DNA of 43,986 nucleotides, taken from assembly GCA_024641005.1 (NCBI GenBank), contig JAHEDX010000032.1, positions 1-43,986 on the forward strand, written 5' to 3'. A program made the position numbers and the translations under genes. The notes beneath the pieces are model-generated. The model worked only from the letters and a program-made list of their open reading frames with translations, had not been told where the DNA came from and searched no databases. This document shows positions 1-43,986 of the stretch, piece by piece; positions within the stretch are counted from its first letter, which is position 1; each line of letters begins with the position of its first letter. Source of the stretch: Acidimicrobiaceae bacterium. Lineage in GTDB: Bacteria > Actinomycetota > Acidimicrobiia > Acidimicrobiales > Ilumatobacteraceae.

Positions 1-992
1 GTCTCGGCGAGTCGATCCGCGACCTGCCACGCTCCTTGGGCAGCGTTTGCGGCCACCGTGTAGGTCACGCCCCGGCTCGGCTGATGCACCGAACGGAACG
101 ACACGCCGGCATCGCCACCCTCCATCTCCACTGCATCGGACCCGATGCCCAGCCAGAAGCCGAACCCGTAGCGAGTACGGCCCGACGTCGTGCTCCCACG
201 TGGGCGGAACATCTCCTCGACTGAATCACCACCGAGGAGATCCAGGCCGAACAGTGCCGACCAGAATCGATGGATATCGGCGACGGTCGTGTACGCCCCC
301 CCGTCACCGGATCCGCGCACGGGCAGGTGCAACACGTTCGTACGCAGGCCGTCGTCGAACAGATACCCGACAGCGGCGTCACCGGGAAGTTCGTCGGACC
401 GGAGGTACGCGGACGCGGTCATCCCTGCCGGATCGAAGACGTGCTGTTGAACGAGGTCGTGGAATGGGATCCCCACCGCCCGCTCGGCGAGCAAGGCGAG
501 CACGACATAGCCCGCATTGCAGTACTCGAAACGGTCCCCAGGGGGGAATCTCATCGGATACCCGTCGAGGGCCGGCAGGAATCCCTCGGTGGCGGCCAGG
601 CGGTGAACAGGAACCGTCATCACATAGTCGGTGATCTGATAATCGTCGTTCGACTCGTCGAGGTAGTCGCCGATACCCGAGCGGTGGGCGAGGAGCTGCT
701 CGACCGTCACTGCGTCGTCGATCAACGGCAGGTCGCCCCCGAGGAGCGATCGTGCCGTCGTGTCCAGAGTGAGCGCTCCCAGCTCGATCAGGCGCATCAC
801 CATGACGGCGGTGAACGACTTGCTGCCACTCGCGATCGCGAAACGGGTCTCGACCATGTTGGGGATGTGATGTGCGCGATCCGCCAATCCGTATGCCGCG
901 CACACGACGTCGCCGCCCGCGTCCACCCGAGTGACACCGGACAACCGCGCTCGGGACGCTGCTTGCTCCATGACATCGGCCAGATTCTCCAT
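1..992 (-). CDS. Serine hydrolase of the beta-lactamase/penicillin-binding class C family (partial, C-terminus outside window)
   Basis: The minus-strand frame from the ATG at 992 stays open to the left edge for 330 codons, so the C-terminus lies outside the window. The translation begins MENLADVMEQAASRARLSGV. Residues 55-58 read SGSK, the SxxK motif holding the nucleophilic serine and general-base lysine. EYCN near residue 160 supplies the family's YxN motif. A GGDAGVS segment near the end sits where the third (HxG-like) motif is expected, without its usual His. There is no signal peptide, so the enzyme is probably cytoplasmic. The family includes esterases, peptidases and true beta-lactamases, and the substrate cannot be told from sequence. 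It is divergent from the sigma factor at 1146, with about 150 bp between them. The fold assignment is firm; the function is open. Confidence 0.85.
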   Translation of the reverse strand, partial: MENLADVMEQAASRARLSGVTRVDAGGDVVCAAYGLADRAHHIPNMVETRFAIASGSKSFTAVMVMRLIELGALTLDTTARSLLGGDLPLIDDAVTVEQLLAHRSGIGDYLDESNDDYQITDYVMTVPVHRLAATEGFLPALDGYPMRFPPGDRFEYCNAGYVVLALLAERAVGIPFHDLVQQHVFDPAGMTASAYLRSDELPGDAAVGYLFDDGLRTNVLHLPVRGSGDGGAYTTVADIHRFWSALFGLDLLGGDSVEEMFRPRGSTTSGRTRYGFGFWLGIGSDAVEMEGGDAGVSFRSVHQPSRGVTYTVAANAAQGAWQVADRLAE

Positions 993-1145
993 ACCGCAAA
1001 CCTATGACAAGTCCGCTCGGTGCCGAGCGAGGCGCAGGGCCGGTGCCCGCCCAGGGAGCACGTATGTGCCGGTGGCCCGCGCCGCGAACGGGTCGCCGTT
1101 CGCGACACCGTGATGTGAACCGATCGTCTCGATCGGCGCGACAGT

Positions 1146-1691
1146 GTGGATGTGCACGACCGCTTGGGGGGCTGCAGCGATGCCGAGTTGGTGGCAATGG
1201 TCGCCGATCAGCATCGCGACGCGCTCGCCGAGCTGTACCGCCGTCATGCCGGGTGGCTGGTCGCCCGCCTGCGTCACCGGTGCGCCGACGACGGGATCGT
1301 CGCCGAGGCCGTACAGGACACCTTCGTCGCGGTATGGCGAGGAGCCGGGCGCTACGAGGGTTCGGGGGCGGTCGCCGGCTGGTTGTGGGCGATCGCCATC
1401 CGTCGCATGATCGGGATCCTGCGAAAGCGACGACCCGAACCCGTCCCAGCGGACCCGAACCTCGTCGACGCAATTGGTGACGTCGAGCAGTTGGTGCTGG
1501 CCGGCACCGAGCACGGAGATCTGGCGGGAGCGCTGCGCTCGCTGTCACCCGAGCTTCGGGCGGTCGTACAAGCGACCGTGCTCGACGGCCTCACGACGCG
1601 TGAGGCCGGCCGGTACCTGGGCATCCCGGCGGGAACGGTGAAGACGCGCATGATGAGAGCGCGAGCAGAGTTGAGAGGAGCACTGGCGTGA
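1146..1691 (+). CDS. ECF-type (group 4) RNA polymerase sigma factor
   Basis: This 181-residue protein has the two-domain layout of extracytoplasmic-function sigma factors. Region 2 is at about residues 15-85 (ALAELYRRHAGWLVARLRHR, then AVQDTFVAVWR). Region 4 is at about 128-178, with a helix-turn-helix (TTREAGRYLGIPAGTVKTRM). The acidic linker between them is short and there is no C-terminal extension. GTG 1146 gives an N-terminus of normal length; no ATG fits better. Its stop overlaps the GTG of the next gene by 4 bases (GTGA), and that gene encodes a zinc-finger membrane protein, the classic sigma/anti-sigma arrangement. It probably directs RNA polymerase to its own operon and others when the anti-sigma factor releases it. 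The signal is unknown. Confidence 0.92.
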   Translation: MDVHDRLGGCSDAELVAMVADQHRDALAELYRRHAGWLVARLRHRCADDGIVAEAVQDTFVAVWRGAGRYEGSGAVAGWLWAIAIRRMIGILRKRRPEPVPADPNLVDAIGDVEQLVLAGTEHGDLAGALRSLSPELRAVVQATVLDGLTTREAGRYLGIPAGTVKTRMMRARAELRGALA

Positions 1692-2503
1692 CCTGGCACG
1701 TGGATGAGATGTCGGCGAAGCGGTACGTCGCCCGACGGCTCGATGGGACGAGTGCTGCATCGATCGAGTCGCACGCGCTGGTGTGCGACGAGTGCCGAAC
1801 ACGGCTCGGCCAGCAGGTCGACGACGTGCTCCTCGACTCGGTGTGGCTGGCGTTGACCGAGGCGCTCGATCGGCCGGACGCAAGTCCGATCGAGCGTGCG
1901 TTACAGCGCATCGGGTGCTCGGATGTCACGGCGCGGGTCGTGGCCGCAACCAGTCGTCAACGCTGGCCGTTCGTCCTGGCCGTAGCCATCAGCCTGTCGA
2001 TGTCGTTGGTGGCGATCCAGTCGTCATACGAGGACTTCTTCGGTCTGTTCCTGATCATCGCCCCGCTCGGACCTCTGGTCGCGACGGCGAGCTCATTCGG
2101 GCGATGGAGCGATCCCGCGTACGAGATCACGGTCATGGCACCGACGCCTGCCTTGCGGATCCTGCTGATTCGAATTGCGGCGTCGGTCGTGCCGGCGATC
2201 GCGTTGACTGCACTGTCGGTGCCCTGGCTGCTCGATCGCGGCTGGTTCGCGATCGCGTGGCTGTTGCCATCGCTTGCCCTGTCGGCTGGGGCCCTGGCAC
2301 TGTCGAGCTGGGTGGACGTCGAGCGAGCTGCGCTCGGGCTCGGCCTGATGTGGCTGGCGCTGCCGACGATGCTGCGTCTGCCTGTCGCCCGCCTCATCGA
2401 CCTCTTCGGGGCACCGGTACAGGTGGTGTCCGCAGTGGTCGCCGCGACGGCCGTCGTCGTCGTCGCGACCCGTCACGAGTCATTCGACATCGGTGGCCTC
2501 TGA
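1688..2503 (+). CDS. Membrane-bound anti-sigma factor with N-terminal zinc finger
   Basis: The 271-residue product starts with a short cytoplasmic domain carrying H29-x3-C33-x2-C36 (HALVCDEC), the zinc-binding signature of the ZAS/zf-HC2 anti-sigma family. From about residue 95 it becomes strongly hydrophobic, with roughly six membrane segments, more than the single span usual for this family. The GTG start at 1688 overlaps the sigma gene stop by 4 bases, and its own TGA overlaps the ABC ATPase ATG by one base (TGATG). It should hold the 1146 sigma factor at the membrane. The large membrane part suggests that the input is sensed within the bilayer or through the adjacent transporter; this is inference. 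Confidence 0.82.
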   Translation: MTWHVDEMSAKRYVARRLDGTSAASIESHALVCDECRTRLGQQVDDVLLDSVWLALTEALDRPDASPIERALQRIGCSDVTARVVAATSRQRWPFVLAVAISLSMSLVAIQSSYEDFFGLFLIIAPLGPLVATASSFGRWSDPAYEITVMAPTPALRILLIRIAASVVPAIALTALSVPWLLDRGWFAIAWLLPSLALSAGALALSSWVDVERAALGLGLMWLALPTMLRLPVARLIDLFGAPVQVVSAVVAATAVVVVATRHESFDIGGL

Positions 2504-3363
2504 TGTCTGCCATCGTGCAGATACGTTCGCTGTCGAGGACCTACGGTCGTTCGCCGGCGCTCGGCCCGGTCGATCTGGACTTCGGTGTCGGTGTCACCGG
2601 CCTGCTCGGCCCGAACGGGGCCGGCAAGACGACGCTGCTGCGCATCCTCGCGACATCGCTGGCGCCGTCGGGTGGCGACATCAGGGTGCTCGGCCACGAC
2701 GCGGGCACGCCGTCCGGTCGGCTCGCGATCCGTCGACAGCTCGGCTATGTGCCCCAGGAACTCGGACTGTACGAGAACTTCACTGCGTTCGACTTCGTCG
2801 ACTACGTCGCGATCCTGAAAGAGCACGTCGATCGGCGAGCGCGCCACGACGAGGTGCGCCGGGTGATCGCCGAGGTCGACCTGAGTGACGTGCGGTCGAA
2901 GAAGATCCGCAAGTTGTCGGGTGGGATGCGCCGTCGTGTCGCACTTGCACAGGCGTTGCTGGGCGAGCCGACTCTGCTGGTGCTCGACGAACCGACGGTC
3001 GGGCTCGACCCCGAACAGCGACTGCGGTTCCGTCAGATCATCTCGCGACATGCCGAACGGCGGTGCGTCGTGCTCTCGACCCACATGACCGAGGACGTCG
3101 AAGCACTGTGCGACCGCGTCGTGGTGCTCGTCCAGGGAAGGGTCGCCTTTGATGGCACGCCGCTCGAGCTCGCCGGCAAAGCCGCCGGACGGGTGTGGGT
3201 CGGCGACCGCCTCGACCCGGGCGCCGCGGTGTCGTGGCGCACCGGTGAAGGTCGACACCGGCACGTCGGTGACCCGCCGCCCGGCGCGGAACTGATCCCG
3301 CCGACCGTGCAGGATGGCTACCTCCTGTTGAATGGCGGGGTCCCAGAGGGCGCGTCCGCGTGA
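2503..3363 (+). CDS. ABC transporter ATP-binding protein
   Basis: The 286-residue protein has all ATPase elements in order: Walker A GPNGAGKT at 36-43, Q-loop Gln85 (GYVPQEL), signature LSGGM at 138-142, Walker B with LVLDEP at about 159-164, and the switch histidine in LSTHMTED at 194. About 70 further residues follow the nucleotide-binding domain, as in ABC-2 type exporters. The start is the ATG at 2503, which overlaps the anti-sigma stop by one base; longer upstream readings in the same frame are shadows of the anti-sigma gene. With the membrane proteins that follow it probably forms an exporter or membrane-remodelling complex under control of the ECF sigma factor. The substrate is unknown. 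Confidence 0.9.
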   Translation: MSAIVQIRSLSRTYGRSPALGPVDLDFGVGVTGLLGPNGAGKTTLLRILATSLAPSGGDIRVLGHDAGTPSGRLAIRRQLGYVPQELGLYENFTAFDFVDYVAILKEHVDRRARHDEVRRVIAEVDLSDVRSKKIRKLSGGMRRRVALAQALLGEPTLLVLDEPTVGLDPEQRLRFRQIISRHAERRCVVLSTHMTEDVEALCDRVVVLVQGRVAFDGTPLELAGKAAGRVWVGDRLDPGAAVSWRTGEGRHRHVGDPPPGAELIPPTVQDGYLLLNGGVPEGASA

Positions 3364-4241
3364 TGTCGGCCGAATACGAACTCGCCCGCGTCGAGAGTGT
3401 CCGGCTGCTTCGCGATCCCGCGCTGTCGGTGGCGCTCGCAGCCACGGCCTGGTGGGTGATGGCGACGCATCGCAGCTCGGCCCACCAGACCACCTACCTC
3501 CTGCTGATCGGCTATTCGCTCATGTTGCCGGGCTTCGTGATGGTGGTACACACGATCTTGAGCACGCTCCGCAGCCGTATCGAACACACGGACGAGCTGA
3601 TGAACGTGTTACCGGTAGGTCGCGATCGTCGAACGGTTTCCCACGCGCTGTCCGCAGCAGCCGGCGTCATGCTCGGCGCAGCAACGATCCTCGCGACCTA
3701 TGTCATCCTCCGGCCGGCCGCCTCGATCGGGTCGGGCGACAACTCGATCCCGCCGACAATCGACATCCCGCGGCCGAATCTCGCCCAGTTGTTGCAGGGC
3801 CCAATCGCAATCCTCGCCGTGCTCGCCTTCGTGGTCGCGTTGACTCGTTGGGTCCCGACCTGGTTGGTGATCCTGCCGCTGGCCGTTCTGCTGCTCGTCC
3901 AAGGAGTGTTTCTCGGGTTGTGGTTCGCGGTGCCCTCCGGCAACGCAACCTGGTGGTTTCCGCTCGGTACCGGCGTGGTCCACGGCGAGTGGATCGGCTG
4001 CGGGGAGACCGACCGGGTCTGCGACCTGCCCGTGAGCGGGTTCGACCAGACGACGCCGTGGTGGCACCTCGCATACCTCATCTCGGTCGCTGTCACGTCC
4101 GTCGTGATCGCGGTGCTACGGCATCGCCGCGACCGATCCACGTGGTTCTGGTTCGTCGTCTCGTTGGCATCGGTCGTGACCCTGGCCATCGTGCAACTCG
4201 CAGTGTCGGTGGAGTACGCGCCCGTGAGTGCGCTGCCGTGA
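3363..4241 (+). CDS. Predicted ABC transporter permease (multi-pass membrane protein)
   Basis: The 292-residue protein has about six hydrophobic segments, including at residues 22-38, 45-70, 93-115, 146-165, 170-190 and near the C-terminus. It has no signal peptide or catalytic motif. Its position directly after the ATPase, with a TGATG one-base overlap, suggests it is the permease of that transporter. The ATG at 3363 is preferred over an in-frame GTG one codon upstream because it repeats the overlap used by the previous gene. I recognise no named family, so the permease role rests on context and topology. Confidence 0.72.
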   Translation: MSAEYELARVESVRLLRDPALSVALAATAWWVMATHRSSAHQTTYLLLIGYSLMLPGFVMVVHTILSTLRSRIEHTDELMNVLPVGRDRRTVSHALSAAAGVMLGAATILATYVILRPAASIGSGDNSIPPTIDIPRPNLAQLLQGPIAILAVLAFVVALTRWVPTWLVILPLAVLLLVQGVFLGLWFAVPSGNATWWFPLGTGVVHGEWIGCGETDRVCDLPVSGFDQTTPWWHLAYLISVAVTSVVIAVLRHRRDRSTWFWFVVSLASVVTLAIVQLAVSVEYAPVSALP

Positions 4242-4320
4242 ACACGGAACGCATTCGCCGCAGGCATCGCGTCGAAGTAGCGCGGCAACGGTCGTTCGGA
4301 CCGGCGACGTCAGGGACGGC

Positions 4321-4986
4321 ATGATCAGGGTCGACCGGCGCTCGCTGCTGCTCGGACCGACGATTCGCCGGATCCCATGGGTGGCCCTCGGATCGGCGTT
4401 CGCGGCGAGCGCGGTCGTCGTGTGGGGACGCGCGCTCCAGGTCGACACTGCCGCCGACCTGATCCCGGTCATCCGGATCGGAAGCGTGCTGTTCGCGGCC
4501 GCAGCGGCGACGAGTCTCGAGGACCCCAATCAGGCCGTGCTCGATGCGACGCCCGTCGGGCGGCCCAGACGTCGGCTCCTGACGGTGGTTCCTGTCGGCG
4601 CTGCTGTCGTCATGGCGTGGCTCATCATCGTGCTCGGTGCCCGGTTGATGATCGGACCCCCCTCCGGGCGACGGCTCCCGATCGGCGGGCTCGCGCTCGA
4701 ACTGGTGGCTGCGTGCGCGATCGGTTGGCTGTTCGCCTCGACGCTGATCGCCGGCACGACGTGGCGCGGCACCGGCACCCGAGCCGCTGCCGGCGTGATT
4801 GTCTGCGCCCTCGTGTCGCTCGGCCATCCACGTGTCATCGGATGGCTCTGGGTCATGCCTGGCCCGCGCTGGCAGTCGGCGCATCAGCATTGGGCGATCG
4901 TGGCATTGGCGGCGATCGCGCTGTGCGGTCTCTATGGCCGCGATCCCGCGACACGATCCATCCACCACCGAGGAGTCGTCACGTGA
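4321..4986 (+). CDS. Membrane protein, probable second permease subunit
   Basis: From ATG 4321 the product has 221 residues (MIRVDRRSLLLGPTIRRIPW) and about six hydrophobic spans with little soluble sequence. It lies in the ECF sigma/ABC operon and probably partners the 3363 gene as a second membrane subunit. The frame is open further upstream, to a GTG at 4228 that overlaps the previous gene, but that stretch is basic and uncharacteristic. ATG 4321 overlaps the stop of a 28-codon small ORF (4238-4324) by an ATGA, suggesting coupled translation. The 3' end overlaps the next gene by GTGA. No named family is recognised. Confidence 0.65.
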   Translation: MIRVDRRSLLLGPTIRRIPWVALGSAFAASAVVVWGRALQVDTAADLIPVIRIGSVLFAAAAATSLEDPNQAVLDATPVGRPRRRLLTVVPVGAAVVMAWLIIVLGARLMIGPPSGRRLPIGGLALELVAACAIGWLFASTLIAGTTWRGTGTRAAAGVIVCALVSLGHPRVIGWLWVMPGPRWQSAHQHWAIVALAAIALCGLYGRDPATRSIHHRGVVT

Positions 4987-5396
4987 GTTCTGCCCGAATC
5001 GAGCGGTATGCGCTCTTGCTGATCTCGGTCTTCATGTTGCCGACCGCAGTCCAGGCGACGTTTGCGCCCAGATCGTGGTTCGACGACTTCCCGCTGGGTC
5101 GAGGATGGATCGCGGCAGAAGGCGGCGCCTACGACGAGCACCTCGTCCGCGACGTCGGCGTCCTGTTCCTCGCGCTCGTCATCGTCACGGCCTGGGCCGC
5201 GATGCGAAGCGAGCTGACGCGTGCAGTGTCGGTCGCCTGGCTCGTGCAGGGCGTCCTCCACCTCGTCTATCACGTCGGTCATCTCGACGGGCTCGGTGCC
5301 GCCGATCAAGCAGCCCTTGTCGTATCGCTCGCCTCGATCCCGATCCTTGCGCTGATCGCACTGTGGGCGGGGCTCGCGCGGCATCGCCCCTCGTGA
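4983..5396 (+). CDS. Small four-span integral membrane protein, unknown function
   Basis: This 137-residue protein (MSSARIERYALLLISVFMLP) has about four membrane segments at roughly 8-25, 55-75, 80-100 and 110-130. An HLVYHVGHLDGL segment, rich in histidines, lies at about residue 95. The GTG start at 4983 overlaps the previous stop by 4 bases. Small four-helix proteins of this kind are common in actinobacteria and annotated only as hypothetical. A structural or accessory role in the operon's membrane system is possible but not shown by the sequence. Confidence 0.68.
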   Translation: MSSARIERYALLLISVFMLPTAVQATFAPRSWFDDFPLGRGWIAAEGGAYDEHLVRDVGVLFLALVIVTAWAAMRSELTRAVSVAWLVQGVLHLVYHVGHLDGLGAADQAALVVSLASIPILALIALWAGLARHRPS

Positions 5397-5429
5397 ACCG
5401 GTCGCTGGTCTCGCCGCGACAGAACAGAC

Positions 5430-6065
5430 ATGACCGCCGTCATCATCGATCGACGCCCCGCCGTGATCGCCGGCCACGGATCGTGGGTACCCCTCGGCAC
5501 ACTCAGCGGGTTGGCCGTCGGCACCGTCGCTCGCGCCTGGATGCGCTGGATCTCGACCGATCCCGAGTTCTCGTGGAGCGGGACCTTGTTCATCGTCGGA
5601 GCGTTCACCTTGTTCGGCGCGGTCCAGGCGGGGGCCGCGGCCGCACGCGACGCTCGCCGCTCGAGGCGTCGCACCACGGTCTACCGGACACTCGCCGCGA
5701 TCCTGTCGATGTCGCTCTTCGTCGGCGCCGGCGCGCTGATGCTGCCCACCGTCTTGCTCGAGGGACTCGCGCTGTGGCGACGCGACTGGTGGCGCACCCC
5801 GCGCCTGATCGCAGCATTCCTCGGCCTCGCACCAGTCGCGTTTGTCGTTTCAGAGGTGATCGACGACTTCGGTCTGTCGGTCTCGACGATCGCCAAGCTC
5901 GCGGTGTTCCTCACCATCTACGCAACCGTGGTTGCTGCGACGATGCCCACCTTCGCACCGCTCGACGACGGATGGCGCCTCCCCGCAGCAGCCCGATGGT
6001 TCCTCGTGATCGCTTTCGCAGGAGCGATCGCCGCACTCATCGTGGTGAACGTGTTCTTCCCATGA
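5430..6065 (+). CDS. Multi-pass membrane protein, unknown function
   Basis: The 211-residue product (MTAVIIDRRPAVIAGHGSWV) shows five or six hydrophobic segments, at about 20-35, 48-68, 88-110, 125-145, 155-175 and 190-211. A basic cytoplasmic loop, ARDARRSRRRT, lies at about residue 72. The ATG at 5430 follows the previous stop by 33 bases and has only a weak purine-rich upstream stretch. No catalytic motif is visible. Strand and spacing place it in the same transcription unit as the ECF/ABC genes. I do not recognise the family. Confidence 0.7.
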   Translation: MTAVIIDRRPAVIAGHGSWVPLGTLSGLAVGTVARAWMRWISTDPEFSWSGTLFIVGAFTLFGAVQAGAAAARDARRSRRRTTVYRTLAAILSMSLFVGAGALMLPTVLLEGLALWRRDWWRTPRLIAAFLGLAPVAFVVSEVIDDFGLSVSTIAKLAVFLTIYATVVAATMPTFAPLDDGWRLPAAARWFLVIAFAGAIAALIVVNVFFP

Positions 6066-6143
6066 CCGCGAGTGTGTGCACCTCGCGCGTGTCGAACGCT
6101 GGACCTGTCGACGCCGAACCGCTGCAGGCGTAGCGTGACCGGC

Positions 6144-6524
6144 ATGGACCGAGCTCGGGCCGCCCAGATCCTCGGCGTCGGCTTGACGGCGTCGCGCGAC
6201 CAGGTTCGCGACGCGTTCCGCAACCGCGCTCGCGAGGTGCATCCCGACTCGGGACGAGGCGACGCGGCGGCGATGGTCGAACTGAATGCCGCCTACGAGG
6301 TGCTGAACTCTCGTCGTGAGCCGGATTGGGAATTCGCGGCTCCCGTCTCCACCGGGCAATGGACTCGATCGGACGAGCCACAGTTCGACGACGCGTTCGG
6401 CCCATCATCGAGTGGTCACAAGTTGCTTCGTTGGTTCGCAATCATCCTTGCCGTCGCGGGCGCGGTGATGACGACGGTCGTGTTCATCGCGGCCATCGGG
6501 TACGACTGGAGTCTGTCGCCATGA
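6144..6524 (+). CDS. Short J-domain protein with C-terminal membrane anchor
   Basis: The 126-residue protein starts with a J domain: AAQILGVGLTASRDQVRDAF, the diagnostic HPD at 33-35, then AAYEVLNSR near residue 55. It has no Gly/Phe region or zinc-finger domain, so it is a type III J protein. The C-terminus has one membrane span (about 97-118), so the J domain probably faces the cytoplasm and recruits DnaK to the membrane. ATG 6144 is chosen because earlier in-frame starts add a basic stretch unlike any J protein. Its stop overlaps the next ATG (ATGA), implying a functional tie to the PEP-utiliser-like protein. Confidence 0.85.
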   Translation: MDRARAAQILGVGLTASRDQVRDAFRNRAREVHPDSGRGDAAAMVELNAAYEVLNSRREPDWEFAAPVSTGQWTRSDEPQFDDAFGPSSSGHKLLRWFAIILAVAGAVMTTVVFIAAIGYDWSLSP

Positions 6525-8275
6525 CGCTGCAGAGGTATGCCGACGGCAGTTGGTGGCCCAACGAACACCAGCTGAGCGATCGATTCCCTCTGATGTGCCG
6601 CGGCAACACGGGCGAGGTGTACCCCAACGTCGTCGCTCCGCTCACCGGATCGATCCTGAACGTTCCGTTCGCGCTCGGCATGCGGCGGGCGCTCGTCGAA
6701 CTCGGCTTCGCGACACGTGCACAAGTTGCCGACTTCGACGGTCGAACAACCGCAATGACCGCGAACGTCGCCGGCTACTTGTACGGCAACGTCTCGCTGG
6801 CACGCAGCGTGGTGGCCCGCACGCCCGGCCTCACCATTGCCGACGTCGATCGCCAGTTGTTCGGCCTGAGCGATGCGCCTTCGCACCGCCGCGGACGCGG
6901 GGACCGCAGCGCTCGCGCCGGAGTGCGTGCGATCGGGGCGCTCGGACGTGGGATCTTGTACCCCAACGACCGGAGGCTCATCGAATGCAGAGTGCTCGTC
7001 GACGCGTTTGTCGGCGCCGCGCCTGACCCCACGACCTCATCGACCCCGGACTTGATCGATCTTGCCCGCGGCGCCGACGAACTCCTCGAACGCTTGATGC
7101 ACGATCTGCTCACCGTCGGTTCGCTCGCCGGCATGAGCAGGGCGATGCTCGAACGCCTGGTCTCGAACCTCGGTGACGACGACCTGGTCAACCGACTCAC
7201 GTCAGGTCTCGGCAGCATCGAGTCGGCCGAGCCACCGGCCGATCTGTGGCACCTCGGTCGCCTGGTCGCTGCGGACCCCGAGCTGGGCTCGGCGTTCGAC
7301 GCCGGACCCTCCGACGTGCTCGACAGCCTTGCCGGGTCGCAGAGCAGGACCGTTGGCGAATTCCTCGAGACCTTCAGGAAGTTCCAGCGGCATCATGGTG
7401 CACGTGGGCCCGACGAGTGGGAGCTCCGATCACCGACATGGGGAACCGATGCGTCGATTGCCCTGCACACGATCGATCGGCTTCGACTCGCACCCGATGG
7501 ACGCGATCCGGTGGCCGTCGGAGCAGATCTCGCCGCCGAGCGCCACCGACGCACCATCGAGACCCGAGCCGAGCTTCCGAGACGGAAGCATCGCAGCTTC
7601 GATCTAGCGATGCGTGGGGTGGCCACCTACGAGCATCAACGCGAAGGAATCAAGGCCGCGTTCGTGCGGCTGCTCCACCCGATCCGACTCTCGCTCGCCG
7701 AACTCGCCCAGCGGTCGGTCTTCACCCACGACGAGGCTTTTCTGCTCACCCTCGACGAGCTGGATGAGGCACTCGTCGACCCTGAGCCCTTCGTCGATGT
7801 CGTGGCCGAGCGAAAGTCACGTCATGACTATCTGCAGGCCCGCGTGCCGCCGTTCTGGTTCGAGGGCGTCATCCCCGACCCGTCCACCTGGCCCCTGCGC
7901 AGTCAGCTCCGTCGACCCGACCCGACCGCACGAGAACTGAGCGGTCTCGGGGTCTGCTCAGGCATCGCCACCGGGACCGCTCGCGTCGTCACCGACCCGG
8001 CAGCGCCCGGCGACCTGTGCCCGGGAGACATCCTCGTCGCTCCGATCACCGACCCGGCCTGGACACCGCTGTTCCTTGCCGTTGCCGGCGTCGTCGTCGA
8101 CGTCGGCGCTCACCTCAGCCACGCTGCGATCGTGTCGCGCGAGCTCGGCATCCCCGCCGTGGTCAGCGCTACCGGCGCGTCGTCGACGATCCCCGATGGG
8201 GCCTGGATCACGGTCGATGGTTCCCGCGGCACCGTCACGATCCACGAGCACAGCGACCGAGGGACGGCGGCCTGA
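6521..8275 (+). CDS. Stand-alone PEP-utilising-enzyme mobile-domain protein
   Basis: The C-terminal ~90 residues of this 584-residue protein carry the swivelling phosphohistidine domain of PEP synthase, PPDK and rifampin phosphotransferase. The key segment is GAHLSHAAIVSRELGIPAVV near residues 527-546, where the His after Ser is the phosphorylated position. The usual N-terminal ATP-grasp (PPDK_N) domain is missing. In its place are about 480 mostly helical residues starting MTLQRYADGSWWPNEHQLSD that resemble the linker half of rifampin-phosphotransferase-like proteins. ATG 6521 overlaps the J-protein stop (ATGA), and the TGA overlaps the ferredoxin ATG. It may act with a separate ATP-binding partner, or bind PEP or nucleotide without full catalysis. 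The domain call is firm; the function is not known. Confidence 0.8.
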   Translation: MTLQRYADGSWWPNEHQLSDRFPLMCRGNTGEVYPNVVAPLTGSILNVPFALGMRRALVELGFATRAQVADFDGRTTAMTANVAGYLYGNVSLARSVVARTPGLTIADVDRQLFGLSDAPSHRRGRGDRSARAGVRAIGALGRGILYPNDRRLIECRVLVDAFVGAAPDPTTSSTPDLIDLARGADELLERLMHDLLTVGSLAGMSRAMLERLVSNLGDDDLVNRLTSGLGSIESAEPPADLWHLGRLVAADPELGSAFDAGPSDVLDSLAGSQSRTVGEFLETFRKFQRHHGARGPDEWELRSPTWGTDASIALHTIDRLRLAPDGRDPVAVGADLAAERHRRTIETRAELPRRKHRSFDLAMRGVATYEHQREGIKAAFVRLLHPIRLSLAELAQRSVFTHDEAFLLTLDELDEALVDPEPFVDVVAERKSRHDYLQARVPPFWFEGVIPDPSTWPLRSQLRRPDPTARELSGLGVCSGIATGTARVVTDPAAPGDLCPGDILVAPITDPAWTPLFLAVAGVVVDVGAHLSHAAIVSRELGIPAVVSATGASSTIPDGAWITVDGSRGTVTIHEHSDRGTAA

Positions 8276-8547
8276 TGCACGTCTGGATCGATCAAGACCT
8301 GTGCACAGGGGACGGGCTGTGCACCGACCATTGCCCCGACGTGTTCGTCTTGCTGGAAGATGGCATCTCCTACGTCAGAGATGTTCGTTCCCAGCTGGTC
8401 TCGAATGACCCGGCCGGGCCGGCCGGCGCGGTCGCAGTGCCCGCCAGGCTCGAAACACAGGTGATCGACGCGGCGACCGATTGCCCGGGTGAATGCATCT
8501 TCGTCGAGGCAAGGCCGGTCACCGTCACCCTGGACCCGCCACGTTGA
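8275..8547 (+). CDS. Single-cluster ferredoxin with Asp at the second ligand position
   Basis: This 90-residue electron carrier has the motif C10-x2-D13-x2-C16-x3-C20-P (CTGDGLCTDHCPDVF) and a distal C70-P with a further Cys at 74 (DCPGEC). In ordinary [4Fe-4S] ferredoxins residue 13 would be Cys. The same C-x2-D-x2-C-x3-C pattern occurs in the Pyrococcus furiosus ferredoxin, where Asp ligates one iron and the cluster readily converts to [3Fe-4S]. Actinobacterial [3Fe-4S] ferredoxins that feed P450s are related. The start overlaps the previous stop by one base (TGATG). No P450 or oxygenase of the kind it usually serves lies in this operon, so its partner is unknown. Confidence 0.88.
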   Translation: MHVWIDQDLCTGDGLCTDHCPDVFVLLEDGISYVRDVRSQLVSNDPAGPAGAVAVPARLETQVIDAATDCPGECIFVEARPVTVTLDPPR

Positions 8548-8568
8548 CGAGCGGTCACGCATTCGGCA

Positions 8569-8602
8569 GCAGTAGGACACCGCTGACGGGGCGTCCTACT
8601 GC
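8569..8602. terminator. Bidirectional terminator between convergent genes
   Basis: A perfect 10-bp inverted repeat, GCAGTAGGAC at 8569-8578 and GTCCTACTGC at 8593-8602, encloses a 14-base loop. It lies between the ends of the convergent ferredoxin and citryl-CoA-lyase-like genes. There is no clear U-tract, as is common in high-GC actinobacteria. Confidence 0.75.
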
Positions 8603-8622
8603 GCATGCGACCACATGCGTCG

Positions 8623-9432
8623 TCACCCCGGCGGTCGGTAGTCGGTGTTGCGGTCGATGTTCATGTAGATGTCGTTGCCGATCGGGTCGACCATCTCCTC
8701 GGCGAGTTGGCCCAGCAGGCCGGCACAGCGGGCGAGAATCGCGAAGCCTCTCGTCGCCCCGAGCGGCAGTTCGATGTCAGCCAGCACCGCACCACAGACT
8801 CCTGCCCCGTTGAGAGGCAGGTGACGCCCGAGCACCTCGGCGTGCACCCGCCCGATCGCCTCGAACAACGCCAGATGCGCGCCGAATACTCCGTTCTCAC
8901 GGGCGAGCCGGAACAGCACCGGAGTTCGCGGATCACCCTGCTTGTGAACCGGGTGCCCCAGACCGGGCACGAAGCGTTTCGCAGCCTTCGTCTCGGCGAC
9001 GACGCGTCGGGCCACATCATCCCAGCCGGATCCACTGGTGGGCAGCTCGTCGAGCGTGTCGATCACATCATGGAGGAAGTTCGCGGCGTCCTCGGTGACG
9101 CCGAGGAATCGCGAACCACCGCCGAGGAGCCCAGCGGCGATTGCGCCCTGCAACGAGTCGGGTGCACTCAGATAGGTGACTCGCGCAGCGATTGCGGTCG
9201 GCGTGAACCCGTGGTCGGCCAGGGCCACGAGGACCGCTTCGAACAGCACCCGCTGGCCGGCGGTCGGCCGGCGTTTGGCGACCATCCAGTACGCGAGCTC
9301 TCCGAACGTGATCTGGCCGAGCAGGTCGTCGGCGAGGTTGTGACCGAGCAACCAGATGTGGTCGGCATCGGAGGCGCCGAGACCGGTGCGGTAGGTCGGC
9401 ATGTTCGGCTCGGCATCAGGCGATGTGGTCAC
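8623..9432 (-). CDS. Citryl-CoA lyase-like protein (short citrate synthase family)
   Basis: The 269-residue protein matches the short, citryl-CoA-lyase-like branch of the citrate synthase family; full citrate synthases have about 370-430 residues. Visible family features are LQGAIAAGLLGGGSRFLG at about 92-110, the active-site segment VPGLGHPVHKQGDPR near residue 155 with its conserved His, and a C-terminal DIYMNIDRNTDYRPPG. Such proteins cleave or form citryl-CoA-type thioesters. It starts at GTG 9432; a second possible start is the ATG ten codons in. It follows the CoA-transferase gene on the same strand after 51 bp holding a 9-bp tandem repeat. The pair suggests CoA activation of a di- or tricarboxylic acid followed by C-C cleavage; the substrate is inferred only generally. 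Confidence 0.8.
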   Translation of the reverse strand: MTTSPDAEPNMPTYRTGLGASDADHIWLLGHNLADDLLGQITFGELAYWMVAKRRPTAGQRVLFEAVLVALADHGFTPTAIAARVTYLSAPDSLQGAIAAGLLGGGSRFLGVTEDAANFLHDVIDTLDELPTSGSGWDDVARRVVAETKAAKRFVPGLGHPVHKQGDPRTPVLFRLARENGVFGAHLALFEAIGRVHAEVLGRHLPLNGAGVCGAVLADIELPLGATRGFAILARCAGLLGQLAEEMVDPIGNDIYMNIDRNTDYRPPG

Positions 9433-9453
9433 GTCGGGTCGTCCGTTTCGTCG

Positions 9454-9489
9454 GTGTCAGAGGTGTCAGAGGTGTCAGAGGTGTCAGAG
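9454..9489. repeat. Four tandem copies of a 9-bp repeat
   Basis: GTGTCAGAG occurs four times head to tail at 9454-9462, 9463-9471, 9472-9480 and 9481-9489. On the minus strand each unit reads CTC-TGA-CAC in the CoA-transferase frame, so every copy carries the same in-frame stop codon. The first copy reached by the ribosome provides the actual stop. Slippage could change copy number without altering the protein. Confidence 0.95.
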
Positions 9490-10662
9490 GTCGCGTCGAT
9501 CTGGAGCGCTGAGCCAGGCCCGCACCTCGTCGGTGTGCTCGCCCAGATCCGGTGGCGGGGCGGTGTAACGCGCTGCGGCCGCGCTGAAGGTGATCGGATT
9601 GCGGATCAGGTCGACCGCTCGATCCCCCTCGCCAACGGTGACTCGCGGCTGCAGACCGAGCCGCTCGGCCAGCGCGACACCATCGGCGATCGAGTTGATC
9701 GGGCCGCAGGGGACGCCCGCCCGGTTGAGGGCGATGAACAGGTCATCGGCCGACCAGGTGGCGAGGCGCTCGAGCAGTACCGGATGGAGCTGCTCTCGAT
9801 TCGCGGTGCGGTCGGCGTTGAGTCGGAACCGCTCGTCGTGCGCGACCTCGGGGATGCCGAGCACCTCGCACAGCGCCCCGAACTGCCGGTCGTTTGCCGC
9901 AGCGATGATGACGTCGCGATCCTTGGTCGGCATGGGCTGGTACGGGTACACGCTGGGATGGGCGTTACCCATCCGGGTCGGTATCACCCCTGCCGCGGCA
10001 TACCCGCCCGTGTGGTTCACCAAGCCTGACATCGCCGATGACAGCAGATTCACCTCGACGTGTTGACCCTCGCCGGTTTCCTGGCGCTGGTTCAACGCAG
10101 CCAGCACACCGACCATGCCGTGCAGACCGGTCATGACGTCGAACACCGAGATGCCGGCACGATAGGCGGGGCCATCGGGCTCACCGGTGAGGCTCATCAG
10201 CCCTGACACCGCCTGCACCACCAGGTCGTACCCGGGTAGCCAAGCCCCCTCGGCGGTGCCGAACCCGCTGATCGACAGGTACACCAGCCGCGGATTGATC
10301 TCTCTGGCCGACTCGTAGTCGAGCCCGAACTTGGTGAGGCCACCGGGTTTGAAGTTCTCGATCACCACATCGGCACGTCGGAACAGCTCGTGCACGAGTG
10401 CGATGTCATCGGGCCGCGAGAAGTCGAGGACGATCGACCGCTTGTTGCGATTGATCGACAGGTAATACGTCGCCACCCCATTCCGCTCGGGCGGCATCCA
10501 CGTACGTGTGTCGTCACCGGCCGGCCCCTCGACCTTGATCACGGTGGCGCCGAGGTCGGCCAACAGCATCGATGCGTACGGGCCGGCCAGCACCCGCGAG
10601 AGGTCGGCGACGACCAAGCCGTCGAGCGGCCCACGATTCGAAGGCTCGGTCTCAGCAGTCAT
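9484..10662 (-). CDS. Family III CoA-transferase (CaiB/BaiF type)
   Basis: The 392-residue protein has the family III start LDGLVVADLSRVLAGPYASM and LADLGATVIKVEGPAGDDTR, then NRNKRSIVLDF and the central GEPDGPAYRAGISVFDVMTG. The Asp of that last motif corresponds to the catalytic Asp that forms the acyl anhydride in formyl-CoA transferase. The enzyme moves CoA between carboxylic acids. ATG 10662 is preferred over an upstream in-frame start at 10746 because AAGGGAC lies 4-10 bases before it and the family domain begins about 15 residues later. It is first in a two-gene operon with the citryl-CoA-lyase-like gene. Donor and acceptor are unknown. Confidence 0.9.
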   Translation of the reverse strand: MTAETEPSNRGPLDGLVVADLSRVLAGPYASMLLADLGATVIKVEGPAGDDTRTWMPPERNGVATYYLSINRNKRSIVLDFSRPDDIALVHELFRRADVVIENFKPGGLTKFGLDYESAREINPRLVYLSISGFGTAEGAWLPGYDLVVQAVSGLMSLTGEPDGPAYRAGISVFDVMTGLHGMVGVLAALNQRQETGEGQHVEVNLLSSAMSGLVNHTGGYAAAGVIPTRMGNAHPSVYPYQPMPTKDRDVIIAAANDRQFGALCEVLGIPEVAHDERFRLNADRTANREQLHPVLLERLATWSADDLFIALNRAGVPCGPINSIADGVALAERLGLQPRVTVGEGDRAVDLIRNPITFSAAAARYTAPPPDLGEHTDEVRAWLSAPDRRDL

Positions 10663-11007
10663 GATGTCCCTTCGTCTCGGGAACGGGATGGGGATGACAA
10701 GTGGCGCGGCCGGACGTCGTCGGGCGGCGAACGGGTGGCAGCGCAACAGTACCCGTCACCCGCCGAACCGTCTGACGTCCGAGTCTCCGAGGCTCGGCGG
10801 GCGGACGGGCACACCGATCGGCGTGCGGTCTCGGTCGACATCACTGCGTTCGCCGTGCCCTGGGCGCGACGAGCAGCGGGACGTCGTCTCCGCACCATCG
10901 CGCCGCGTCGCACAAGAGTCCTCGCGCTCGAATCGCCACGGAGTCGGTGCGGTGTACACAATGTGGGCTCGGGCGCTCTACCCGACGTTGGCTGAGAGGA
11001 ACTTCTG
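10663..11007. other. Divergent intergenic region without a recognisable gene
   Basis: These 345 bp separate the minus-strand CoA-transferase from the plus-strand LLM gene and should hold both promoters. Overlapping open frames on both strands are Arg/Ser/Thr-rich and look like shadows. A GTGTACACAATGTG stretch near 10950 could contribute a -10 element for the LLM gene. No copy of the 34-bp operator seen in the aromatic cluster is present. Confidence 0.5.
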
Positions 11008-12057
11008 ATGGGAAAGCCGTCATTCGGGATCTTCGATCACATCGAGGACATTCCGGGAACACCCACGCCGCAACTGCTGCGCGATCGCCTCGATCTGATC
11101 AAGACTGCGGACGAAGCCGGGTTCGCCGGGTTCCACCTCGCTGAGCACCACGGTTCGGACCTGTGCATGGCACCGAACCAGGAAGTCTTCATCGCTGCCG
11201 CATCACAGATCACCAAGAACATCCGTCTCGGCCCGATGGTCAAGCTGCTGCCACTGCACCACCCCGTGCGGATCATCGAGGACATGTGTGTCGTCGACAA
11301 CCTGACCAACGGACGGCTCGACTTCGGCGTCGGTCGAGGCGTCGCCCCGATCGAGCACTATTGGTTCGGGAGCAACTGGCCCGAGTCGAAGGATCGATTC
11401 GTCGACACATTGGGCATCATCTGCAACGCGTTCGCGACCGACGAGATCAGCAGCGAGGGGTCGAAGTACTACGACTTCCCGACGATCCCGATGTCGACCA
11501 GGCCGGTGCAGAATCCGATCCCGTTCTGGTACCCCGGCAGCCCGGTCACCGCCGGTCGTCACGGCATGAACCTGATGTGGCCGGGCCCGATCGACCAGGA
11601 CTCCTACGACGTCTATGTCGAGACATGGCATGCCCACAAGGGCGACACACACCGCGTCGACGGGCCCGACGCGGCACCGAGGGTCGGTTGCACGATGGTC
11701 CTGGCGATCTCCGAGACCGAGACACAAGCGCTCGAGATCGCCCGTCGAGGGATGACCGGCCTCGTGCGACGGGCACACAACGTGCACAAGTACGACCACC
11801 TGGTGCTGCCCGAGGACGAGTGCGACGCCGCGCTCGGACCACTGCGCGGGATCATGGCCCACATCGAGGACGCCATCAATGCCGGCGCCGGCACCGTCGA
11901 ACAGATCAAGGATCGGTTCGCCGGCATCCTCGAACCCGGCTTGACCGACTACATCGTGTTGCAGATCCCGGTCGGCGACATGACGATGCACGAGGCTCGC
12001 CACACGATGGATGTGTTCTGCAGCGACGTCAAGCCGGCGTTGGAAGCTGCGGGCTGA
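11008..12057 (+). CDS. LLM class flavin-dependent oxidoreductase (bacterial luciferase-like)
   Basis: The 349-residue protein is a luciferase-like TIM barrel: KTADEAGFAGFHLAEHHGSD at about 32-51, ITKNIRLGPMVKLLPLHHPV, NGRLDFGVGRG near residue 102, then SPVTAGRHGMNLM. The length fits the luciferase-alpha-like group that uses FMNH2, or F420 in actinobacteria. ATG 11008 follows GAGAGGA at good spacing. It ends 4 bp from the convergent hydrolase gene. Members of this family include type II Baeyer-Villiger monooxygenases, alkanal monooxygenases and nitrilotriacetate-type oxygenases. A role in preparing an aromatic or ketone substrate for the neighbouring cluster is possible but unproven. Confidence 0.88.
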   Translation: MGKPSFGIFDHIEDIPGTPTPQLLRDRLDLIKTADEAGFAGFHLAEHHGSDLCMAPNQEVFIAAASQITKNIRLGPMVKLLPLHHPVRIIEDMCVVDNLTNGRLDFGVGRGVAPIEHYWFGSNWPESKDRFVDTLGIICNAFATDEISSEGSKYYDFPTIPMSTRPVQNPIPFWYPGSPVTAGRHGMNLMWPGPIDQDSYDVYVETWHAHKGDTHRVDGPDAAPRVGCTMVLAISETETQALEIARRGMTGLVRRAHNVHKYDHLVLPEDECDAALGPLRGIMAHIEDAINAGAGTVEQIKDRFAGILEPGLTDYIVLQIPVGDMTMHEARHTMDVFCSDVKPALEAAG

Positions 12058-12061
12058 CCCG

Positions 12062-12982
12062 TCAGGTCCCGAATGCGTCGCGTAACCTGGATGCCACTTC
12101 GCTGACGGCGTCATTGGCCGCATCCACGGCGCCACCGAACGCGAAGAACGCGTGGATCATCCCGTCGTAGCAGCTGTACTCGGTTGCGACGCCGGCTCGT
12201 CGGAGAATCGCCGCGTAGGCGCGCCCCTGGTCGACCAACGGGTCGTGGCCTGCAGCCAGGATGAAGGCGTTGGCGAGCCCACTGTGGTCCTCGGCACGCA
12301 GCGGCGAAGCACGCGGGTCGAGCACCGCGTCTCCGACATGTGCGGCGGTGAGCCCGGCGATGATGGACTCGTTGACGAACGCATCGATGCTGATCATGCT
12401 GGCCGAGCGATCGGCCGAGTCGACCGCCGGGTAGATCAGCACCTGCAATGCCGGTTGCGGGAGCCCGGCCGACTTCGCATCGAGACACAGTGCCGCGGCG
12501 AGATAGCCACCGCCGCTGCCGCCGCCGACCGCGATCCGACGGGAATCACCCCCGAGTTCCCCCGCGTGCTCGAGACACCACCGGTACACGGCGAACGAGT
12601 CGTCGAGTGGAGCGGGGAACGGGTGCTCGGGCGCAACCCGAAAGTCGACATTGACCACGATGCACCCGGCCTGCGCAGCCAGGTTCGTACAGAGGGGATT
12701 GAACTCGTCTGCGCTGAAGAGCACACACCCGCCCTCGTGGAAGTACAGCAGGACAGGCAGGTCGTGCTCGTCGGTGGGACGGTTGACGATGCACCGAACG
12801 TCACCGTTCGGTCCGGGGACGTTGATCTCGGTGATCGACGCCATCTCGGCGGCCGGCGGCGACAACGCGATCGTGCCGGCGCTGGCCGTGGCGCGCATCT
12901 CGGCGAGCGTCGGCGGCTGAGCGGGTTGCGGCTGGGCGGCCATCCCGTCGAGGATGGCCTGGATCTGTGGGTCGAGGTTCAT
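12062..12982 (-). CDS. Alpha/beta hydrolase of the hormone-sensitive lipase (esterase family IV) type
   Basis: The 306-residue enzyme has the HSL-type oxyanion segment as FHEGGCVLFS near 105, where the family usually shows HGGG. The nucleophile elbow GGGSGGGYLAA is near 173, the acid in AGHDPLVDQG near 245, and the His in YDGMIHAFF near 278. It probably hydrolyses a carboxylic ester or lactone. ATG 12982 is chosen because the upstream in-frame extension overlaps the ACAD-like gene. It follows that gene by 13 bp on the same strand, so the two form an operon. An oxygenase plus esterase pair would fit release of a phenol from an aryl ester, which is inference. Confidence 0.87.
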   Translation of the reverse strand: MNLDPQIQAILDGMAAQPQPAQPPTLAEMRATASAGTIALSPPAAEMASITEINVPGPNGDVRCIVNRPTDEHDLPVLLYFHEGGCVLFSADEFNPLCTNLAAQAGCIVVNVDFRVAPEHPFPAPLDDSFAVYRWCLEHAGELGGDSRRIAVGGGSGGGYLAAALCLDAKSAGLPQPALQVLIYPAVDSADRSASMISIDAFVNESIIAGLTAAHVGDAVLDPRASPLRAEDHSGLANAFILAAGHDPLVDQGRAYAAILRRAGVATEYSCYDGMIHAFFAFGGAVDAANDAVSEVASRLRDAFGT

Positions 12983-12995
12983 CTGCCGCTGTCTT

Positions 12996-14168
12996 TCACT
13001 GGGGGTCGACGAGATCGAGCAGGATCCAATGTTGGCCGGGCGCCAGGCCGAGCAGTTCACGCCCGCAGTTCTGCCACATGCCGGGCGACGACGTGATGTG
13101 CTGGGTGCCGGCGTGCACGTCGCGCATACAGCGCTCGAGCGTGCCCTTGCGCAACGCAGCGGTGCCTCCGGCGAGGTAGACGAAGTTGGCGACCTCGAGC
13201 AGGGTCTTGGTGATGTGGCCCAACGACAGGCGCATCAGCGTGTCCTGACGGACGGAGATCGCCTGACCGGTATCGATCGACGCCTCGACGTCGCGCCAGG
13301 TCTCGAACACCAGCGCACGAGCGGCGCGGAACTTCGCCTCGGCCTCGGCGAGTTGCTGATGGAACGAGTCGGAGTCGACGGAGGTTCCGGCGCGGCCGGT
13401 CTTGGTCTGGGCCAGGTACGCCAACTCGTCGAGCATCCGGCGGCCGACACCCATCGCCCAACCCGAGTGGCAGATCTCGGCCATGCCGATGACGCCGAGG
13501 TTGAACAGCGAACCGCCACGCTTGGCCTCGCGGGTGAACGCGAAGTGGGTGTAGTCCTCGGGGACGAAGGCGTTGTCGATGTTGTAGTCGATGCTGCCGG
13601 TACCCCGGAGCCCCATGACGTTCCACGAGTCCATGAGCAGCTCGGCGTCTTTGGTCGGCAGCACGAAGATGCGCGGCTCGCCGGTCTCCTCGATGATGGC
13701 GAGGGTGTGGATGTGGCTGCCGTGCTTGAGGCCGGACGCGAAACTCCACGAACCCGACACCAGGTATCCGCCGTCGACCGTCTTGGCCGTGCCCGGTCGG
13801 GTGCCCTGGCCGCCGATCACGGGATAGGTGTCCTCGGTGAACATCTCTTTGATCGCCGTGTCGCCGAGGTATGCGCCCGCCGTTCCCGTCTCGAGGCTGA
13901 CGGCCATCTGGACCCAGCCCGCCGAGGCGTCACCGTACGCGGAGATCTCGAGGACCTCGAGCGATTTGGTCGGGCTCAGCTCGGAGCCGCCGAGTTCCTC
14001 GGGAACCCACATCTTGAAGAGGCCATCGCGGTGGAAGGCATCGATCACTTCGGGGGACAGACGTCCCTGTTCGTCGGAGTACGTCGCCCACTCGTCGAGC
14101 AACGGAAGCAGTGCCTTCGCACGTTCCGCCAGCGGTGAGTTGGTCTCCAAGGTCGCACCCAAGTTCAT
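12996..14168 (-). CDS. ACAD-fold flavin-dependent monooxygenase (HsaA/DszC-like group D)
   Basis: The 390-residue protein has the acyl-CoA-dehydrogenase fold but matches the group D monooxygenase subclass. Relevant segments are VPEELGGSELSPTKSLEVLE at about 50-70, YLVSGSWSFASGLKHGSH near 137, FVLPTKDAELLMDSW, and a C-terminal RDVHAGTQHITSSPGMWQ. True acyl-CoA dehydrogenases differ at these places. Enzymes of this type (HsaA) hydroxylate phenols using FMNH2 or FADH2 from a separate reductase; no reductase gene is in the window. ATG 14168 follows an AGGGA ribosome site. Upstream lie a 14-bp tandem repeat and the composite operator at 14239-14272. It may add a hydroxyl group to make hydroquinone or hydroxyquinol; an ordinary dehydrogenase role is the alternative. 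Confidence 0.78.
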   Translation of the reverse strand: MNLGATLETNSPLAERAKALLPLLDEWATYSDEQGRLSPEVIDAFHRDGLFKMWVPEELGGSELSPTKSLEVLEISAYGDASAGWVQMAVSLETGTAGAYLGDTAIKEMFTEDTYPVIGGQGTRPGTAKTVDGGYLVSGSWSFASGLKHGSHIHTLAIIEETGEPRIFVLPTKDAELLMDSWNVMGLRGTGSIDYNIDNAFVPEDYTHFAFTREAKRGGSLFNLGVIGMAEICHSGWAMGVGRRMLDELAYLAQTKTGRAGTSVDSDSFHQQLAEAEAKFRAARALVFETWRDVEASIDTGQAISVRQDTLMRLSLGHITKTLLEVANFVYLAGGTAALRKGTLERCMRDVHAGTQHITSSPGMWQNCGRELLGLAPGQHWILLDLVDPQ

Positions 14169-14178
14169 GTTTTTCCCT

Positions 14179-14206
14179 GACTTTCGTGATCGGACTTTCG
14201 TGATCG
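14179..14206. repeat. 14-bp tandem direct repeat upstream of the ACAD-like gene
   Basis: GACTTTCGTGATCG occurs twice without a gap, at 14179-14192 and 14193-14206, 11-38 bp upstream of the ACAD-like start codon. It lies in the 5' leader or promoter and could be a second regulator site. It is unrelated in sequence to the 15-bp operator boxes. Confidence 0.85.
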
Positions 14207-14238
14207 CTCGTTGATGGCGTGGGCTATGGTAGCCCATT

Positions 14239-14272
14239 GTTCCATACGTGAACACTTGTGCGCATTACGCAC
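14239..14272. promoter_or_regulatory. Composite operator 1 (two 15-bp boxes, 4-bp spacer)
   Basis: The left box GTTCCATACGTGAAC is at 14239-14253, the spacer is ACTT, and the right box GTGCGCATTACGCAC is at 14258-14272. Both fit GTNC-N7-GNAC. The site is 71 bp upstream of the ACAD-like gene (minus) and 124 bp upstream of the SDR gene (plus), so it could control both. A small hairpin, GGGCTA/TAGCCC at 14221-14235, sits between the site and the ACAD-like gene. Regulator binding is inferred from recurrence at five other promoters and from similarity to PcaR-type boxes. Confidence 0.8.
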
Positions 14273-14395
14273 ACTGCGGTCAACTCGCAGCTTCGAGGGG
14301 TCGCCGGCGAGACGGCCACGCTGGCATGCTGTGGAGCGAGCACCAGACGATCGCAGCACGACCGTCGCAGCAACTCTCGAACTGGAGATCCACCC

Positions 14396-15148
14396 ATGAA
14401 GACCGTTCTGATCACCGGCGCCGGAAGTGGCTTCGGCCGCGGCGCCGCGATCGCGCTCGCCGCCCGTGGCCATCACGTCATCGCGGCCGTGTACGACGCC
14501 CAGCAACAGACCGAACTGTCCGGCGCCCACCCCGAGCTCACCGTCGTGGTCCTCGACATCACCGATCCCGACGCCGTCGCCATGGTCGACCAGTGGGACA
14601 TCGACGTCCTGCTCAACAACGCCGGCTTGGGGCAGACCGGTCCGCTCAGCCGAATTCCCCTCGAGTCCGTGCGACGGGTGTTCGAGGTCAACGTGTTCGG
14701 CACGCTCGCGATCACGCAGCGCGTGGCGAGGCAGATGAAGGCTCGCCGTTCGGGCCGCATCCTGATCGTCTCATCGGTCGCCGGTCTGCTGGCCGGGCCC
14801 GGCTCGGGGCCCTACTCGATGACCAAGCACGCGCTGCAGGCGATGGGTTCGGCATTGCGGGCCGAGCTGGCTCCGCTCGGCATCGACGTCGCGTTGATCA
14901 ATCCGGGTCCGTTCGCCACCGGATTCAACGATCGGATGGCCAACGATCCGGGCCCATGGTTCGATCCGGCGACCGCCGAACCGGAGGAGCTGGCGTTCAT
15001 GAATCAGCTCAAGCAGAGGATCACTGTCGGCCAGCTCGACCCGGCCGAGGTCGTCAAGGTCTACGTCGACTTGGTCGAGGCAGAGTCGACCCAGCTCGTC
15101 AATCTGATTCCCAGCGACATCATCGAGCGCATCACCGGCTCCCACTGA
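14396..15148 (+). CDS. Short-chain dehydrogenase/reductase (SDR)
   Basis: The 250-residue classical SDR begins MKTVLITGAGSGFGRGAAIA, giving the dinucleotide-binding TGxxxGxG at 7-14. NNAG follows near residue 79, the catalytic Ser in LIVSSVAG near 126, and the Y-x3-K pair in GPYSMTKHA near 140. It should oxidise or reduce an alcohol/carbonyl substrate with NAD(P). ATG 14396 has GGAG about 8 bases upstream. Earlier in-frame starts overlap the operator at 14239-14272 and add a non-conserved leader. It is divergent from the ACAD-like gene and convergent with the intradiol dioxygenase. The substrate is unknown. Confidence 0.9.
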   Translation: MKTVLITGAGSGFGRGAAIALAARGHHVIAAVYDAQQQTELSGAHPELTVVVLDITDPDAVAMVDQWDIDVLLNNAGLGQTGPLSRIPLESVRRVFEVNVFGTLAITQRVARQMKARRSGRILIVSSVAGLLAGPGSGPYSMTKHALQAMGSALRAELAPLGIDVALINPGPFATGFNDRMANDPGPWFDPATAEPEELAFMNQLKQRITVGQLDPAEVVKVYVDLVEAESTQLVNLIPSDIIERITGSH

Positions 15149-15159
15149 CCGTCACTCGA

Positions 15160-15185
15160 GATGCGGCATCGGGATGCGGCATCGG
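15160..15185. repeat. 13-bp tandem repeat with self-complementary units
   Basis: GATGCGGCATCGG is repeated at 15160-15172 and 15173-15185 in the gap between the convergent SDR and dioxygenase genes. Each unit contains the inverted GATGC/GCATC. It may help end transcription but is not a convincing terminator on its own. Confidence 0.8.
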
Positions 15186-15205
15186 GCAACGAGCAACGGG
15201 ATCGA

Positions 15206-16021
15206 TCAGTTCGGTTCGAGTACGAAGTCATAGTTCACGACACCCTGTGACATGTCGACGATCAATGACTCGCGCACTCCGAACACCGCGTCGGAATCGA
15301 GATACTCCGACTCCTGGTCGAACAGGTGGGTGGTGATCGGCTTGTAGCCGTCCGCGCTGACCACCATGTGGGTGTGAGCCGGGCGCCAGGCGTGCCGGCC
15401 GTTGGCCGTGAGCATCGCGCCGACCGGGCCGTCGAAGGGCACCGAGTACGCGATCGGACGCACCGTCTGGTACGAGAACTTGCCGTCGGCGGCGGTGATG
15501 AACCGACCACGCATGTTCATCGGCGTCTGATCGGGGTCCTGCACGTCGTACAAGCCGTTCGCCGCGTTCTGCCACACGTCGAGCATCGCTCCCTCGATCG
15601 GCTCGCCGTCGAGATTGCGAACCGTTCCGCTGAGCGTGAGTGGACTGCCACCCTGGTCGTCGATGACGATCGACTCGCCCATCTCCTTGATCGCTGCGTC
15701 GGCGATGTGGAACGGTCCGAACACGGTCGGGTCCGTCGTGCCCTCGGCGGCGTCCTGGTTGATCATCTCGATCAGCATCGAGAACCCCAGGGTGTCGGAC
15801 ATCAGGATGAACTCCTGTCGCTGCTCGTCGCACATCTGGCCGACAGCGGTGAGGAAGCCGATCCCTGCGAACCATTCCTCGCGGGTGAGCCCGACCTCCT
15901 CGGCGAACGCGTAGAGATGCTTGATCGCGGCGCGGGTGATCTCGCCGACCCTGGCGTTCACCGGATTGGCATATGCCTCGAGAGCTTCGGTGAGATGGTC
16001 GGCAGTGGAGAATGAGGCCAT
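15206..16021 (-). CDS. Intradiol ring-cleavage dioxygenase, hydroxyquinol 1,2-dioxygenase type
   Basis: The 271-residue protein has an N-terminal helical dimerisation domain (about 20-95) and a catalytic beta-sandwich. The four non-haem Fe(III) ligands are all present: Tyr158 (GLYDVQDP), Tyr192 (AYSVPFDGP), His216 and His218 (WRPAHTHMV). Their spacing agrees with hydroxyquinol and catechol 1,2-dioxygenases. Hydroxyquinol cleavage gives maleylacetate, which the reductase at 31181 would use, so hydroxyquinol is preferred over catechol; this is inference from context. ATG 16021 is chosen, with an in-frame alternative at 16063. The composite operator at 16138-16171 lies 117 bp upstream and is shared with the divergent cysteine hydrolase. 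Confidence 0.88.
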   Translation of the reverse strand: MASFSTADHLTEALEAYANPVNARVGEITRAAIKHLYAFAEEVGLTREEWFAGIGFLTAVGQMCDEQRQEFILMSDTLGFSMLIEMINQDAAEGTTDPTVFGPFHIADAAIKEMGESIVIDDQGGSPLTLSGTVRNLDGEPIEGAMLDVWQNAANGLYDVQDPDQTPMNMRGRFITAADGKFSYQTVRPIAYSVPFDGPVGAMLTANGRHAWRPAHTHMVVSADGYKPITTHLFDQESEYLDSDAVFGVRESLIVDMSQGVVNYDFVLEPN

Positions 16022-16137
16022 GGGGGCGTTGCTCGTTTCGGGTGAGGGCGCCGAGCCGACCATCGGGGTCCGGTGGGTGGCGGCGGCGCGGCCTGCGGTG
16101 GAGGACTGAACCGTGATGTTGGACGTTCTTCGATGTT

Positions 16138-16171
16138 GTACGTTCTTCGCACATGCGTGCGAACATCGAAC
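16138..16171. promoter_or_regulatory. Composite operator 2 (two 15-bp boxes, 4-bp spacer)
   Basis: The left box GTACGTTCTTCGCAC is at 16138-16152, the spacer ATGC, and the right box GTGCGAACATCGAAC at 16157-16171. Read on the minus strand, the right box is GTTCGATGTTCGCAC. A degenerate third copy, GGACGTTCTTCGATG, lies just upstream at 16121-16135. The site sits between the divergent intradiol dioxygenase and cysteine hydrolase genes. The only ATG available for the hydrolase begins at 16153, inside the spacer. Confidence 0.8.
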
Positions 16172-16953
16172 AACAGTCTGATCCTGGAGCCAGTGCGCTG
16201 TCAAACGACCGTGCCCGATCGCAGCAGGCCGTTGCGCAGGCCGGCGCGCCGGAAGAGAGGTCGCCGGACCTCTCGCCCGACGTGGTCGATGCGATCATCG
16301 GGGCCCGCGGGCAACTGAACGTCGTCGGCGAGCTCAGTGGACCGTCGACCGCGCTCGTGGTGATCGACATGCAGAACTTCTTCGTCGCCCCCGGTGCAGC
16401 GCTCGAAGTGGCGGCGGCCCGCGACATCGTGGCCAACATCAATCGGCTCGCCGCAGCGATGCGCACGGCTGGTGGAACGGTCGCCTGGATCCGGATGACG
16501 TTCGAGCCCGACGAGTTGTCCGACAACTGGACGGCGTTCCTGCCCGTGAACGGTGGACCCGACGGAGCCGGAATGTTCAGTGCCATCGAGCCGGGGCGGT
16601 CGGGGCACGAACTCTGGCACCTGCTCGACGTGAACGGTTCCGATCTGGTCGTGAACAAGCGGCGCTTCAGCGCCTTCATCCAAGGTTCGTCCGACCTGCA
16701 GGCACAGCTCGACGAACGCGGCGTCGATACCTTGATCATCGTCGGCACCCTCACCAATGTGTGCTGCGAGTCGACAGCCCGCGACGCGATGATGTTGAAC
16801 TACCGCGTGGTCATGGTGGACGACGCGACGGCAACGCTCAACGAACGGGCACATCGCGCGGCCCTCGACAACGTGGCGATGTTCTTCGGAGAGGTCCAGA
16901 CGAGCGAACGGGTCGCGACGATGCTCGCCACCGGCTCGAAGGTGCGGCGATGA
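16153..16953 (+). CDS. Isochorismatase-family cysteine hydrolase
   Basis: The protein has the catalytic triad of this family: Asp in ALVVIDMQNFFVAPGAA near residue 74, Lys in DLVVNKRRFSAF near 169, and Cys in LTNVCCESTARDA near 203. Members hydrolyse amides, carbamates or vinyl ethers. ATG 16153 gives 266 residues; the first ~40 are not conserved, but the family-typical DVVDAIIGARGQL segment begins only after them. The sole other start, GTG 16282, would trim part of that segment. ATG 16153 lies inside the operator spacer, so the transcript may be leaderless or the true start different. The LLM gene follows after 13 bp. Confidence 0.83.
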   Translation: MRANIEQQSDPGASALSNDRARSQQAVAQAGAPEERSPDLSPDVVDAIIGARGQLNVVGELSGPSTALVVIDMQNFFVAPGAALEVAAARDIVANINRLAAAMRTAGGTVAWIRMTFEPDELSDNWTAFLPVNGGPDGAGMFSAIEPGRSGHELWHLLDVNGSDLVVNKRRFSAFIQGSSDLQAQLDERGVDTLIIVGTLTNVCCESTARDAMMLNYRVVMVDDATATLNERAHRAALDNVAMFFGEVQTSERVATMLATGSKVRR

Positions 16954-16966
16954 GCAAGGAAGCACG

Positions 16967-17872
16967 ATGAGCAAGATGCAGGTCGGCGTGGTCTTCTCGC
17001 AGGCCGACAGTGGCACCGACCCGGATGCCCTGCGTCGCTGGGTGCGGCGGGCCGAGGAAGCGGGCTTCGAGCACCTGTTGGCCTACGACCACGTCCTCGG
17101 CGCCAGCGCCGAGCGACTCGGACCCGGACCGTTCGGCGCGTTCGACACCCCGGCCTACACCAACGAGCACACCTTCCACGAGATCCTCACGTTGTTCGCG
17201 CACTTCGCGGCGATCACCGAGACGATGGAGTTCGTCACGAGCGTGCTCGTGCTGCCACAGCGTCAGACCGCTCTGGTCGCCAAGCAGATCGCCACGCTCG
17301 ACCTGCTGTCGGGCGGCCGTATCCGCCCGGCGGTCGGTGTCGGCTGGAACTTCGCCGAGTACCAAGGACTCGGGGTCGACTTCGGCGCCCGCACGAGGCT
17401 GCTCGAGGAACAGATCGACGTACTGCGGCTGCTGTGGACCGAACAGCTCGTCGACTTCGACGGCGAGTTCCATCATCTACGCGGCGTCGGTATCAACCCG
17501 TTGCCGGCCCACCCGATCCCGATCTACATCGGCAGCGGGGCCGCCGAGCCGGTGCTGCGCCGCGTCGCCCGCAAAGCAGACGGATGGATGCCGCTGCTGA
17601 TCCCGGGGCTCGACGAGATCACACTCGTCGACGCGGTGCGGCGCCTGCGAGAGATCTGCGACGAGGTCGGCCGCGACCCGGCGACCATGCCGATTCACGC
17701 CAGGGTCTACCTGGGCGACGGCTGGCAGGCCGGCGTCGAGCAAGCACTCGACCTCGGTGTCGACAAGCTCTCGTTCGGATTCAACCGTCTGGCCAATCCC
17801 GGGCACACGCACGAGCAGCACCTCGAGGCGGTGCTGGCCGCCAAGCCCGAACTCGACGCGCTCGTCGGCTGA
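16967..17872 (+). CDS. LLM class flavin (probably F420)-dependent oxidoreductase
   Basis: This 301-residue luciferase-like TIM barrel starts MSKMQVGVVFSQ. It shows RAEEAGFEHLLAYDHVLGAS at about 26-45, VTSVLVLPQRQTALVAKQIA near 88, LSGGRIRPAVGVGWNFAEY near 110 and PIPIYIGSGAAEPVLRR near 180. Its length and the LPQRQ/GVGW pattern fit the F420-dependent actinobacterial subgroup. ATG 16967 has AAGGAAG upstream. It lies 13 bp after the cysteine hydrolase and probably shares its transcript and operator. Its role in the aromatic cluster is not shown; reduction or oxygenation of an intermediate is possible. Confidence 0.87.
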   Translation: MSKMQVGVVFSQADSGTDPDALRRWVRRAEEAGFEHLLAYDHVLGASAERLGPGPFGAFDTPAYTNEHTFHEILTLFAHFAAITETMEFVTSVLVLPQRQTALVAKQIATLDLLSGGRIRPAVGVGWNFAEYQGLGVDFGARTRLLEEQIDVLRLLWTEQLVDFDGEFHHLRGVGINPLPAHPIPIYIGSGAAEPVLRRVARKADGWMPLLIPGLDEITLVDAVRRLREICDEVGRDPATMPIHARVYLGDGWQAGVEQALDLGVDKLSFGFNRLANPGHTHEQHLEAVLAAKPELDALVG

Positions 17873-17900
17873 CCTATCTGATTGCTCGGGCAGGTCGGCC
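17867..17900. terminator. Bidirectional terminator between LLM and VWA genes
   Basis: GGCTGACCT at 17867-17875 pairs with AGGTCGGCC at 17892-17900, with one G-U pair, around a 16-base loop. It spans the LLM stop codon and precedes the end of the convergent VWA gene. No U-tract is visible. Confidence 0.6.
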
Positions 17901-17903
17901 GGG

Positions 17904-19286
17904 TTACAGCATGTCGAGCACGGCGTCGGCGAGCTGGCCGAGCGTACGCACTTCGTAGACCGCCGAACAGTGTGTCGCGTAGGCCGCTTGCGCCGAGTCG
18001 GTCGTGTTCCACTGCGAGCGCGGCTCCGGATTGAGCCAATACACGCGGCGGACCCTGCTGGCGATCTCGGCCACGAGATCGGCTCGGGCAGGGCGGTAGT
18101 TGCCGCGTGCATCACCGGCGATGACCACCGTGCTCCGGCCGGTGAGATCGTTGCGGCCATACCGTTCCCAGAAGCGCTCGAACACCGTGCCGTAATCACT
18201 GTGCCCATCGGCGCCGATCACCCGGCCCGATTGGAGCAGCTGCCACGGCTCGATGACCCCGGTCGCCGAAGCGAGTATCGCGCTGATGTCGTCGATCTCG
18301 TCGACGAACGCAAAGCTGCGCGTCGCCGCCAATTCCTCTGCCAGCGCGGAGATCAGCGCCAGCGTGAAACTCGAGAAGTCGGCGACAGATCCCGACACGT
18401 CGCACAGCACGAAGAGTTCGGGGCGATGAGCGCTGGGGCGTCGGTGTACCAACTCGATCGGCACACCACCCGATCGCAACGACCGATGAATCGTGCGTCG
18501 CAGGTCGACGCGCCCGCTCGAACGAGAGTGGTGGCGACGTCGCAGCTGGGCGGCGAGGCGCCGGGCGAGCGGCCGGATCGCGGCGCGGATCTCCTCCAGT
18601 TCGCCGGCCGAGGCGCGTGCCAACTCGACGTCGAAGGGGTCGGCGACCCGACCAACCGTCTCGCTGTCGGGATCGTCGTCGAACGGCACCGTCGCGAGCC
18701 GGGCGCGGATCTCCTCGACGATCATCTTGCGCAGTGCCTCGACGCCGGCCTCGAGTTCGGAGCGCACGACCTCCTCGCCTTCGGCGCGTGATCGCTTGAT
18801 CGCAGCCGCCAGGAGCGCGGCGAGATCGATCGCCCGCAGTGTGCGATACAGGTGGTACCGCTCGGTACGCGGGCCCTCGTCGATCCCGGCATGGCGATCG
18901 ACGATCTCCTCGACCAGCAACCGCCGGTCGACGTCGGAGTCGCGATCGAGGGCGCGATCCAACCGGTCGTCGATGAGCACGCCGTCGGCGTGGGTCGTCG
19001 TCGCTGCCCTCCGCGGTGTGGCACTGCGGGCCGGGAAGTACCGATCGAACAGCTCGGCGAAGATCGCGTGATGGTGTGCCTGCTTCACCAGCGTCGATGC
19101 CAACATCGTGCGCAGCTCACTCCGCTGTACGAGATCGATGTGGGCCAGCGCGGTGGCGGCGTCGAGCACCTCGGTCACCGAGATGACCACACCGCGTCGC
19201 CGGAGATCGGCGACGAGTCGCTCGATCTGCCCCCAGGTTGCGGTGCCCGTCGTGACGGTCGTGGGCGTGGAAAGCGGCATGGACAT
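17904..19286 (-). CDS. CoxE-like von Willebrand factor A domain protein
   Basis: About 460 residues. The N-terminal half is helical and charged, with EEIVDRHAGIDEGPRTERYH and many Arg/Glu stretches. The C-terminal half is a VWA domain with the metal-ion-dependent adhesion motif DVSGS (LFVLCDVSGSVADFSSF, near residue 296), a DYGT Thr (GHSDYGTVF) and VVIAGDARGNYRPA. This layout is that of CoxE proteins, which normally work with a MoxR AAA+ ATPase in metal-cofactor insertion or complex remodelling. No MoxR gene is in the window. The start is uncertain (ATG 19286 or 19280, or GTG 19325). The operator at 19345-19378 lies upstream and could control it with the divergent VOC dioxygenase. Confidence 0.8.
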   Translation of the reverse strand: MSMPLSTPTTVTTGTATWGQIERLVADLRRRGVVISVTEVLDAATALAHIDLVQRSELRTMLASTLVKQAHHHAIFAELFDRYFPARSATPRRAATTTHADGVLIDDRLDRALDRDSDVDRRLLVEEIVDRHAGIDEGPRTERYHLYRTLRAIDLAALLAAAIKRSRAEGEEVVRSELEAGVEALRKMIVEEIRARLATVPFDDDPDSETVGRVADPFDVELARASAGELEEIRAAIRPLARRLAAQLRRRHHSRSSGRVDLRRTIHRSLRSGGVPIELVHRRPSAHRPELFVLCDVSGSVADFSSFTLALISALAEELAATRSFAFVDEIDDISAILASATGVIEPWQLLQSGRVIGADGHSDYGTVFERFWERYGRNDLTGRSTVVIAGDARGNYRPARADLVAEIASRVRRVYWLNPEPRSQWNTTDSAQAAYATHCSAVYEVRTLGQLADAVLDML

Positions 19287-19344
19287 CGATGGGGAACACG
19301 GTGCCGCGCCTTGACAGGAGGGCACCTCGCCTGCGTAGTCTCGC

Positions 19345-19378
19345 GTTCACAAAATGAACACTTGTGCGAATATCGCAC
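19345..19378. promoter_or_regulatory. Composite operator 3 (two 15-bp boxes, 4-bp spacer)
   Basis: The left box GTTCACAAAATGAAC is at 19345-19359, the spacer ACTT, and the right box GTGCGAATATCGCAC at 19364-19378. The right box is a near-perfect palindrome. The spacer is the same as in operator 1. The site is 63 bp upstream of the VOC dioxygenase and about 59 bp upstream of the divergent CoxE-like gene. Confidence 0.85.
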
Positions 19379-19440
19379 AAGTGCGCGTAGTTCCGCAAGT
19401 GCGAGATCGGCAGCGCCGAACCGAGCAGAGGAGAGAGACG

Positions 19441-20406
19441 ATGTCAGATCCACAGCACGCCGTGTCCCGACACCACCACATGACCTTGTGCGTCGGTGAC
19501 GCCCAAGAGGACTACGACTTCCACACCCAGGTCCTCGATCTGAAGTCGGTCAAGAAGACCGCTCTGTACGACGGCGTGGTGCCGATCTACCACTTCTATT
19601 ACGGCAATGACATGGGCGAAGAGTCGACCCTCATCACCTGCTTTCCCATGCGTCAATCGGGCCGCATGGGCCGCCGTGGCGCCGGCCAGATCAGCAAGAT
19701 CAGCCTGTCGGTTCCGACCGACGCGCTCGCGTTCTGGAACGCCCGACTCGTCAACCACGGCCTCGACGTGGTCGAGTCCGAGCGCTTCGGCGAGAAGGTG
19801 CTGCAGTTCGCACATCCGTGCGGCCTCGACTACGAGCTGGTCGGAGTTTCCGGAGACGGCCGCGTGCCGCACACGGGCGGCGAGGTCGCTCGCGAGTACG
19901 GCATCCGCGGCACCCACGGCATCACGGTGTCGGTCCACGATTTCGAGGGTTCGATGGAGTTCATGCAGGACGGCTGGAACGGCACCCGGACCGCCGAGGA
20001 CGGCGACTACATCCGCTACGAGGTCGGCAACGGTGGTACCGGCACGATCGTCGATTTCAAGCGTGAGCCCGATCTCCCGATCGGCAGCTGGACCTTCGGC
20101 GAGAACACCGTGCACCACTGCGCGTTCCAGGTCGAGTCGCTCGACATCCAGACCGAGGTGAAGGCCTATCTCGAAGGTCTCGGATACACCGACGTGTCCG
20201 ACCGCAAGGATCGCGGCTATTTCGACTCGGTCTACGTCAGGACGCCGGGCGGAGCCTTGTTCGAGGCGACGGTGTCCAAGCCCGAAGGCTTCCTCATCGA
20301 CGAGCCGTACGACCAGCTCGGCCACGACTTCCAGATCCCTCCGGTTTTCGCTGACAAGAAGGACTGGATCATGGACTATCTCGACAAGGTCGAGTACGCC
20401 CGCTGA
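19441..20406 (+). CDS. VOC-fold ring-cleaving dioxygenase of the LinE/PcpA/MhqO (hydroquinone) type
   Basis: This 321-residue protein has two vicinal-oxygen-chelate modules. It resembles the MhqO/LinE/PcpA group in RHHHMTLCVGDAQEDYDFHT, YHFYYGNDMGEESTLITCFP and GRRGAGQISKISLSVP. The Fe(II) ligands are predicted as His13, His226 (NTVHHCAFQV) and Glu275 (GALFEATV). Enzymes of this group open hydroquinones, in contrast to catechol-cleaving relatives, and give 4-hydroxymuconic semialdehyde or, from chlorohydroquinones, maleylacetates. ATG 19441 follows a strong GAGGAGAGA ribosome site; earlier starts overlap the operator. It is transcribed alone, and a separate operator-bearing promoter precedes the next gene. 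Assignment to hydroquinone rather than another para- or ortho-diol is inference supported by HapCD and maleylacetate reductase downstream. Confidence 0.82.
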   Translation: MSDPQHAVSRHHHMTLCVGDAQEDYDFHTQVLDLKSVKKTALYDGVVPIYHFYYGNDMGEESTLITCFPMRQSGRMGRRGAGQISKISLSVPTDALAFWNARLVNHGLDVVESERFGEKVLQFAHPCGLDYELVGVSGDGRVPHTGGEVAREYGIRGTHGITVSVHDFEGSMEFMQDGWNGTRTAEDGDYIRYEVGNGGTGTIVDFKREPDLPIGSWTFGENTVHHCAFQVESLDIQTEVKAYLEGLGYTDVSDRKDRGYFDSVYVRTPGGALFEATVSKPEGFLIDEPYDQLGHDFQIPPVFADKKDWIMDYLDKVEYAR

Positions 20407-20474
20407 TACCCGCCAGGATGGTCGACAATATTGCGCACAATCAGGCTTGACCGCCGGCCCGTCCGATCGCTAGT

Positions 20475-20508
20475 GTGCACTTTGCGCACTCGTGTGCGCA
20501 AAGTGCAC
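20475..20508. promoter_or_regulatory. Composite operator 4 (perfect 15-bp inverted repeat, 4-bp spacer)
   Basis: GTGCACTTTGCGCAC at 20475-20489 and its exact reverse complement GTGCGCAAAGTGCAC at 20494-20508 flank TCGT. The symmetry extends one base outward on each side. The site is 105 bp upstream of the substrate-binding-protein gene. It is the most symmetric of the six copies. Between it and the gene, ATCGTGAACACCA is repeated directly at 20565-20577 and 20582-20594. Confidence 0.85.
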
Positions 20509-20612
20509 ATTCGTTGGGTGGGGGCCCCGTTCGTCGTCGGCCTACAACCCTGCGAGCGCACATCATCGTGAACACCACCAAATCGTGAACACCAAGGGCC
20601 GAGGGGGTCGCA

Positions 20613-22076
20613 ATGCGAAGTAGGGAAACATCATCCGCGAGCATCATCAGGAGGTCCGTCATCGGACTTGCTGTGTTGTCGCTGGTCGCTGCCGCCTGCG
20701 GCGGTGACGACGACGATTCCGGAACGCCGGCCGTGACCGACGCACCGACCGCGACCGACGCACCGGACACGACCGACGCACCGGACACGACCGACGCACC
20801 GGATACGACCGACGCACCGGACACGACCGACGCACCTGGCGAGATGACCGGCATGATCGTGCAACCGGGTGTCTGTGGCCTCGGTAACGGCGAAGCAGCT
20901 ACCGGGACCCCCATCAAGCTCGGTGGCGCCGCCACCAATATCCCGGGCGTCGACTTCACCTGGATCCCGAAGATGGCCAAGATCTACTTCGACTGTGTGA
21001 ACGAGAACGGTGGCATCTACGGCCACCCGATCGAGTACTCCTATGAAGACGGCGCCCCCGACCCGGCGGTGTGGTCGGCGATCGCGACCAAGCTCGTCGA
21101 GACCGACAAGGTGCTGGCGATCGTCGGTAACACGAGCCTGCTCGAGTGCGACGTGAACGGCCAGTACTACGCCGACCACGGGTACCACCCGATCATCGCA
21201 GGCGTCGCCCCCGGTTGCTTCCTCAGCGACCAGTGGTCGGCCGTCAACATGGGCCCCTACTACTCGAACCTCGGTGGTGCACAAGCTGCGCTCCGCGCCG
21301 GTGCGACGGGCAAGCTCGTCGTCGCTTCGCCCGATCAGCCGGGCATGGACTTCAACAACACCTCGGTGCAGGACATCGCCATCCAGGAGGGCCTCGACTT
21401 CGAGGGCATCCTCGAGACCGTGCCGATCGCCGACCCGGCCGGATTCGCTCAGCGCCTCGTGCAGGCTGCCGGTGAGGGTGGTGGCGTCGTACTCAACTTC
21501 ACCGGCCCAACGGTGCTCCCGCTGCTGCAGGCGATCTCCGAGCAGGGCCTCGTCGATTCCGTGATCTGGGCCAGCTCGACGCCCCCGAACGACCCGAGCG
21601 TCTCGGCAGCCCTCAAGGACTGCTGCGGCACCGACTGGGACGGCAAGTTCTTGATCAACGCCGAGTTCAACGTGCTCGATTCGGGCCTGCCCGACAACAA
21701 CAAGATGATCGAGTTGCACGACGCCGCCGGCGCCGACTTCCCGATCTCAGCGTTCAGCCAGTTCGGCTACGTGATCGGCAAGTGGACGACCGAAGCCCTG
21801 CTCCGCATGGGTGAGGGTGCCGATTACACCGTCGAGACGGTCAACCAGGCGATCTTCGATCTCAAGGACGCCGAGAGCGACATGATCTGCAAGCCCTGGT
21901 ACTACACCAACGGCTCCAGTGCCAACGTCTCCAACAACACCGACCGCACGGTCACACCGCAGGACGGCAACATGGTCCAGGTGGAGGATTGCTTCGAGAT
22001 CGAGGCAATCGCCAAGGACGATGCGAAGGGGATCAACGGCAACCCACTCGAGGAGATCCGCTCCAACGAGGGCTGA
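20613..22076 (+). CDS. ABC transporter substrate-binding lipoprotein, branched-chain amino acid/aromatic type
   Basis: The 487-residue precursor has a basic N-terminus, a hydrophobic core and the lipobox LVAAAC, so Cys29 is the lipidation site. Residues about 42-74 are a low-complexity tether of repeated TDAPDT units. The rest is a type I periplasmic-binding fold of the Leu/Ile/Val family: GVDFTWIPKMAKIYFDCVNENG, LAIVGNTSLLECDVNG, GKLVVASPDQPGMDFNNTS. Such proteins also bind aromatic acids and amides. Operator 4 upstream and the surrounding catabolic genes suggest the aromatic growth substrate as ligand, which is inference. ATG 20613 follows GAGGGGG. A strong hairpin separates it from the permease genes. 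Confidence 0.9.
   Translation: MRSRETSSASIIRRSVIGLAVLSLVAAACGGDDDDSGTPAVTDAPTATDAPDTTDAPDTTDAPDTTDAPDTTDAPGEMTGMIVQPGVCGLGNGEAATGTPIKLGGAATNIPGVDFTWIPKMAKIYFDCVNENGGIYGHPIEYSYEDGAPDPAVWSAIATKLVETDKVLAIVGNTSLLECDVNGQYYADHGYHPIIAGVAPGCFLSDQWSAVNMGPYYSNLGGAQAALRAGATGKLVVASPDQPGMDFNNTSVQDIAIQEGLDFEGILETVPIADPAGFAQRLVQAAGEGGGVVLNFTGPTVLPLLQAISEQGLVDSVIWASSTPPNDPSVSAALKDCCGTDWDGKFLINAEFNVLDSGLPDNNKMIELHDAAGADFPISAFSQFGYVIGKWTTEALLRMGEGADYTVETVNQAIFDLKDAESDMICKPWYYTNGSSANVSNNTDRTVTPQDGNMVQVEDCFEIEAIAKDDAKGINGNPLEEIRSNEG
20736..20837 (+). repeat. Tandem 15-bp coding repeat (TDAPD units)
   Basis: A 15-bp unit, ACCGACGCACCGGAC with minor changes, is repeated about six times inside the substrate-binding-protein gene. 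It encodes the Thr-Asp-Ala-Pro tether that follows the lipidated cysteine. Copy number is likely to vary between strains by slippage without shifting frame. Confidence 0.9.
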
Positions 22077-22105
22077 TCACCCCCAACCCGTTCCACAACC
22101 AGCGA

Positions 22106-22133
22106 GGGGCCGGCCGGTCGTCCGGTCGGCCCC
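22106..22133 (+). terminator. Strong hairpin between binding-protein and permease genes
   Basis: GGGGCCGGCCGG at 22106-22117 pairs with CCGGTCGGCCCC at 22122-22133 (one G-U pair) around TCGT. Located 30 bp after the binding-protein stop, it probably acts as a partial terminator or mRNA 3' stabiliser. That would keep binding-protein levels above those of the membrane subunits. Confidence 0.7.
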
Positions 22134-22190
22134 GTTCGCATTCAGACCCACAGGTCCCCTGCTCACCCACTGCGTCCACCGAGGAGCCGC

Positions 22191-23066
22191 ATGCCTGATT
22201 TCAAGCCGTACATCGTGATCGGACTCGCACTGGGTGGCGTCTATGCCATGAGCGGGGTCGGTCTCGTGGTGCTCTACCGCACCACCGGCGTCCTCAATCT
22301 TTTCTACGGCGCCATTGGAGCGCTCGGTTCCCTGGTCGCTTGGCAGCTGATCAATGAGCACGGCTGGAACAATTATGTCTCGTTCGGCACGGCGATCCTG
22401 CTCAGCGGGGTGATCACCTTCGCCTACGGATGGTTCTTCGGCCCACCGTTCGCTGCTCGTGATCCGCTCGTGAAGGCCAGTGCCTCGTTGGGATTCGCCC
22501 TCATCCTGCTCGGCTTCATGCAGTGGTACTGGACCGCCGACGTGCGGACCCTCGCCCTGCCGACCACCCGCATGCAATACGTGAACGGCTGGCTGCGTAT
22601 CAACTGGACGCAAGGCATCGGCATTCTCTTCCCCATCCTGATCGCCTTCATCACGGTGGCGTTCCTCAATCGCACCAAGGTCGGCACGGCGATGCGGGCG
22701 CTCGCTGACAATCGCGACAACGCAGCGCTGCTCGGGGTCCCGGTGCGCAAGGTCGAGGCCTTTGCGTGGACAGGGTCGGGCATCCTGTTCGGCATCTCCG
22801 GGTTGCTGCTCGCCAGCCTCGTGTCGATGGAGATCGCAGCGCTCACGTTCACGCTTCCGGTGGCAGCGTTGGCAGCAGCGCTGATCGGCAAGGTCGAGTC
22901 GCTCAGCGTCACGGTGATCGCAGCGTTCCTGATCGGTCTCATCCAGTCCTCGCTGGGGGCGATGAACTCCGTCGCCCAGTACCGAAACACCACCCCGTTC
23001 GTTGTCGCGATCATCGTGCTCGTGTATTTCGGCTGGCGTGGCCAAACCGAACGGCGGGTCGCATGA
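22191..23066 (+). CDS. ABC transporter permease, LivH-like
   Basis: The 291-residue membrane protein has about eight spans and the LivH family start IVIGLALGGVYAMSGVGLVVLYRTTGVLN. The family's cytoplasmic coupling segment is near residue 165 (NRTKVGTAMRALADNRDNAALLGVPVRKVEA). It forms half of the translocation channel for the substrate bound by the 20613 lipoprotein. ATG 22191 follows GAGGAG. Its stop overlaps the next ATG (ATGA). Confidence 0.92.
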   Translation: MPDFKPYIVIGLALGGVYAMSGVGLVVLYRTTGVLNLFYGAIGALGSLVAWQLINEHGWNNYVSFGTAILLSGVITFAYGWFFGPPFAARDPLVKASASLGFALILLGFMQWYWTADVRTLALPTTRMQYVNGWLRINWTQGIGILFPILIAFITVAFLNRTKVGTAMRALADNRDNAALLGVPVRKVEAFAWTGSGILFGISGLLLASLVSMEIAALTFTLPVAALAAALIGKVESLSVTVIAAFLIGLIQSSLGAMNSVAQYRNTTPFVVAIIVLVYFGWRGQTERRVA

Positions 23067-24124
23067 CGCACGCGAACCCCACCGACAACCGACTTCCGTC
23101 GATTCTCACGGCGGCGACGCCACGACGCGTCATCACCTTCGTCGCGTTCGTACTGATCGCACTGCTCCTGCTACCCATTGTGCTCTCCGCGTTCTGGATG
23201 AAGATCATGTTCGAGATGGCCGCGTACTCCCTGGTCACCCTGGGCCTCGGACTGCTCGTCGGCCGGACCGGCATCTACTCGCTGTGCCAGGTCCCGATGA
23301 TGGCTGCGGGTGCTTGGATCGCGCTTCGGGTTCACTACCTCGTCGACCTTCCCTTTCCGCTGCTGCTCCTCATCAGCGGCTTGCTGACGGGCCTGCTCGG
23401 CATCGTGATCGGGCTACCTGCCATGCGGCTGAGCGGGTTGTACCTCGCGCTGGTCACACTGATGGCAGCCGGGGCGATCACCTTGCTGCTCACCGTGGTG
23501 AAGTTCCCGAACGGCGGTGACGGCTTCTGGGGATTCGACAAGCTCAACTCGTCAGGTCAGAACATCCTGCCGCGGCCCTCGAGCGCAACAAGCGACATCG
23601 CCTTCTACCGATACACCGTGGTCGTCGCTGCGATCGGCTTCCTCGTCGCCGCCATCCACATCACCGGCAAGCCGGGTCGAGCCTGGGCCTCGATCCGTCA
23701 GTCCGAGGTCACGGCGGTTTCGGCGGGGGTCAACACCACGCTGTACAAGCTCTGGGCCTTTGCGCTGTCTGCCGCGGTCACCGGCGTCGCCGGCGGGCTG
23801 ATCGTCGCCGGCACCGGGGTCACCACCAACCAGTTCCCGGTCGAGCAATCGATCACCTTGCTCGCCGTGGTGCTGCTCGGCGGTGTTTACAATCTCTGGG
23901 GTGCCGTATTGGCGGCATTCTTCCTCAGGGTGTTCCCGCAGATCCTCGACAAGAAGCTCGGCCTTCCCGTCGAAGTCCTGACGATGCTGTTCGGAGTCGG
24001 GGTGATCTCCACGCTCGCGATGCAGCCCAAGGGTGTCGTCGAGGATCTCACCAACCTCGGTCGATTCGTCGGTAGCAAGTTCGCCCGGAGCGAACGGGCC
24101 GAGCACGAAGGAGTGGCCACATGA
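23063..24124 (+). CDS. ABC transporter permease, LivM-like
   Basis: The 353-residue product is the second channel subunit. It has a hydrophobic N-terminus, MAAYSLVTLGLGLLVGRTGIYSLCQVPMMAAGAWIA, the LivM motif GLPAMRLSGLYLALVTL near residue 118, and the coupling segment GRAWASIRQSEVTAVSAGVN near 208. About eight to nine spans are visible. ATG 23063 overlaps the LivH-like stop, and its own stop overlaps the first ATPase start, so all four core subunits are translationally coupled. Confidence 0.92.
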   Translation: MTHANPTDNRLPSILTAATPRRVITFVAFVLIALLLLPIVLSAFWMKIMFEMAAYSLVTLGLGLLVGRTGIYSLCQVPMMAAGAWIALRVHYLVDLPFPLLLLISGLLTGLLGIVIGLPAMRLSGLYLALVTLMAAGAITLLLTVVKFPNGGDGFWGFDKLNSSGQNILPRPSSATSDIAFYRYTVVVAAIGFLVAAIHITGKPGRAWASIRQSEVTAVSAGVNTTLYKLWAFALSAAVTGVAGGLIVAGTGVTTNQFPVEQSITLLAVVLLGGVYNLWGAVLAAFFLRVFPQILDKKLGLPVEVLTMLFGVGVISTLAMQPKGVVEDLTNLGRFVGSKFARSERAEHEGVAT

Positions 24125-24843
24125 TCGTCATCGACTCGCTCACCGTTCGCTTCGGCGGCGTCACTCCGATCAACGACATGAACCTCACCATGACCGCCGG
24201 CAGCAACGGATTGATCGGCCCGAACGGAGCCGGCAAGACGACCTTCTTCAACGTGTTGAGTGGCTTCGTCCGTCCCGCCGAGGGCACGGTGACCGTCTTC
24301 GGTGACGAACTGTTGCCGATGGCTGACTTCAAACGGGTGCGCTGGGGCGTGCGTCGCACGTTCCAGACCGAGCAGGCGATCGCCGACCTCACCGTGTACG
24401 AGAACGTGCTGCTCATCGAGGAGCATTCTGGTCGCAAGTCGTCGACCCGTCGCGCCGACGTCATCGAAGCCGTCGAGTTCGTCGGGCTGGGCAACCAGAT
24501 CGGCCGAGCGGTCGGCACGCTCGGAGCAGCCGAACGTCGCCTCGTCGAGGTGGCCCGCGCGATCGTCGGGCATCCGAGACTGGTACTGCTCGACGAACCC
24601 GCCGCCGGCCTCCCCGAGGACGAAACAGAGAAATTGGGCGAGATCATCAAACAGATCCCCGACCGAACCGGAGCGATGGTGGTGCTGGTCGACCACGACA
24701 TGGAGCTGGTGTCCGCGACATGCGACGAGGTCGCGGTGCTCGACTTCGGGAGCGTCATCGCCTCGGGAAAGACACAAGCGGTGCTGGCCGACCCACTGGT
24801 GATGCGGGCCTATCTCGGCGATGACGAGCGAGTCCAGGCATGA
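24121..24843 (+). CDS. ABC transporter ATPase, LivG-like
   Basis: The 240-residue ATPase has Walker A GPNGAGKTTFF near residue 35, LivG-type RVRWGVRRTFQTEQAIADLT with its Q-loop, a degenerate signature GAAERRLVEVARAI near 137, Walker B LVLLDEPAAGLPEDE and switch His in VLVDHDMELV. The signature reads LGAAER rather than LSxGQ, a modest departure. It pairs with the LivF-like ATPase that follows, with a 4-base overlap. Confidence 0.92.
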   Translation: MIVIDSLTVRFGGVTPINDMNLTMTAGSNGLIGPNGAGKTTFFNVLSGFVRPAEGTVTVFGDELLPMADFKRVRWGVRRTFQTEQAIADLTVYENVLLIEEHSGRKSSTRRADVIEAVEFVGLGNQIGRAVGTLGAAERRLVEVARAIVGHPRLVLLDEPAAGLPEDETEKLGEIIKQIPDRTGAMVVLVDHDMELVSATCDEVAVLDFGSVIASGKTQAVLADPLVMRAYLGDDERVQA

Positions 24844-25574
24844 GTGGCCAAACAGGTGCACATCCGAGCCTGGTCATCACCGGGCTGAACGTCGAACGCG
24901 GCGAACGCCCCGTGTTGCACGACGTCTCGATCACGATTCCGCCGGGCGAGGTCACCACCTTGCTCGGCCCGAACGGGGCCGGCAAGAGCACCCTGGTGCT
25001 GGCGGTCGGCGGCGCGCTGCGCCCGACCGACGGAACCGTCGCCTTGGGCGACGCCGACCTCACCCGCGCCCGGCCCGAGAAGGTTCGCGGGGCGGGTGTC
25101 GCCGTCGTTCCCGAAGGCCGGCGATTGTTGCCGAACCTGACGGTTGCCGACAACCTTCGTGTTGCGACCTTTTCGTTGTCGCGCGACGACGCCACTGCCG
25201 GGATCGACCGGGCACTCGAGCTATTCCCCGAGTTGAAGAAACGCTTCGAGACGACCGCCCGATCGCTGTCGGGTGGCGAGCAGCAGATGGTCGTGCTCGC
25301 CCAGGCACTGGCATCTCGCCCCAAGGTCCTGCTGGTCGACGAGTTGTCGCTCGGCCTCGCCCCGGTGATCGTGAAACGGCTCATGCCGGTGATCGAGGAG
25401 GTAGCTGCCTCGGGTGTCGGCGTGCTGCTGATCGAACAGTTCGCCCATGTTGCACTGGCACTCGCCAACAACGCCTACGTGATCGAGGGCGGCCGAATCC
25501 AGTACTCGGGCACCGCTCAGGCGCTCAAGGACGACCCGACGCTGCTGCAGAAGGCATACCTCCTCGGGGCGTGA
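24840..25574 (+). CDS. ABC transporter ATPase, LivF-like
   Basis: The 244-residue ATPase has Walker A GPNGAGKSTLVLAVGG, the LivF-typical GVAVVPEGRRLLPNLTVADNL, signature LSGGEQQM near 144, Walker B VLLVDELSLGLAP and a LLIEQFAHVALALA switch region where Gln-Phe replaces the usual His, as in LivF proteins. It completes the importer. Its stop is overlapped by a GTG that could start the next gene. Confidence 0.92.
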   Translation: MSGQTGAHPSLVITGLNVERGERPVLHDVSITIPPGEVTTLLGPNGAGKSTLVLAVGGALRPTDGTVALGDADLTRARPEKVRGAGVAVVPEGRRLLPNLTVADNLRVATFSLSRDDATAGIDRALELFPELKKRFETTARSLSGGEQQMVVLAQALASRPKVLLVDELSLGLAPVIVKRLMPVIEEVAASGVGVLLIEQFAHVALALANNAYVIEGGRIQYSGTAQALKDDPTLLQKAYLLGA

Positions 25575-25579
25575 CTCGC

Positions 25580-25990
25580 ATGACGATCGAATTCGACCAG
25601 CGTGCGATCGACCTCGGAATCGTGATCACCGACAGTGATACTTCGCTCGCGTTCTACCGCGACCTGCTCGGGATGCAACACGAAGCCGACATCCCGATGC
25701 CGATCGGCGGTGGCGGCGTCATGCACCGGCTGCGATGCGGCGACACGCTGATCAAGCTGGTCAGGTTCGACAGCGTTCCGGTTCCCCGTCCGGAGGGTGG
25801 CGGCATTCCGGGTGCGACGGGGTATCGCTACTTCACGATCCACATGCACAACATCGAGGCGGTTCTCGCCGCCGTCGTCGCGTCCGGCATGACCGTATCG
25901 GTGCCGCTCACCGAGGTCCGACCCGGCGTCACGATTGCGATCGTGGAGGATCCCGACGGGAACCTCGTCGAGTTCCTCCAGGTCGGCTGA
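25580..25990 (+). CDS. VOC (glyoxalase/dioxygenase superfamily) protein
   Basis: The 136-residue single-module VOC protein shows IDLGIVITDSDTSLAFYRDLLGM at the N-terminus, YRYFTIHMHNIEAVLAAV near 82 and EDPDGNLVEFLQVG at the end. The Glu of VEFLQ and the His of FTIHM are in metal-ligand positions. The first-module His of many members is Gly here (IDLGIVI), so activity is uncertain. It is the last gene of the importer operon. GTG 25571, overlapping the previous stop, is an alternative start. An isomerase or lyase role on the imported compound is a guess. Confidence 0.8.
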   Translation: MTIEFDQRAIDLGIVITDSDTSLAFYRDLLGMQHEADIPMPIGGGGVMHRLRCGDTLIKLVRFDSVPVPRPEGGGIPGATGYRYFTIHMHNIEAVLAAVVASGMTVSVPLTEVRPGVTIAIVEDPDGNLVEFLQVG

Positions 25991-26046
25991 CGGCCGACAG
26001 GATCGTCGCGACAACCGGCCCGCTGCAGCACCGCGGCCCGACGATC
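25982..26046. terminator. Nested bidirectional terminators between convergent genes
   Basis: A first hairpin, GTCGGC 25982-25987 with GCCGAC 25993-25998, spans the VOC stop codon. A second pairs GATCGTCG 26001-26008 with CGACGATC 26039-26046, the latter overlapping the stop of the minus-strand dehydrogenase. Each probably ends one of the two converging operons. Confidence 0.6.
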
Positions 26047-27100
26047 AGGGGTGCACGATGATCTTCACGTGGGCGTCGCGGTTGTTCATCAGCTCTTCGA
26101 TCCCACCGGTGACGATCTCGTCGAACGAGATCCGTCCGGTGATCAGCGGTGCGACATCGATCGTGCCGGCGGCGAGCGCCTCGATGACCTCGGTGTGGTC
26201 GTTGCAATAGGCGCAGCTGGCGGTCAGGTTCGATTCTTTGAACAACATCGAGAACATGTCGAACTCGACAGGGTGCTCCCAGAGTGCGATGTTGACGACC
26301 TGCCCCCTGGGCCGTACCGACGCGAGCGCCAACTCGATCGTCCTGGCGTTCCCGCCGGCATCGAACGCCACGTCGACGCCTTGCGGGAACTCGGCGGCGA
26401 GCACCGCGGCGACATCGTCGATGTTGGGATCGAGCACGAGGTCGGCGCCGAGTTCTGCAGCTTTGCGCTTGCGGGTCGCCGTCAGCTCGACCACCACCAC
26501 CCGGCCGGCGCCCTGCGCCTTCACTGCCAGCAGCGTGACCAACCCGATCGGGCCGGCCCCCACGATCAGTACGGATTCGCCGCCACGGAGATCGGCCATC
26601 TTGGCGGCGTGCCATCCCACGGCGAGCGGTTCGATCAGCGCCGCGACATCGGTGGGGATGTTGTCGGGCAGAACGTGCACCATGTAGCCCGGAACGACGG
26701 AGTACTCGGCAAGTCCGCCGCCGTACCCGCTGAGCCCGTGAAAGCCGAGCTGTGGACACAGGTTGTAGTGGCCACTGGTGCAGGTGGGGCAGTCGTTGTC
26801 GCGGATGATCGGCTCGACAGCGACCTTGTCGCCGGCCTTCACACCGAGAACACCCTCTCCGACCTCGACGACCGTGCCGGCATATTCGTGGCCCAGAACG
26901 ATCGGGACGGTCTCGCCGGTGATCGGGTGCGGCTCCCCCACACTCGGGATCGTCTCGGGGCCCACGAGGTACTCGTGGACGTCGCTGCCACAGATGCCAC
27001 ACCATTCAGGCGCGATCTTCACGAACCCGGGAAGACACATCGGCTCGGGAATGTCATCGATGCGGACATCGCGATTGCCGTGGTACCGGACCGCTCTCAT
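26045..27100 (-). CDS. Zinc-dependent medium-chain alcohol/polyol dehydrogenase
   Basis: The 351-residue enzyme resembles the 2,3-butanediol/sorbitol dehydrogenase group: WCGICGSDVHEYL with zinc ligand Cys37, GHEYAGTVVEVG with His71-Glu72, and the nucleotide fold VLIVGAGPIGLVTLLAVKAQG near 180. In the structural zinc loop (DNDCPTCTSGHYNLC) the first Cys of the usual four is Asp, leaving Cys104, Cys107 and Cys115. It lies 17 bp downstream of the IclR gene on the same strand and is probably co-transcribed with it, under operator 5. A role in oxidising an alcohol intermediate is inferred from context. Confidence 0.88.
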   Translation of the reverse strand: MRAVRYHGNRDVRIDDIPEPMCLPGFVKIAPEWCGICGSDVHEYLVGPETIPSVGEPHPITGETVPIVLGHEYAGTVVEVGEGVLGVKAGDKVAVEPIIRDNDCPTCTSGHYNLCPQLGFHGLSGYGGGLAEYSVVPGYMVHVLPDNIPTDVAALIEPLAVGWHAAKMADLRGGESVLIVGAGPIGLVTLLAVKAQGAGRVVVVELTATRKRKAAELGADLVLDPNIDDVAAVLAAEFPQGVDVAFDAGGNARTIELALASVRPRGQVVNIALWEHPVEFDMFSMLFKESNLTASCAYCNDHTEVIEALAAGTIDVAPLITGRISFDEIVTGGIEELMNNRDAHVKIIVHP

Positions 27101-27117
27101 TCGCTCGTGGCCTTCCG

Positions 27118-27876
27118 TCAGCGCTTCCCGAGTGCGTCGTTCAGTGCCGCTGCCGCCCTCAACAGAGCCGGGAGGAACACTTCATCGATGTCTTCGACCG
27201 TGGTGCGTCCGACATGGGTCGACAAGTTGATCGCGGCGATCGCCCGACCAGCCGAATCGCGCAACGGGGCGGCGATCGAGCGCAGGCCGATCTCGAGTTC
27301 CTGATTCACGAGGGCCCATCCTTGGGCACGCACTTTGGCGAACTCGGCTTCGAGCGCGTCGAAGTCGGTGATCGTCAGTTCGGTACGTGGCTCGATCGGC
27401 GTCGGCACCCGCCGATGCAGCTCGTCGAGCGGGAGCTCTGCCAGCAACACCCGCCCCATCGAGGTGCAGTGGGCGGGAAGCCGAGACCCGAGACCCAGGG
27501 CGAGGGTCATGATCCGTGTGGTCGGGACGCGAGCCACGTAGACGACATCAGATCCATCGAGGACCGAGATCGACGACGATTCGTGGACCTCTTCACTGAG
27601 CGCCTCGAGGAACGGTTGGGCGATCTGTTGGATGTTCAACGAGGACAGATAGGCGTAGCCGAGGTCGAGCACCGAAGGCGTGAGCGTGAAGTTCCGACCG
27701 TCGGTCGAGGCGTAACCGAGTGTCGTCAGGGTGAGCAGCAGCCGGCGGGCGGTCGCACGGGTCAGGCCGGTTCGTTTCGCGACTTCCGACAGCGTCTGGT
27801 AGGCGTGGTCGGCATCGAAACTGCGCAGAACGGCGATGCCGCGCTCCAACGATTGGACGTGATCGGCGGTGGTCAT
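27118..27876 (-). CDS. IclR-family transcriptional regulator, PcaR/PobR-like
   Basis: This 252-residue regulator has an N-terminal winged helix: VQSLERGIAVLRSFDADHAY, then LSEVAKRTGLTRATARRLLL as the helix-turn-helix at about 29-48. The C-terminal IclR effector domain starts near residue 75. The VQSLERG start is typical of the PcaR/PcaU/PobR branch, which answers to beta-ketoadipate, protocatechuate or 4-hydroxybenzoate. ATG 27876 is chosen because AGGA lies 6 bases upstream; alternative starts at 27924 and 27933 fall within or beyond the operator. Operator 5 (27897-27930) ends 21 bp from the start, so it is probably autoregulated. It is the best candidate to bind all six composite operators. 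Confidence 0.9.
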   Translation of the reverse strand: MTTADHVQSLERGIAVLRSFDADHAYQTLSEVAKRTGLTRATARRLLLTLTTLGYASTDGRNFTLTPSVLDLGYAYLSSLNIQQIAQPFLEALSEEVHESSSISVLDGSDVVYVARVPTTRIMTLALGLGSRLPAHCTSMGRVLLAELPLDELHRRVPTPIEPRTELTITDFDALEAEFAKVRAQGWALVNQELEIGLRSIAAPLRDSAGRAIAAINLSTHVGRTTVEDIDEVFLPALLRAAAALNDALGKR

Positions 27877-27896
27877 CGGCAGTCCTGGCGAGCGAC

Positions 27897-27930
27897 GTTC
27901 ACTTGACGCACTATTGTTCGCCATACGCAC
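27897..27930. promoter_or_regulatory. Composite operator 5, upstream of the IclR gene
   Basis: GTTCACTTGACGCAC is at 27897-27911, spacer TATT, and GTTCGCCATACGCAC at 27916-27930. The second box matches, outside its central five bases, the GTTCG/CGCAC arms I recall for the Pseudomonas PcaR box. A minus-strand -35-like TTGACT lies at about 27933-27938, so a bound regulator would cover the IclR gene's own promoter. Confidence 0.82.
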
Positions 27931-28033
27931 CAAGTCAAGAACTCGACGGGATGATCATAGGGGGTATCGGCGTGGCCGAGGTCGGCGGTGACCCGCGACT
28001 CGCTTGACCGGTACATCCGTCACGCGACAGAAT

Positions 28034-28067
28034 GTTCACCAGAAGAACGACCGTGCGCATGGCGAAC
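28034..28067. promoter_or_regulatory. Composite operator 6, upstream of the hydroquinone dioxygenase operon
   Basis: GTTCACCAGAAGAAC is at 28034-28048, spacer GACC, and GTGCGCATGGCGAAC at 28053-28067. It ends 27 bp before the GTG start of the small dioxygenase subunit. It should control the ten-gene catabolic operon to 36647. Operators 5 and 6 lie about 100 bp apart in the divergent region shared with the regulator. Confidence 0.82.
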
Positions 28068-28093
28068 AGGTCGACGAACAGAAGGGCCGACTC

Positions 28094-28603
28094 GTGACGG
28101 ATCCATCAACCCAGTACTCGACAGTGTTCGGGTCGCTCCACGACTACGACAAGGGCGGGGTGGAAGCGATCGACGACGACCCTCGCAACTATGTGTTCTC
28201 GAACATGTTCGAAGTTGCCGAGAGCGCTGCTGTCTGGGAAAAAGTCGCCGTGGCCAAGAACATGGAGTACGTGCTCGAGGCGATTCGCGCCGACGGCATC
28301 TCACCGTGGCGTGTCACTCCACACGACGAGTTCGCGCTCGTGATGGACGGCGAAGTGGTCGTCGAACTGATCGATCCGGCCGACCAGCTCGTCGACCCCT
28401 CGGCCTCCGGATCGAGGGCCGTCGAAGGCGAACCTGCCGGCACCAAGATGGGCCGCATCGTCGCCGGGCACGGGCACATGGCGATGCTCCCGGCCGGCCG
28501 GTGCTACCGCTTCATCGCCGATTCGCCGAGCGTGATCTTGTTGCAGACGATCGAGGGTCCGGACACCGTCTACCGGTGGTCCGAGATCTGTCAGACCAGT
28601 TGA
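28094..28603 (+). CDS. hapC: Hydroquinone 1,2-dioxygenase small subunit (HapC/PnpC type)
   Basis: The 169-residue cupin-fold protein has the small-subunit pattern of two-component hydroquinone dioxygenases: STVFGSLHDYDKGGVEAIDD, NYVFSNMFEVAESAAVWEKV, DEFALVMDGEVVVELIDP, MGRIVAGHGHMAMLPAGRCY and a C-terminal TVYRWSEICQ. In HapCD/PnpCD this subunit lacks the iron site and completes the heterotetramer. GTG 28094 is chosen because AAGGG precedes it and the conserved region begins about 10 residues later; an upstream in-frame start overlaps operator 6. It is followed after 25 bp by the catalytic subunit gene. Confidence 0.9.
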   Translation: MTDPSTQYSTVFGSLHDYDKGGVEAIDDDPRNYVFSNMFEVAESAAVWEKVAVAKNMEYVLEAIRADGISPWRVTPHDEFALVMDGEVVVELIDPADQLVDPSASGSRAVEGEPAGTKMGRIVAGHGHMAMLPAGRCYRFIADSPSVILLQTIEGPDTVYRWSEICQTS

Positions 28604-28628
28604 GTCCGAGCCACCGCAGGGGAACATC

Positions 28629-29603
28629 ATGAGCAGTACCGAGACCGGCACCACCACCAACGAGCATGGATATCGATCCTTCGTGATCGGCGGGTTCTCG
28701 TTCGAACGCGACGAGCATTTCGTGCACATCCACTGGCCGACCGGTCGCCACGTCATGGCCGCCGACGTGTTCCTCAAGGCCCTGATGCGCGACGTCTCGT
28801 GGAACTTCTTCTACGGCATCGTGAACTTCGATGCCGTGTTCGGCACGATGAACCATTACGGCAACGTCGACATGTTCGCAGGCCGCTACAACGCCGCCTA
28901 TCGAAAGGCCGAACTCGACCACCAGGAGAACTTCGGTCACGACGACTTGATGGCGTGCTTCAAAGAGATCCTCGCCGACTGGACCAATGCCGACTTCGAC
29001 CCGTTCGCGTCGCCGCAGGAGACCGGCACGCCGTTCGGCCCGAAGAAGGGCGACAACCAGACCGCGGTCAACCGGACCAGGGTCCTCGCCAACCGTATGG
29101 TCGGTGTGCCGGGCGACGAGGCGACCCGCAGCGACGAGAACGGCTTTCCCAAGAACCGCATGTTCGCCGACGTCGACCAAACCGAACCCGCAGTGCACGC
29201 CGAACCCGGCTACGAGCAGGAGGTCGCCGCGTTCAACCTCTTCGCCTACCTGTCGCGCAGTGACGTCACGTGGAATCCGTCCGTCGTCTCGGTCTGCCGC
29301 GAGAGCCTCTACTGCCCGACGACGGAGGAGTTCATCCTGCCCGTCATCCACGGCAACGACCGGGTCGAGTGGTTCGTCCAACTCTCCGACGAGATCACCT
29401 GGAAGGTCGAGGACCGGGAAACCGGCGCGATGCGCGCCACGGTCGTCATGAAGGCCGGAGATTGCGCGGCGATGCCCGCCGATATCCGTCACCAGGGGTA
29501 CTCGCCGAAACGCTCGATGCTGCTGGTGTGGGAGAACGCCGCAGCTTCGCTGCCCGACCTGATCGCGTCCGGGCAGGCACCCACCGTGCCGGTCTCGTTC
29601 TAG
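28629..29603 (+). CDS. hapD: Hydroquinone 1,2-dioxygenase large (catalytic) subunit (HapD/PnpD type)
   Basis: The 324-residue protein matches HapD/PnpD in length and motifs. The active-site segment VIHGNDRVEWFVQL supplies His241, Asn243 and Glu247, and DIRHQGYSPKRSML supplies His288. The spacing (0, +2, +6, +47) equals that of the Fe(II)-site residues His256, Asn258, Glu262 and His303 I recall for PnpD. The enzyme opens hydroquinone to 4-hydroxymuconic semialdehyde with O2. The ATG has AGGGGAA upstream. Next comes the CoA-transferase A gene, 10 bp away. The next expected enzyme, 4-hydroxymuconic semialdehyde dehydrogenase, is not in the operon. Confidence 0.92.
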   Translation: MSSTETGTTTNEHGYRSFVIGGFSFERDEHFVHIHWPTGRHVMAADVFLKALMRDVSWNFFYGIVNFDAVFGTMNHYGNVDMFAGRYNAAYRKAELDHQENFGHDDLMACFKEILADWTNADFDPFASPQETGTPFGPKKGDNQTAVNRTRVLANRMVGVPGDEATRSDENGFPKNRMFADVDQTEPAVHAEPGYEQEVAAFNLFAYLSRSDVTWNPSVVSVCRESLYCPTTEEFILPVIHGNDRVEWFVQLSDEITWKVEDRETGAMRATVVMKAGDCAAMPADIRHQGYSPKRSMLLVWENAAASLPDLIASGQAPTVPVSF

Positions 29604-29613
29604 GCCACGACGA

Positions 29614-30420
29614 GTGGTCGACAACGTCCGTACGCTCGAAGACGCCATCTCCGCTCACGTCAGAGACGGAGACGAGGTCGCGCTCGAGGGGTTCACACAT
29701 CTGATTCCATTCGCGGCGGCCCACGAGATCATTCGTCAGGGTCGTCGCGACCTGACGCTGGTCCGCATGACGCCTGACATCATCTACGACCAGATGATCG
29801 GCGCCGGTTGCGCGAAGAAGCTCATCTTCTCTTGGGGCGGCAACCCGGGTGTCGGGTCGCTGCACCGAATGCGCGATGCGGTTCAGGACGCGTGGCCACG
29901 GCCTCTGCAACTCGAAGAGCACAGCCACGCTGGTATGGCGACCCGCTGGCAGGCCGGTGCCTCGGGTCTGCCGTTCGGAACGCTGCGTGGCTACGTCGGT
30001 ACCAGCCTGCCCGACCACACCGACACGATCGCCGCGATCGAGTGCCCGTTCACCGGCGAGAAATTGACCGCCGTTCCGGCGCTGAACCCCGATGTCGGCA
30101 TCATCCACGCCCAACAGGCGGATCGCGACGGCAACGTGATGTTGTGGGGCATCACCGGCGTCCAGAAGGAGTGCGTGTTGGCGAGCCGGCGCTCGATCGT
30201 GACGGTCGAAGAGATCGTCGATGCGTTCACGCCCCACGTCAACGCCGTGATCCTGCCCGCGTGGGTGATCGACAGCGTGGTCGTCTGCCCTGGCGGCGCC
30301 CATCCGTCGTACGCCCACGACTACTCGAGTCGGGACAACGACTTCTACGCCGCTTGGGATCCCATCGCCCGCGACCGAGACACCTTCAACAGCTGGATGC
30401 AGGAACACGTGATGTCATGA
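29614..30420 (+). CDS. 3-oxoadipate-type CoA-transferase, subunit A
   Basis: The 268-residue protein belongs to the family I (glutaconate/3-oxoadipate) CoA-transferase alpha subunits: LEDAISAHVRDGDEVALEGF, LTLVRMTPDIIYDQMIGAG, SWGGNPGVGSLHRMRDAV and SIVTVEEIVD. Together with subunit B it would move CoA from succinyl-CoA to 3-oxoadipate. The GTG start at 29614 is close behind hapD. The stop overlaps the subunit B ATG (ATGA). The sequence resembles glutaconate-type GctA at least as much as PcaI, so substrate specificity rests on pathway context. Confidence 0.86.
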   Translation: MVDNVRTLEDAISAHVRDGDEVALEGFTHLIPFAAAHEIIRQGRRDLTLVRMTPDIIYDQMIGAGCAKKLIFSWGGNPGVGSLHRMRDAVQDAWPRPLQLEEHSHAGMATRWQAGASGLPFGTLRGYVGTSLPDHTDTIAAIECPFTGEKLTAVPALNPDVGIIHAQQADRDGNVMLWGITGVQKECVLASRRSIVTVEEIVDAFTPHVNAVILPAWVIDSVVVCPGGAHPSYAHDYSSRDNDFYAAWDPIARDRDTFNSWMQEHVMS

Positions 30421-31184
30421 CCCAACTCCTCGACCCGACACTCGACCACACCAGCGACGAGATCATGACGGTCGAAGCATCGCGGGCGCTGTCGAACGGC
30501 ACCGTGTGCTTCGTCGGGATCGGGCTGCCCAGCACCGCTGCCAACCTGGCGCGTCGGCTGCATGCGCCCGACTGCGTGCTCGTCTACGAATCGGGGTGCA
30601 TCGGAGCCAAGCCGACAGTGCTGCCCAACTCGATCGGTGACGGTGTACTCGCCGAGCACGCCGACGTGCTCGTCAGCGTGCCCGAGATGTTCAGCTACTG
30701 GTTGCAGGCCGGCCGCATCGACGTCGGTTTCCTCGGCGCCGCTCAGATCGACCGCTACGCCAACCTCAACACGACCGTCATCGGCGACTACGACGATCCC
30801 ACGGTACGTCTGCCCGGCGCAGGAGGAGCCCCGGAGATCGCCGCCAGTTGCGGTGAGGTGATCATCACCTTACGACACAGCAAGCGGACCTTCGTCGAGC
30901 ACTTGGACTTCATCACCTCGGTGGGCCACGCCGAAGGCGGCGACCATCGCCAACGACTCGGGCTGCGGGGGCGCGGCCCGACGGCCGTCATCACCGACCT
31001 CGGCGTCCTGCGGCCAGACCCGACCACCAAGGAGTTGACGCTGGTCAGCACCCACCCTGGCGTCGACGTCGATCAGGTGCGCGACGCCACAGGATGGGAT
31101 CTCCGGGTTGCCGACGATGTCAGCGTCACGGCGACGCCGACCAGATCCGAGCTCGATGTGCTGCGAGCGCTGAAGTCGGTATGA
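30417..31184 (+). CDS. 3-oxoadipate-type CoA-transferase, subunit B
   Basis: This 255-residue beta subunit has the catalytic Glu in LVYESGCIGAKP near residue 55; in the family this Glu forms the CoA thioester. CFVGIGLPSTAANLARRLHA and DVGFLGAAQIDRYANLNTTV are typical GctB/CatJ segments. The C-terminus VITDLGVLRPDPTTKELTLV is also conserved. ATG 30417 overlaps the subunit A stop. The next start again overlaps by ATGA, so A, B and maleylacetate reductase are coupled. Confidence 0.87.
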   Translation: MTQLLDPTLDHTSDEIMTVEASRALSNGTVCFVGIGLPSTAANLARRLHAPDCVLVYESGCIGAKPTVLPNSIGDGVLAEHADVLVSVPEMFSYWLQAGRIDVGFLGAAQIDRYANLNTTVIGDYDDPTVRLPGAGGAPEIAASCGEVIITLRHSKRTFVEHLDFITSVGHAEGGDHRQRLGLRGRGPTAVITDLGVLRPDPTTKELTLVSTHPGVDVDQVRDATGWDLRVADDVSVTATPTRSELDVLRALKSV

Positions 31185-32266
31185 GCCATCTCGCCTTCAC
31201 CCGCGATTCGATTCCCGGCCGGGTCGTGTTCGGTGTCGGCAGCAGGTCGAGCATCGTCGCCGAGACCGAGGCGGTCGACGCGACGCGGATCGTCGTGATC
31301 GCCGGCGAGGCCGAGAACGAACCAGCTGCAGAGCTGATCGAGCTACTCGGCAAGCGGGTCGTCGGGCGATTCGCCGATGTCGCTCAGCACGTGCCGATCG
31401 CGAAGGCCCAACAGGCCCGCAGCCTGGTTCGCGAGACCGGCGCCAACGCGGTCATCACGATCGGCGGAGGATCGGCGACCGGCTTCGGCAAGGCGGTCTC
31501 GTTGGAGCTCGACGTGGTCCACCTCGCGGTGCCGACCACCTACGCAGGTTCGGAGATGACCACCATCTGGGGCCTCACCGACGGCGGCCACAAGATGACG
31601 GGCAAAGACGTGCGAGTCAAGCCCGAGGTGGTCGTGTACGACCCCGAACTCACCTTGACACTCCCCCCGTTCATCGCCGGCCCATCGGGGATGAATGCGC
31701 TCGCGCATTGCGTCGAAGCGCTCTACGGGCCAGGCGCCGATCCCGTCACGTCCGTGCTGGCGCTCGAGGGCGCCCGCGCACTCGCTGCGAGCCTGCCCAG
31801 GGTGTGTGCCGAACCCGATGACCTCGATGCCCGCTGCGACGCCTTGTACGGCGCTTACCTCGCCGGAGTGGTGTTGGCGGTCGGTGGCACGGCGCTGCAC
31901 CACAAGACGTGCCATGTGCTCGGTGGGATGTTCAACCTCAACCACGGCGACATGAACGCGGTGGTCCTCGGTCACGCGCTGCGATACAACGCCCCCGCCA
32001 TTCCCGAGATCATGCAGCGGCTCGAAGCAACGCTCTGCGTTGCCGACGCCGCCGCCGCGATGTTCGATCTGGCGTCGGCGATCGGCGCGCCGACCGACCT
32101 CGCTTCGATCGGCATGCCCGAAGACGGGCTCGACGAAGCGGCCCGACGAGTGGTCGTCGAAGCTTCAGCGAACGTTCGCACTCCGGAGCAAGCCGGCATC
32201 CGGGCGATGCTCGACGATGCGTACCATGGCCGGCGGCCGACCTCGAACGACAGGAAGGCGACATGA
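31181..32266 (+). CDS. Maleylacetate reductase (iron-containing alcohol dehydrogenase family)
   Basis: The 361-residue enzyme is of the MacA/TftE/HapF type. Its features are RDSIPGRVVFGVGSRSSI at the start, the dinucleotide loop ITIGGGSATGFGKA near 93, the family signature PTTYAGSEMTTIWG near 118, and GTALHHKTCHVLGGMFNLNH near 230 with metal-site-region histidines. It reduces maleylacetate to 3-oxoadipate with NAD(P)H, the step where hydroquinone and hydroxyquinol routes merge. ATG 31181 overlaps the previous stop, and its own stop overlaps the thiolase ATG. Confidence 0.92.
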   Translation: MSHLAFTRDSIPGRVVFGVGSRSSIVAETEAVDATRIVVIAGEAENEPAAELIELLGKRVVGRFADVAQHVPIAKAQQARSLVRETGANAVITIGGGSATGFGKAVSLELDVVHLAVPTTYAGSEMTTIWGLTDGGHKMTGKDVRVKPEVVVYDPELTLTLPPFIAGPSGMNALAHCVEALYGPGADPVTSVLALEGARALAASLPRVCAEPDDLDARCDALYGAYLAGVVLAVGGTALHHKTCHVLGGMFNLNHGDMNAVVLGHALRYNAPAIPEIMQRLEATLCVADAAAAMFDLASAIGAPTDLASIGMPEDGLDEAARRVVVEASANVRTPEQAGIRAMLDDAYHGRRPTSNDRKAT

Positions 32267-33444
32267 CCGAGCCCGTTTTCATCATCGACGCAGTTCGTAC
32301 CCCGATCGGCAAGATCGGCGGGGCGCTCGCCGATGTACGCCCCGACGATCTGGCGAGCGGTGCGATCGCCTCGCTGCTCGAACGCGTTCCCGATCTCGAT
32401 CCGCACCACCTCGACGATGTCCACTTCGGAAACGGAAACGGGGCCGGCGAGGAGAACCGCAACGTGGGCCGCATGGCGGCGCTGCTCGCCGGAGTCCCGA
32501 CATCCGTCCCCGGCGTCACCCATAACCGGCTGTGTGGCTCAGGCCTCGAAGCCGCTATCGGGGCGTCCCGCGAGATCGCGGTGGGCGACGCCGACCTGTG
32601 CATCGCCGGCGGTGTCGAGTCGATGAGCCGGGCCCCCTGGGTGGTCGCCAAGCCCGACCGTCCCTACGAGCGCGCCCACCAGACCATGCATTCGACGACC
32701 CTCGGCTGGCGACTGGTCAACGACCGCCACCCCGACCAGTGGACGGTGGCGCTCGGGGAGGGCGCCGAGATCCTGGCGGATCGGTACGGAATCCCACGCC
32801 ACGAGCAGGACGAGTTCGCCGTGCGCAGCCACGAACGTGCCGCCGCAGCATGGGGTGCGGCGCGCTTCGACGACGAGATCGTCGGGGCATTCGGGTCCGA
32901 ACTGGCGACTGACGAATGCTTGCGACCGGGCACGTCGATCGAATCGTTGGCGAAGCTGCGGCCGGTGTTCCGCCCTGACGGCTCGGTCACCGCCGGCAAC
33001 TCGTCACCGATGAACGATGCCGCCGCAGCGCTGCTGCTCGGTTCGGCGCGCGGCGTCGAGCGCGCCGGCAAGGCGCCCATGGCCCGCGTGCTGTCGAGGG
33101 CGGTGAGCGGCGTCGACCCGCACCTGTTCGGGATCGGGCCCGTCGAGGCGGCGAACGTGGCGCTCGAACGGGCCGGCGTCGGCTGGGGCGATCTCTCGGT
33201 CGTCGAGTTGAACGAGGCCTTCGCCGCCCAGAGCCTCGCGTGTCTGCGTGAGTGGCCGGACCTCGACCCCGAGATCGTCAATCCCAATGGCGGCGCGATC
33301 GCGCTCGGGCATCCGATCGGCGCCTCCGGTGCCCGCATCCTCACGACGCTCGTGCACGAACTGCGACGGCGCGGTGGCTACGGGTTGGCCACGATGTGCA
33401 TCGGTGTCGGTCAGGGAATCGCCATGGTCGTGGAGGCCGTGTGA
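32263..33444 (+). CDS. pcaF: 3-oxoadipyl-CoA thiolase (PcaF type acetyl-CoA acyltransferase)
   Basis: The 393-residue thiolase begins FIIDAVRTPIGKIGGALADV. Its nucleophile Cys91 lies in NRLCGSGLEA, the acid/base His350 in NPNGGAIALGHPIGASG, and Cys379 in TMCIGVGQG. It cleaves 3-oxoadipyl-CoA with CoA to succinyl-CoA and acetyl-CoA, the last step of the pathway. Thiolase sequence alone does not fix chain specificity; the neighbouring CoA-transferase and maleylacetate reductase do. ATG 32263 overlaps the reductase stop. Confidence 0.9.
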   Translation: MTEPVFIIDAVRTPIGKIGGALADVRPDDLASGAIASLLERVPDLDPHHLDDVHFGNGNGAGEENRNVGRMAALLAGVPTSVPGVTHNRLCGSGLEAAIGASREIAVGDADLCIAGGVESMSRAPWVVAKPDRPYERAHQTMHSTTLGWRLVNDRHPDQWTVALGEGAEILADRYGIPRHEQDEFAVRSHERAAAAWGAARFDDEIVGAFGSELATDECLRPGTSIESLAKLRPVFRPDGSVTAGNSSPMNDAAAALLLGSARGVERAGKAPMARVLSRAVSGVDPHLFGIGPVEAANVALERAGVGWGDLSVVELNEAFAAQSLACLREWPDLDPEIVNPNGGAIALGHPIGASGARILTTLVHELRRRGGYGLATMCIGVGQGIAMVVEAV

Positions 33445-33445
33445 C

Positions 33446-34081
33446 ATGAATGCGCATGCCGACCAGCGGGTCGAGAACTACGGGGAGCCGCTCGACACGG
33501 CGGCCAAGGCGGCGCTCGTCGTCCACGGCCGCGCGCAGAGCCCCGAATGGATGCGCGAGTTCCTGATCGATCGTCTCGACGCCCCCGACGTCGCGTTCGT
33601 CGCCCCCGAAGCGGCCGGGAACACCTGGTACCCGGGCGGTTTCATGCAAGAGTTCGATGTCAACGAACCCCATCTCGGCTGGGCTTTGGAGCGGATCGAT
33701 CAGCTGATCGGTGCGCTCGAGGCGGCAGGGCATTCGCGATCCGAGATCTTCCTGCTGGGATTTTCCCAGGGTGCCTGTCTGCTGGCCGAATACCTGTCGC
33801 GGCACCCCGGCCGGTACGGCGGTGCGGCGCTGTTGACCGGCGGCCTGATCGGCCCACCCGGCACGACCTGGCCGGGCGAGTCACTGGCGGGCACACCCGT
33901 GCTGATGGGCACCAGTGACATCGACGAATGGGTGCCGCTGGCCCGGGCCGAAGCGACACGCGACGTGTTCGAGACCCGCGGCGCCGCAGTGACATGGAGG
34001 GTGTACCGGGGAATGGAACACATCATCAACGACGACGAGATCGCACTCGTCTCACACATGCTGACACGCCAGGCTGCGTGA
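33446..34081 (+). CDS. Alpha/beta hydrolase, phospholipase/carboxylesterase (MhqD-like)
   Basis: The 211-residue serine hydrolase has ALVVHGRAQSPEWMREFLID near the start, PEAAGNTWYPGGFMQEFD, the nucleophile in LLGFSQGACLLAEYL near 111, Asp in GTSDIDEWVP near 163 and His in YRGMEHIIND near 191. Its size and order fit the short phospholipase/carboxylesterase family that includes Bacillus MhqD, which is induced by hydroquinones alongside MhqO-type dioxygenases. It starts one base after the thiolase stop. It may cleave an ester or enol-lactone of the pathway, which is inference. Confidence 0.87.
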   Translation: MNAHADQRVENYGEPLDTAAKAALVVHGRAQSPEWMREFLIDRLDAPDVAFVAPEAAGNTWYPGGFMQEFDVNEPHLGWALERIDQLIGALEAAGHSRSEIFLLGFSQGACLLAEYLSRHPGRYGGAALLTGGLIGPPGTTWPGESLAGTPVLMGTSDIDEWVPLARAEATRDVFETRGAAVTWRVYRGMEHIINDDEIALVSHMLTRQAA

Positions 34082-34109
34082 ACACACGACAACGAGGAGG
34101 GGACCACCG

Positions 34110-34649
34110 ATGCCGACGCTCGACTTCGGACAACCGGAACTGGGCATCTTTCAGATGGCCTACGTCGTGGAAGACGTCCACGTTGCGATGGCGCAATGGA
34201 CACAAGACCTCCGCGTCGGCCCCTGGTTCCTGCTCGACCGCTTCACCGGCGACGATCCGATCTATCGAGGTGCCCCGTCGCAGACAACGGTGTCGATCGC
34301 AATGGCGTTCGCCGGACACATGCAGATCGAACTGATCCAACCACTCGACGATCACCCCTCGGTGTACCGCGAGACGATCGACGAACGTGGCTACGGGTTC
34401 CACCATTACGGCACCGGGAGCCGCGACTTCGAGGGCGACATCGCAAGATTCGAGGCGCAGGGATACGAGCTCGCTTTCCGGGCCGGGGTGCCGACCGGCG
34501 GATCGGTCGGCTACATGGACACCAAGGGGGCACTGCCCGGTTTCGTCGAGTTGATCGAGCTCGGCGACGTGATGGAGCAGGTGTTCACGGGTTTCTACGC
34601 CGCATCGCTCGGATGGGACGGGTCCGACCCGGTACGGCCGTTCGCATGA
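34110..34649 (+). CDS. VOC family protein (methylmalonyl-CoA epimerase-like)
   Basis: The 179-residue protein shows IFQMAYVVEDVHVAMAQWTQ, the epimerase-like VGPWFLLDRF, MQIELIQPLDDHPSVYRETI and YGFHHYGTGSRDFEGDIARF. Possible metal ligands are Glu74 in QIELIQ, His in GFHHYG and the Glu in FVELIELG. The first-module His expected after IFQ is Met. Its ribosome site GAGGAGGGG is strong. Single-domain VOC proteins like this catalyse epimerisation or isomerisation; a place in handling a pathway intermediate is possible but not shown. Confidence 0.82.
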   Translation: MPTLDFGQPELGIFQMAYVVEDVHVAMAQWTQDLRVGPWFLLDRFTGDDPIYRGAPSQTTVSIAMAFAGHMQIELIQPLDDHPSVYRETIDERGYGFHHYGTGSRDFEGDIARFEAQGYELAFRAGVPTGGSVGYMDTKGALPGFVELIELGDVMEQVFTGFYAASLGWDGSDPVRPFA

Positions 34650-34677
34650 TCATCCGCCCACACCACAGGAGTGAGAC

Positions 34678-35508
34678 ATGAAGATCGAGGAACTGTTCAC
34701 CGTCGAGGGTTACGGCGTCGTCGTCACCGGTGGCGCGAGCGGGCTCGGGTTGGCGTTCGGCGAGGCACTCGCAGAGAACGGCGCGTCGGTCACCCTGCTC
34801 GACGTCGATGCAGATGCGCTCGAGACCGAGGTGGCCCGGCTCACGGCCGAGGGTTACGAAGTGCGAGGCGAGGTCGTCGACGTCACCGACCACGACGCCC
34901 TCGACGCCGCGTTCGAGGCGGCGGTTCGAACCAGCGGTCGCCTCGATGTGGCCTTCGCCAACGCCGGCATCGATCCCGGCCCGGGCTTCGTCGGAGCATG
35001 GGCCGGCGCGGACCGCCCGCGCAATGAGGAAGGTGCGATCGAGCGATACACCGACGAGCGCTGGAACCGCGTGATCGACATCAACCTCAACGGGGTATTC
35101 GCAACGATCAGGGCTGCGACGCGACACATGCGGCCACAGAGATCGGGACGCATCATCGTCACCACCTCGCTGGCGGCCATCAAGAGCGAAGCCGTCATCG
35201 GCGCGGCGTACATGGCTGCCAAAGCCGGCTGCGCTCACCTGACCCGCAACGTGGCGCTCGAACTTGCCGCATATGGCATCACGGTCAACGCGATCGCCCC
35301 CGGCTTCTTCGTGACCAACATCGGCGGCGGCCATGCCAAGGATCCGGCCCAGCAAGCTGCCATCGCCAAGGAGATTCCGATGCACCGCGTGGGCTTCCCC
35401 GATGACATCAAGGGCCTGGCCCTCTTCCTGGCTTCGCCGGCGTCGGCGTACGTGACCGGACAGCAGATCGTCATCGATGGTGGCTGGGGCCTCGGCATCG
35501 CCGACTGA
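34678..35508 (+). CDS. Short-chain dehydrogenase/reductase (SDR)
   Basis: The 276-residue classical SDR has VVVTGGASGLGLAFGEALAE (NAD-binding TGGASGLG at about 15-22), an acidic LLDVDADALE that suggests NAD(H), FANAG near 99, catalytic Ser in IVTTSLAAIK and Y-x3-K in AAYMAAKAG near 179. The C-terminus ASPASAYVTGQQIVIDGGWG is typical. The RBS is AGGAG. It lies between the VOC and zinc dehydrogenase genes in the catabolic operon and probably oxidises an alcohol to a ketone upstream of the ring-cleavage steps; the substrate is unknown. Confidence 0.9.
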   Translation: MKIEELFTVEGYGVVVTGGASGLGLAFGEALAENGASVTLLDVDADALETEVARLTAEGYEVRGEVVDVTDHDALDAAFEAAVRTSGRLDVAFANAGIDPGPGFVGAWAGADRPRNEEGAIERYTDERWNRVIDINLNGVFATIRAATRHMRPQRSGRIIVTTSLAAIKSEAVIGAAYMAAKAGCAHLTRNVALELAAYGITVNAIAPGFFVTNIGGGHAKDPAQQAAIAKEIPMHRVGFPDDIKGLALFLASPASAYVTGQQIVIDGGWGLGIAD

Positions 35509-35546
35509 CTGATCGAACAACACCGCCCGAACAACGAGGAGATGAC

Positions 35547-36647
35547 ATGAAGATCACCGCAGCGGTACTCCGCGAACCGACCGGACCGTTCTTGCTCGAA
35601 GAGCTCGAACTGGAGGAGCCGCGCGACAACGAGGTGCTCGTGAGGATGGTGGGCGCCGGCTTGTGCCACACCGATCTCCTCAGCCGCGAATGGCCGCCCG
35701 AGACGTTTCCCGGTCCGATCGTGTACGGCCACGAGGGCTCGGGCATCGTCGAGTCGGTCGGCAGTAGCGTCACCCACGTCTCGGTGGGCGACCATGTCGT
35801 GCTCAGCTTCGACAGTTGTGGGGTCTGCGCCGGTTGCGGTGCGGTCGGACCACACGGTTGCTACGACTTTCTGCCGCTCAACCTCATGCCGAATCGGCCC
35901 GATGGCACCTCGGCCCTGACCGATGCCGACGGTCGACCCGTCGGATCCCATTTCTTCGGACAGTCCACGTTGGCATCGCACGCCGTCGTGTCGGCCCGTT
36001 CGGCGGTCAAGATCGACTCGTCGTTCGCGCTCGAACGGCTCGGCCCGCTCGGCTGCGGTGTCCAAACCGGGGCCGGCGCCATCCTCAACACGCTGGGCGT
36101 GACCCCAGGGGCCTCCGTTGCGATCTACGGTGCCGGATCGCTCGGGCTGAGCGCGGTGATGGCTGCCAAGGTCGCCGGGGCCGGCCAGGTGATCGCCGTC
36201 GATCGCCACCGATCGCGGCTCGACCTCGCGGCCAAGTACGGAGCCACCGACCAGGTGAGCGGCACACCCGAGGAGATCCTCGAGGCGGTGATCGAGCTGA
36301 GCGGAGGAGGAACCGACTTCTCGTTCGACTCGACCGGTGTTGCCGCGATCACGCGTGTCGCATTCGAGGCGCTCAACAACACCGGCACGATGTCGATGGC
36401 CGGCGTCGGCAGCGACGACGAACTCGTCTTCGACTACCGCAGCCTGATCACGCCGCGCACCATCAAGGGCGTCGTGGAAGGCAACAGCAATACCGCCGAG
36501 TTCATCCCCCGCCTGGCCCAGCTCAACGCCGACGGCCAGTTCCCGTTCGACGAATTGATCACGACCTACCGGCTCGCCGACATCAACGACGCCGAACGAG
36601 CGTCCCACGACGGCGACGTGATCAAACCGGTCTTCCTCTTCGATTGA
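35547..36647 (+). CDS. Zinc-dependent alcohol dehydrogenase (aryl-alcohol type)
   Basis: The 366-residue enzyme has catalytic zinc ligands Cys40 (GLCHTD), His62 and Glu63 (GHEGSG), with the third Cys in LGCGVQTGAGA near 179. Structural zinc cysteines are 91, 94, 97 and 105, and the nucleotide fold is SVAIYGAGSLGLSAVMAAK near 190-208. It is most like the benzyl-alcohol dehydrogenase (XylB) group with NAD. The RBS is GAGGAG. It is the last gene of the operon. Oxidation of an aromatic or side-chain alcohol is the likely role; its family does not normally oxidise aldehydes to acids. Confidence 0.88.
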   Translation: MKITAAVLREPTGPFLLEELELEEPRDNEVLVRMVGAGLCHTDLLSREWPPETFPGPIVYGHEGSGIVESVGSSVTHVSVGDHVVLSFDSCGVCAGCGAVGPHGCYDFLPLNLMPNRPDGTSALTDADGRPVGSHFFGQSTLASHAVVSARSAVKIDSSFALERLGPLGCGVQTGAGAILNTLGVTPGASVAIYGAGSLGLSAVMAAKVAGAGQVIAVDRHRSRLDLAAKYGATDQVSGTPEEILEAVIELSGGGTDFSFDSTGVAAITRVAFEALNNTGTMSMAGVGSDDELVFDYRSLITPRTIKGVVEGNSNTAEFIPRLAQLNADGQFPFDELITTYRLADINDAERASHDGDVIKPVFLFD

Positions 36648-36837
36648 CCCCGGCATCACCCACGAAGACCATCAGCACATCCTGTCGCAGGTCCTCGATC
36701 CCACAGACGCCTCGAGGGCGGTCGACCGAGCCTCACCGAGCTGGTGCGTCACCCAGTCGAGTGCCCACTGGGCAGCGGATGATGCGACATCTCGACACAT
36801 CGTGGCGACGGGATCTCCGGCTCGTTGGACGAGGCCG

Positions 36838-39168
36838 TCACTCGCCTTCGGAGTTGGGGATCCCTTCGGTCACGTCGTCGTCGACGAAGCCCTCGACATG
36901 GTGACCTTCGACGTCGATGTTCGGAAGAATGCGATCGATCCACTTCGGGATCCACCAGTTGCGGTCGCCGAGCAGCTCCATCGTCGCCGGGACCAGCAGC
37001 ATGCGGACGACGGTGGCATCGACCGCTACTGCGATTGCGAGGCCCAGCCCGAACATCTTGAGGCTGCGGTCATCACCGATCACGAATGACAAGAACACAC
37101 ACACCATGATCAGCGCAGCGGCGGTGATCACACGCGCCGTAGCTGCGAGCCCATCGGCGACGGCGACCGCGTTGTCACGACTCTTGTCGTAGTGCTCCTT
37201 CATGCGCGACAGCAGGAACACCTCGTAGTCCATCGACAGACCGAACACGATGGCGAACATCATCATCGGGATCCACGGCTCGATCGGACCGTTCTTGTCG
37301 ACCCCGATCAACTGCTTGCCCCACCCCCACTGGAAGATCGCCACGAGGCCGCCGTAGGCAGCTCCGATCGACAACAGGTTGAGCACCACCGCCTTGATCG
37401 GCACGAGCAGGGACCGGAAGACCGCCATCAGCAGCAGGAACGACAAGACGAGTACCGCTGCGATGAGCAGCGGGAGACGTTGCCCGAGGTAGTGCGAGAA
37501 GTCGATGCCGCCAGCGGTCCAGCCGCCAACTTTGGCGTCGAGCCCCGACGCGGGAATGACCGTGTCGCGGAGCTCGTTCACCAGACGCTCGGTGGCAGCA
37601 TCCTGCGGCGTCTGTGCCGGGAACACCTGGATCAGAGCGAGATCAGGAGCTACCGGCACCACTTGCGGGGGTGGAGTCTGCGCCACACCGTCGGCCGCAG
37701 CGATCGAGTCGGCAAAGGCCTGAAGCGCGACCTGGTCAGCCGCAGCCTCACCGGCGACGGTGACGACGATCGGCCCTCCGATGCCGGGTCCGAAACCGTC
37801 GGCCAGTAGGTCGTACGCCCGGCGGGCTGTCTGACGCTCCGGAAGGTTGCCCGTGTCACCGAAGCCCAATCGGATCGAAAACAGCGGCAAGGTGAGCAAC
37901 ACGAGGAACCCGGTCGCGCCCACCAGTACCGGCCACGGCCGGTGCTGGATGACTCGGGACCACTTGTACCAGAACGTCTCCTCGTTCCGCTTGTGCGGGC
38001 GCTTCGGGATCGGGACACGCATCGAGCGGACAACGAAACTCAGAGCGAACACCGCGATGGTCAGGACGACGCCGACACCGAACACGAGCAGGCTCTTCGC
38101 GGTCACGGCGACGATCGCGCCCACGATGAAGATCGCGACCGCTGCGAGCGCAGCACGGGTCGTTTCATTGACGCGTCGCCCGACGATCGCGAGGAACGCA
38201 GGCAACAACGTCAACGACGCCGCCATCATCATCAACACGCCCGTGATGGCCCCGACCGCCAGACCGTTCATGAACGCCAGGCCCATGAGGAACATCCCGC
38301 ACAACGAGATCAGCACCGCAGTGCCGGCGAACATCACCGCGCGACCGCTCGTGTCGATCGCCTCGACGATCGCGTCATCGACACCGAGACCGTGCTGAAG
38401 ACCTTCCCGATACCGCTGGACGATGAACAGCGCGTAGTCGATGCCGACGCCGAGGCCGATCATCGCCGTCATCTGCACCGTGAAATCGGGCATCGACACG
38501 ACGTGTGAGACGAGCGTGACGAGCGCAGTACCCGTGGCGAGCCCAACGATCGCGGTGCCGATCGGTAGGCCCATCGCCAACACCGAACCGAACGCGAGGA
38601 TCAGGATGATCATCGCCGCGATCAAGCCATAGGCCTCGGACGCGGGGAGTTCGAACTCGCCGAAGACGTCGCCGCCGTACTCGATCGTGAGGCCGTCGAT
38701 CGCGCCCGAACCCTCGGTGATCGGATCGTCGAACGCTTCGATCTTCTCGGCGAGGTCGAGGAAGTCGGTCTGGTCACGATCGGTGATGTTGAGCTGAGCA
38801 AACGCGATCGTGCCATCCGCACTGATCTGACCCTGAGCCTGTTCGGAGTAGGGGCTCACCACCTCGATGCCGTCGAGTTCGTCGATCTGGGCGAACAGCC
38901 CGGTCATCGCAGCGACCACCTCGGGGTCGTCGACGCCCTGATCGGCCCGGAAGACCACCTGTCCCGTGAAGCCGGCACGCTCGGGGTTGACCGCCTGGAG
39001 CTGGTCGACGACGTCTGCCGATTCGGAGTCGGGCGGCGTGAAGTCGGTACTGAACGCCGAACCGGCCGCGCCCGACAACACGTTGACGACCAACAGCAGC
39101 GGGATCCACACGCCGAACACGACGAGCCACTTGCGACGGACACAGAAACGAGCAACACGGGCGAGCAT
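36838..39168 (-). CDS. MMPL/RND-family transporter
   Basis: The 776-residue protein has the two-fold RND layout. Each half has a first span, a large extracytoplasmic domain and a bundle of further spans. The proton-relay Asp-Tyr pairs occur in GLGVGIDYALFIVQRYREG near 250 and FGLSMDYEVFLLSRMKEHYD near 650. Two extra spans (AIFIVGAIVAVTAK and FGVGVVLTIAVFALSFVV) lie mid-protein. The length is shorter than that of mycobacterial MmpL lipid exporters and like HpnN/YdfJ-type relatives. It probably exports lipids or hydrophobic compounds. It is convergent with the catabolic operon and 104 bp downstream of the GAP-family gene. Confidence 0.9.
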   Translation of the reverse strand: MLARVARFCVRRKWLVVFGVWIPLLLVVNVLSGAAGSAFSTDFTPPDSESADVVDQLQAVNPERAGFTGQVVFRADQGVDDPEVVAAMTGLFAQIDELDGIEVVSPYSEQAQGQISADGTIAFAQLNITDRDQTDFLDLAEKIEAFDDPITEGSGAIDGLTIEYGGDVFGEFELPASEAYGLIAAMIILILAFGSVLAMGLPIGTAIVGLATGTALVTLVSHVVSMPDFTVQMTAMIGLGVGIDYALFIVQRYREGLQHGLGVDDAIVEAIDTSGRAVMFAGTAVLISLCGMFLMGLAFMNGLAVGAITGVLMMMAASLTLLPAFLAIVGRRVNETTRAALAAVAIFIVGAIVAVTAKSLLVFGVGVVLTIAVFALSFVVRSMRVPIPKRPHKRNEETFWYKWSRVIQHRPWPVLVGATGFLVLLTLPLFSIRLGFGDTGNLPERQTARRAYDLLADGFGPGIGGPIVVTVAGEAAADQVALQAFADSIAAADGVAQTPPPQVVPVAPDLALIQVFPAQTPQDAATERLVNELRDTVIPASGLDAKVGGWTAGGIDFSHYLGQRLPLLIAAVLVLSFLLLMAVFRSLLVPIKAVVLNLLSIGAAYGGLVAIFQWGWGKQLIGVDKNGPIEPWIPMMMFAIVFGLSMDYEVFLLSRMKEHYDKSRDNAVAVADGLAATARVITAAALIMVCVFLSFVIGDDRSLKMFGLGLAIAVAVDATVVRMLLVPATMELLGDRNWWIPKWIDRILPNIDVEGHHVEGFVDDDVTEGIPNSEGE

Positions 39169-39272
39169 GAGTCACGAGACTAGGTAGAAATCCGGATGGG
39201 TCGCGACATTTCGCCGAGAGACGCCTACCGGAACGAACCAAACCCGGAGCTGATCGCAGAGGACCAGCGGGT

Positions 39273-39938
39273 TCAGCGACTCAGGATCGCGATGCCGTCA
39301 CCGAGCACCTTGGCGCCCAGCACGGCGAACACCACCGCCATCACGGTGGCGTTGTTCGCCATCAACCACACCTTCATCGTGTCGAGCACCGGAGTCATCC
39401 GGTCTCGCGCTGCGAGATAGCCGACGACCGGAACGATCAGCGTGATCGACGCGATCGCCACGTAGACAGCGACGACGACGACCTCCTCGCCGGTGCCGAG
39501 GCCGACAGCTCCGATCGTGGAGGCAGCGGCGATCGTGAGACCGAGGTTCTTCGGGTTCACCGCGGACATCAACACCGCGAGCCCGAACGCCTTCGCCACG
39601 GTGAACTCATCGATCGACGCCATCCATGCCGGCATCTGAGGTTCTTCGCCGTCCGCCGGGCGGCTGCGCCATTGCTTGACCGCGAGGAACAGCAACGCCG
39701 CGCCGATCACCAGCTTGACCCATCCCCCGCTGTCGGCATCCCCATCGGAACCCTCGAGACCGATCACCAGCACGACGGCCGACACCGCAGCGAGGCCGAC
39801 GAGCCAGCCGACCAGGAACGCCACGCTGTTGCTCCCGGCCCTCCCCGAGAACAACATCAAGATCACCGCGATGATCGGTACGGGGCTGATCGCCACGCCG
39901 ACCGCGAATCCGAGCACATCTCCGATCGCTACGCCCAT
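39273..39938 (-). CDS. GAP-family (Sap-like) integral membrane protein
   Basis: The 221-residue protein has six predicted spans and the GAP/LysE-superfamily features GFAVGVAISPVPIIAVILMLFS near the start and AFGLAVLMSAVNPKNLGLTI near 120, with the conserved Asn-Pro-Lys. Members are implicated in glycopeptidolipid-type or small-molecule export in mycobacteria. The ATG follows AGGAG. It may be co-transcribed with the MMPL gene; a joint export function is an inference. Confidence 0.83.
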   Translation of the reverse strand: MGVAIGDVLGFAVGVAISPVPIIAVILMLFSGRAGSNSVAFLVGWLVGLAAVSAVVLVIGLEGSDGDADSGGWVKLVIGAALLFLAVKQWRSRPADGEEPQMPAWMASIDEFTVAKAFGLAVLMSAVNPKNLGLTIAAASTIGAVGLGTGEEVVVVAVYVAIASITLIVPVVGYLAARDRMTPVLDTMKVWLMANNATVMAVVFAVLGAKVLGDGIAILSR

Positions 39939-40196
39939 CTCACATCTCCTGTCGAACAGTCGCTACCAGATCGGGCCTTGCCGCTGTTGGCTCCACACTG
40001 GTGGGTCCGACCCACCGACTCGAACGGGGGACCCGGCACCGGCCTGCGGGACGAGCCGCTACGAGTTGTTGCCACGCGCGAACCATACTTCGTGCCGCCG
40101 CCCGCACACGACCGAACGATGACCCGATTCCGCCACACCGACCCGGCGGGTACCAACGGGCACGCCTGGGCGTCCACGCCGATGGCGCCGCGACCA
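39939..40196. other. Intergenic region with a hairpin, no gene recognised
   Basis: This 258-bp stretch separates two minus-strand genes. GGTGGGT 40000-40006 and ACCCACC 40010-40016 form a 7-bp stem with a CCG loop, a candidate terminator for the oxidoreductase gene upstream. Open frames here are Arg/Ser-rich shadows. Confidence 0.5.
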
Positions 40197-41312
40197 TCAT
40201 GTCGGTGGGGGCGGTATCAACACGAAGTTGCCGACATGTTCCTTCAGCAGGAATTCTCGTTGCGCATCGGCGATCTGTGCGAGCGGGAACGTCTTGGCGA
40301 CCAGCGGGCGGATCTCGCCCCGTTCGACATACGCGACCAGATTCGAGAACACCGGCTCGTCCCACGCGGTGCAGCCCACCAGGGTGAGGTCGTTCAGATA
40401 CAGCGTGCGCATGTCGAGAGACACCATGGGGCCGCCGATCGCACCCGACGAGGCATAACGTCCGCCTCGCCTGAGCACCCTCAACAGCGAGCCGAATGTC
40501 GACCCGGCGACGTTGTCGACGACGAGATCGACCGAGTGTTCTCCCAGGATGTCCACGAGGTCGTCGCCGCGGGCGATCACCCGGTCGGCGCCGATGCCGA
40601 GTACCTGCTCGAGTTTGGCGCTCCCGGCCACCGCGGTGACCTCGGCACCTCGACGCTTGGCGAGTTGCACCAGGGCGGAGCCGACACCTCCCGATGCACC
40701 CGTCACGAGCACGTGCTCGCCGCTGCCCGCCCGAGAGCGGTGCAGCAGGTTCTCCGCCGTTCCGTATGCACACGGGATCGAGCCCAGTTCTGCATCGCTC
40801 CACGCACATTCGACGGCGAACACTTCCGATGCCGGGACCTTGACGAACTGTGCGAACGCGCCGTCGAAGTCGGAGCCCATCCACACGGTCTCCATCGACC
40901 CGAAATCCGACGGCCGCATGCAAGGTCGGACCAGCACGCGGGTCCCGATCATGTTGGTGTCGCCACCGGGGGCGACGGCGACCACCCGGCCGCAACAGTC
41001 CGTGCCCTGGATGAGGGGGAACGCTGTGGCGCCGTTCCAACCGCGATCGAGTCGGGTCGCGTCGTCGGCGTCCACGAGTGCTGCTGCACTATCGGTCGCC
41101 GTGGTGACGGCCTCCGAGTACCACCCGAGCCTGGTGTTGATCTCGGTGTTGTTGACGCCGGCCGCGAGTACCTGCACCAGAACGTCACCGGTCGCCAACG
41201 CGGGCACTGACACCTCGCGATATCCGAGCCGGTCGTAGCCGCCCGTACCGGTGGTGACGATGGCCATCATCGTGGTCGGCGCGTGGACGGCTCGGTCACC
41301 GATCTCCACCAC
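40197..41312 (-). CDS. Zinc-type (quinone oxidoreductase-like) medium-chain dehydrogenase
   Basis: The 371-residue protein is an MDR-superfamily enzyme. It shows AAGVNNTEINTRLGWYSEAV, GTDCCGRVVAVAPGG, the NADPH-binding VLVTGASGGVGSALVQLAKRRGAEV near 183-207 and GRYASSGAIGGPMVSLD. GVNNTEIN replaces the catalytic zinc Cys and the structural zinc cysteines are absent, so it is quinone-oxidoreductase-like. GTG 41312 is chosen because AAGGAG lies 6 bases upstream; the longer in-frame reading overlaps the divergent lipoprotein gene. It probably reduces quinones or activated alkenes; the substrate is unknown. Confidence 0.84.
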   Translation of the reverse strand: MVEIGDRAVHAPTTMMAIVTTGTGGYDRLGYREVSVPALATGDVLVQVLAAGVNNTEINTRLGWYSEAVTTATDSAAALVDADDATRLDRGWNGATAFPLIQGTDCCGRVVAVAPGGDTNMIGTRVLVRPCMRPSDFGSMETVWMGSDFDGAFAQFVKVPASEVFAVECAWSDAELGSIPCAYGTAENLLHRSRAGSGEHVLVTGASGGVGSALVQLAKRRGAEVTAVAGSAKLEQVLGIGADRVIARGDDLVDILGEHSVDLVVDNVAGSTFGSLLRVLRRGGRYASSGAIGGPMVSLDMRTLYLNDLTLVGCTAWDEPVFSNLVAYVERGEIRPLVAKTFPLAQIADAQREFLLKEHVGNFVLIPPPPT

Positions 41313-41434
41313 CTCGGTCTCCTTCCCTCTCGATGATGGTGCAGAGCGTACGTCGTTCGGTCGGGCCTCTCTGGGGAACTGGTACGGTCGTCGTATCGCT
41401 ATTCCGGCCTGGGGGGCCGAGGAAGGAGGCAGCG

Positions 41435-42100
41435 ATGAATCGACTGCTCGTTGTGGGAGTGTCCGTCGTGCTGGCAGCATCGTGCGGAGGTGGCGACGAC
41501 GACTCGGCGGGGACGACGCCAGACGAACGTCCTGTCAACACCGAGGCGCCGGCAGATTCGCCCGCGGCCACCGAGCCTGAATCCGAATCCGAATCCACGA
41601 CCGCCCCGACGGGCGGCGGATCGGCATCGGGTGACGATGTGGTCTCGGGCATCGGATCGGCGTCGTTGACGATCGGGGGGACGACGTACTACTTCGGTGA
41701 GACCAGCGCCCCAGCCCCACAATGCAAGCCGGACCTGTTCGGCGTGTTCTTGGTGAACCTGCCGATGGTCGACGCTGACGGCACCGAGGCCGCGTCGGGT
41801 GGTCGCTTCGCACTCACCCTGCTTCGGGACGGGGTCGACGCCGACGAGGTCGACCAGCTGCCCGAGGCGAGCGTCACGATCGAGGCACTCGATGAGGAGT
41901 GGATCGCCAGCGAGGAGGCGATTCAGAACTTCAACCTCGACGCCGGTACGAGTCAGATCGACTCGTACACGATCGACGGCAACACCGCCTCCGGCAGCGC
42001 CACCTTCTACGAGCAGAGCAGCTATTACGCCTTCCTCGGCGGCTCCGCCGACAGCGTGACCACGGCGCCGGGAACCTTCGAGGTGACCTGCCGGGGCTAG
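41435..42100 (+). CDS. Putative lipoprotein, unknown function
   Basis: The 221-residue precursor has a short signal peptide with lipobox LAASC, so Cys17 is the lipidated residue. A Ser/Glu/Pro/Thr-rich tether (about 20-65, with ESESES) leads to a compact domain containing GIGSASLTIGGTTYYFG and a GSATFYEQSSYYAFLGG segment. Two later cysteines (QCKPD, VTCRG) may form a disulfide outside the membrane. AGGAGG lies before ATG 41435. I recognise no family; surface display is the only supported statement. Confidence 0.78.
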   Translation: MNRLLVVGVSVVLAASCGGGDDDSAGTTPDERPVNTEAPADSPAATEPESESESTTAPTGGGSASGDDVVSGIGSASLTIGGTTYYFGETSAPAPQCKPDLFGVFLVNLPMVDADGTEAASGGRFALTLLRDGVDADEVDQLPEASVTIEALDEEWIASEEAIQNFNLDAGTSQIDSYTIDGNTASGSATFYEQSSYYAFLGGSADSVTTAPGTFEVTCRG

Positions 42101-42207
42101 CTGTCCCGGCGACGACATCGCAGTCGGGACCGATCGAAGGACAGCTCGCGCGAGGAGGCGGACTCGCTCGTCACCAGCACCGATGAACCGATGTACAGTC
42201 GCGCTCC

Positions 42208-43845
42208 TTGAGCTCGCCGGCCTCCCCATTTCGTGCGCTGGCCGCCAACACGACGATCCGCAGGGAAGCTGCAGCACTCGCTCTGTATCGTCTGGCCGAG
42301 TTCGGGCCATGGGTGGCGATGCTGGTGTTCGCGTACTCCCAAGGTGGCGCCACGGCCACCGGCCTCGTCTCGCTCGCGCTGCTGATCCCGACCGCGCTGT
42401 TCGCACCCTTCTGCGGCCCGGCCATCGATCGGTTCGGCGCAACCAGGGTGCTGCTGGGAGCACACGTTGGTCAAGCGATCGCCATGGCGGCCACTGCAAC
42501 GTCGATGCTGTGCGATGCACCCGCCCTGGTCACCTACGGATTCGGTGCACTGACGGCGATGCTGCTCGTCGTCACGCATCCCGCCCACAGCGTCGTCGCA
42601 CCGGGCATCGCCCACACGACCGAGCAGCTCGTCGCGTTGAACGCGATCACGGGATGGATCCTCAGTATCGGTCTCGTCGTTGCGCCGGCCGGAGCCGGAC
42701 TGATCCTCGCCGGCGGACCGCCGGGAGCGGTGTACGCGGCCGGGTCGGTGTGCGTTGCCTTGGCGGCGATACTCGTGGTCCCGCTTCGTGATCTCGTTCC
42801 GCCGAATGAAAGCCACGCGGACACCTCGGCACCCAGCGCGCTCCGTGATCTCGGACGAGGAGCCCGCGCGCTTGCCCACTCGAGCGCACCGAGGGAGGTG
42901 ATCATCGTCCTCGGAGCCACGTTCATGATGGTCGGGGCACTCGACGTCCTCGTGGTGGTGCTCGCCGTCGGATCACTCGGTATCGGTGAGTCCGGAGCTG
43001 GTTATCTGACCGCGGCTCACGGGGCGGGCGCGGTGCTCGGCGCCGCGGTGTCGCTGGCGTTGATCGGACGCCGCCGCCTCGTTCCGGTGATCGTGGGCGC
43101 GTCGTTGCTCGCCGCGGGCGCCTTCGCTGTACTGGCGATGGCGACCTCCACCGTGATCGCCTTCATCGTCGCTGCGACGACCGGGGCAGCGCGCAGCCTG
43201 CTCGAGGTCACGGGGCAGACGCTTCTCCAACGGGTGACACCTACCGATCTGTTCGCGAGGGTCTTCGCGTTCAAGGAGGGGATTGCGATGGCGGCATGGG
43301 GTATCGGTTCAGTTCTCGTCACGGTGGTGATCGCGTCGACCGATGTACGAGGTGCGCTGATCTTCGCCGCCGCGATCGTTCCGGTGCTCCTGCTGCTCCG
43401 GATTCGACCCCTGCTCGCCGTGGACTCGGCGGCGACCATCCCGACGGTCAGGATCGCACTGCTTCGCTCGGTGGTCGCACTGCGATCCCTACCTGGGCCA
43501 GTCCTGGAGGGTGTTGCACTGAACGCGACCGAGGTCGACGTGCCTGCCGGGGCGGCGATCGTGCGAGAGGGGGAGCCTGGCGACTGCTACTACGCGATCG
43601 CCAACGGATCGGTCGACGTCTTGCGAGGCGGTGCTCGCGTCAACACCTTGCAGCGAGGGGAGGGCTTCGGCGAAATCTCGTTGGTCGACGACATCTCCCG
43701 GACGGCAACGGTCGTCGCCGTCACCGAGACCAGACTCGTCGTCGTCGAGCGCGAGCCGTTCCTCATCGCGCTCACCGGCCACGCTCCCACCCGCGAGCGC
43801 ATCGACCGAGTCGCCCGCGAGCGACGGCCTGTCATACCCGTGTGA
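42208..43845 (+). CDS. MFS transporter fused to a C-terminal cyclic-nucleotide-binding domain
   Basis: The 545-residue protein has about 400 residues of MFS-type membrane helices (FAYSQGGATATGLVSLALLI, GPAIDRFGATRVLLGAHVGQ, and a second half from about 230). A cNMP-binding beta-roll follows (LNATEVDVPAGAAIVREGEP, then GDCYYAIANGSVDVLRGG and GEGFGEISLVDDISRTATVV). The Gly-Glu of GFGEISL and the Arg of ISRTATV occupy phosphate-binding positions, so cyclic nucleotide binding is plausible. The only start is TTG 42208; an in-frame stop lies 24 bases upstream, so it may be leaderless. The fusion suggests transport gated by cAMP or a related signal. The substrate is unknown. Confidence 0.85.
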   Translation: MSSPASPFRALAANTTIRREAAALALYRLAEFGPWVAMLVFAYSQGGATATGLVSLALLIPTALFAPFCGPAIDRFGATRVLLGAHVGQAIAMAATATSMLCDAPALVTYGFGALTAMLLVVTHPAHSVVAPGIAHTTEQLVALNAITGWILSIGLVVAPAGAGLILAGGPPGAVYAAGSVCVALAAILVVPLRDLVPPNESHADTSAPSALRDLGRGARALAHSSAPREVIIVLGATFMMVGALDVLVVVLAVGSLGIGESGAGYLTAAHGAGAVLGAAVSLALIGRRRLVPVIVGASLLAAGAFAVLAMATSTVIAFIVAATTGAARSLLEVTGQTLLQRVTPTDLFARVFAFKEGIAMAAWGIGSVLVTVVIASTDVRGALIFAAAIVPVLLLLRIRPLLAVDSAATIPTVRIALLRSVVALRSLPGPVLEGVALNATEVDVPAGAAIVREGEPGDCYYAIANGSVDVLRGGARVNTLQRGEGFGEISLVDDISRTATVVAVTETRLVVVEREPFLIALTGHAPTRERIDRVARERRPVIPV

Positions 43846-43986
43846 CAGGCCCGTACATCGATCGGTCCTTGACACGTCCACATGCCCGGTGGGGGTTGTA
43901 ACGGCAAGAGACGACGGCACCCATCGCTGGACCGGCTCTTCCGCGTGTCGCACCTGTCCAGCGTCGATCGCGTCCGCGATGACGAC
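43846..43986. other. Right-edge sequence, no gene recognised
   Basis: The last 141 bp follow the MFS-CNB stop. A TTGACA at 43868-43873 could be the -35 element of a promoter reading right, with TGTAAC near 43895 as a possible -10. No coding start is supported inside the window. Confidence 0.4.

Follow-up and report, generated by a model that had tools for sequence, protein, structure and literature searches.

Six putative tandem operators of a PcaR-like regulator in a hydroquinone-type catabolic cluster of an Acidimicrobiaceae bacterium

Suvorova and Gelfand (2021, PMC8222616) described tandem sites of IclR-family regulators in 94 orthologous groups, in which palindromic boxes of one type are paired, their centres lying 18-22 nt and mainly 19-21 nt apart. 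The authors gave GTNCG-N5-6-CGNAC motifs for PcaR, PcaU, PobR, CatR and others, proposed binding by a tetramer, and found regulons with AtoDA-type CoA-transferases, Liv transporters and aromatic genes; paired boxes of one type and the same kinds of genes recur in the cluster reported here. PcaR boxes of P. putida and Corynebacterium glutamicum, GTTCGATAATCGCAC (PMC12455658) and GTTCGC-N3-GCGAAC, are given as single boxes of a protocatechuate cluster, whereas here the box is doubled and the cluster is of the hydroquinone type. PcaU and PobR of Acinetobacter baylyi share the subfamily model name and the box type, but their operator consists of a palindrome and an external direct half-site (PMC8222616). 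TtgV (PDB 2xro) is cited in the same paper as an IclR-family tetramer on its operator. Its sequence is distant from that of the regulator described below (phmmer E 2.1e-13). TtgV controls solvent efflux.

As regards hydroquinone, IhtR (Cg3388) of C. glutamicum is an IclR-type repressor that answers to this compound, the mark of its type being release from DNA by 1,2,4-trihydroxybenzene or hydroquinone (PMC7764795). Like the regulator gene studied here, ihtR is divergent from an operon with maleylacetate reductase and catechol 1,2-dioxygenase; unlike here, that operon includes an inositol transporter and has no pnpCD. In Pseudomonas WBC-3, the hydroquinone dioxygenase operon pnpCDEFG is controlled by the LysR-type activators PnpR and PnpM, in place of an IclR-type protein (PMC5603801). 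An IclR-family PcaR matters for pentachlorophenol fitness in Sphingobium (PMC6247019). In the part of the literature covered, no report was found of an IclR-controlled pnpCD cluster or of an IclR operator in Acidimicrobiia.

The window, that is, the whole stretch of 43,986 bases analysed, contains six sites that follow GTNC-N7-GNAC-N4-GTNC-N7-GNAC with zero mismatches, and these are its only exact matches (Table 1). An earlier note on this DNA had placed six such 34-bp sites upstream of genes of an aromatic cluster, including a PcaR-like iclR, with both arms and the 4-bp gap always kept. The sites are real: all 12 units retain the GTNC and GNAC arms and the gap. The placement also holds, with three corrections: divergent genes flank the sites at 14239, 16138 and 19345, the isochorismatase frame has its first ATG (16153) inside the 16138 site, and the 27897 and 28034 sites share one iclR/pnpC divergent region. 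The note's PcaR-type box, which the units resemble, is confirmed in print (GTTCGATAATCGCAC, PMC12455658), and the 15-bp unit matches GTTCGC-N3-GCGAAC as well. Compared with the IclR-family group-1 box GTNCG-N5-6-CGNAC, 7 of the 12 units have the inner G (position 5) and 8 have the inner C (position 11). Centre-to-centre distance is 19 nt in all six sites, within the range of the IclR-family tandem sites, and each consists of two complete palindromes, in place of the three-box PcaU/PobR layout; in operator 4 each 15-mer is the exact reverse complement of the other.

Table 1. Predicted operators, promoter-like elements and genes of the cluster (window positions; promoter-like elements are consensus matches scored out of 12)
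Feature	Position	Strand	Context or remark	Basis
Operator 1 (predicted)	14239..14272	.	Gap between HsaA-like flavin monooxygenase (-) and SDR (+)	Exact pattern, profile match
Operator 2 (predicted)	16138..16171	.	Gap between intradiol dioxygenase (-) and isochorismatase-like gene (+)	Exact pattern, profile match
Operator 3 (predicted)	19345..19378	.	Upstream of VOC-family dioxygenase-like gene (+) and VWA/CoxE gene (-)	Pattern, profile
Operator 4 (predicted)	20475..20508	.	Upstream of Liv-type ABC transporter	Exact pattern, profile match
Operator 5 (predicted)	27897..27930	.	Upstream of iclR	Exact pattern, profile match
Operator 6 (predicted)	28034..28067	.	Upstream of pnpCD	Exact pattern, profile match
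Weak promoter-like TTGATG-N18-CATTGT	14211..14240	+	-10 overlaps first 2 bases of operator 1	By eye
Promoter-like TTGACA-N18-CAGACT	16175..16204	-	Faces intradiol dioxygenase; -10 ends -4 from operator 2	Scan
Promoter-like TTGACA-N19-TAGTCT	19311..19341	+	-10 ends -4 from operator 3	Scan
Promoter-like TTGACC-N18-TAGTGT	20447..20476	+	Score 8 of 12; last 2 bases of -10 lie in operator 4	Scan
Promoter-like TTGACT-N17-AATAGT	27910..27938	-	Faces iclR; -10 within operator 5	Scan
Promoter-like TTGACC-N18-CAGAAT	28004..28033	+	Faces pnpC; -10 directly abuts operator 6	Scan
HsaA-like flavin-dependent monooxygenase	12996..14168	-		PF08028
Intradiol dioxygenase, catechol/hydroxyquinol type	15206..16021	-		PF00775, PF04444
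VOC-family, extradiol-dioxygenase-like	19441..20406	+		PF00903
Liv-type ABC transporter	20613..25574	+	Binding protein, two permeases, two ATPases	PF13458, PF02653, PF00005
IclR-family regulator, PcaR/PcaU/PobR subfamily	27118..27876	-		TIGR02431, PF01614, PF09339
pnpC-like small subunit	28094..28603	+		Position and conservation
Hydroquinone 1,2-dioxygenase large subunit-like (PnpD)	28629..29603	+		PF18191, E 5.6e-51
CoA-transferase subunits A and B, 3-oxoadipate CoA-transferase-like	29614..31184	+	B start ~30417	PF01144
Iron-containing alcohol dehydrogenase, maleylacetate-reductase-like	31178..32266	+	Frame 31094-32266; start estimated	PF25137, PF00465
Thiolase	32263..33444	+	Frame 31909-33444; start estimated	PF00108, PF02803

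That this arrangement is an accident of chance or composition, or a dispersed DNA repeat, is hardly conceivable. Single 15-mers do occur at shuffle frequency (19 observed vs. 16.2 expected, sd 4.5), and single-box enrichment was dropped as evidence; the pairs, on the other hand, occur only at spacer 4 when spacers of 0-59 are surveyed in the window (n = 6), and 100 dinucleotide shuffles, tallied for spacer 4 only, contain none. Pairing is thus the significant feature. The six vary in their centres and spacers, unlike copies of one repeat, and conservation of the operator in relatives (see below) already disfavours a chance origin. The genome-wide matrix scan proposed in the earlier note was run with a 34-bp profile over 4,137,365 bases in 175 contigs. 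Of the 10 matches at E<=10, eight are the six sites, those at 16138 and 20475 being matched on both strands; the ninth partially overlaps the 19345 site, and the last is a partial match on a different contig (11.9 bits, E 1.24). With 150 of 310 first-look candidates scored, no further full-length site appeared, and the sites are so far confined to this cluster.

The regulator reaches 322 bits against TIGR02431 (curated cut-off 284.75), which bears out its description as PcaR-like and places it in the PcaR/PcaU/PobR subfamily; this and the Pfam scans were made on the longer frame 27118-27933. Both the IclR helix-turn-helix (PF09339) and the C-terminal effector domain (PF01614) were found, and the sequence aligns strongly with that of P. 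putida PcaR (8eju; E 1.3e-65). In the latter, Y151, T177, S240, N257 and S259 are reported to touch succinate (PMC12455658); all five residues are identical here (Y113, T138, S200, N217 and S219, hand-counted on the alignment). S219 varies among relatives, being G in L003 and L006 and T in L007 and L013.

The regulator gene appears to face a hydroquinone-type operon, the substrate being read from one Pfam domain and the gene context. The pnpC-like product matched no Pfam family, and its tblastn match was found in 11 of 12 relatives' loci. Scores fell below cut-off for the CoA-transferase subunits (TIGR02429, TIGR02428), the intradiol dioxygenase (TIGR02465), the HsaA-like monooxygenase (NF045629) and the Liv transporter ORFs (NCBIfam LivG/LivF-type models). 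A maleylacetate-reductase-like function of the alcohol dehydrogenase is suggested by its context. ORFs 14248-15336, 15228-16757, 17757-18791 and 27988-28632 matched no family and were discarded as improbable frames. The subset of window ORFs scanned contains no aldehyde dehydrogenase.

Comparison with relatives ties the operator to pnpD. Among 24 regulator loci, the five with pnpD (our own, L002, L003, L005 and L006) all have the exact operator, and the remaining 19, which are without pnpD, all lack it. Among 80 named loci, pnpD stands beside the regulator in six, each with the operator. The operator lies between regulator and pnpD in 10/10 relatives found by the regulator alone with an adjoining pnpD; an eleventh, G084, carries it too but was found through the operator. 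The family operator scan scored at most 69 candidates per genome. Exact 15+4+15 sites occur in 44 of the 80 loci. Because of this survey and the tandem sites reported in PMC8222616, the earlier view of the doubled layout with 19-bp centre spacing as distinctive is rejected: it is a known habit of the regulator family. The regulon itself, its promoter geometry and its six copies remain new; a pnpCD regulon, a fixed 4-bp gap and an abutting -10 box do not appear in the main-text passages of PMC8222616 that were covered. As for the less regular cases, G063, whose regulator is 57% identical, has no exact site but two with one mismatch, and G032 gave an 18-bit partial match with no regulator at E<=1e-40. 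Beside the 32 sites away from the regulator, 53 adjoining ORFs were scanned, and 18 turned out to be CoA-transferases and 7 intradiol dioxygenases.

These data suggest that the PcaR-like regulator encoded alongside very probably binds the six sites. Binding by another protein, such as another IclR-family member, seems very improbable. Matches to the IclR-family C-terminal domain do exist on four other contigs of the genome, and box types are alike across the family (PMC8222616); however, the scored sites are found only at this cluster, one of them directly preceding iclR itself, and the regulator's orthologues are accompanied by the operator in all ten pnpD-linked loci found by the regulator.

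The operators stand in a tight relation to promoter-like elements. A pnpC-facing element (8 or more of 12) is present in 11/11 pnpD-linked relatives, with its -10 box ending -4 to +1 from the operator edge. Of 64 exact sites, 23 have an element scoring >=9 of 12 at -6..+4, against 0.41 on average and never more than 3 in 200 shuffles of the flanks; at this strict threshold 41 have no abutting element, including those at 14239, 20475 (score 8) and 27897 in the window. The element at 14211..14240 is below the thresholds of both promoter scans. Since a scan of the window only (16-18 spacers, 14100-28200) is weak, with 3 elements vs. 1.2 in shuffles, the case for this geometry rests on the 64-site comparison.

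We consider it probable that the PcaR-type regulator uses the six sites as its operators and represses a hydroquinone/beta-ketoadipate regulon and its own gene. Each site pairs two 15-bp palindromes whose centres are 19 bp apart and lie on roughly the same helix face, an arrangement that fits two dimers or one tetramer. For the predicted promoters of pnpCD, the intradiol and VOC genes and the transporter, the operator starts where the -10 box ends and so would cover the expected transcription start; at iclR it covers the -10 box. Such a geometry suggests repression of the regulon together with autorepression. Relief may come from a pathway compound, be it a dicarboxylate (beta-ketoadipate or maleylacetate, for example) or, as for IhtR, hydroquinone/hydroxyquinol.

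An activator or dual regulator, which stays bound and with its effector recruits or remodels RNA polymerase, is unlikely, though it has precedents: PcaR of P. putida and P. stutzeri represses or activates according to where its operator lies (PMC12455658), a 1999 paper attributes in its title both activation and repression by P. putida PcaR to binding at -35 and -10, and another title says that GenR does both. Against this, the operator starts at the -10 end in all 11 pnpD-linked relatives, P. stutzeri PcaR turns repressor when its box overlaps the -10 or lies downstream (PMC12455658), and IhtR is a repressor (PMC7764795).

We tentatively propose, as possible rather than probable, a fixed cassette made up of a TTGAC-type -35, N17/18 and a -10 box abutting 15+4+15, used by a group of PcaR-lineage regulators that go with hydroquinone dioxygenase in Acidimicrobiia and in two Alphaproteobacteria MAGs. 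A single operator would shut both divergent promoters by lying over the pnpCD start and over the -10 box of iclR. Further promoters of this genome may have acquired the cassette, with the common operator now in two copies; operators 5 and 6 are separated by 137 bp (about 13 helical turns), which would put these copies in phase and let them loop.

In general, the cluster offers a concrete regulon candidate for hydroquinone/beta-ketoadipate catabolism in the little-cultured Acidimicrobiia. It sets a putative IclR-type repressor over a pnpCD pathway that, in Pseudomonas WBC-3, is under LysR-type control (PMC5603801). The tight operator-promoter geometry may serve as a usable rule for predicting both the targets and the sign of PcaR-like regulators in Actinomycetota.

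An exact search of the window for GTNC-N7-GNAC-N4-GTNC-N7-GNAC yields six 34-bp sites and no others, all at the coordinates given in an earlier note. Among unit pairs with spacers of 0–59, spacer 4 alone occurs (6 pairs). Single 15-mers are not enriched in the window (19 vs. 16.2 in dinucleotide shuffles, sd 4.5) and none of 100 shuffles contains the spacer-4 tandem, so it is the fixed pair that is the significant feature. A sequence-only profile built from the six sites was run against the own genome (E ≤ 10; 150 of 310 candidates scored). It gave 10 matches: eight represent the six sites, a ninth partially overlaps the 19345 site, and the only one outside the cluster is partial (11.9 bits, E 1.24). 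Full-length matches among the scored candidates are thus confined to the six sites.

Candidate operators and genes of the cluster and its surroundings
Feature	Position	Assignment or neighbours	Promoter-like element at operator
Operator 1	14239-14272	HsaA-like monooxygenase, SDR	(+), weak, seen by eye
Operator 2	16138-16171	intradiol dioxygenase, isochorismatase-like gene	(-), strict threshold
Operator 3	19345-19378	VOC-family protein, VWA/CoxE gene	(+), strict threshold
Operator 4	20475-20508	Liv-type transporter	(+), score 8
Operator 5	27897-27930	between iclR and pnpC	
Operator 6	28034-28067	between iclR and pnpC	(+), strict threshold
Isochorismatase-like + F420/LLM-type monooxygenase pair	16153-17872	distant RutB/RutA likeness, models below curated cut-offs	
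VWA/CoxE-like gene	17904-19280	also adjoins several pnpD-linked clusters (L039, L043, L046, L054, L073, L078); no obvious role	
Regulator (iclR)	27118-27876 (-)	above TIGR02431 (PcaR/PcaU/PobR) cut-off, scanned as 27118-27933	
Small ORF, pnpC-like	28094-28603, divergent from regulator	by position and match in 11/12 relatives' loci; no family in Pfam scan	
PnpD	divergent from regulator	PF18191	
CoA-transferase subunits	same side as PnpD	family scans	
Iron-containing dehydrogenase	same side as PnpD	maleylacetate reductase would fit	
Thiolase	same side as PnpD	family scan	
MMPL-family protein	36838-39168		
MFS protein fused to cyclic-nucleotide-binding domain	42208-43845		

The TIGR02431 result bears out the PcaR-like IclR identity assumed earlier for the regulator. 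Hydroquinone can be degraded to beta-ketoadipate, and the divergent gene set fits such a route, which would run through hydroxymuconic semialdehyde and maleylacetate to beta-ketoadipate and on to succinyl-CoA and acetyl-CoA. None of the window ORFs scanned was identifiable as a semialdehyde dehydrogenase. The roles of PnpCDEF in the hydroquinone pathway are described in PMC5603801. In the isochorismatase frame, the first ATG (16153) falls within operator 2: the true start lies downstream of it, or else a near-leaderless transcript has the operator over its start codon.

Among 80 loci from named relatives (the best 80 of 568), PnpD, a protein like the hydroquinone 1,2-dioxygenase large subunit, is encoded beside the regulator in six, and in all six the exact operator precedes the regulator gene; of the other 74, 13 carry an exact site no more than 400 bp ahead of it. 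Counting all pnpD-linked relatives found by regulator, the exact operator is present in 10/10. The 80 loci as a whole contain 53 exact 4-spacer sites in 44 loci, with a maximum of 3 per locus vs. 6 in the window. Outside upstream regions, no other spacer of 0–40 was found more than once; within them, there is one pair with spacer 7, and those with spacers 11 and 30 stem from the doubled operators of two Herbidospora loci (L103, L122). These carry two complete 34-bp operators adjacently, at -114 and -69 from the regulator, i.e., four palindromes within ~79 bp. For the 32 sites that do not adjoin the regulator, 53 neighbouring ORFs were scanned (the longest with at least 120 codons and a start close to the site, either strand allowed, some spurious; one start per ORF, one ORF cut by a contig end excluded), giving 18 CoA-transferases and 7 intradiol dioxygenases.

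Searching the family set of 101 genomes (with the own among them) for the regulator gave 21 at E ≤ 1e-40, and five genomes besides the own have a copy at 55–58% identity. Of 24 regulator loci taken from it (3.3–3.7 kb each), five contain pnpD and exact operators, two in the own locus and one in each of L002, L003, L005, and L006; the remaining 19 have neither within that span. The operator model, run with stricter filters than in the own genome (at most 69 candidates per genome), matches 7/101 genomes at E ≤ 0.05: own, G011, G014, G030, G033, G084, and G032. The additional G084, found via its operator and not its regulator, has an exact operator between PnpD and a regulator truncated by the contig end. 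The G032 match (L036) is partial (18 bits) and not exact, and its genome is without a close regulator match. The 12.7-kb contig of G063 yields no match to PnpD; its thiolase and regulator genes are each directly preceded by a site with a single mismatch, two such sites in all.

A regulator tree with 88 entries (the window, the 80 named loci and, from the 23 relatives' loci of the family search, 7; G084 fragment excluded) places all 11 pnpD-linked rows, the window and 10 relatives, together with three others in a single 14-member group (support 91/89, not starred). The linkage label changes 3 times vs. 10.5 in shuffles. The nearest rows to the window regulator are Acidimicrobiia and Ilumatobacter.

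All 11 pnpD-linked relatives have a pnpC-facing promoter-like element (scores 8–10 of 12) that pairs a -35 of TTGAC type with a -10 box ending at -4 to +1 from the operator edge. Of 64 exact sites compared (127 orientations had sufficient flank), 23 carry a strict element at -6 to +4 of the operator vs. 0.41 expected, the true significance being lower because related promoters are not independent. The iclR-facing promoter-like element of the window has its -10 box within the operator, at +20; in 4/11 relatives (L002, L047, L072, L073) it lies at +17 to +20 with a score of at least 8. An operator that covers the expected start of pnpCD and the -10 box of iclR suggests repression and autorepression. 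By the title of a 1999 paper, P. putida PcaR reportedly activates and represses, both via binding at -35 and -10. According to PMC12455658, P. stutzeri PcaR is a repressor where its box overlaps -10 or sits downstream, and P. putida PcaR an activator from upstream positions. Between iclR and pnpC, each of the 11 relatives has one exact operator vs. two in the window, whose centres are 137 bp apart, or ~13 turns at 10.5 bp.

All five succinate-contact residues reported for P. putida PcaR (PMC12455658) are conserved in the aligned window regulator, which makes a dicarboxylate plausible as effector. Hydroquinone or 1,2,4-trihydroxybenzene is a second candidate, by analogy with IhtR of C. glutamicum, an IclR-type repressor answering to hydroquinone; unlike the window cluster, its operon lacks pnpCD (PMC7764795).

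The doubled arrangement was earlier considered distinctive. This does not hold, since PMC8222616 already describes the box type and, for 94 orthologous groups, tandem IclR-family sites centred 18–22 nt apart, tying them to tetramer binding. Literature searches found no description of such an IclR-controlled pnpCD regulon. What is left as new is this regulon, its tight promoter-operator geometry, and the unusual six-copy expansion.
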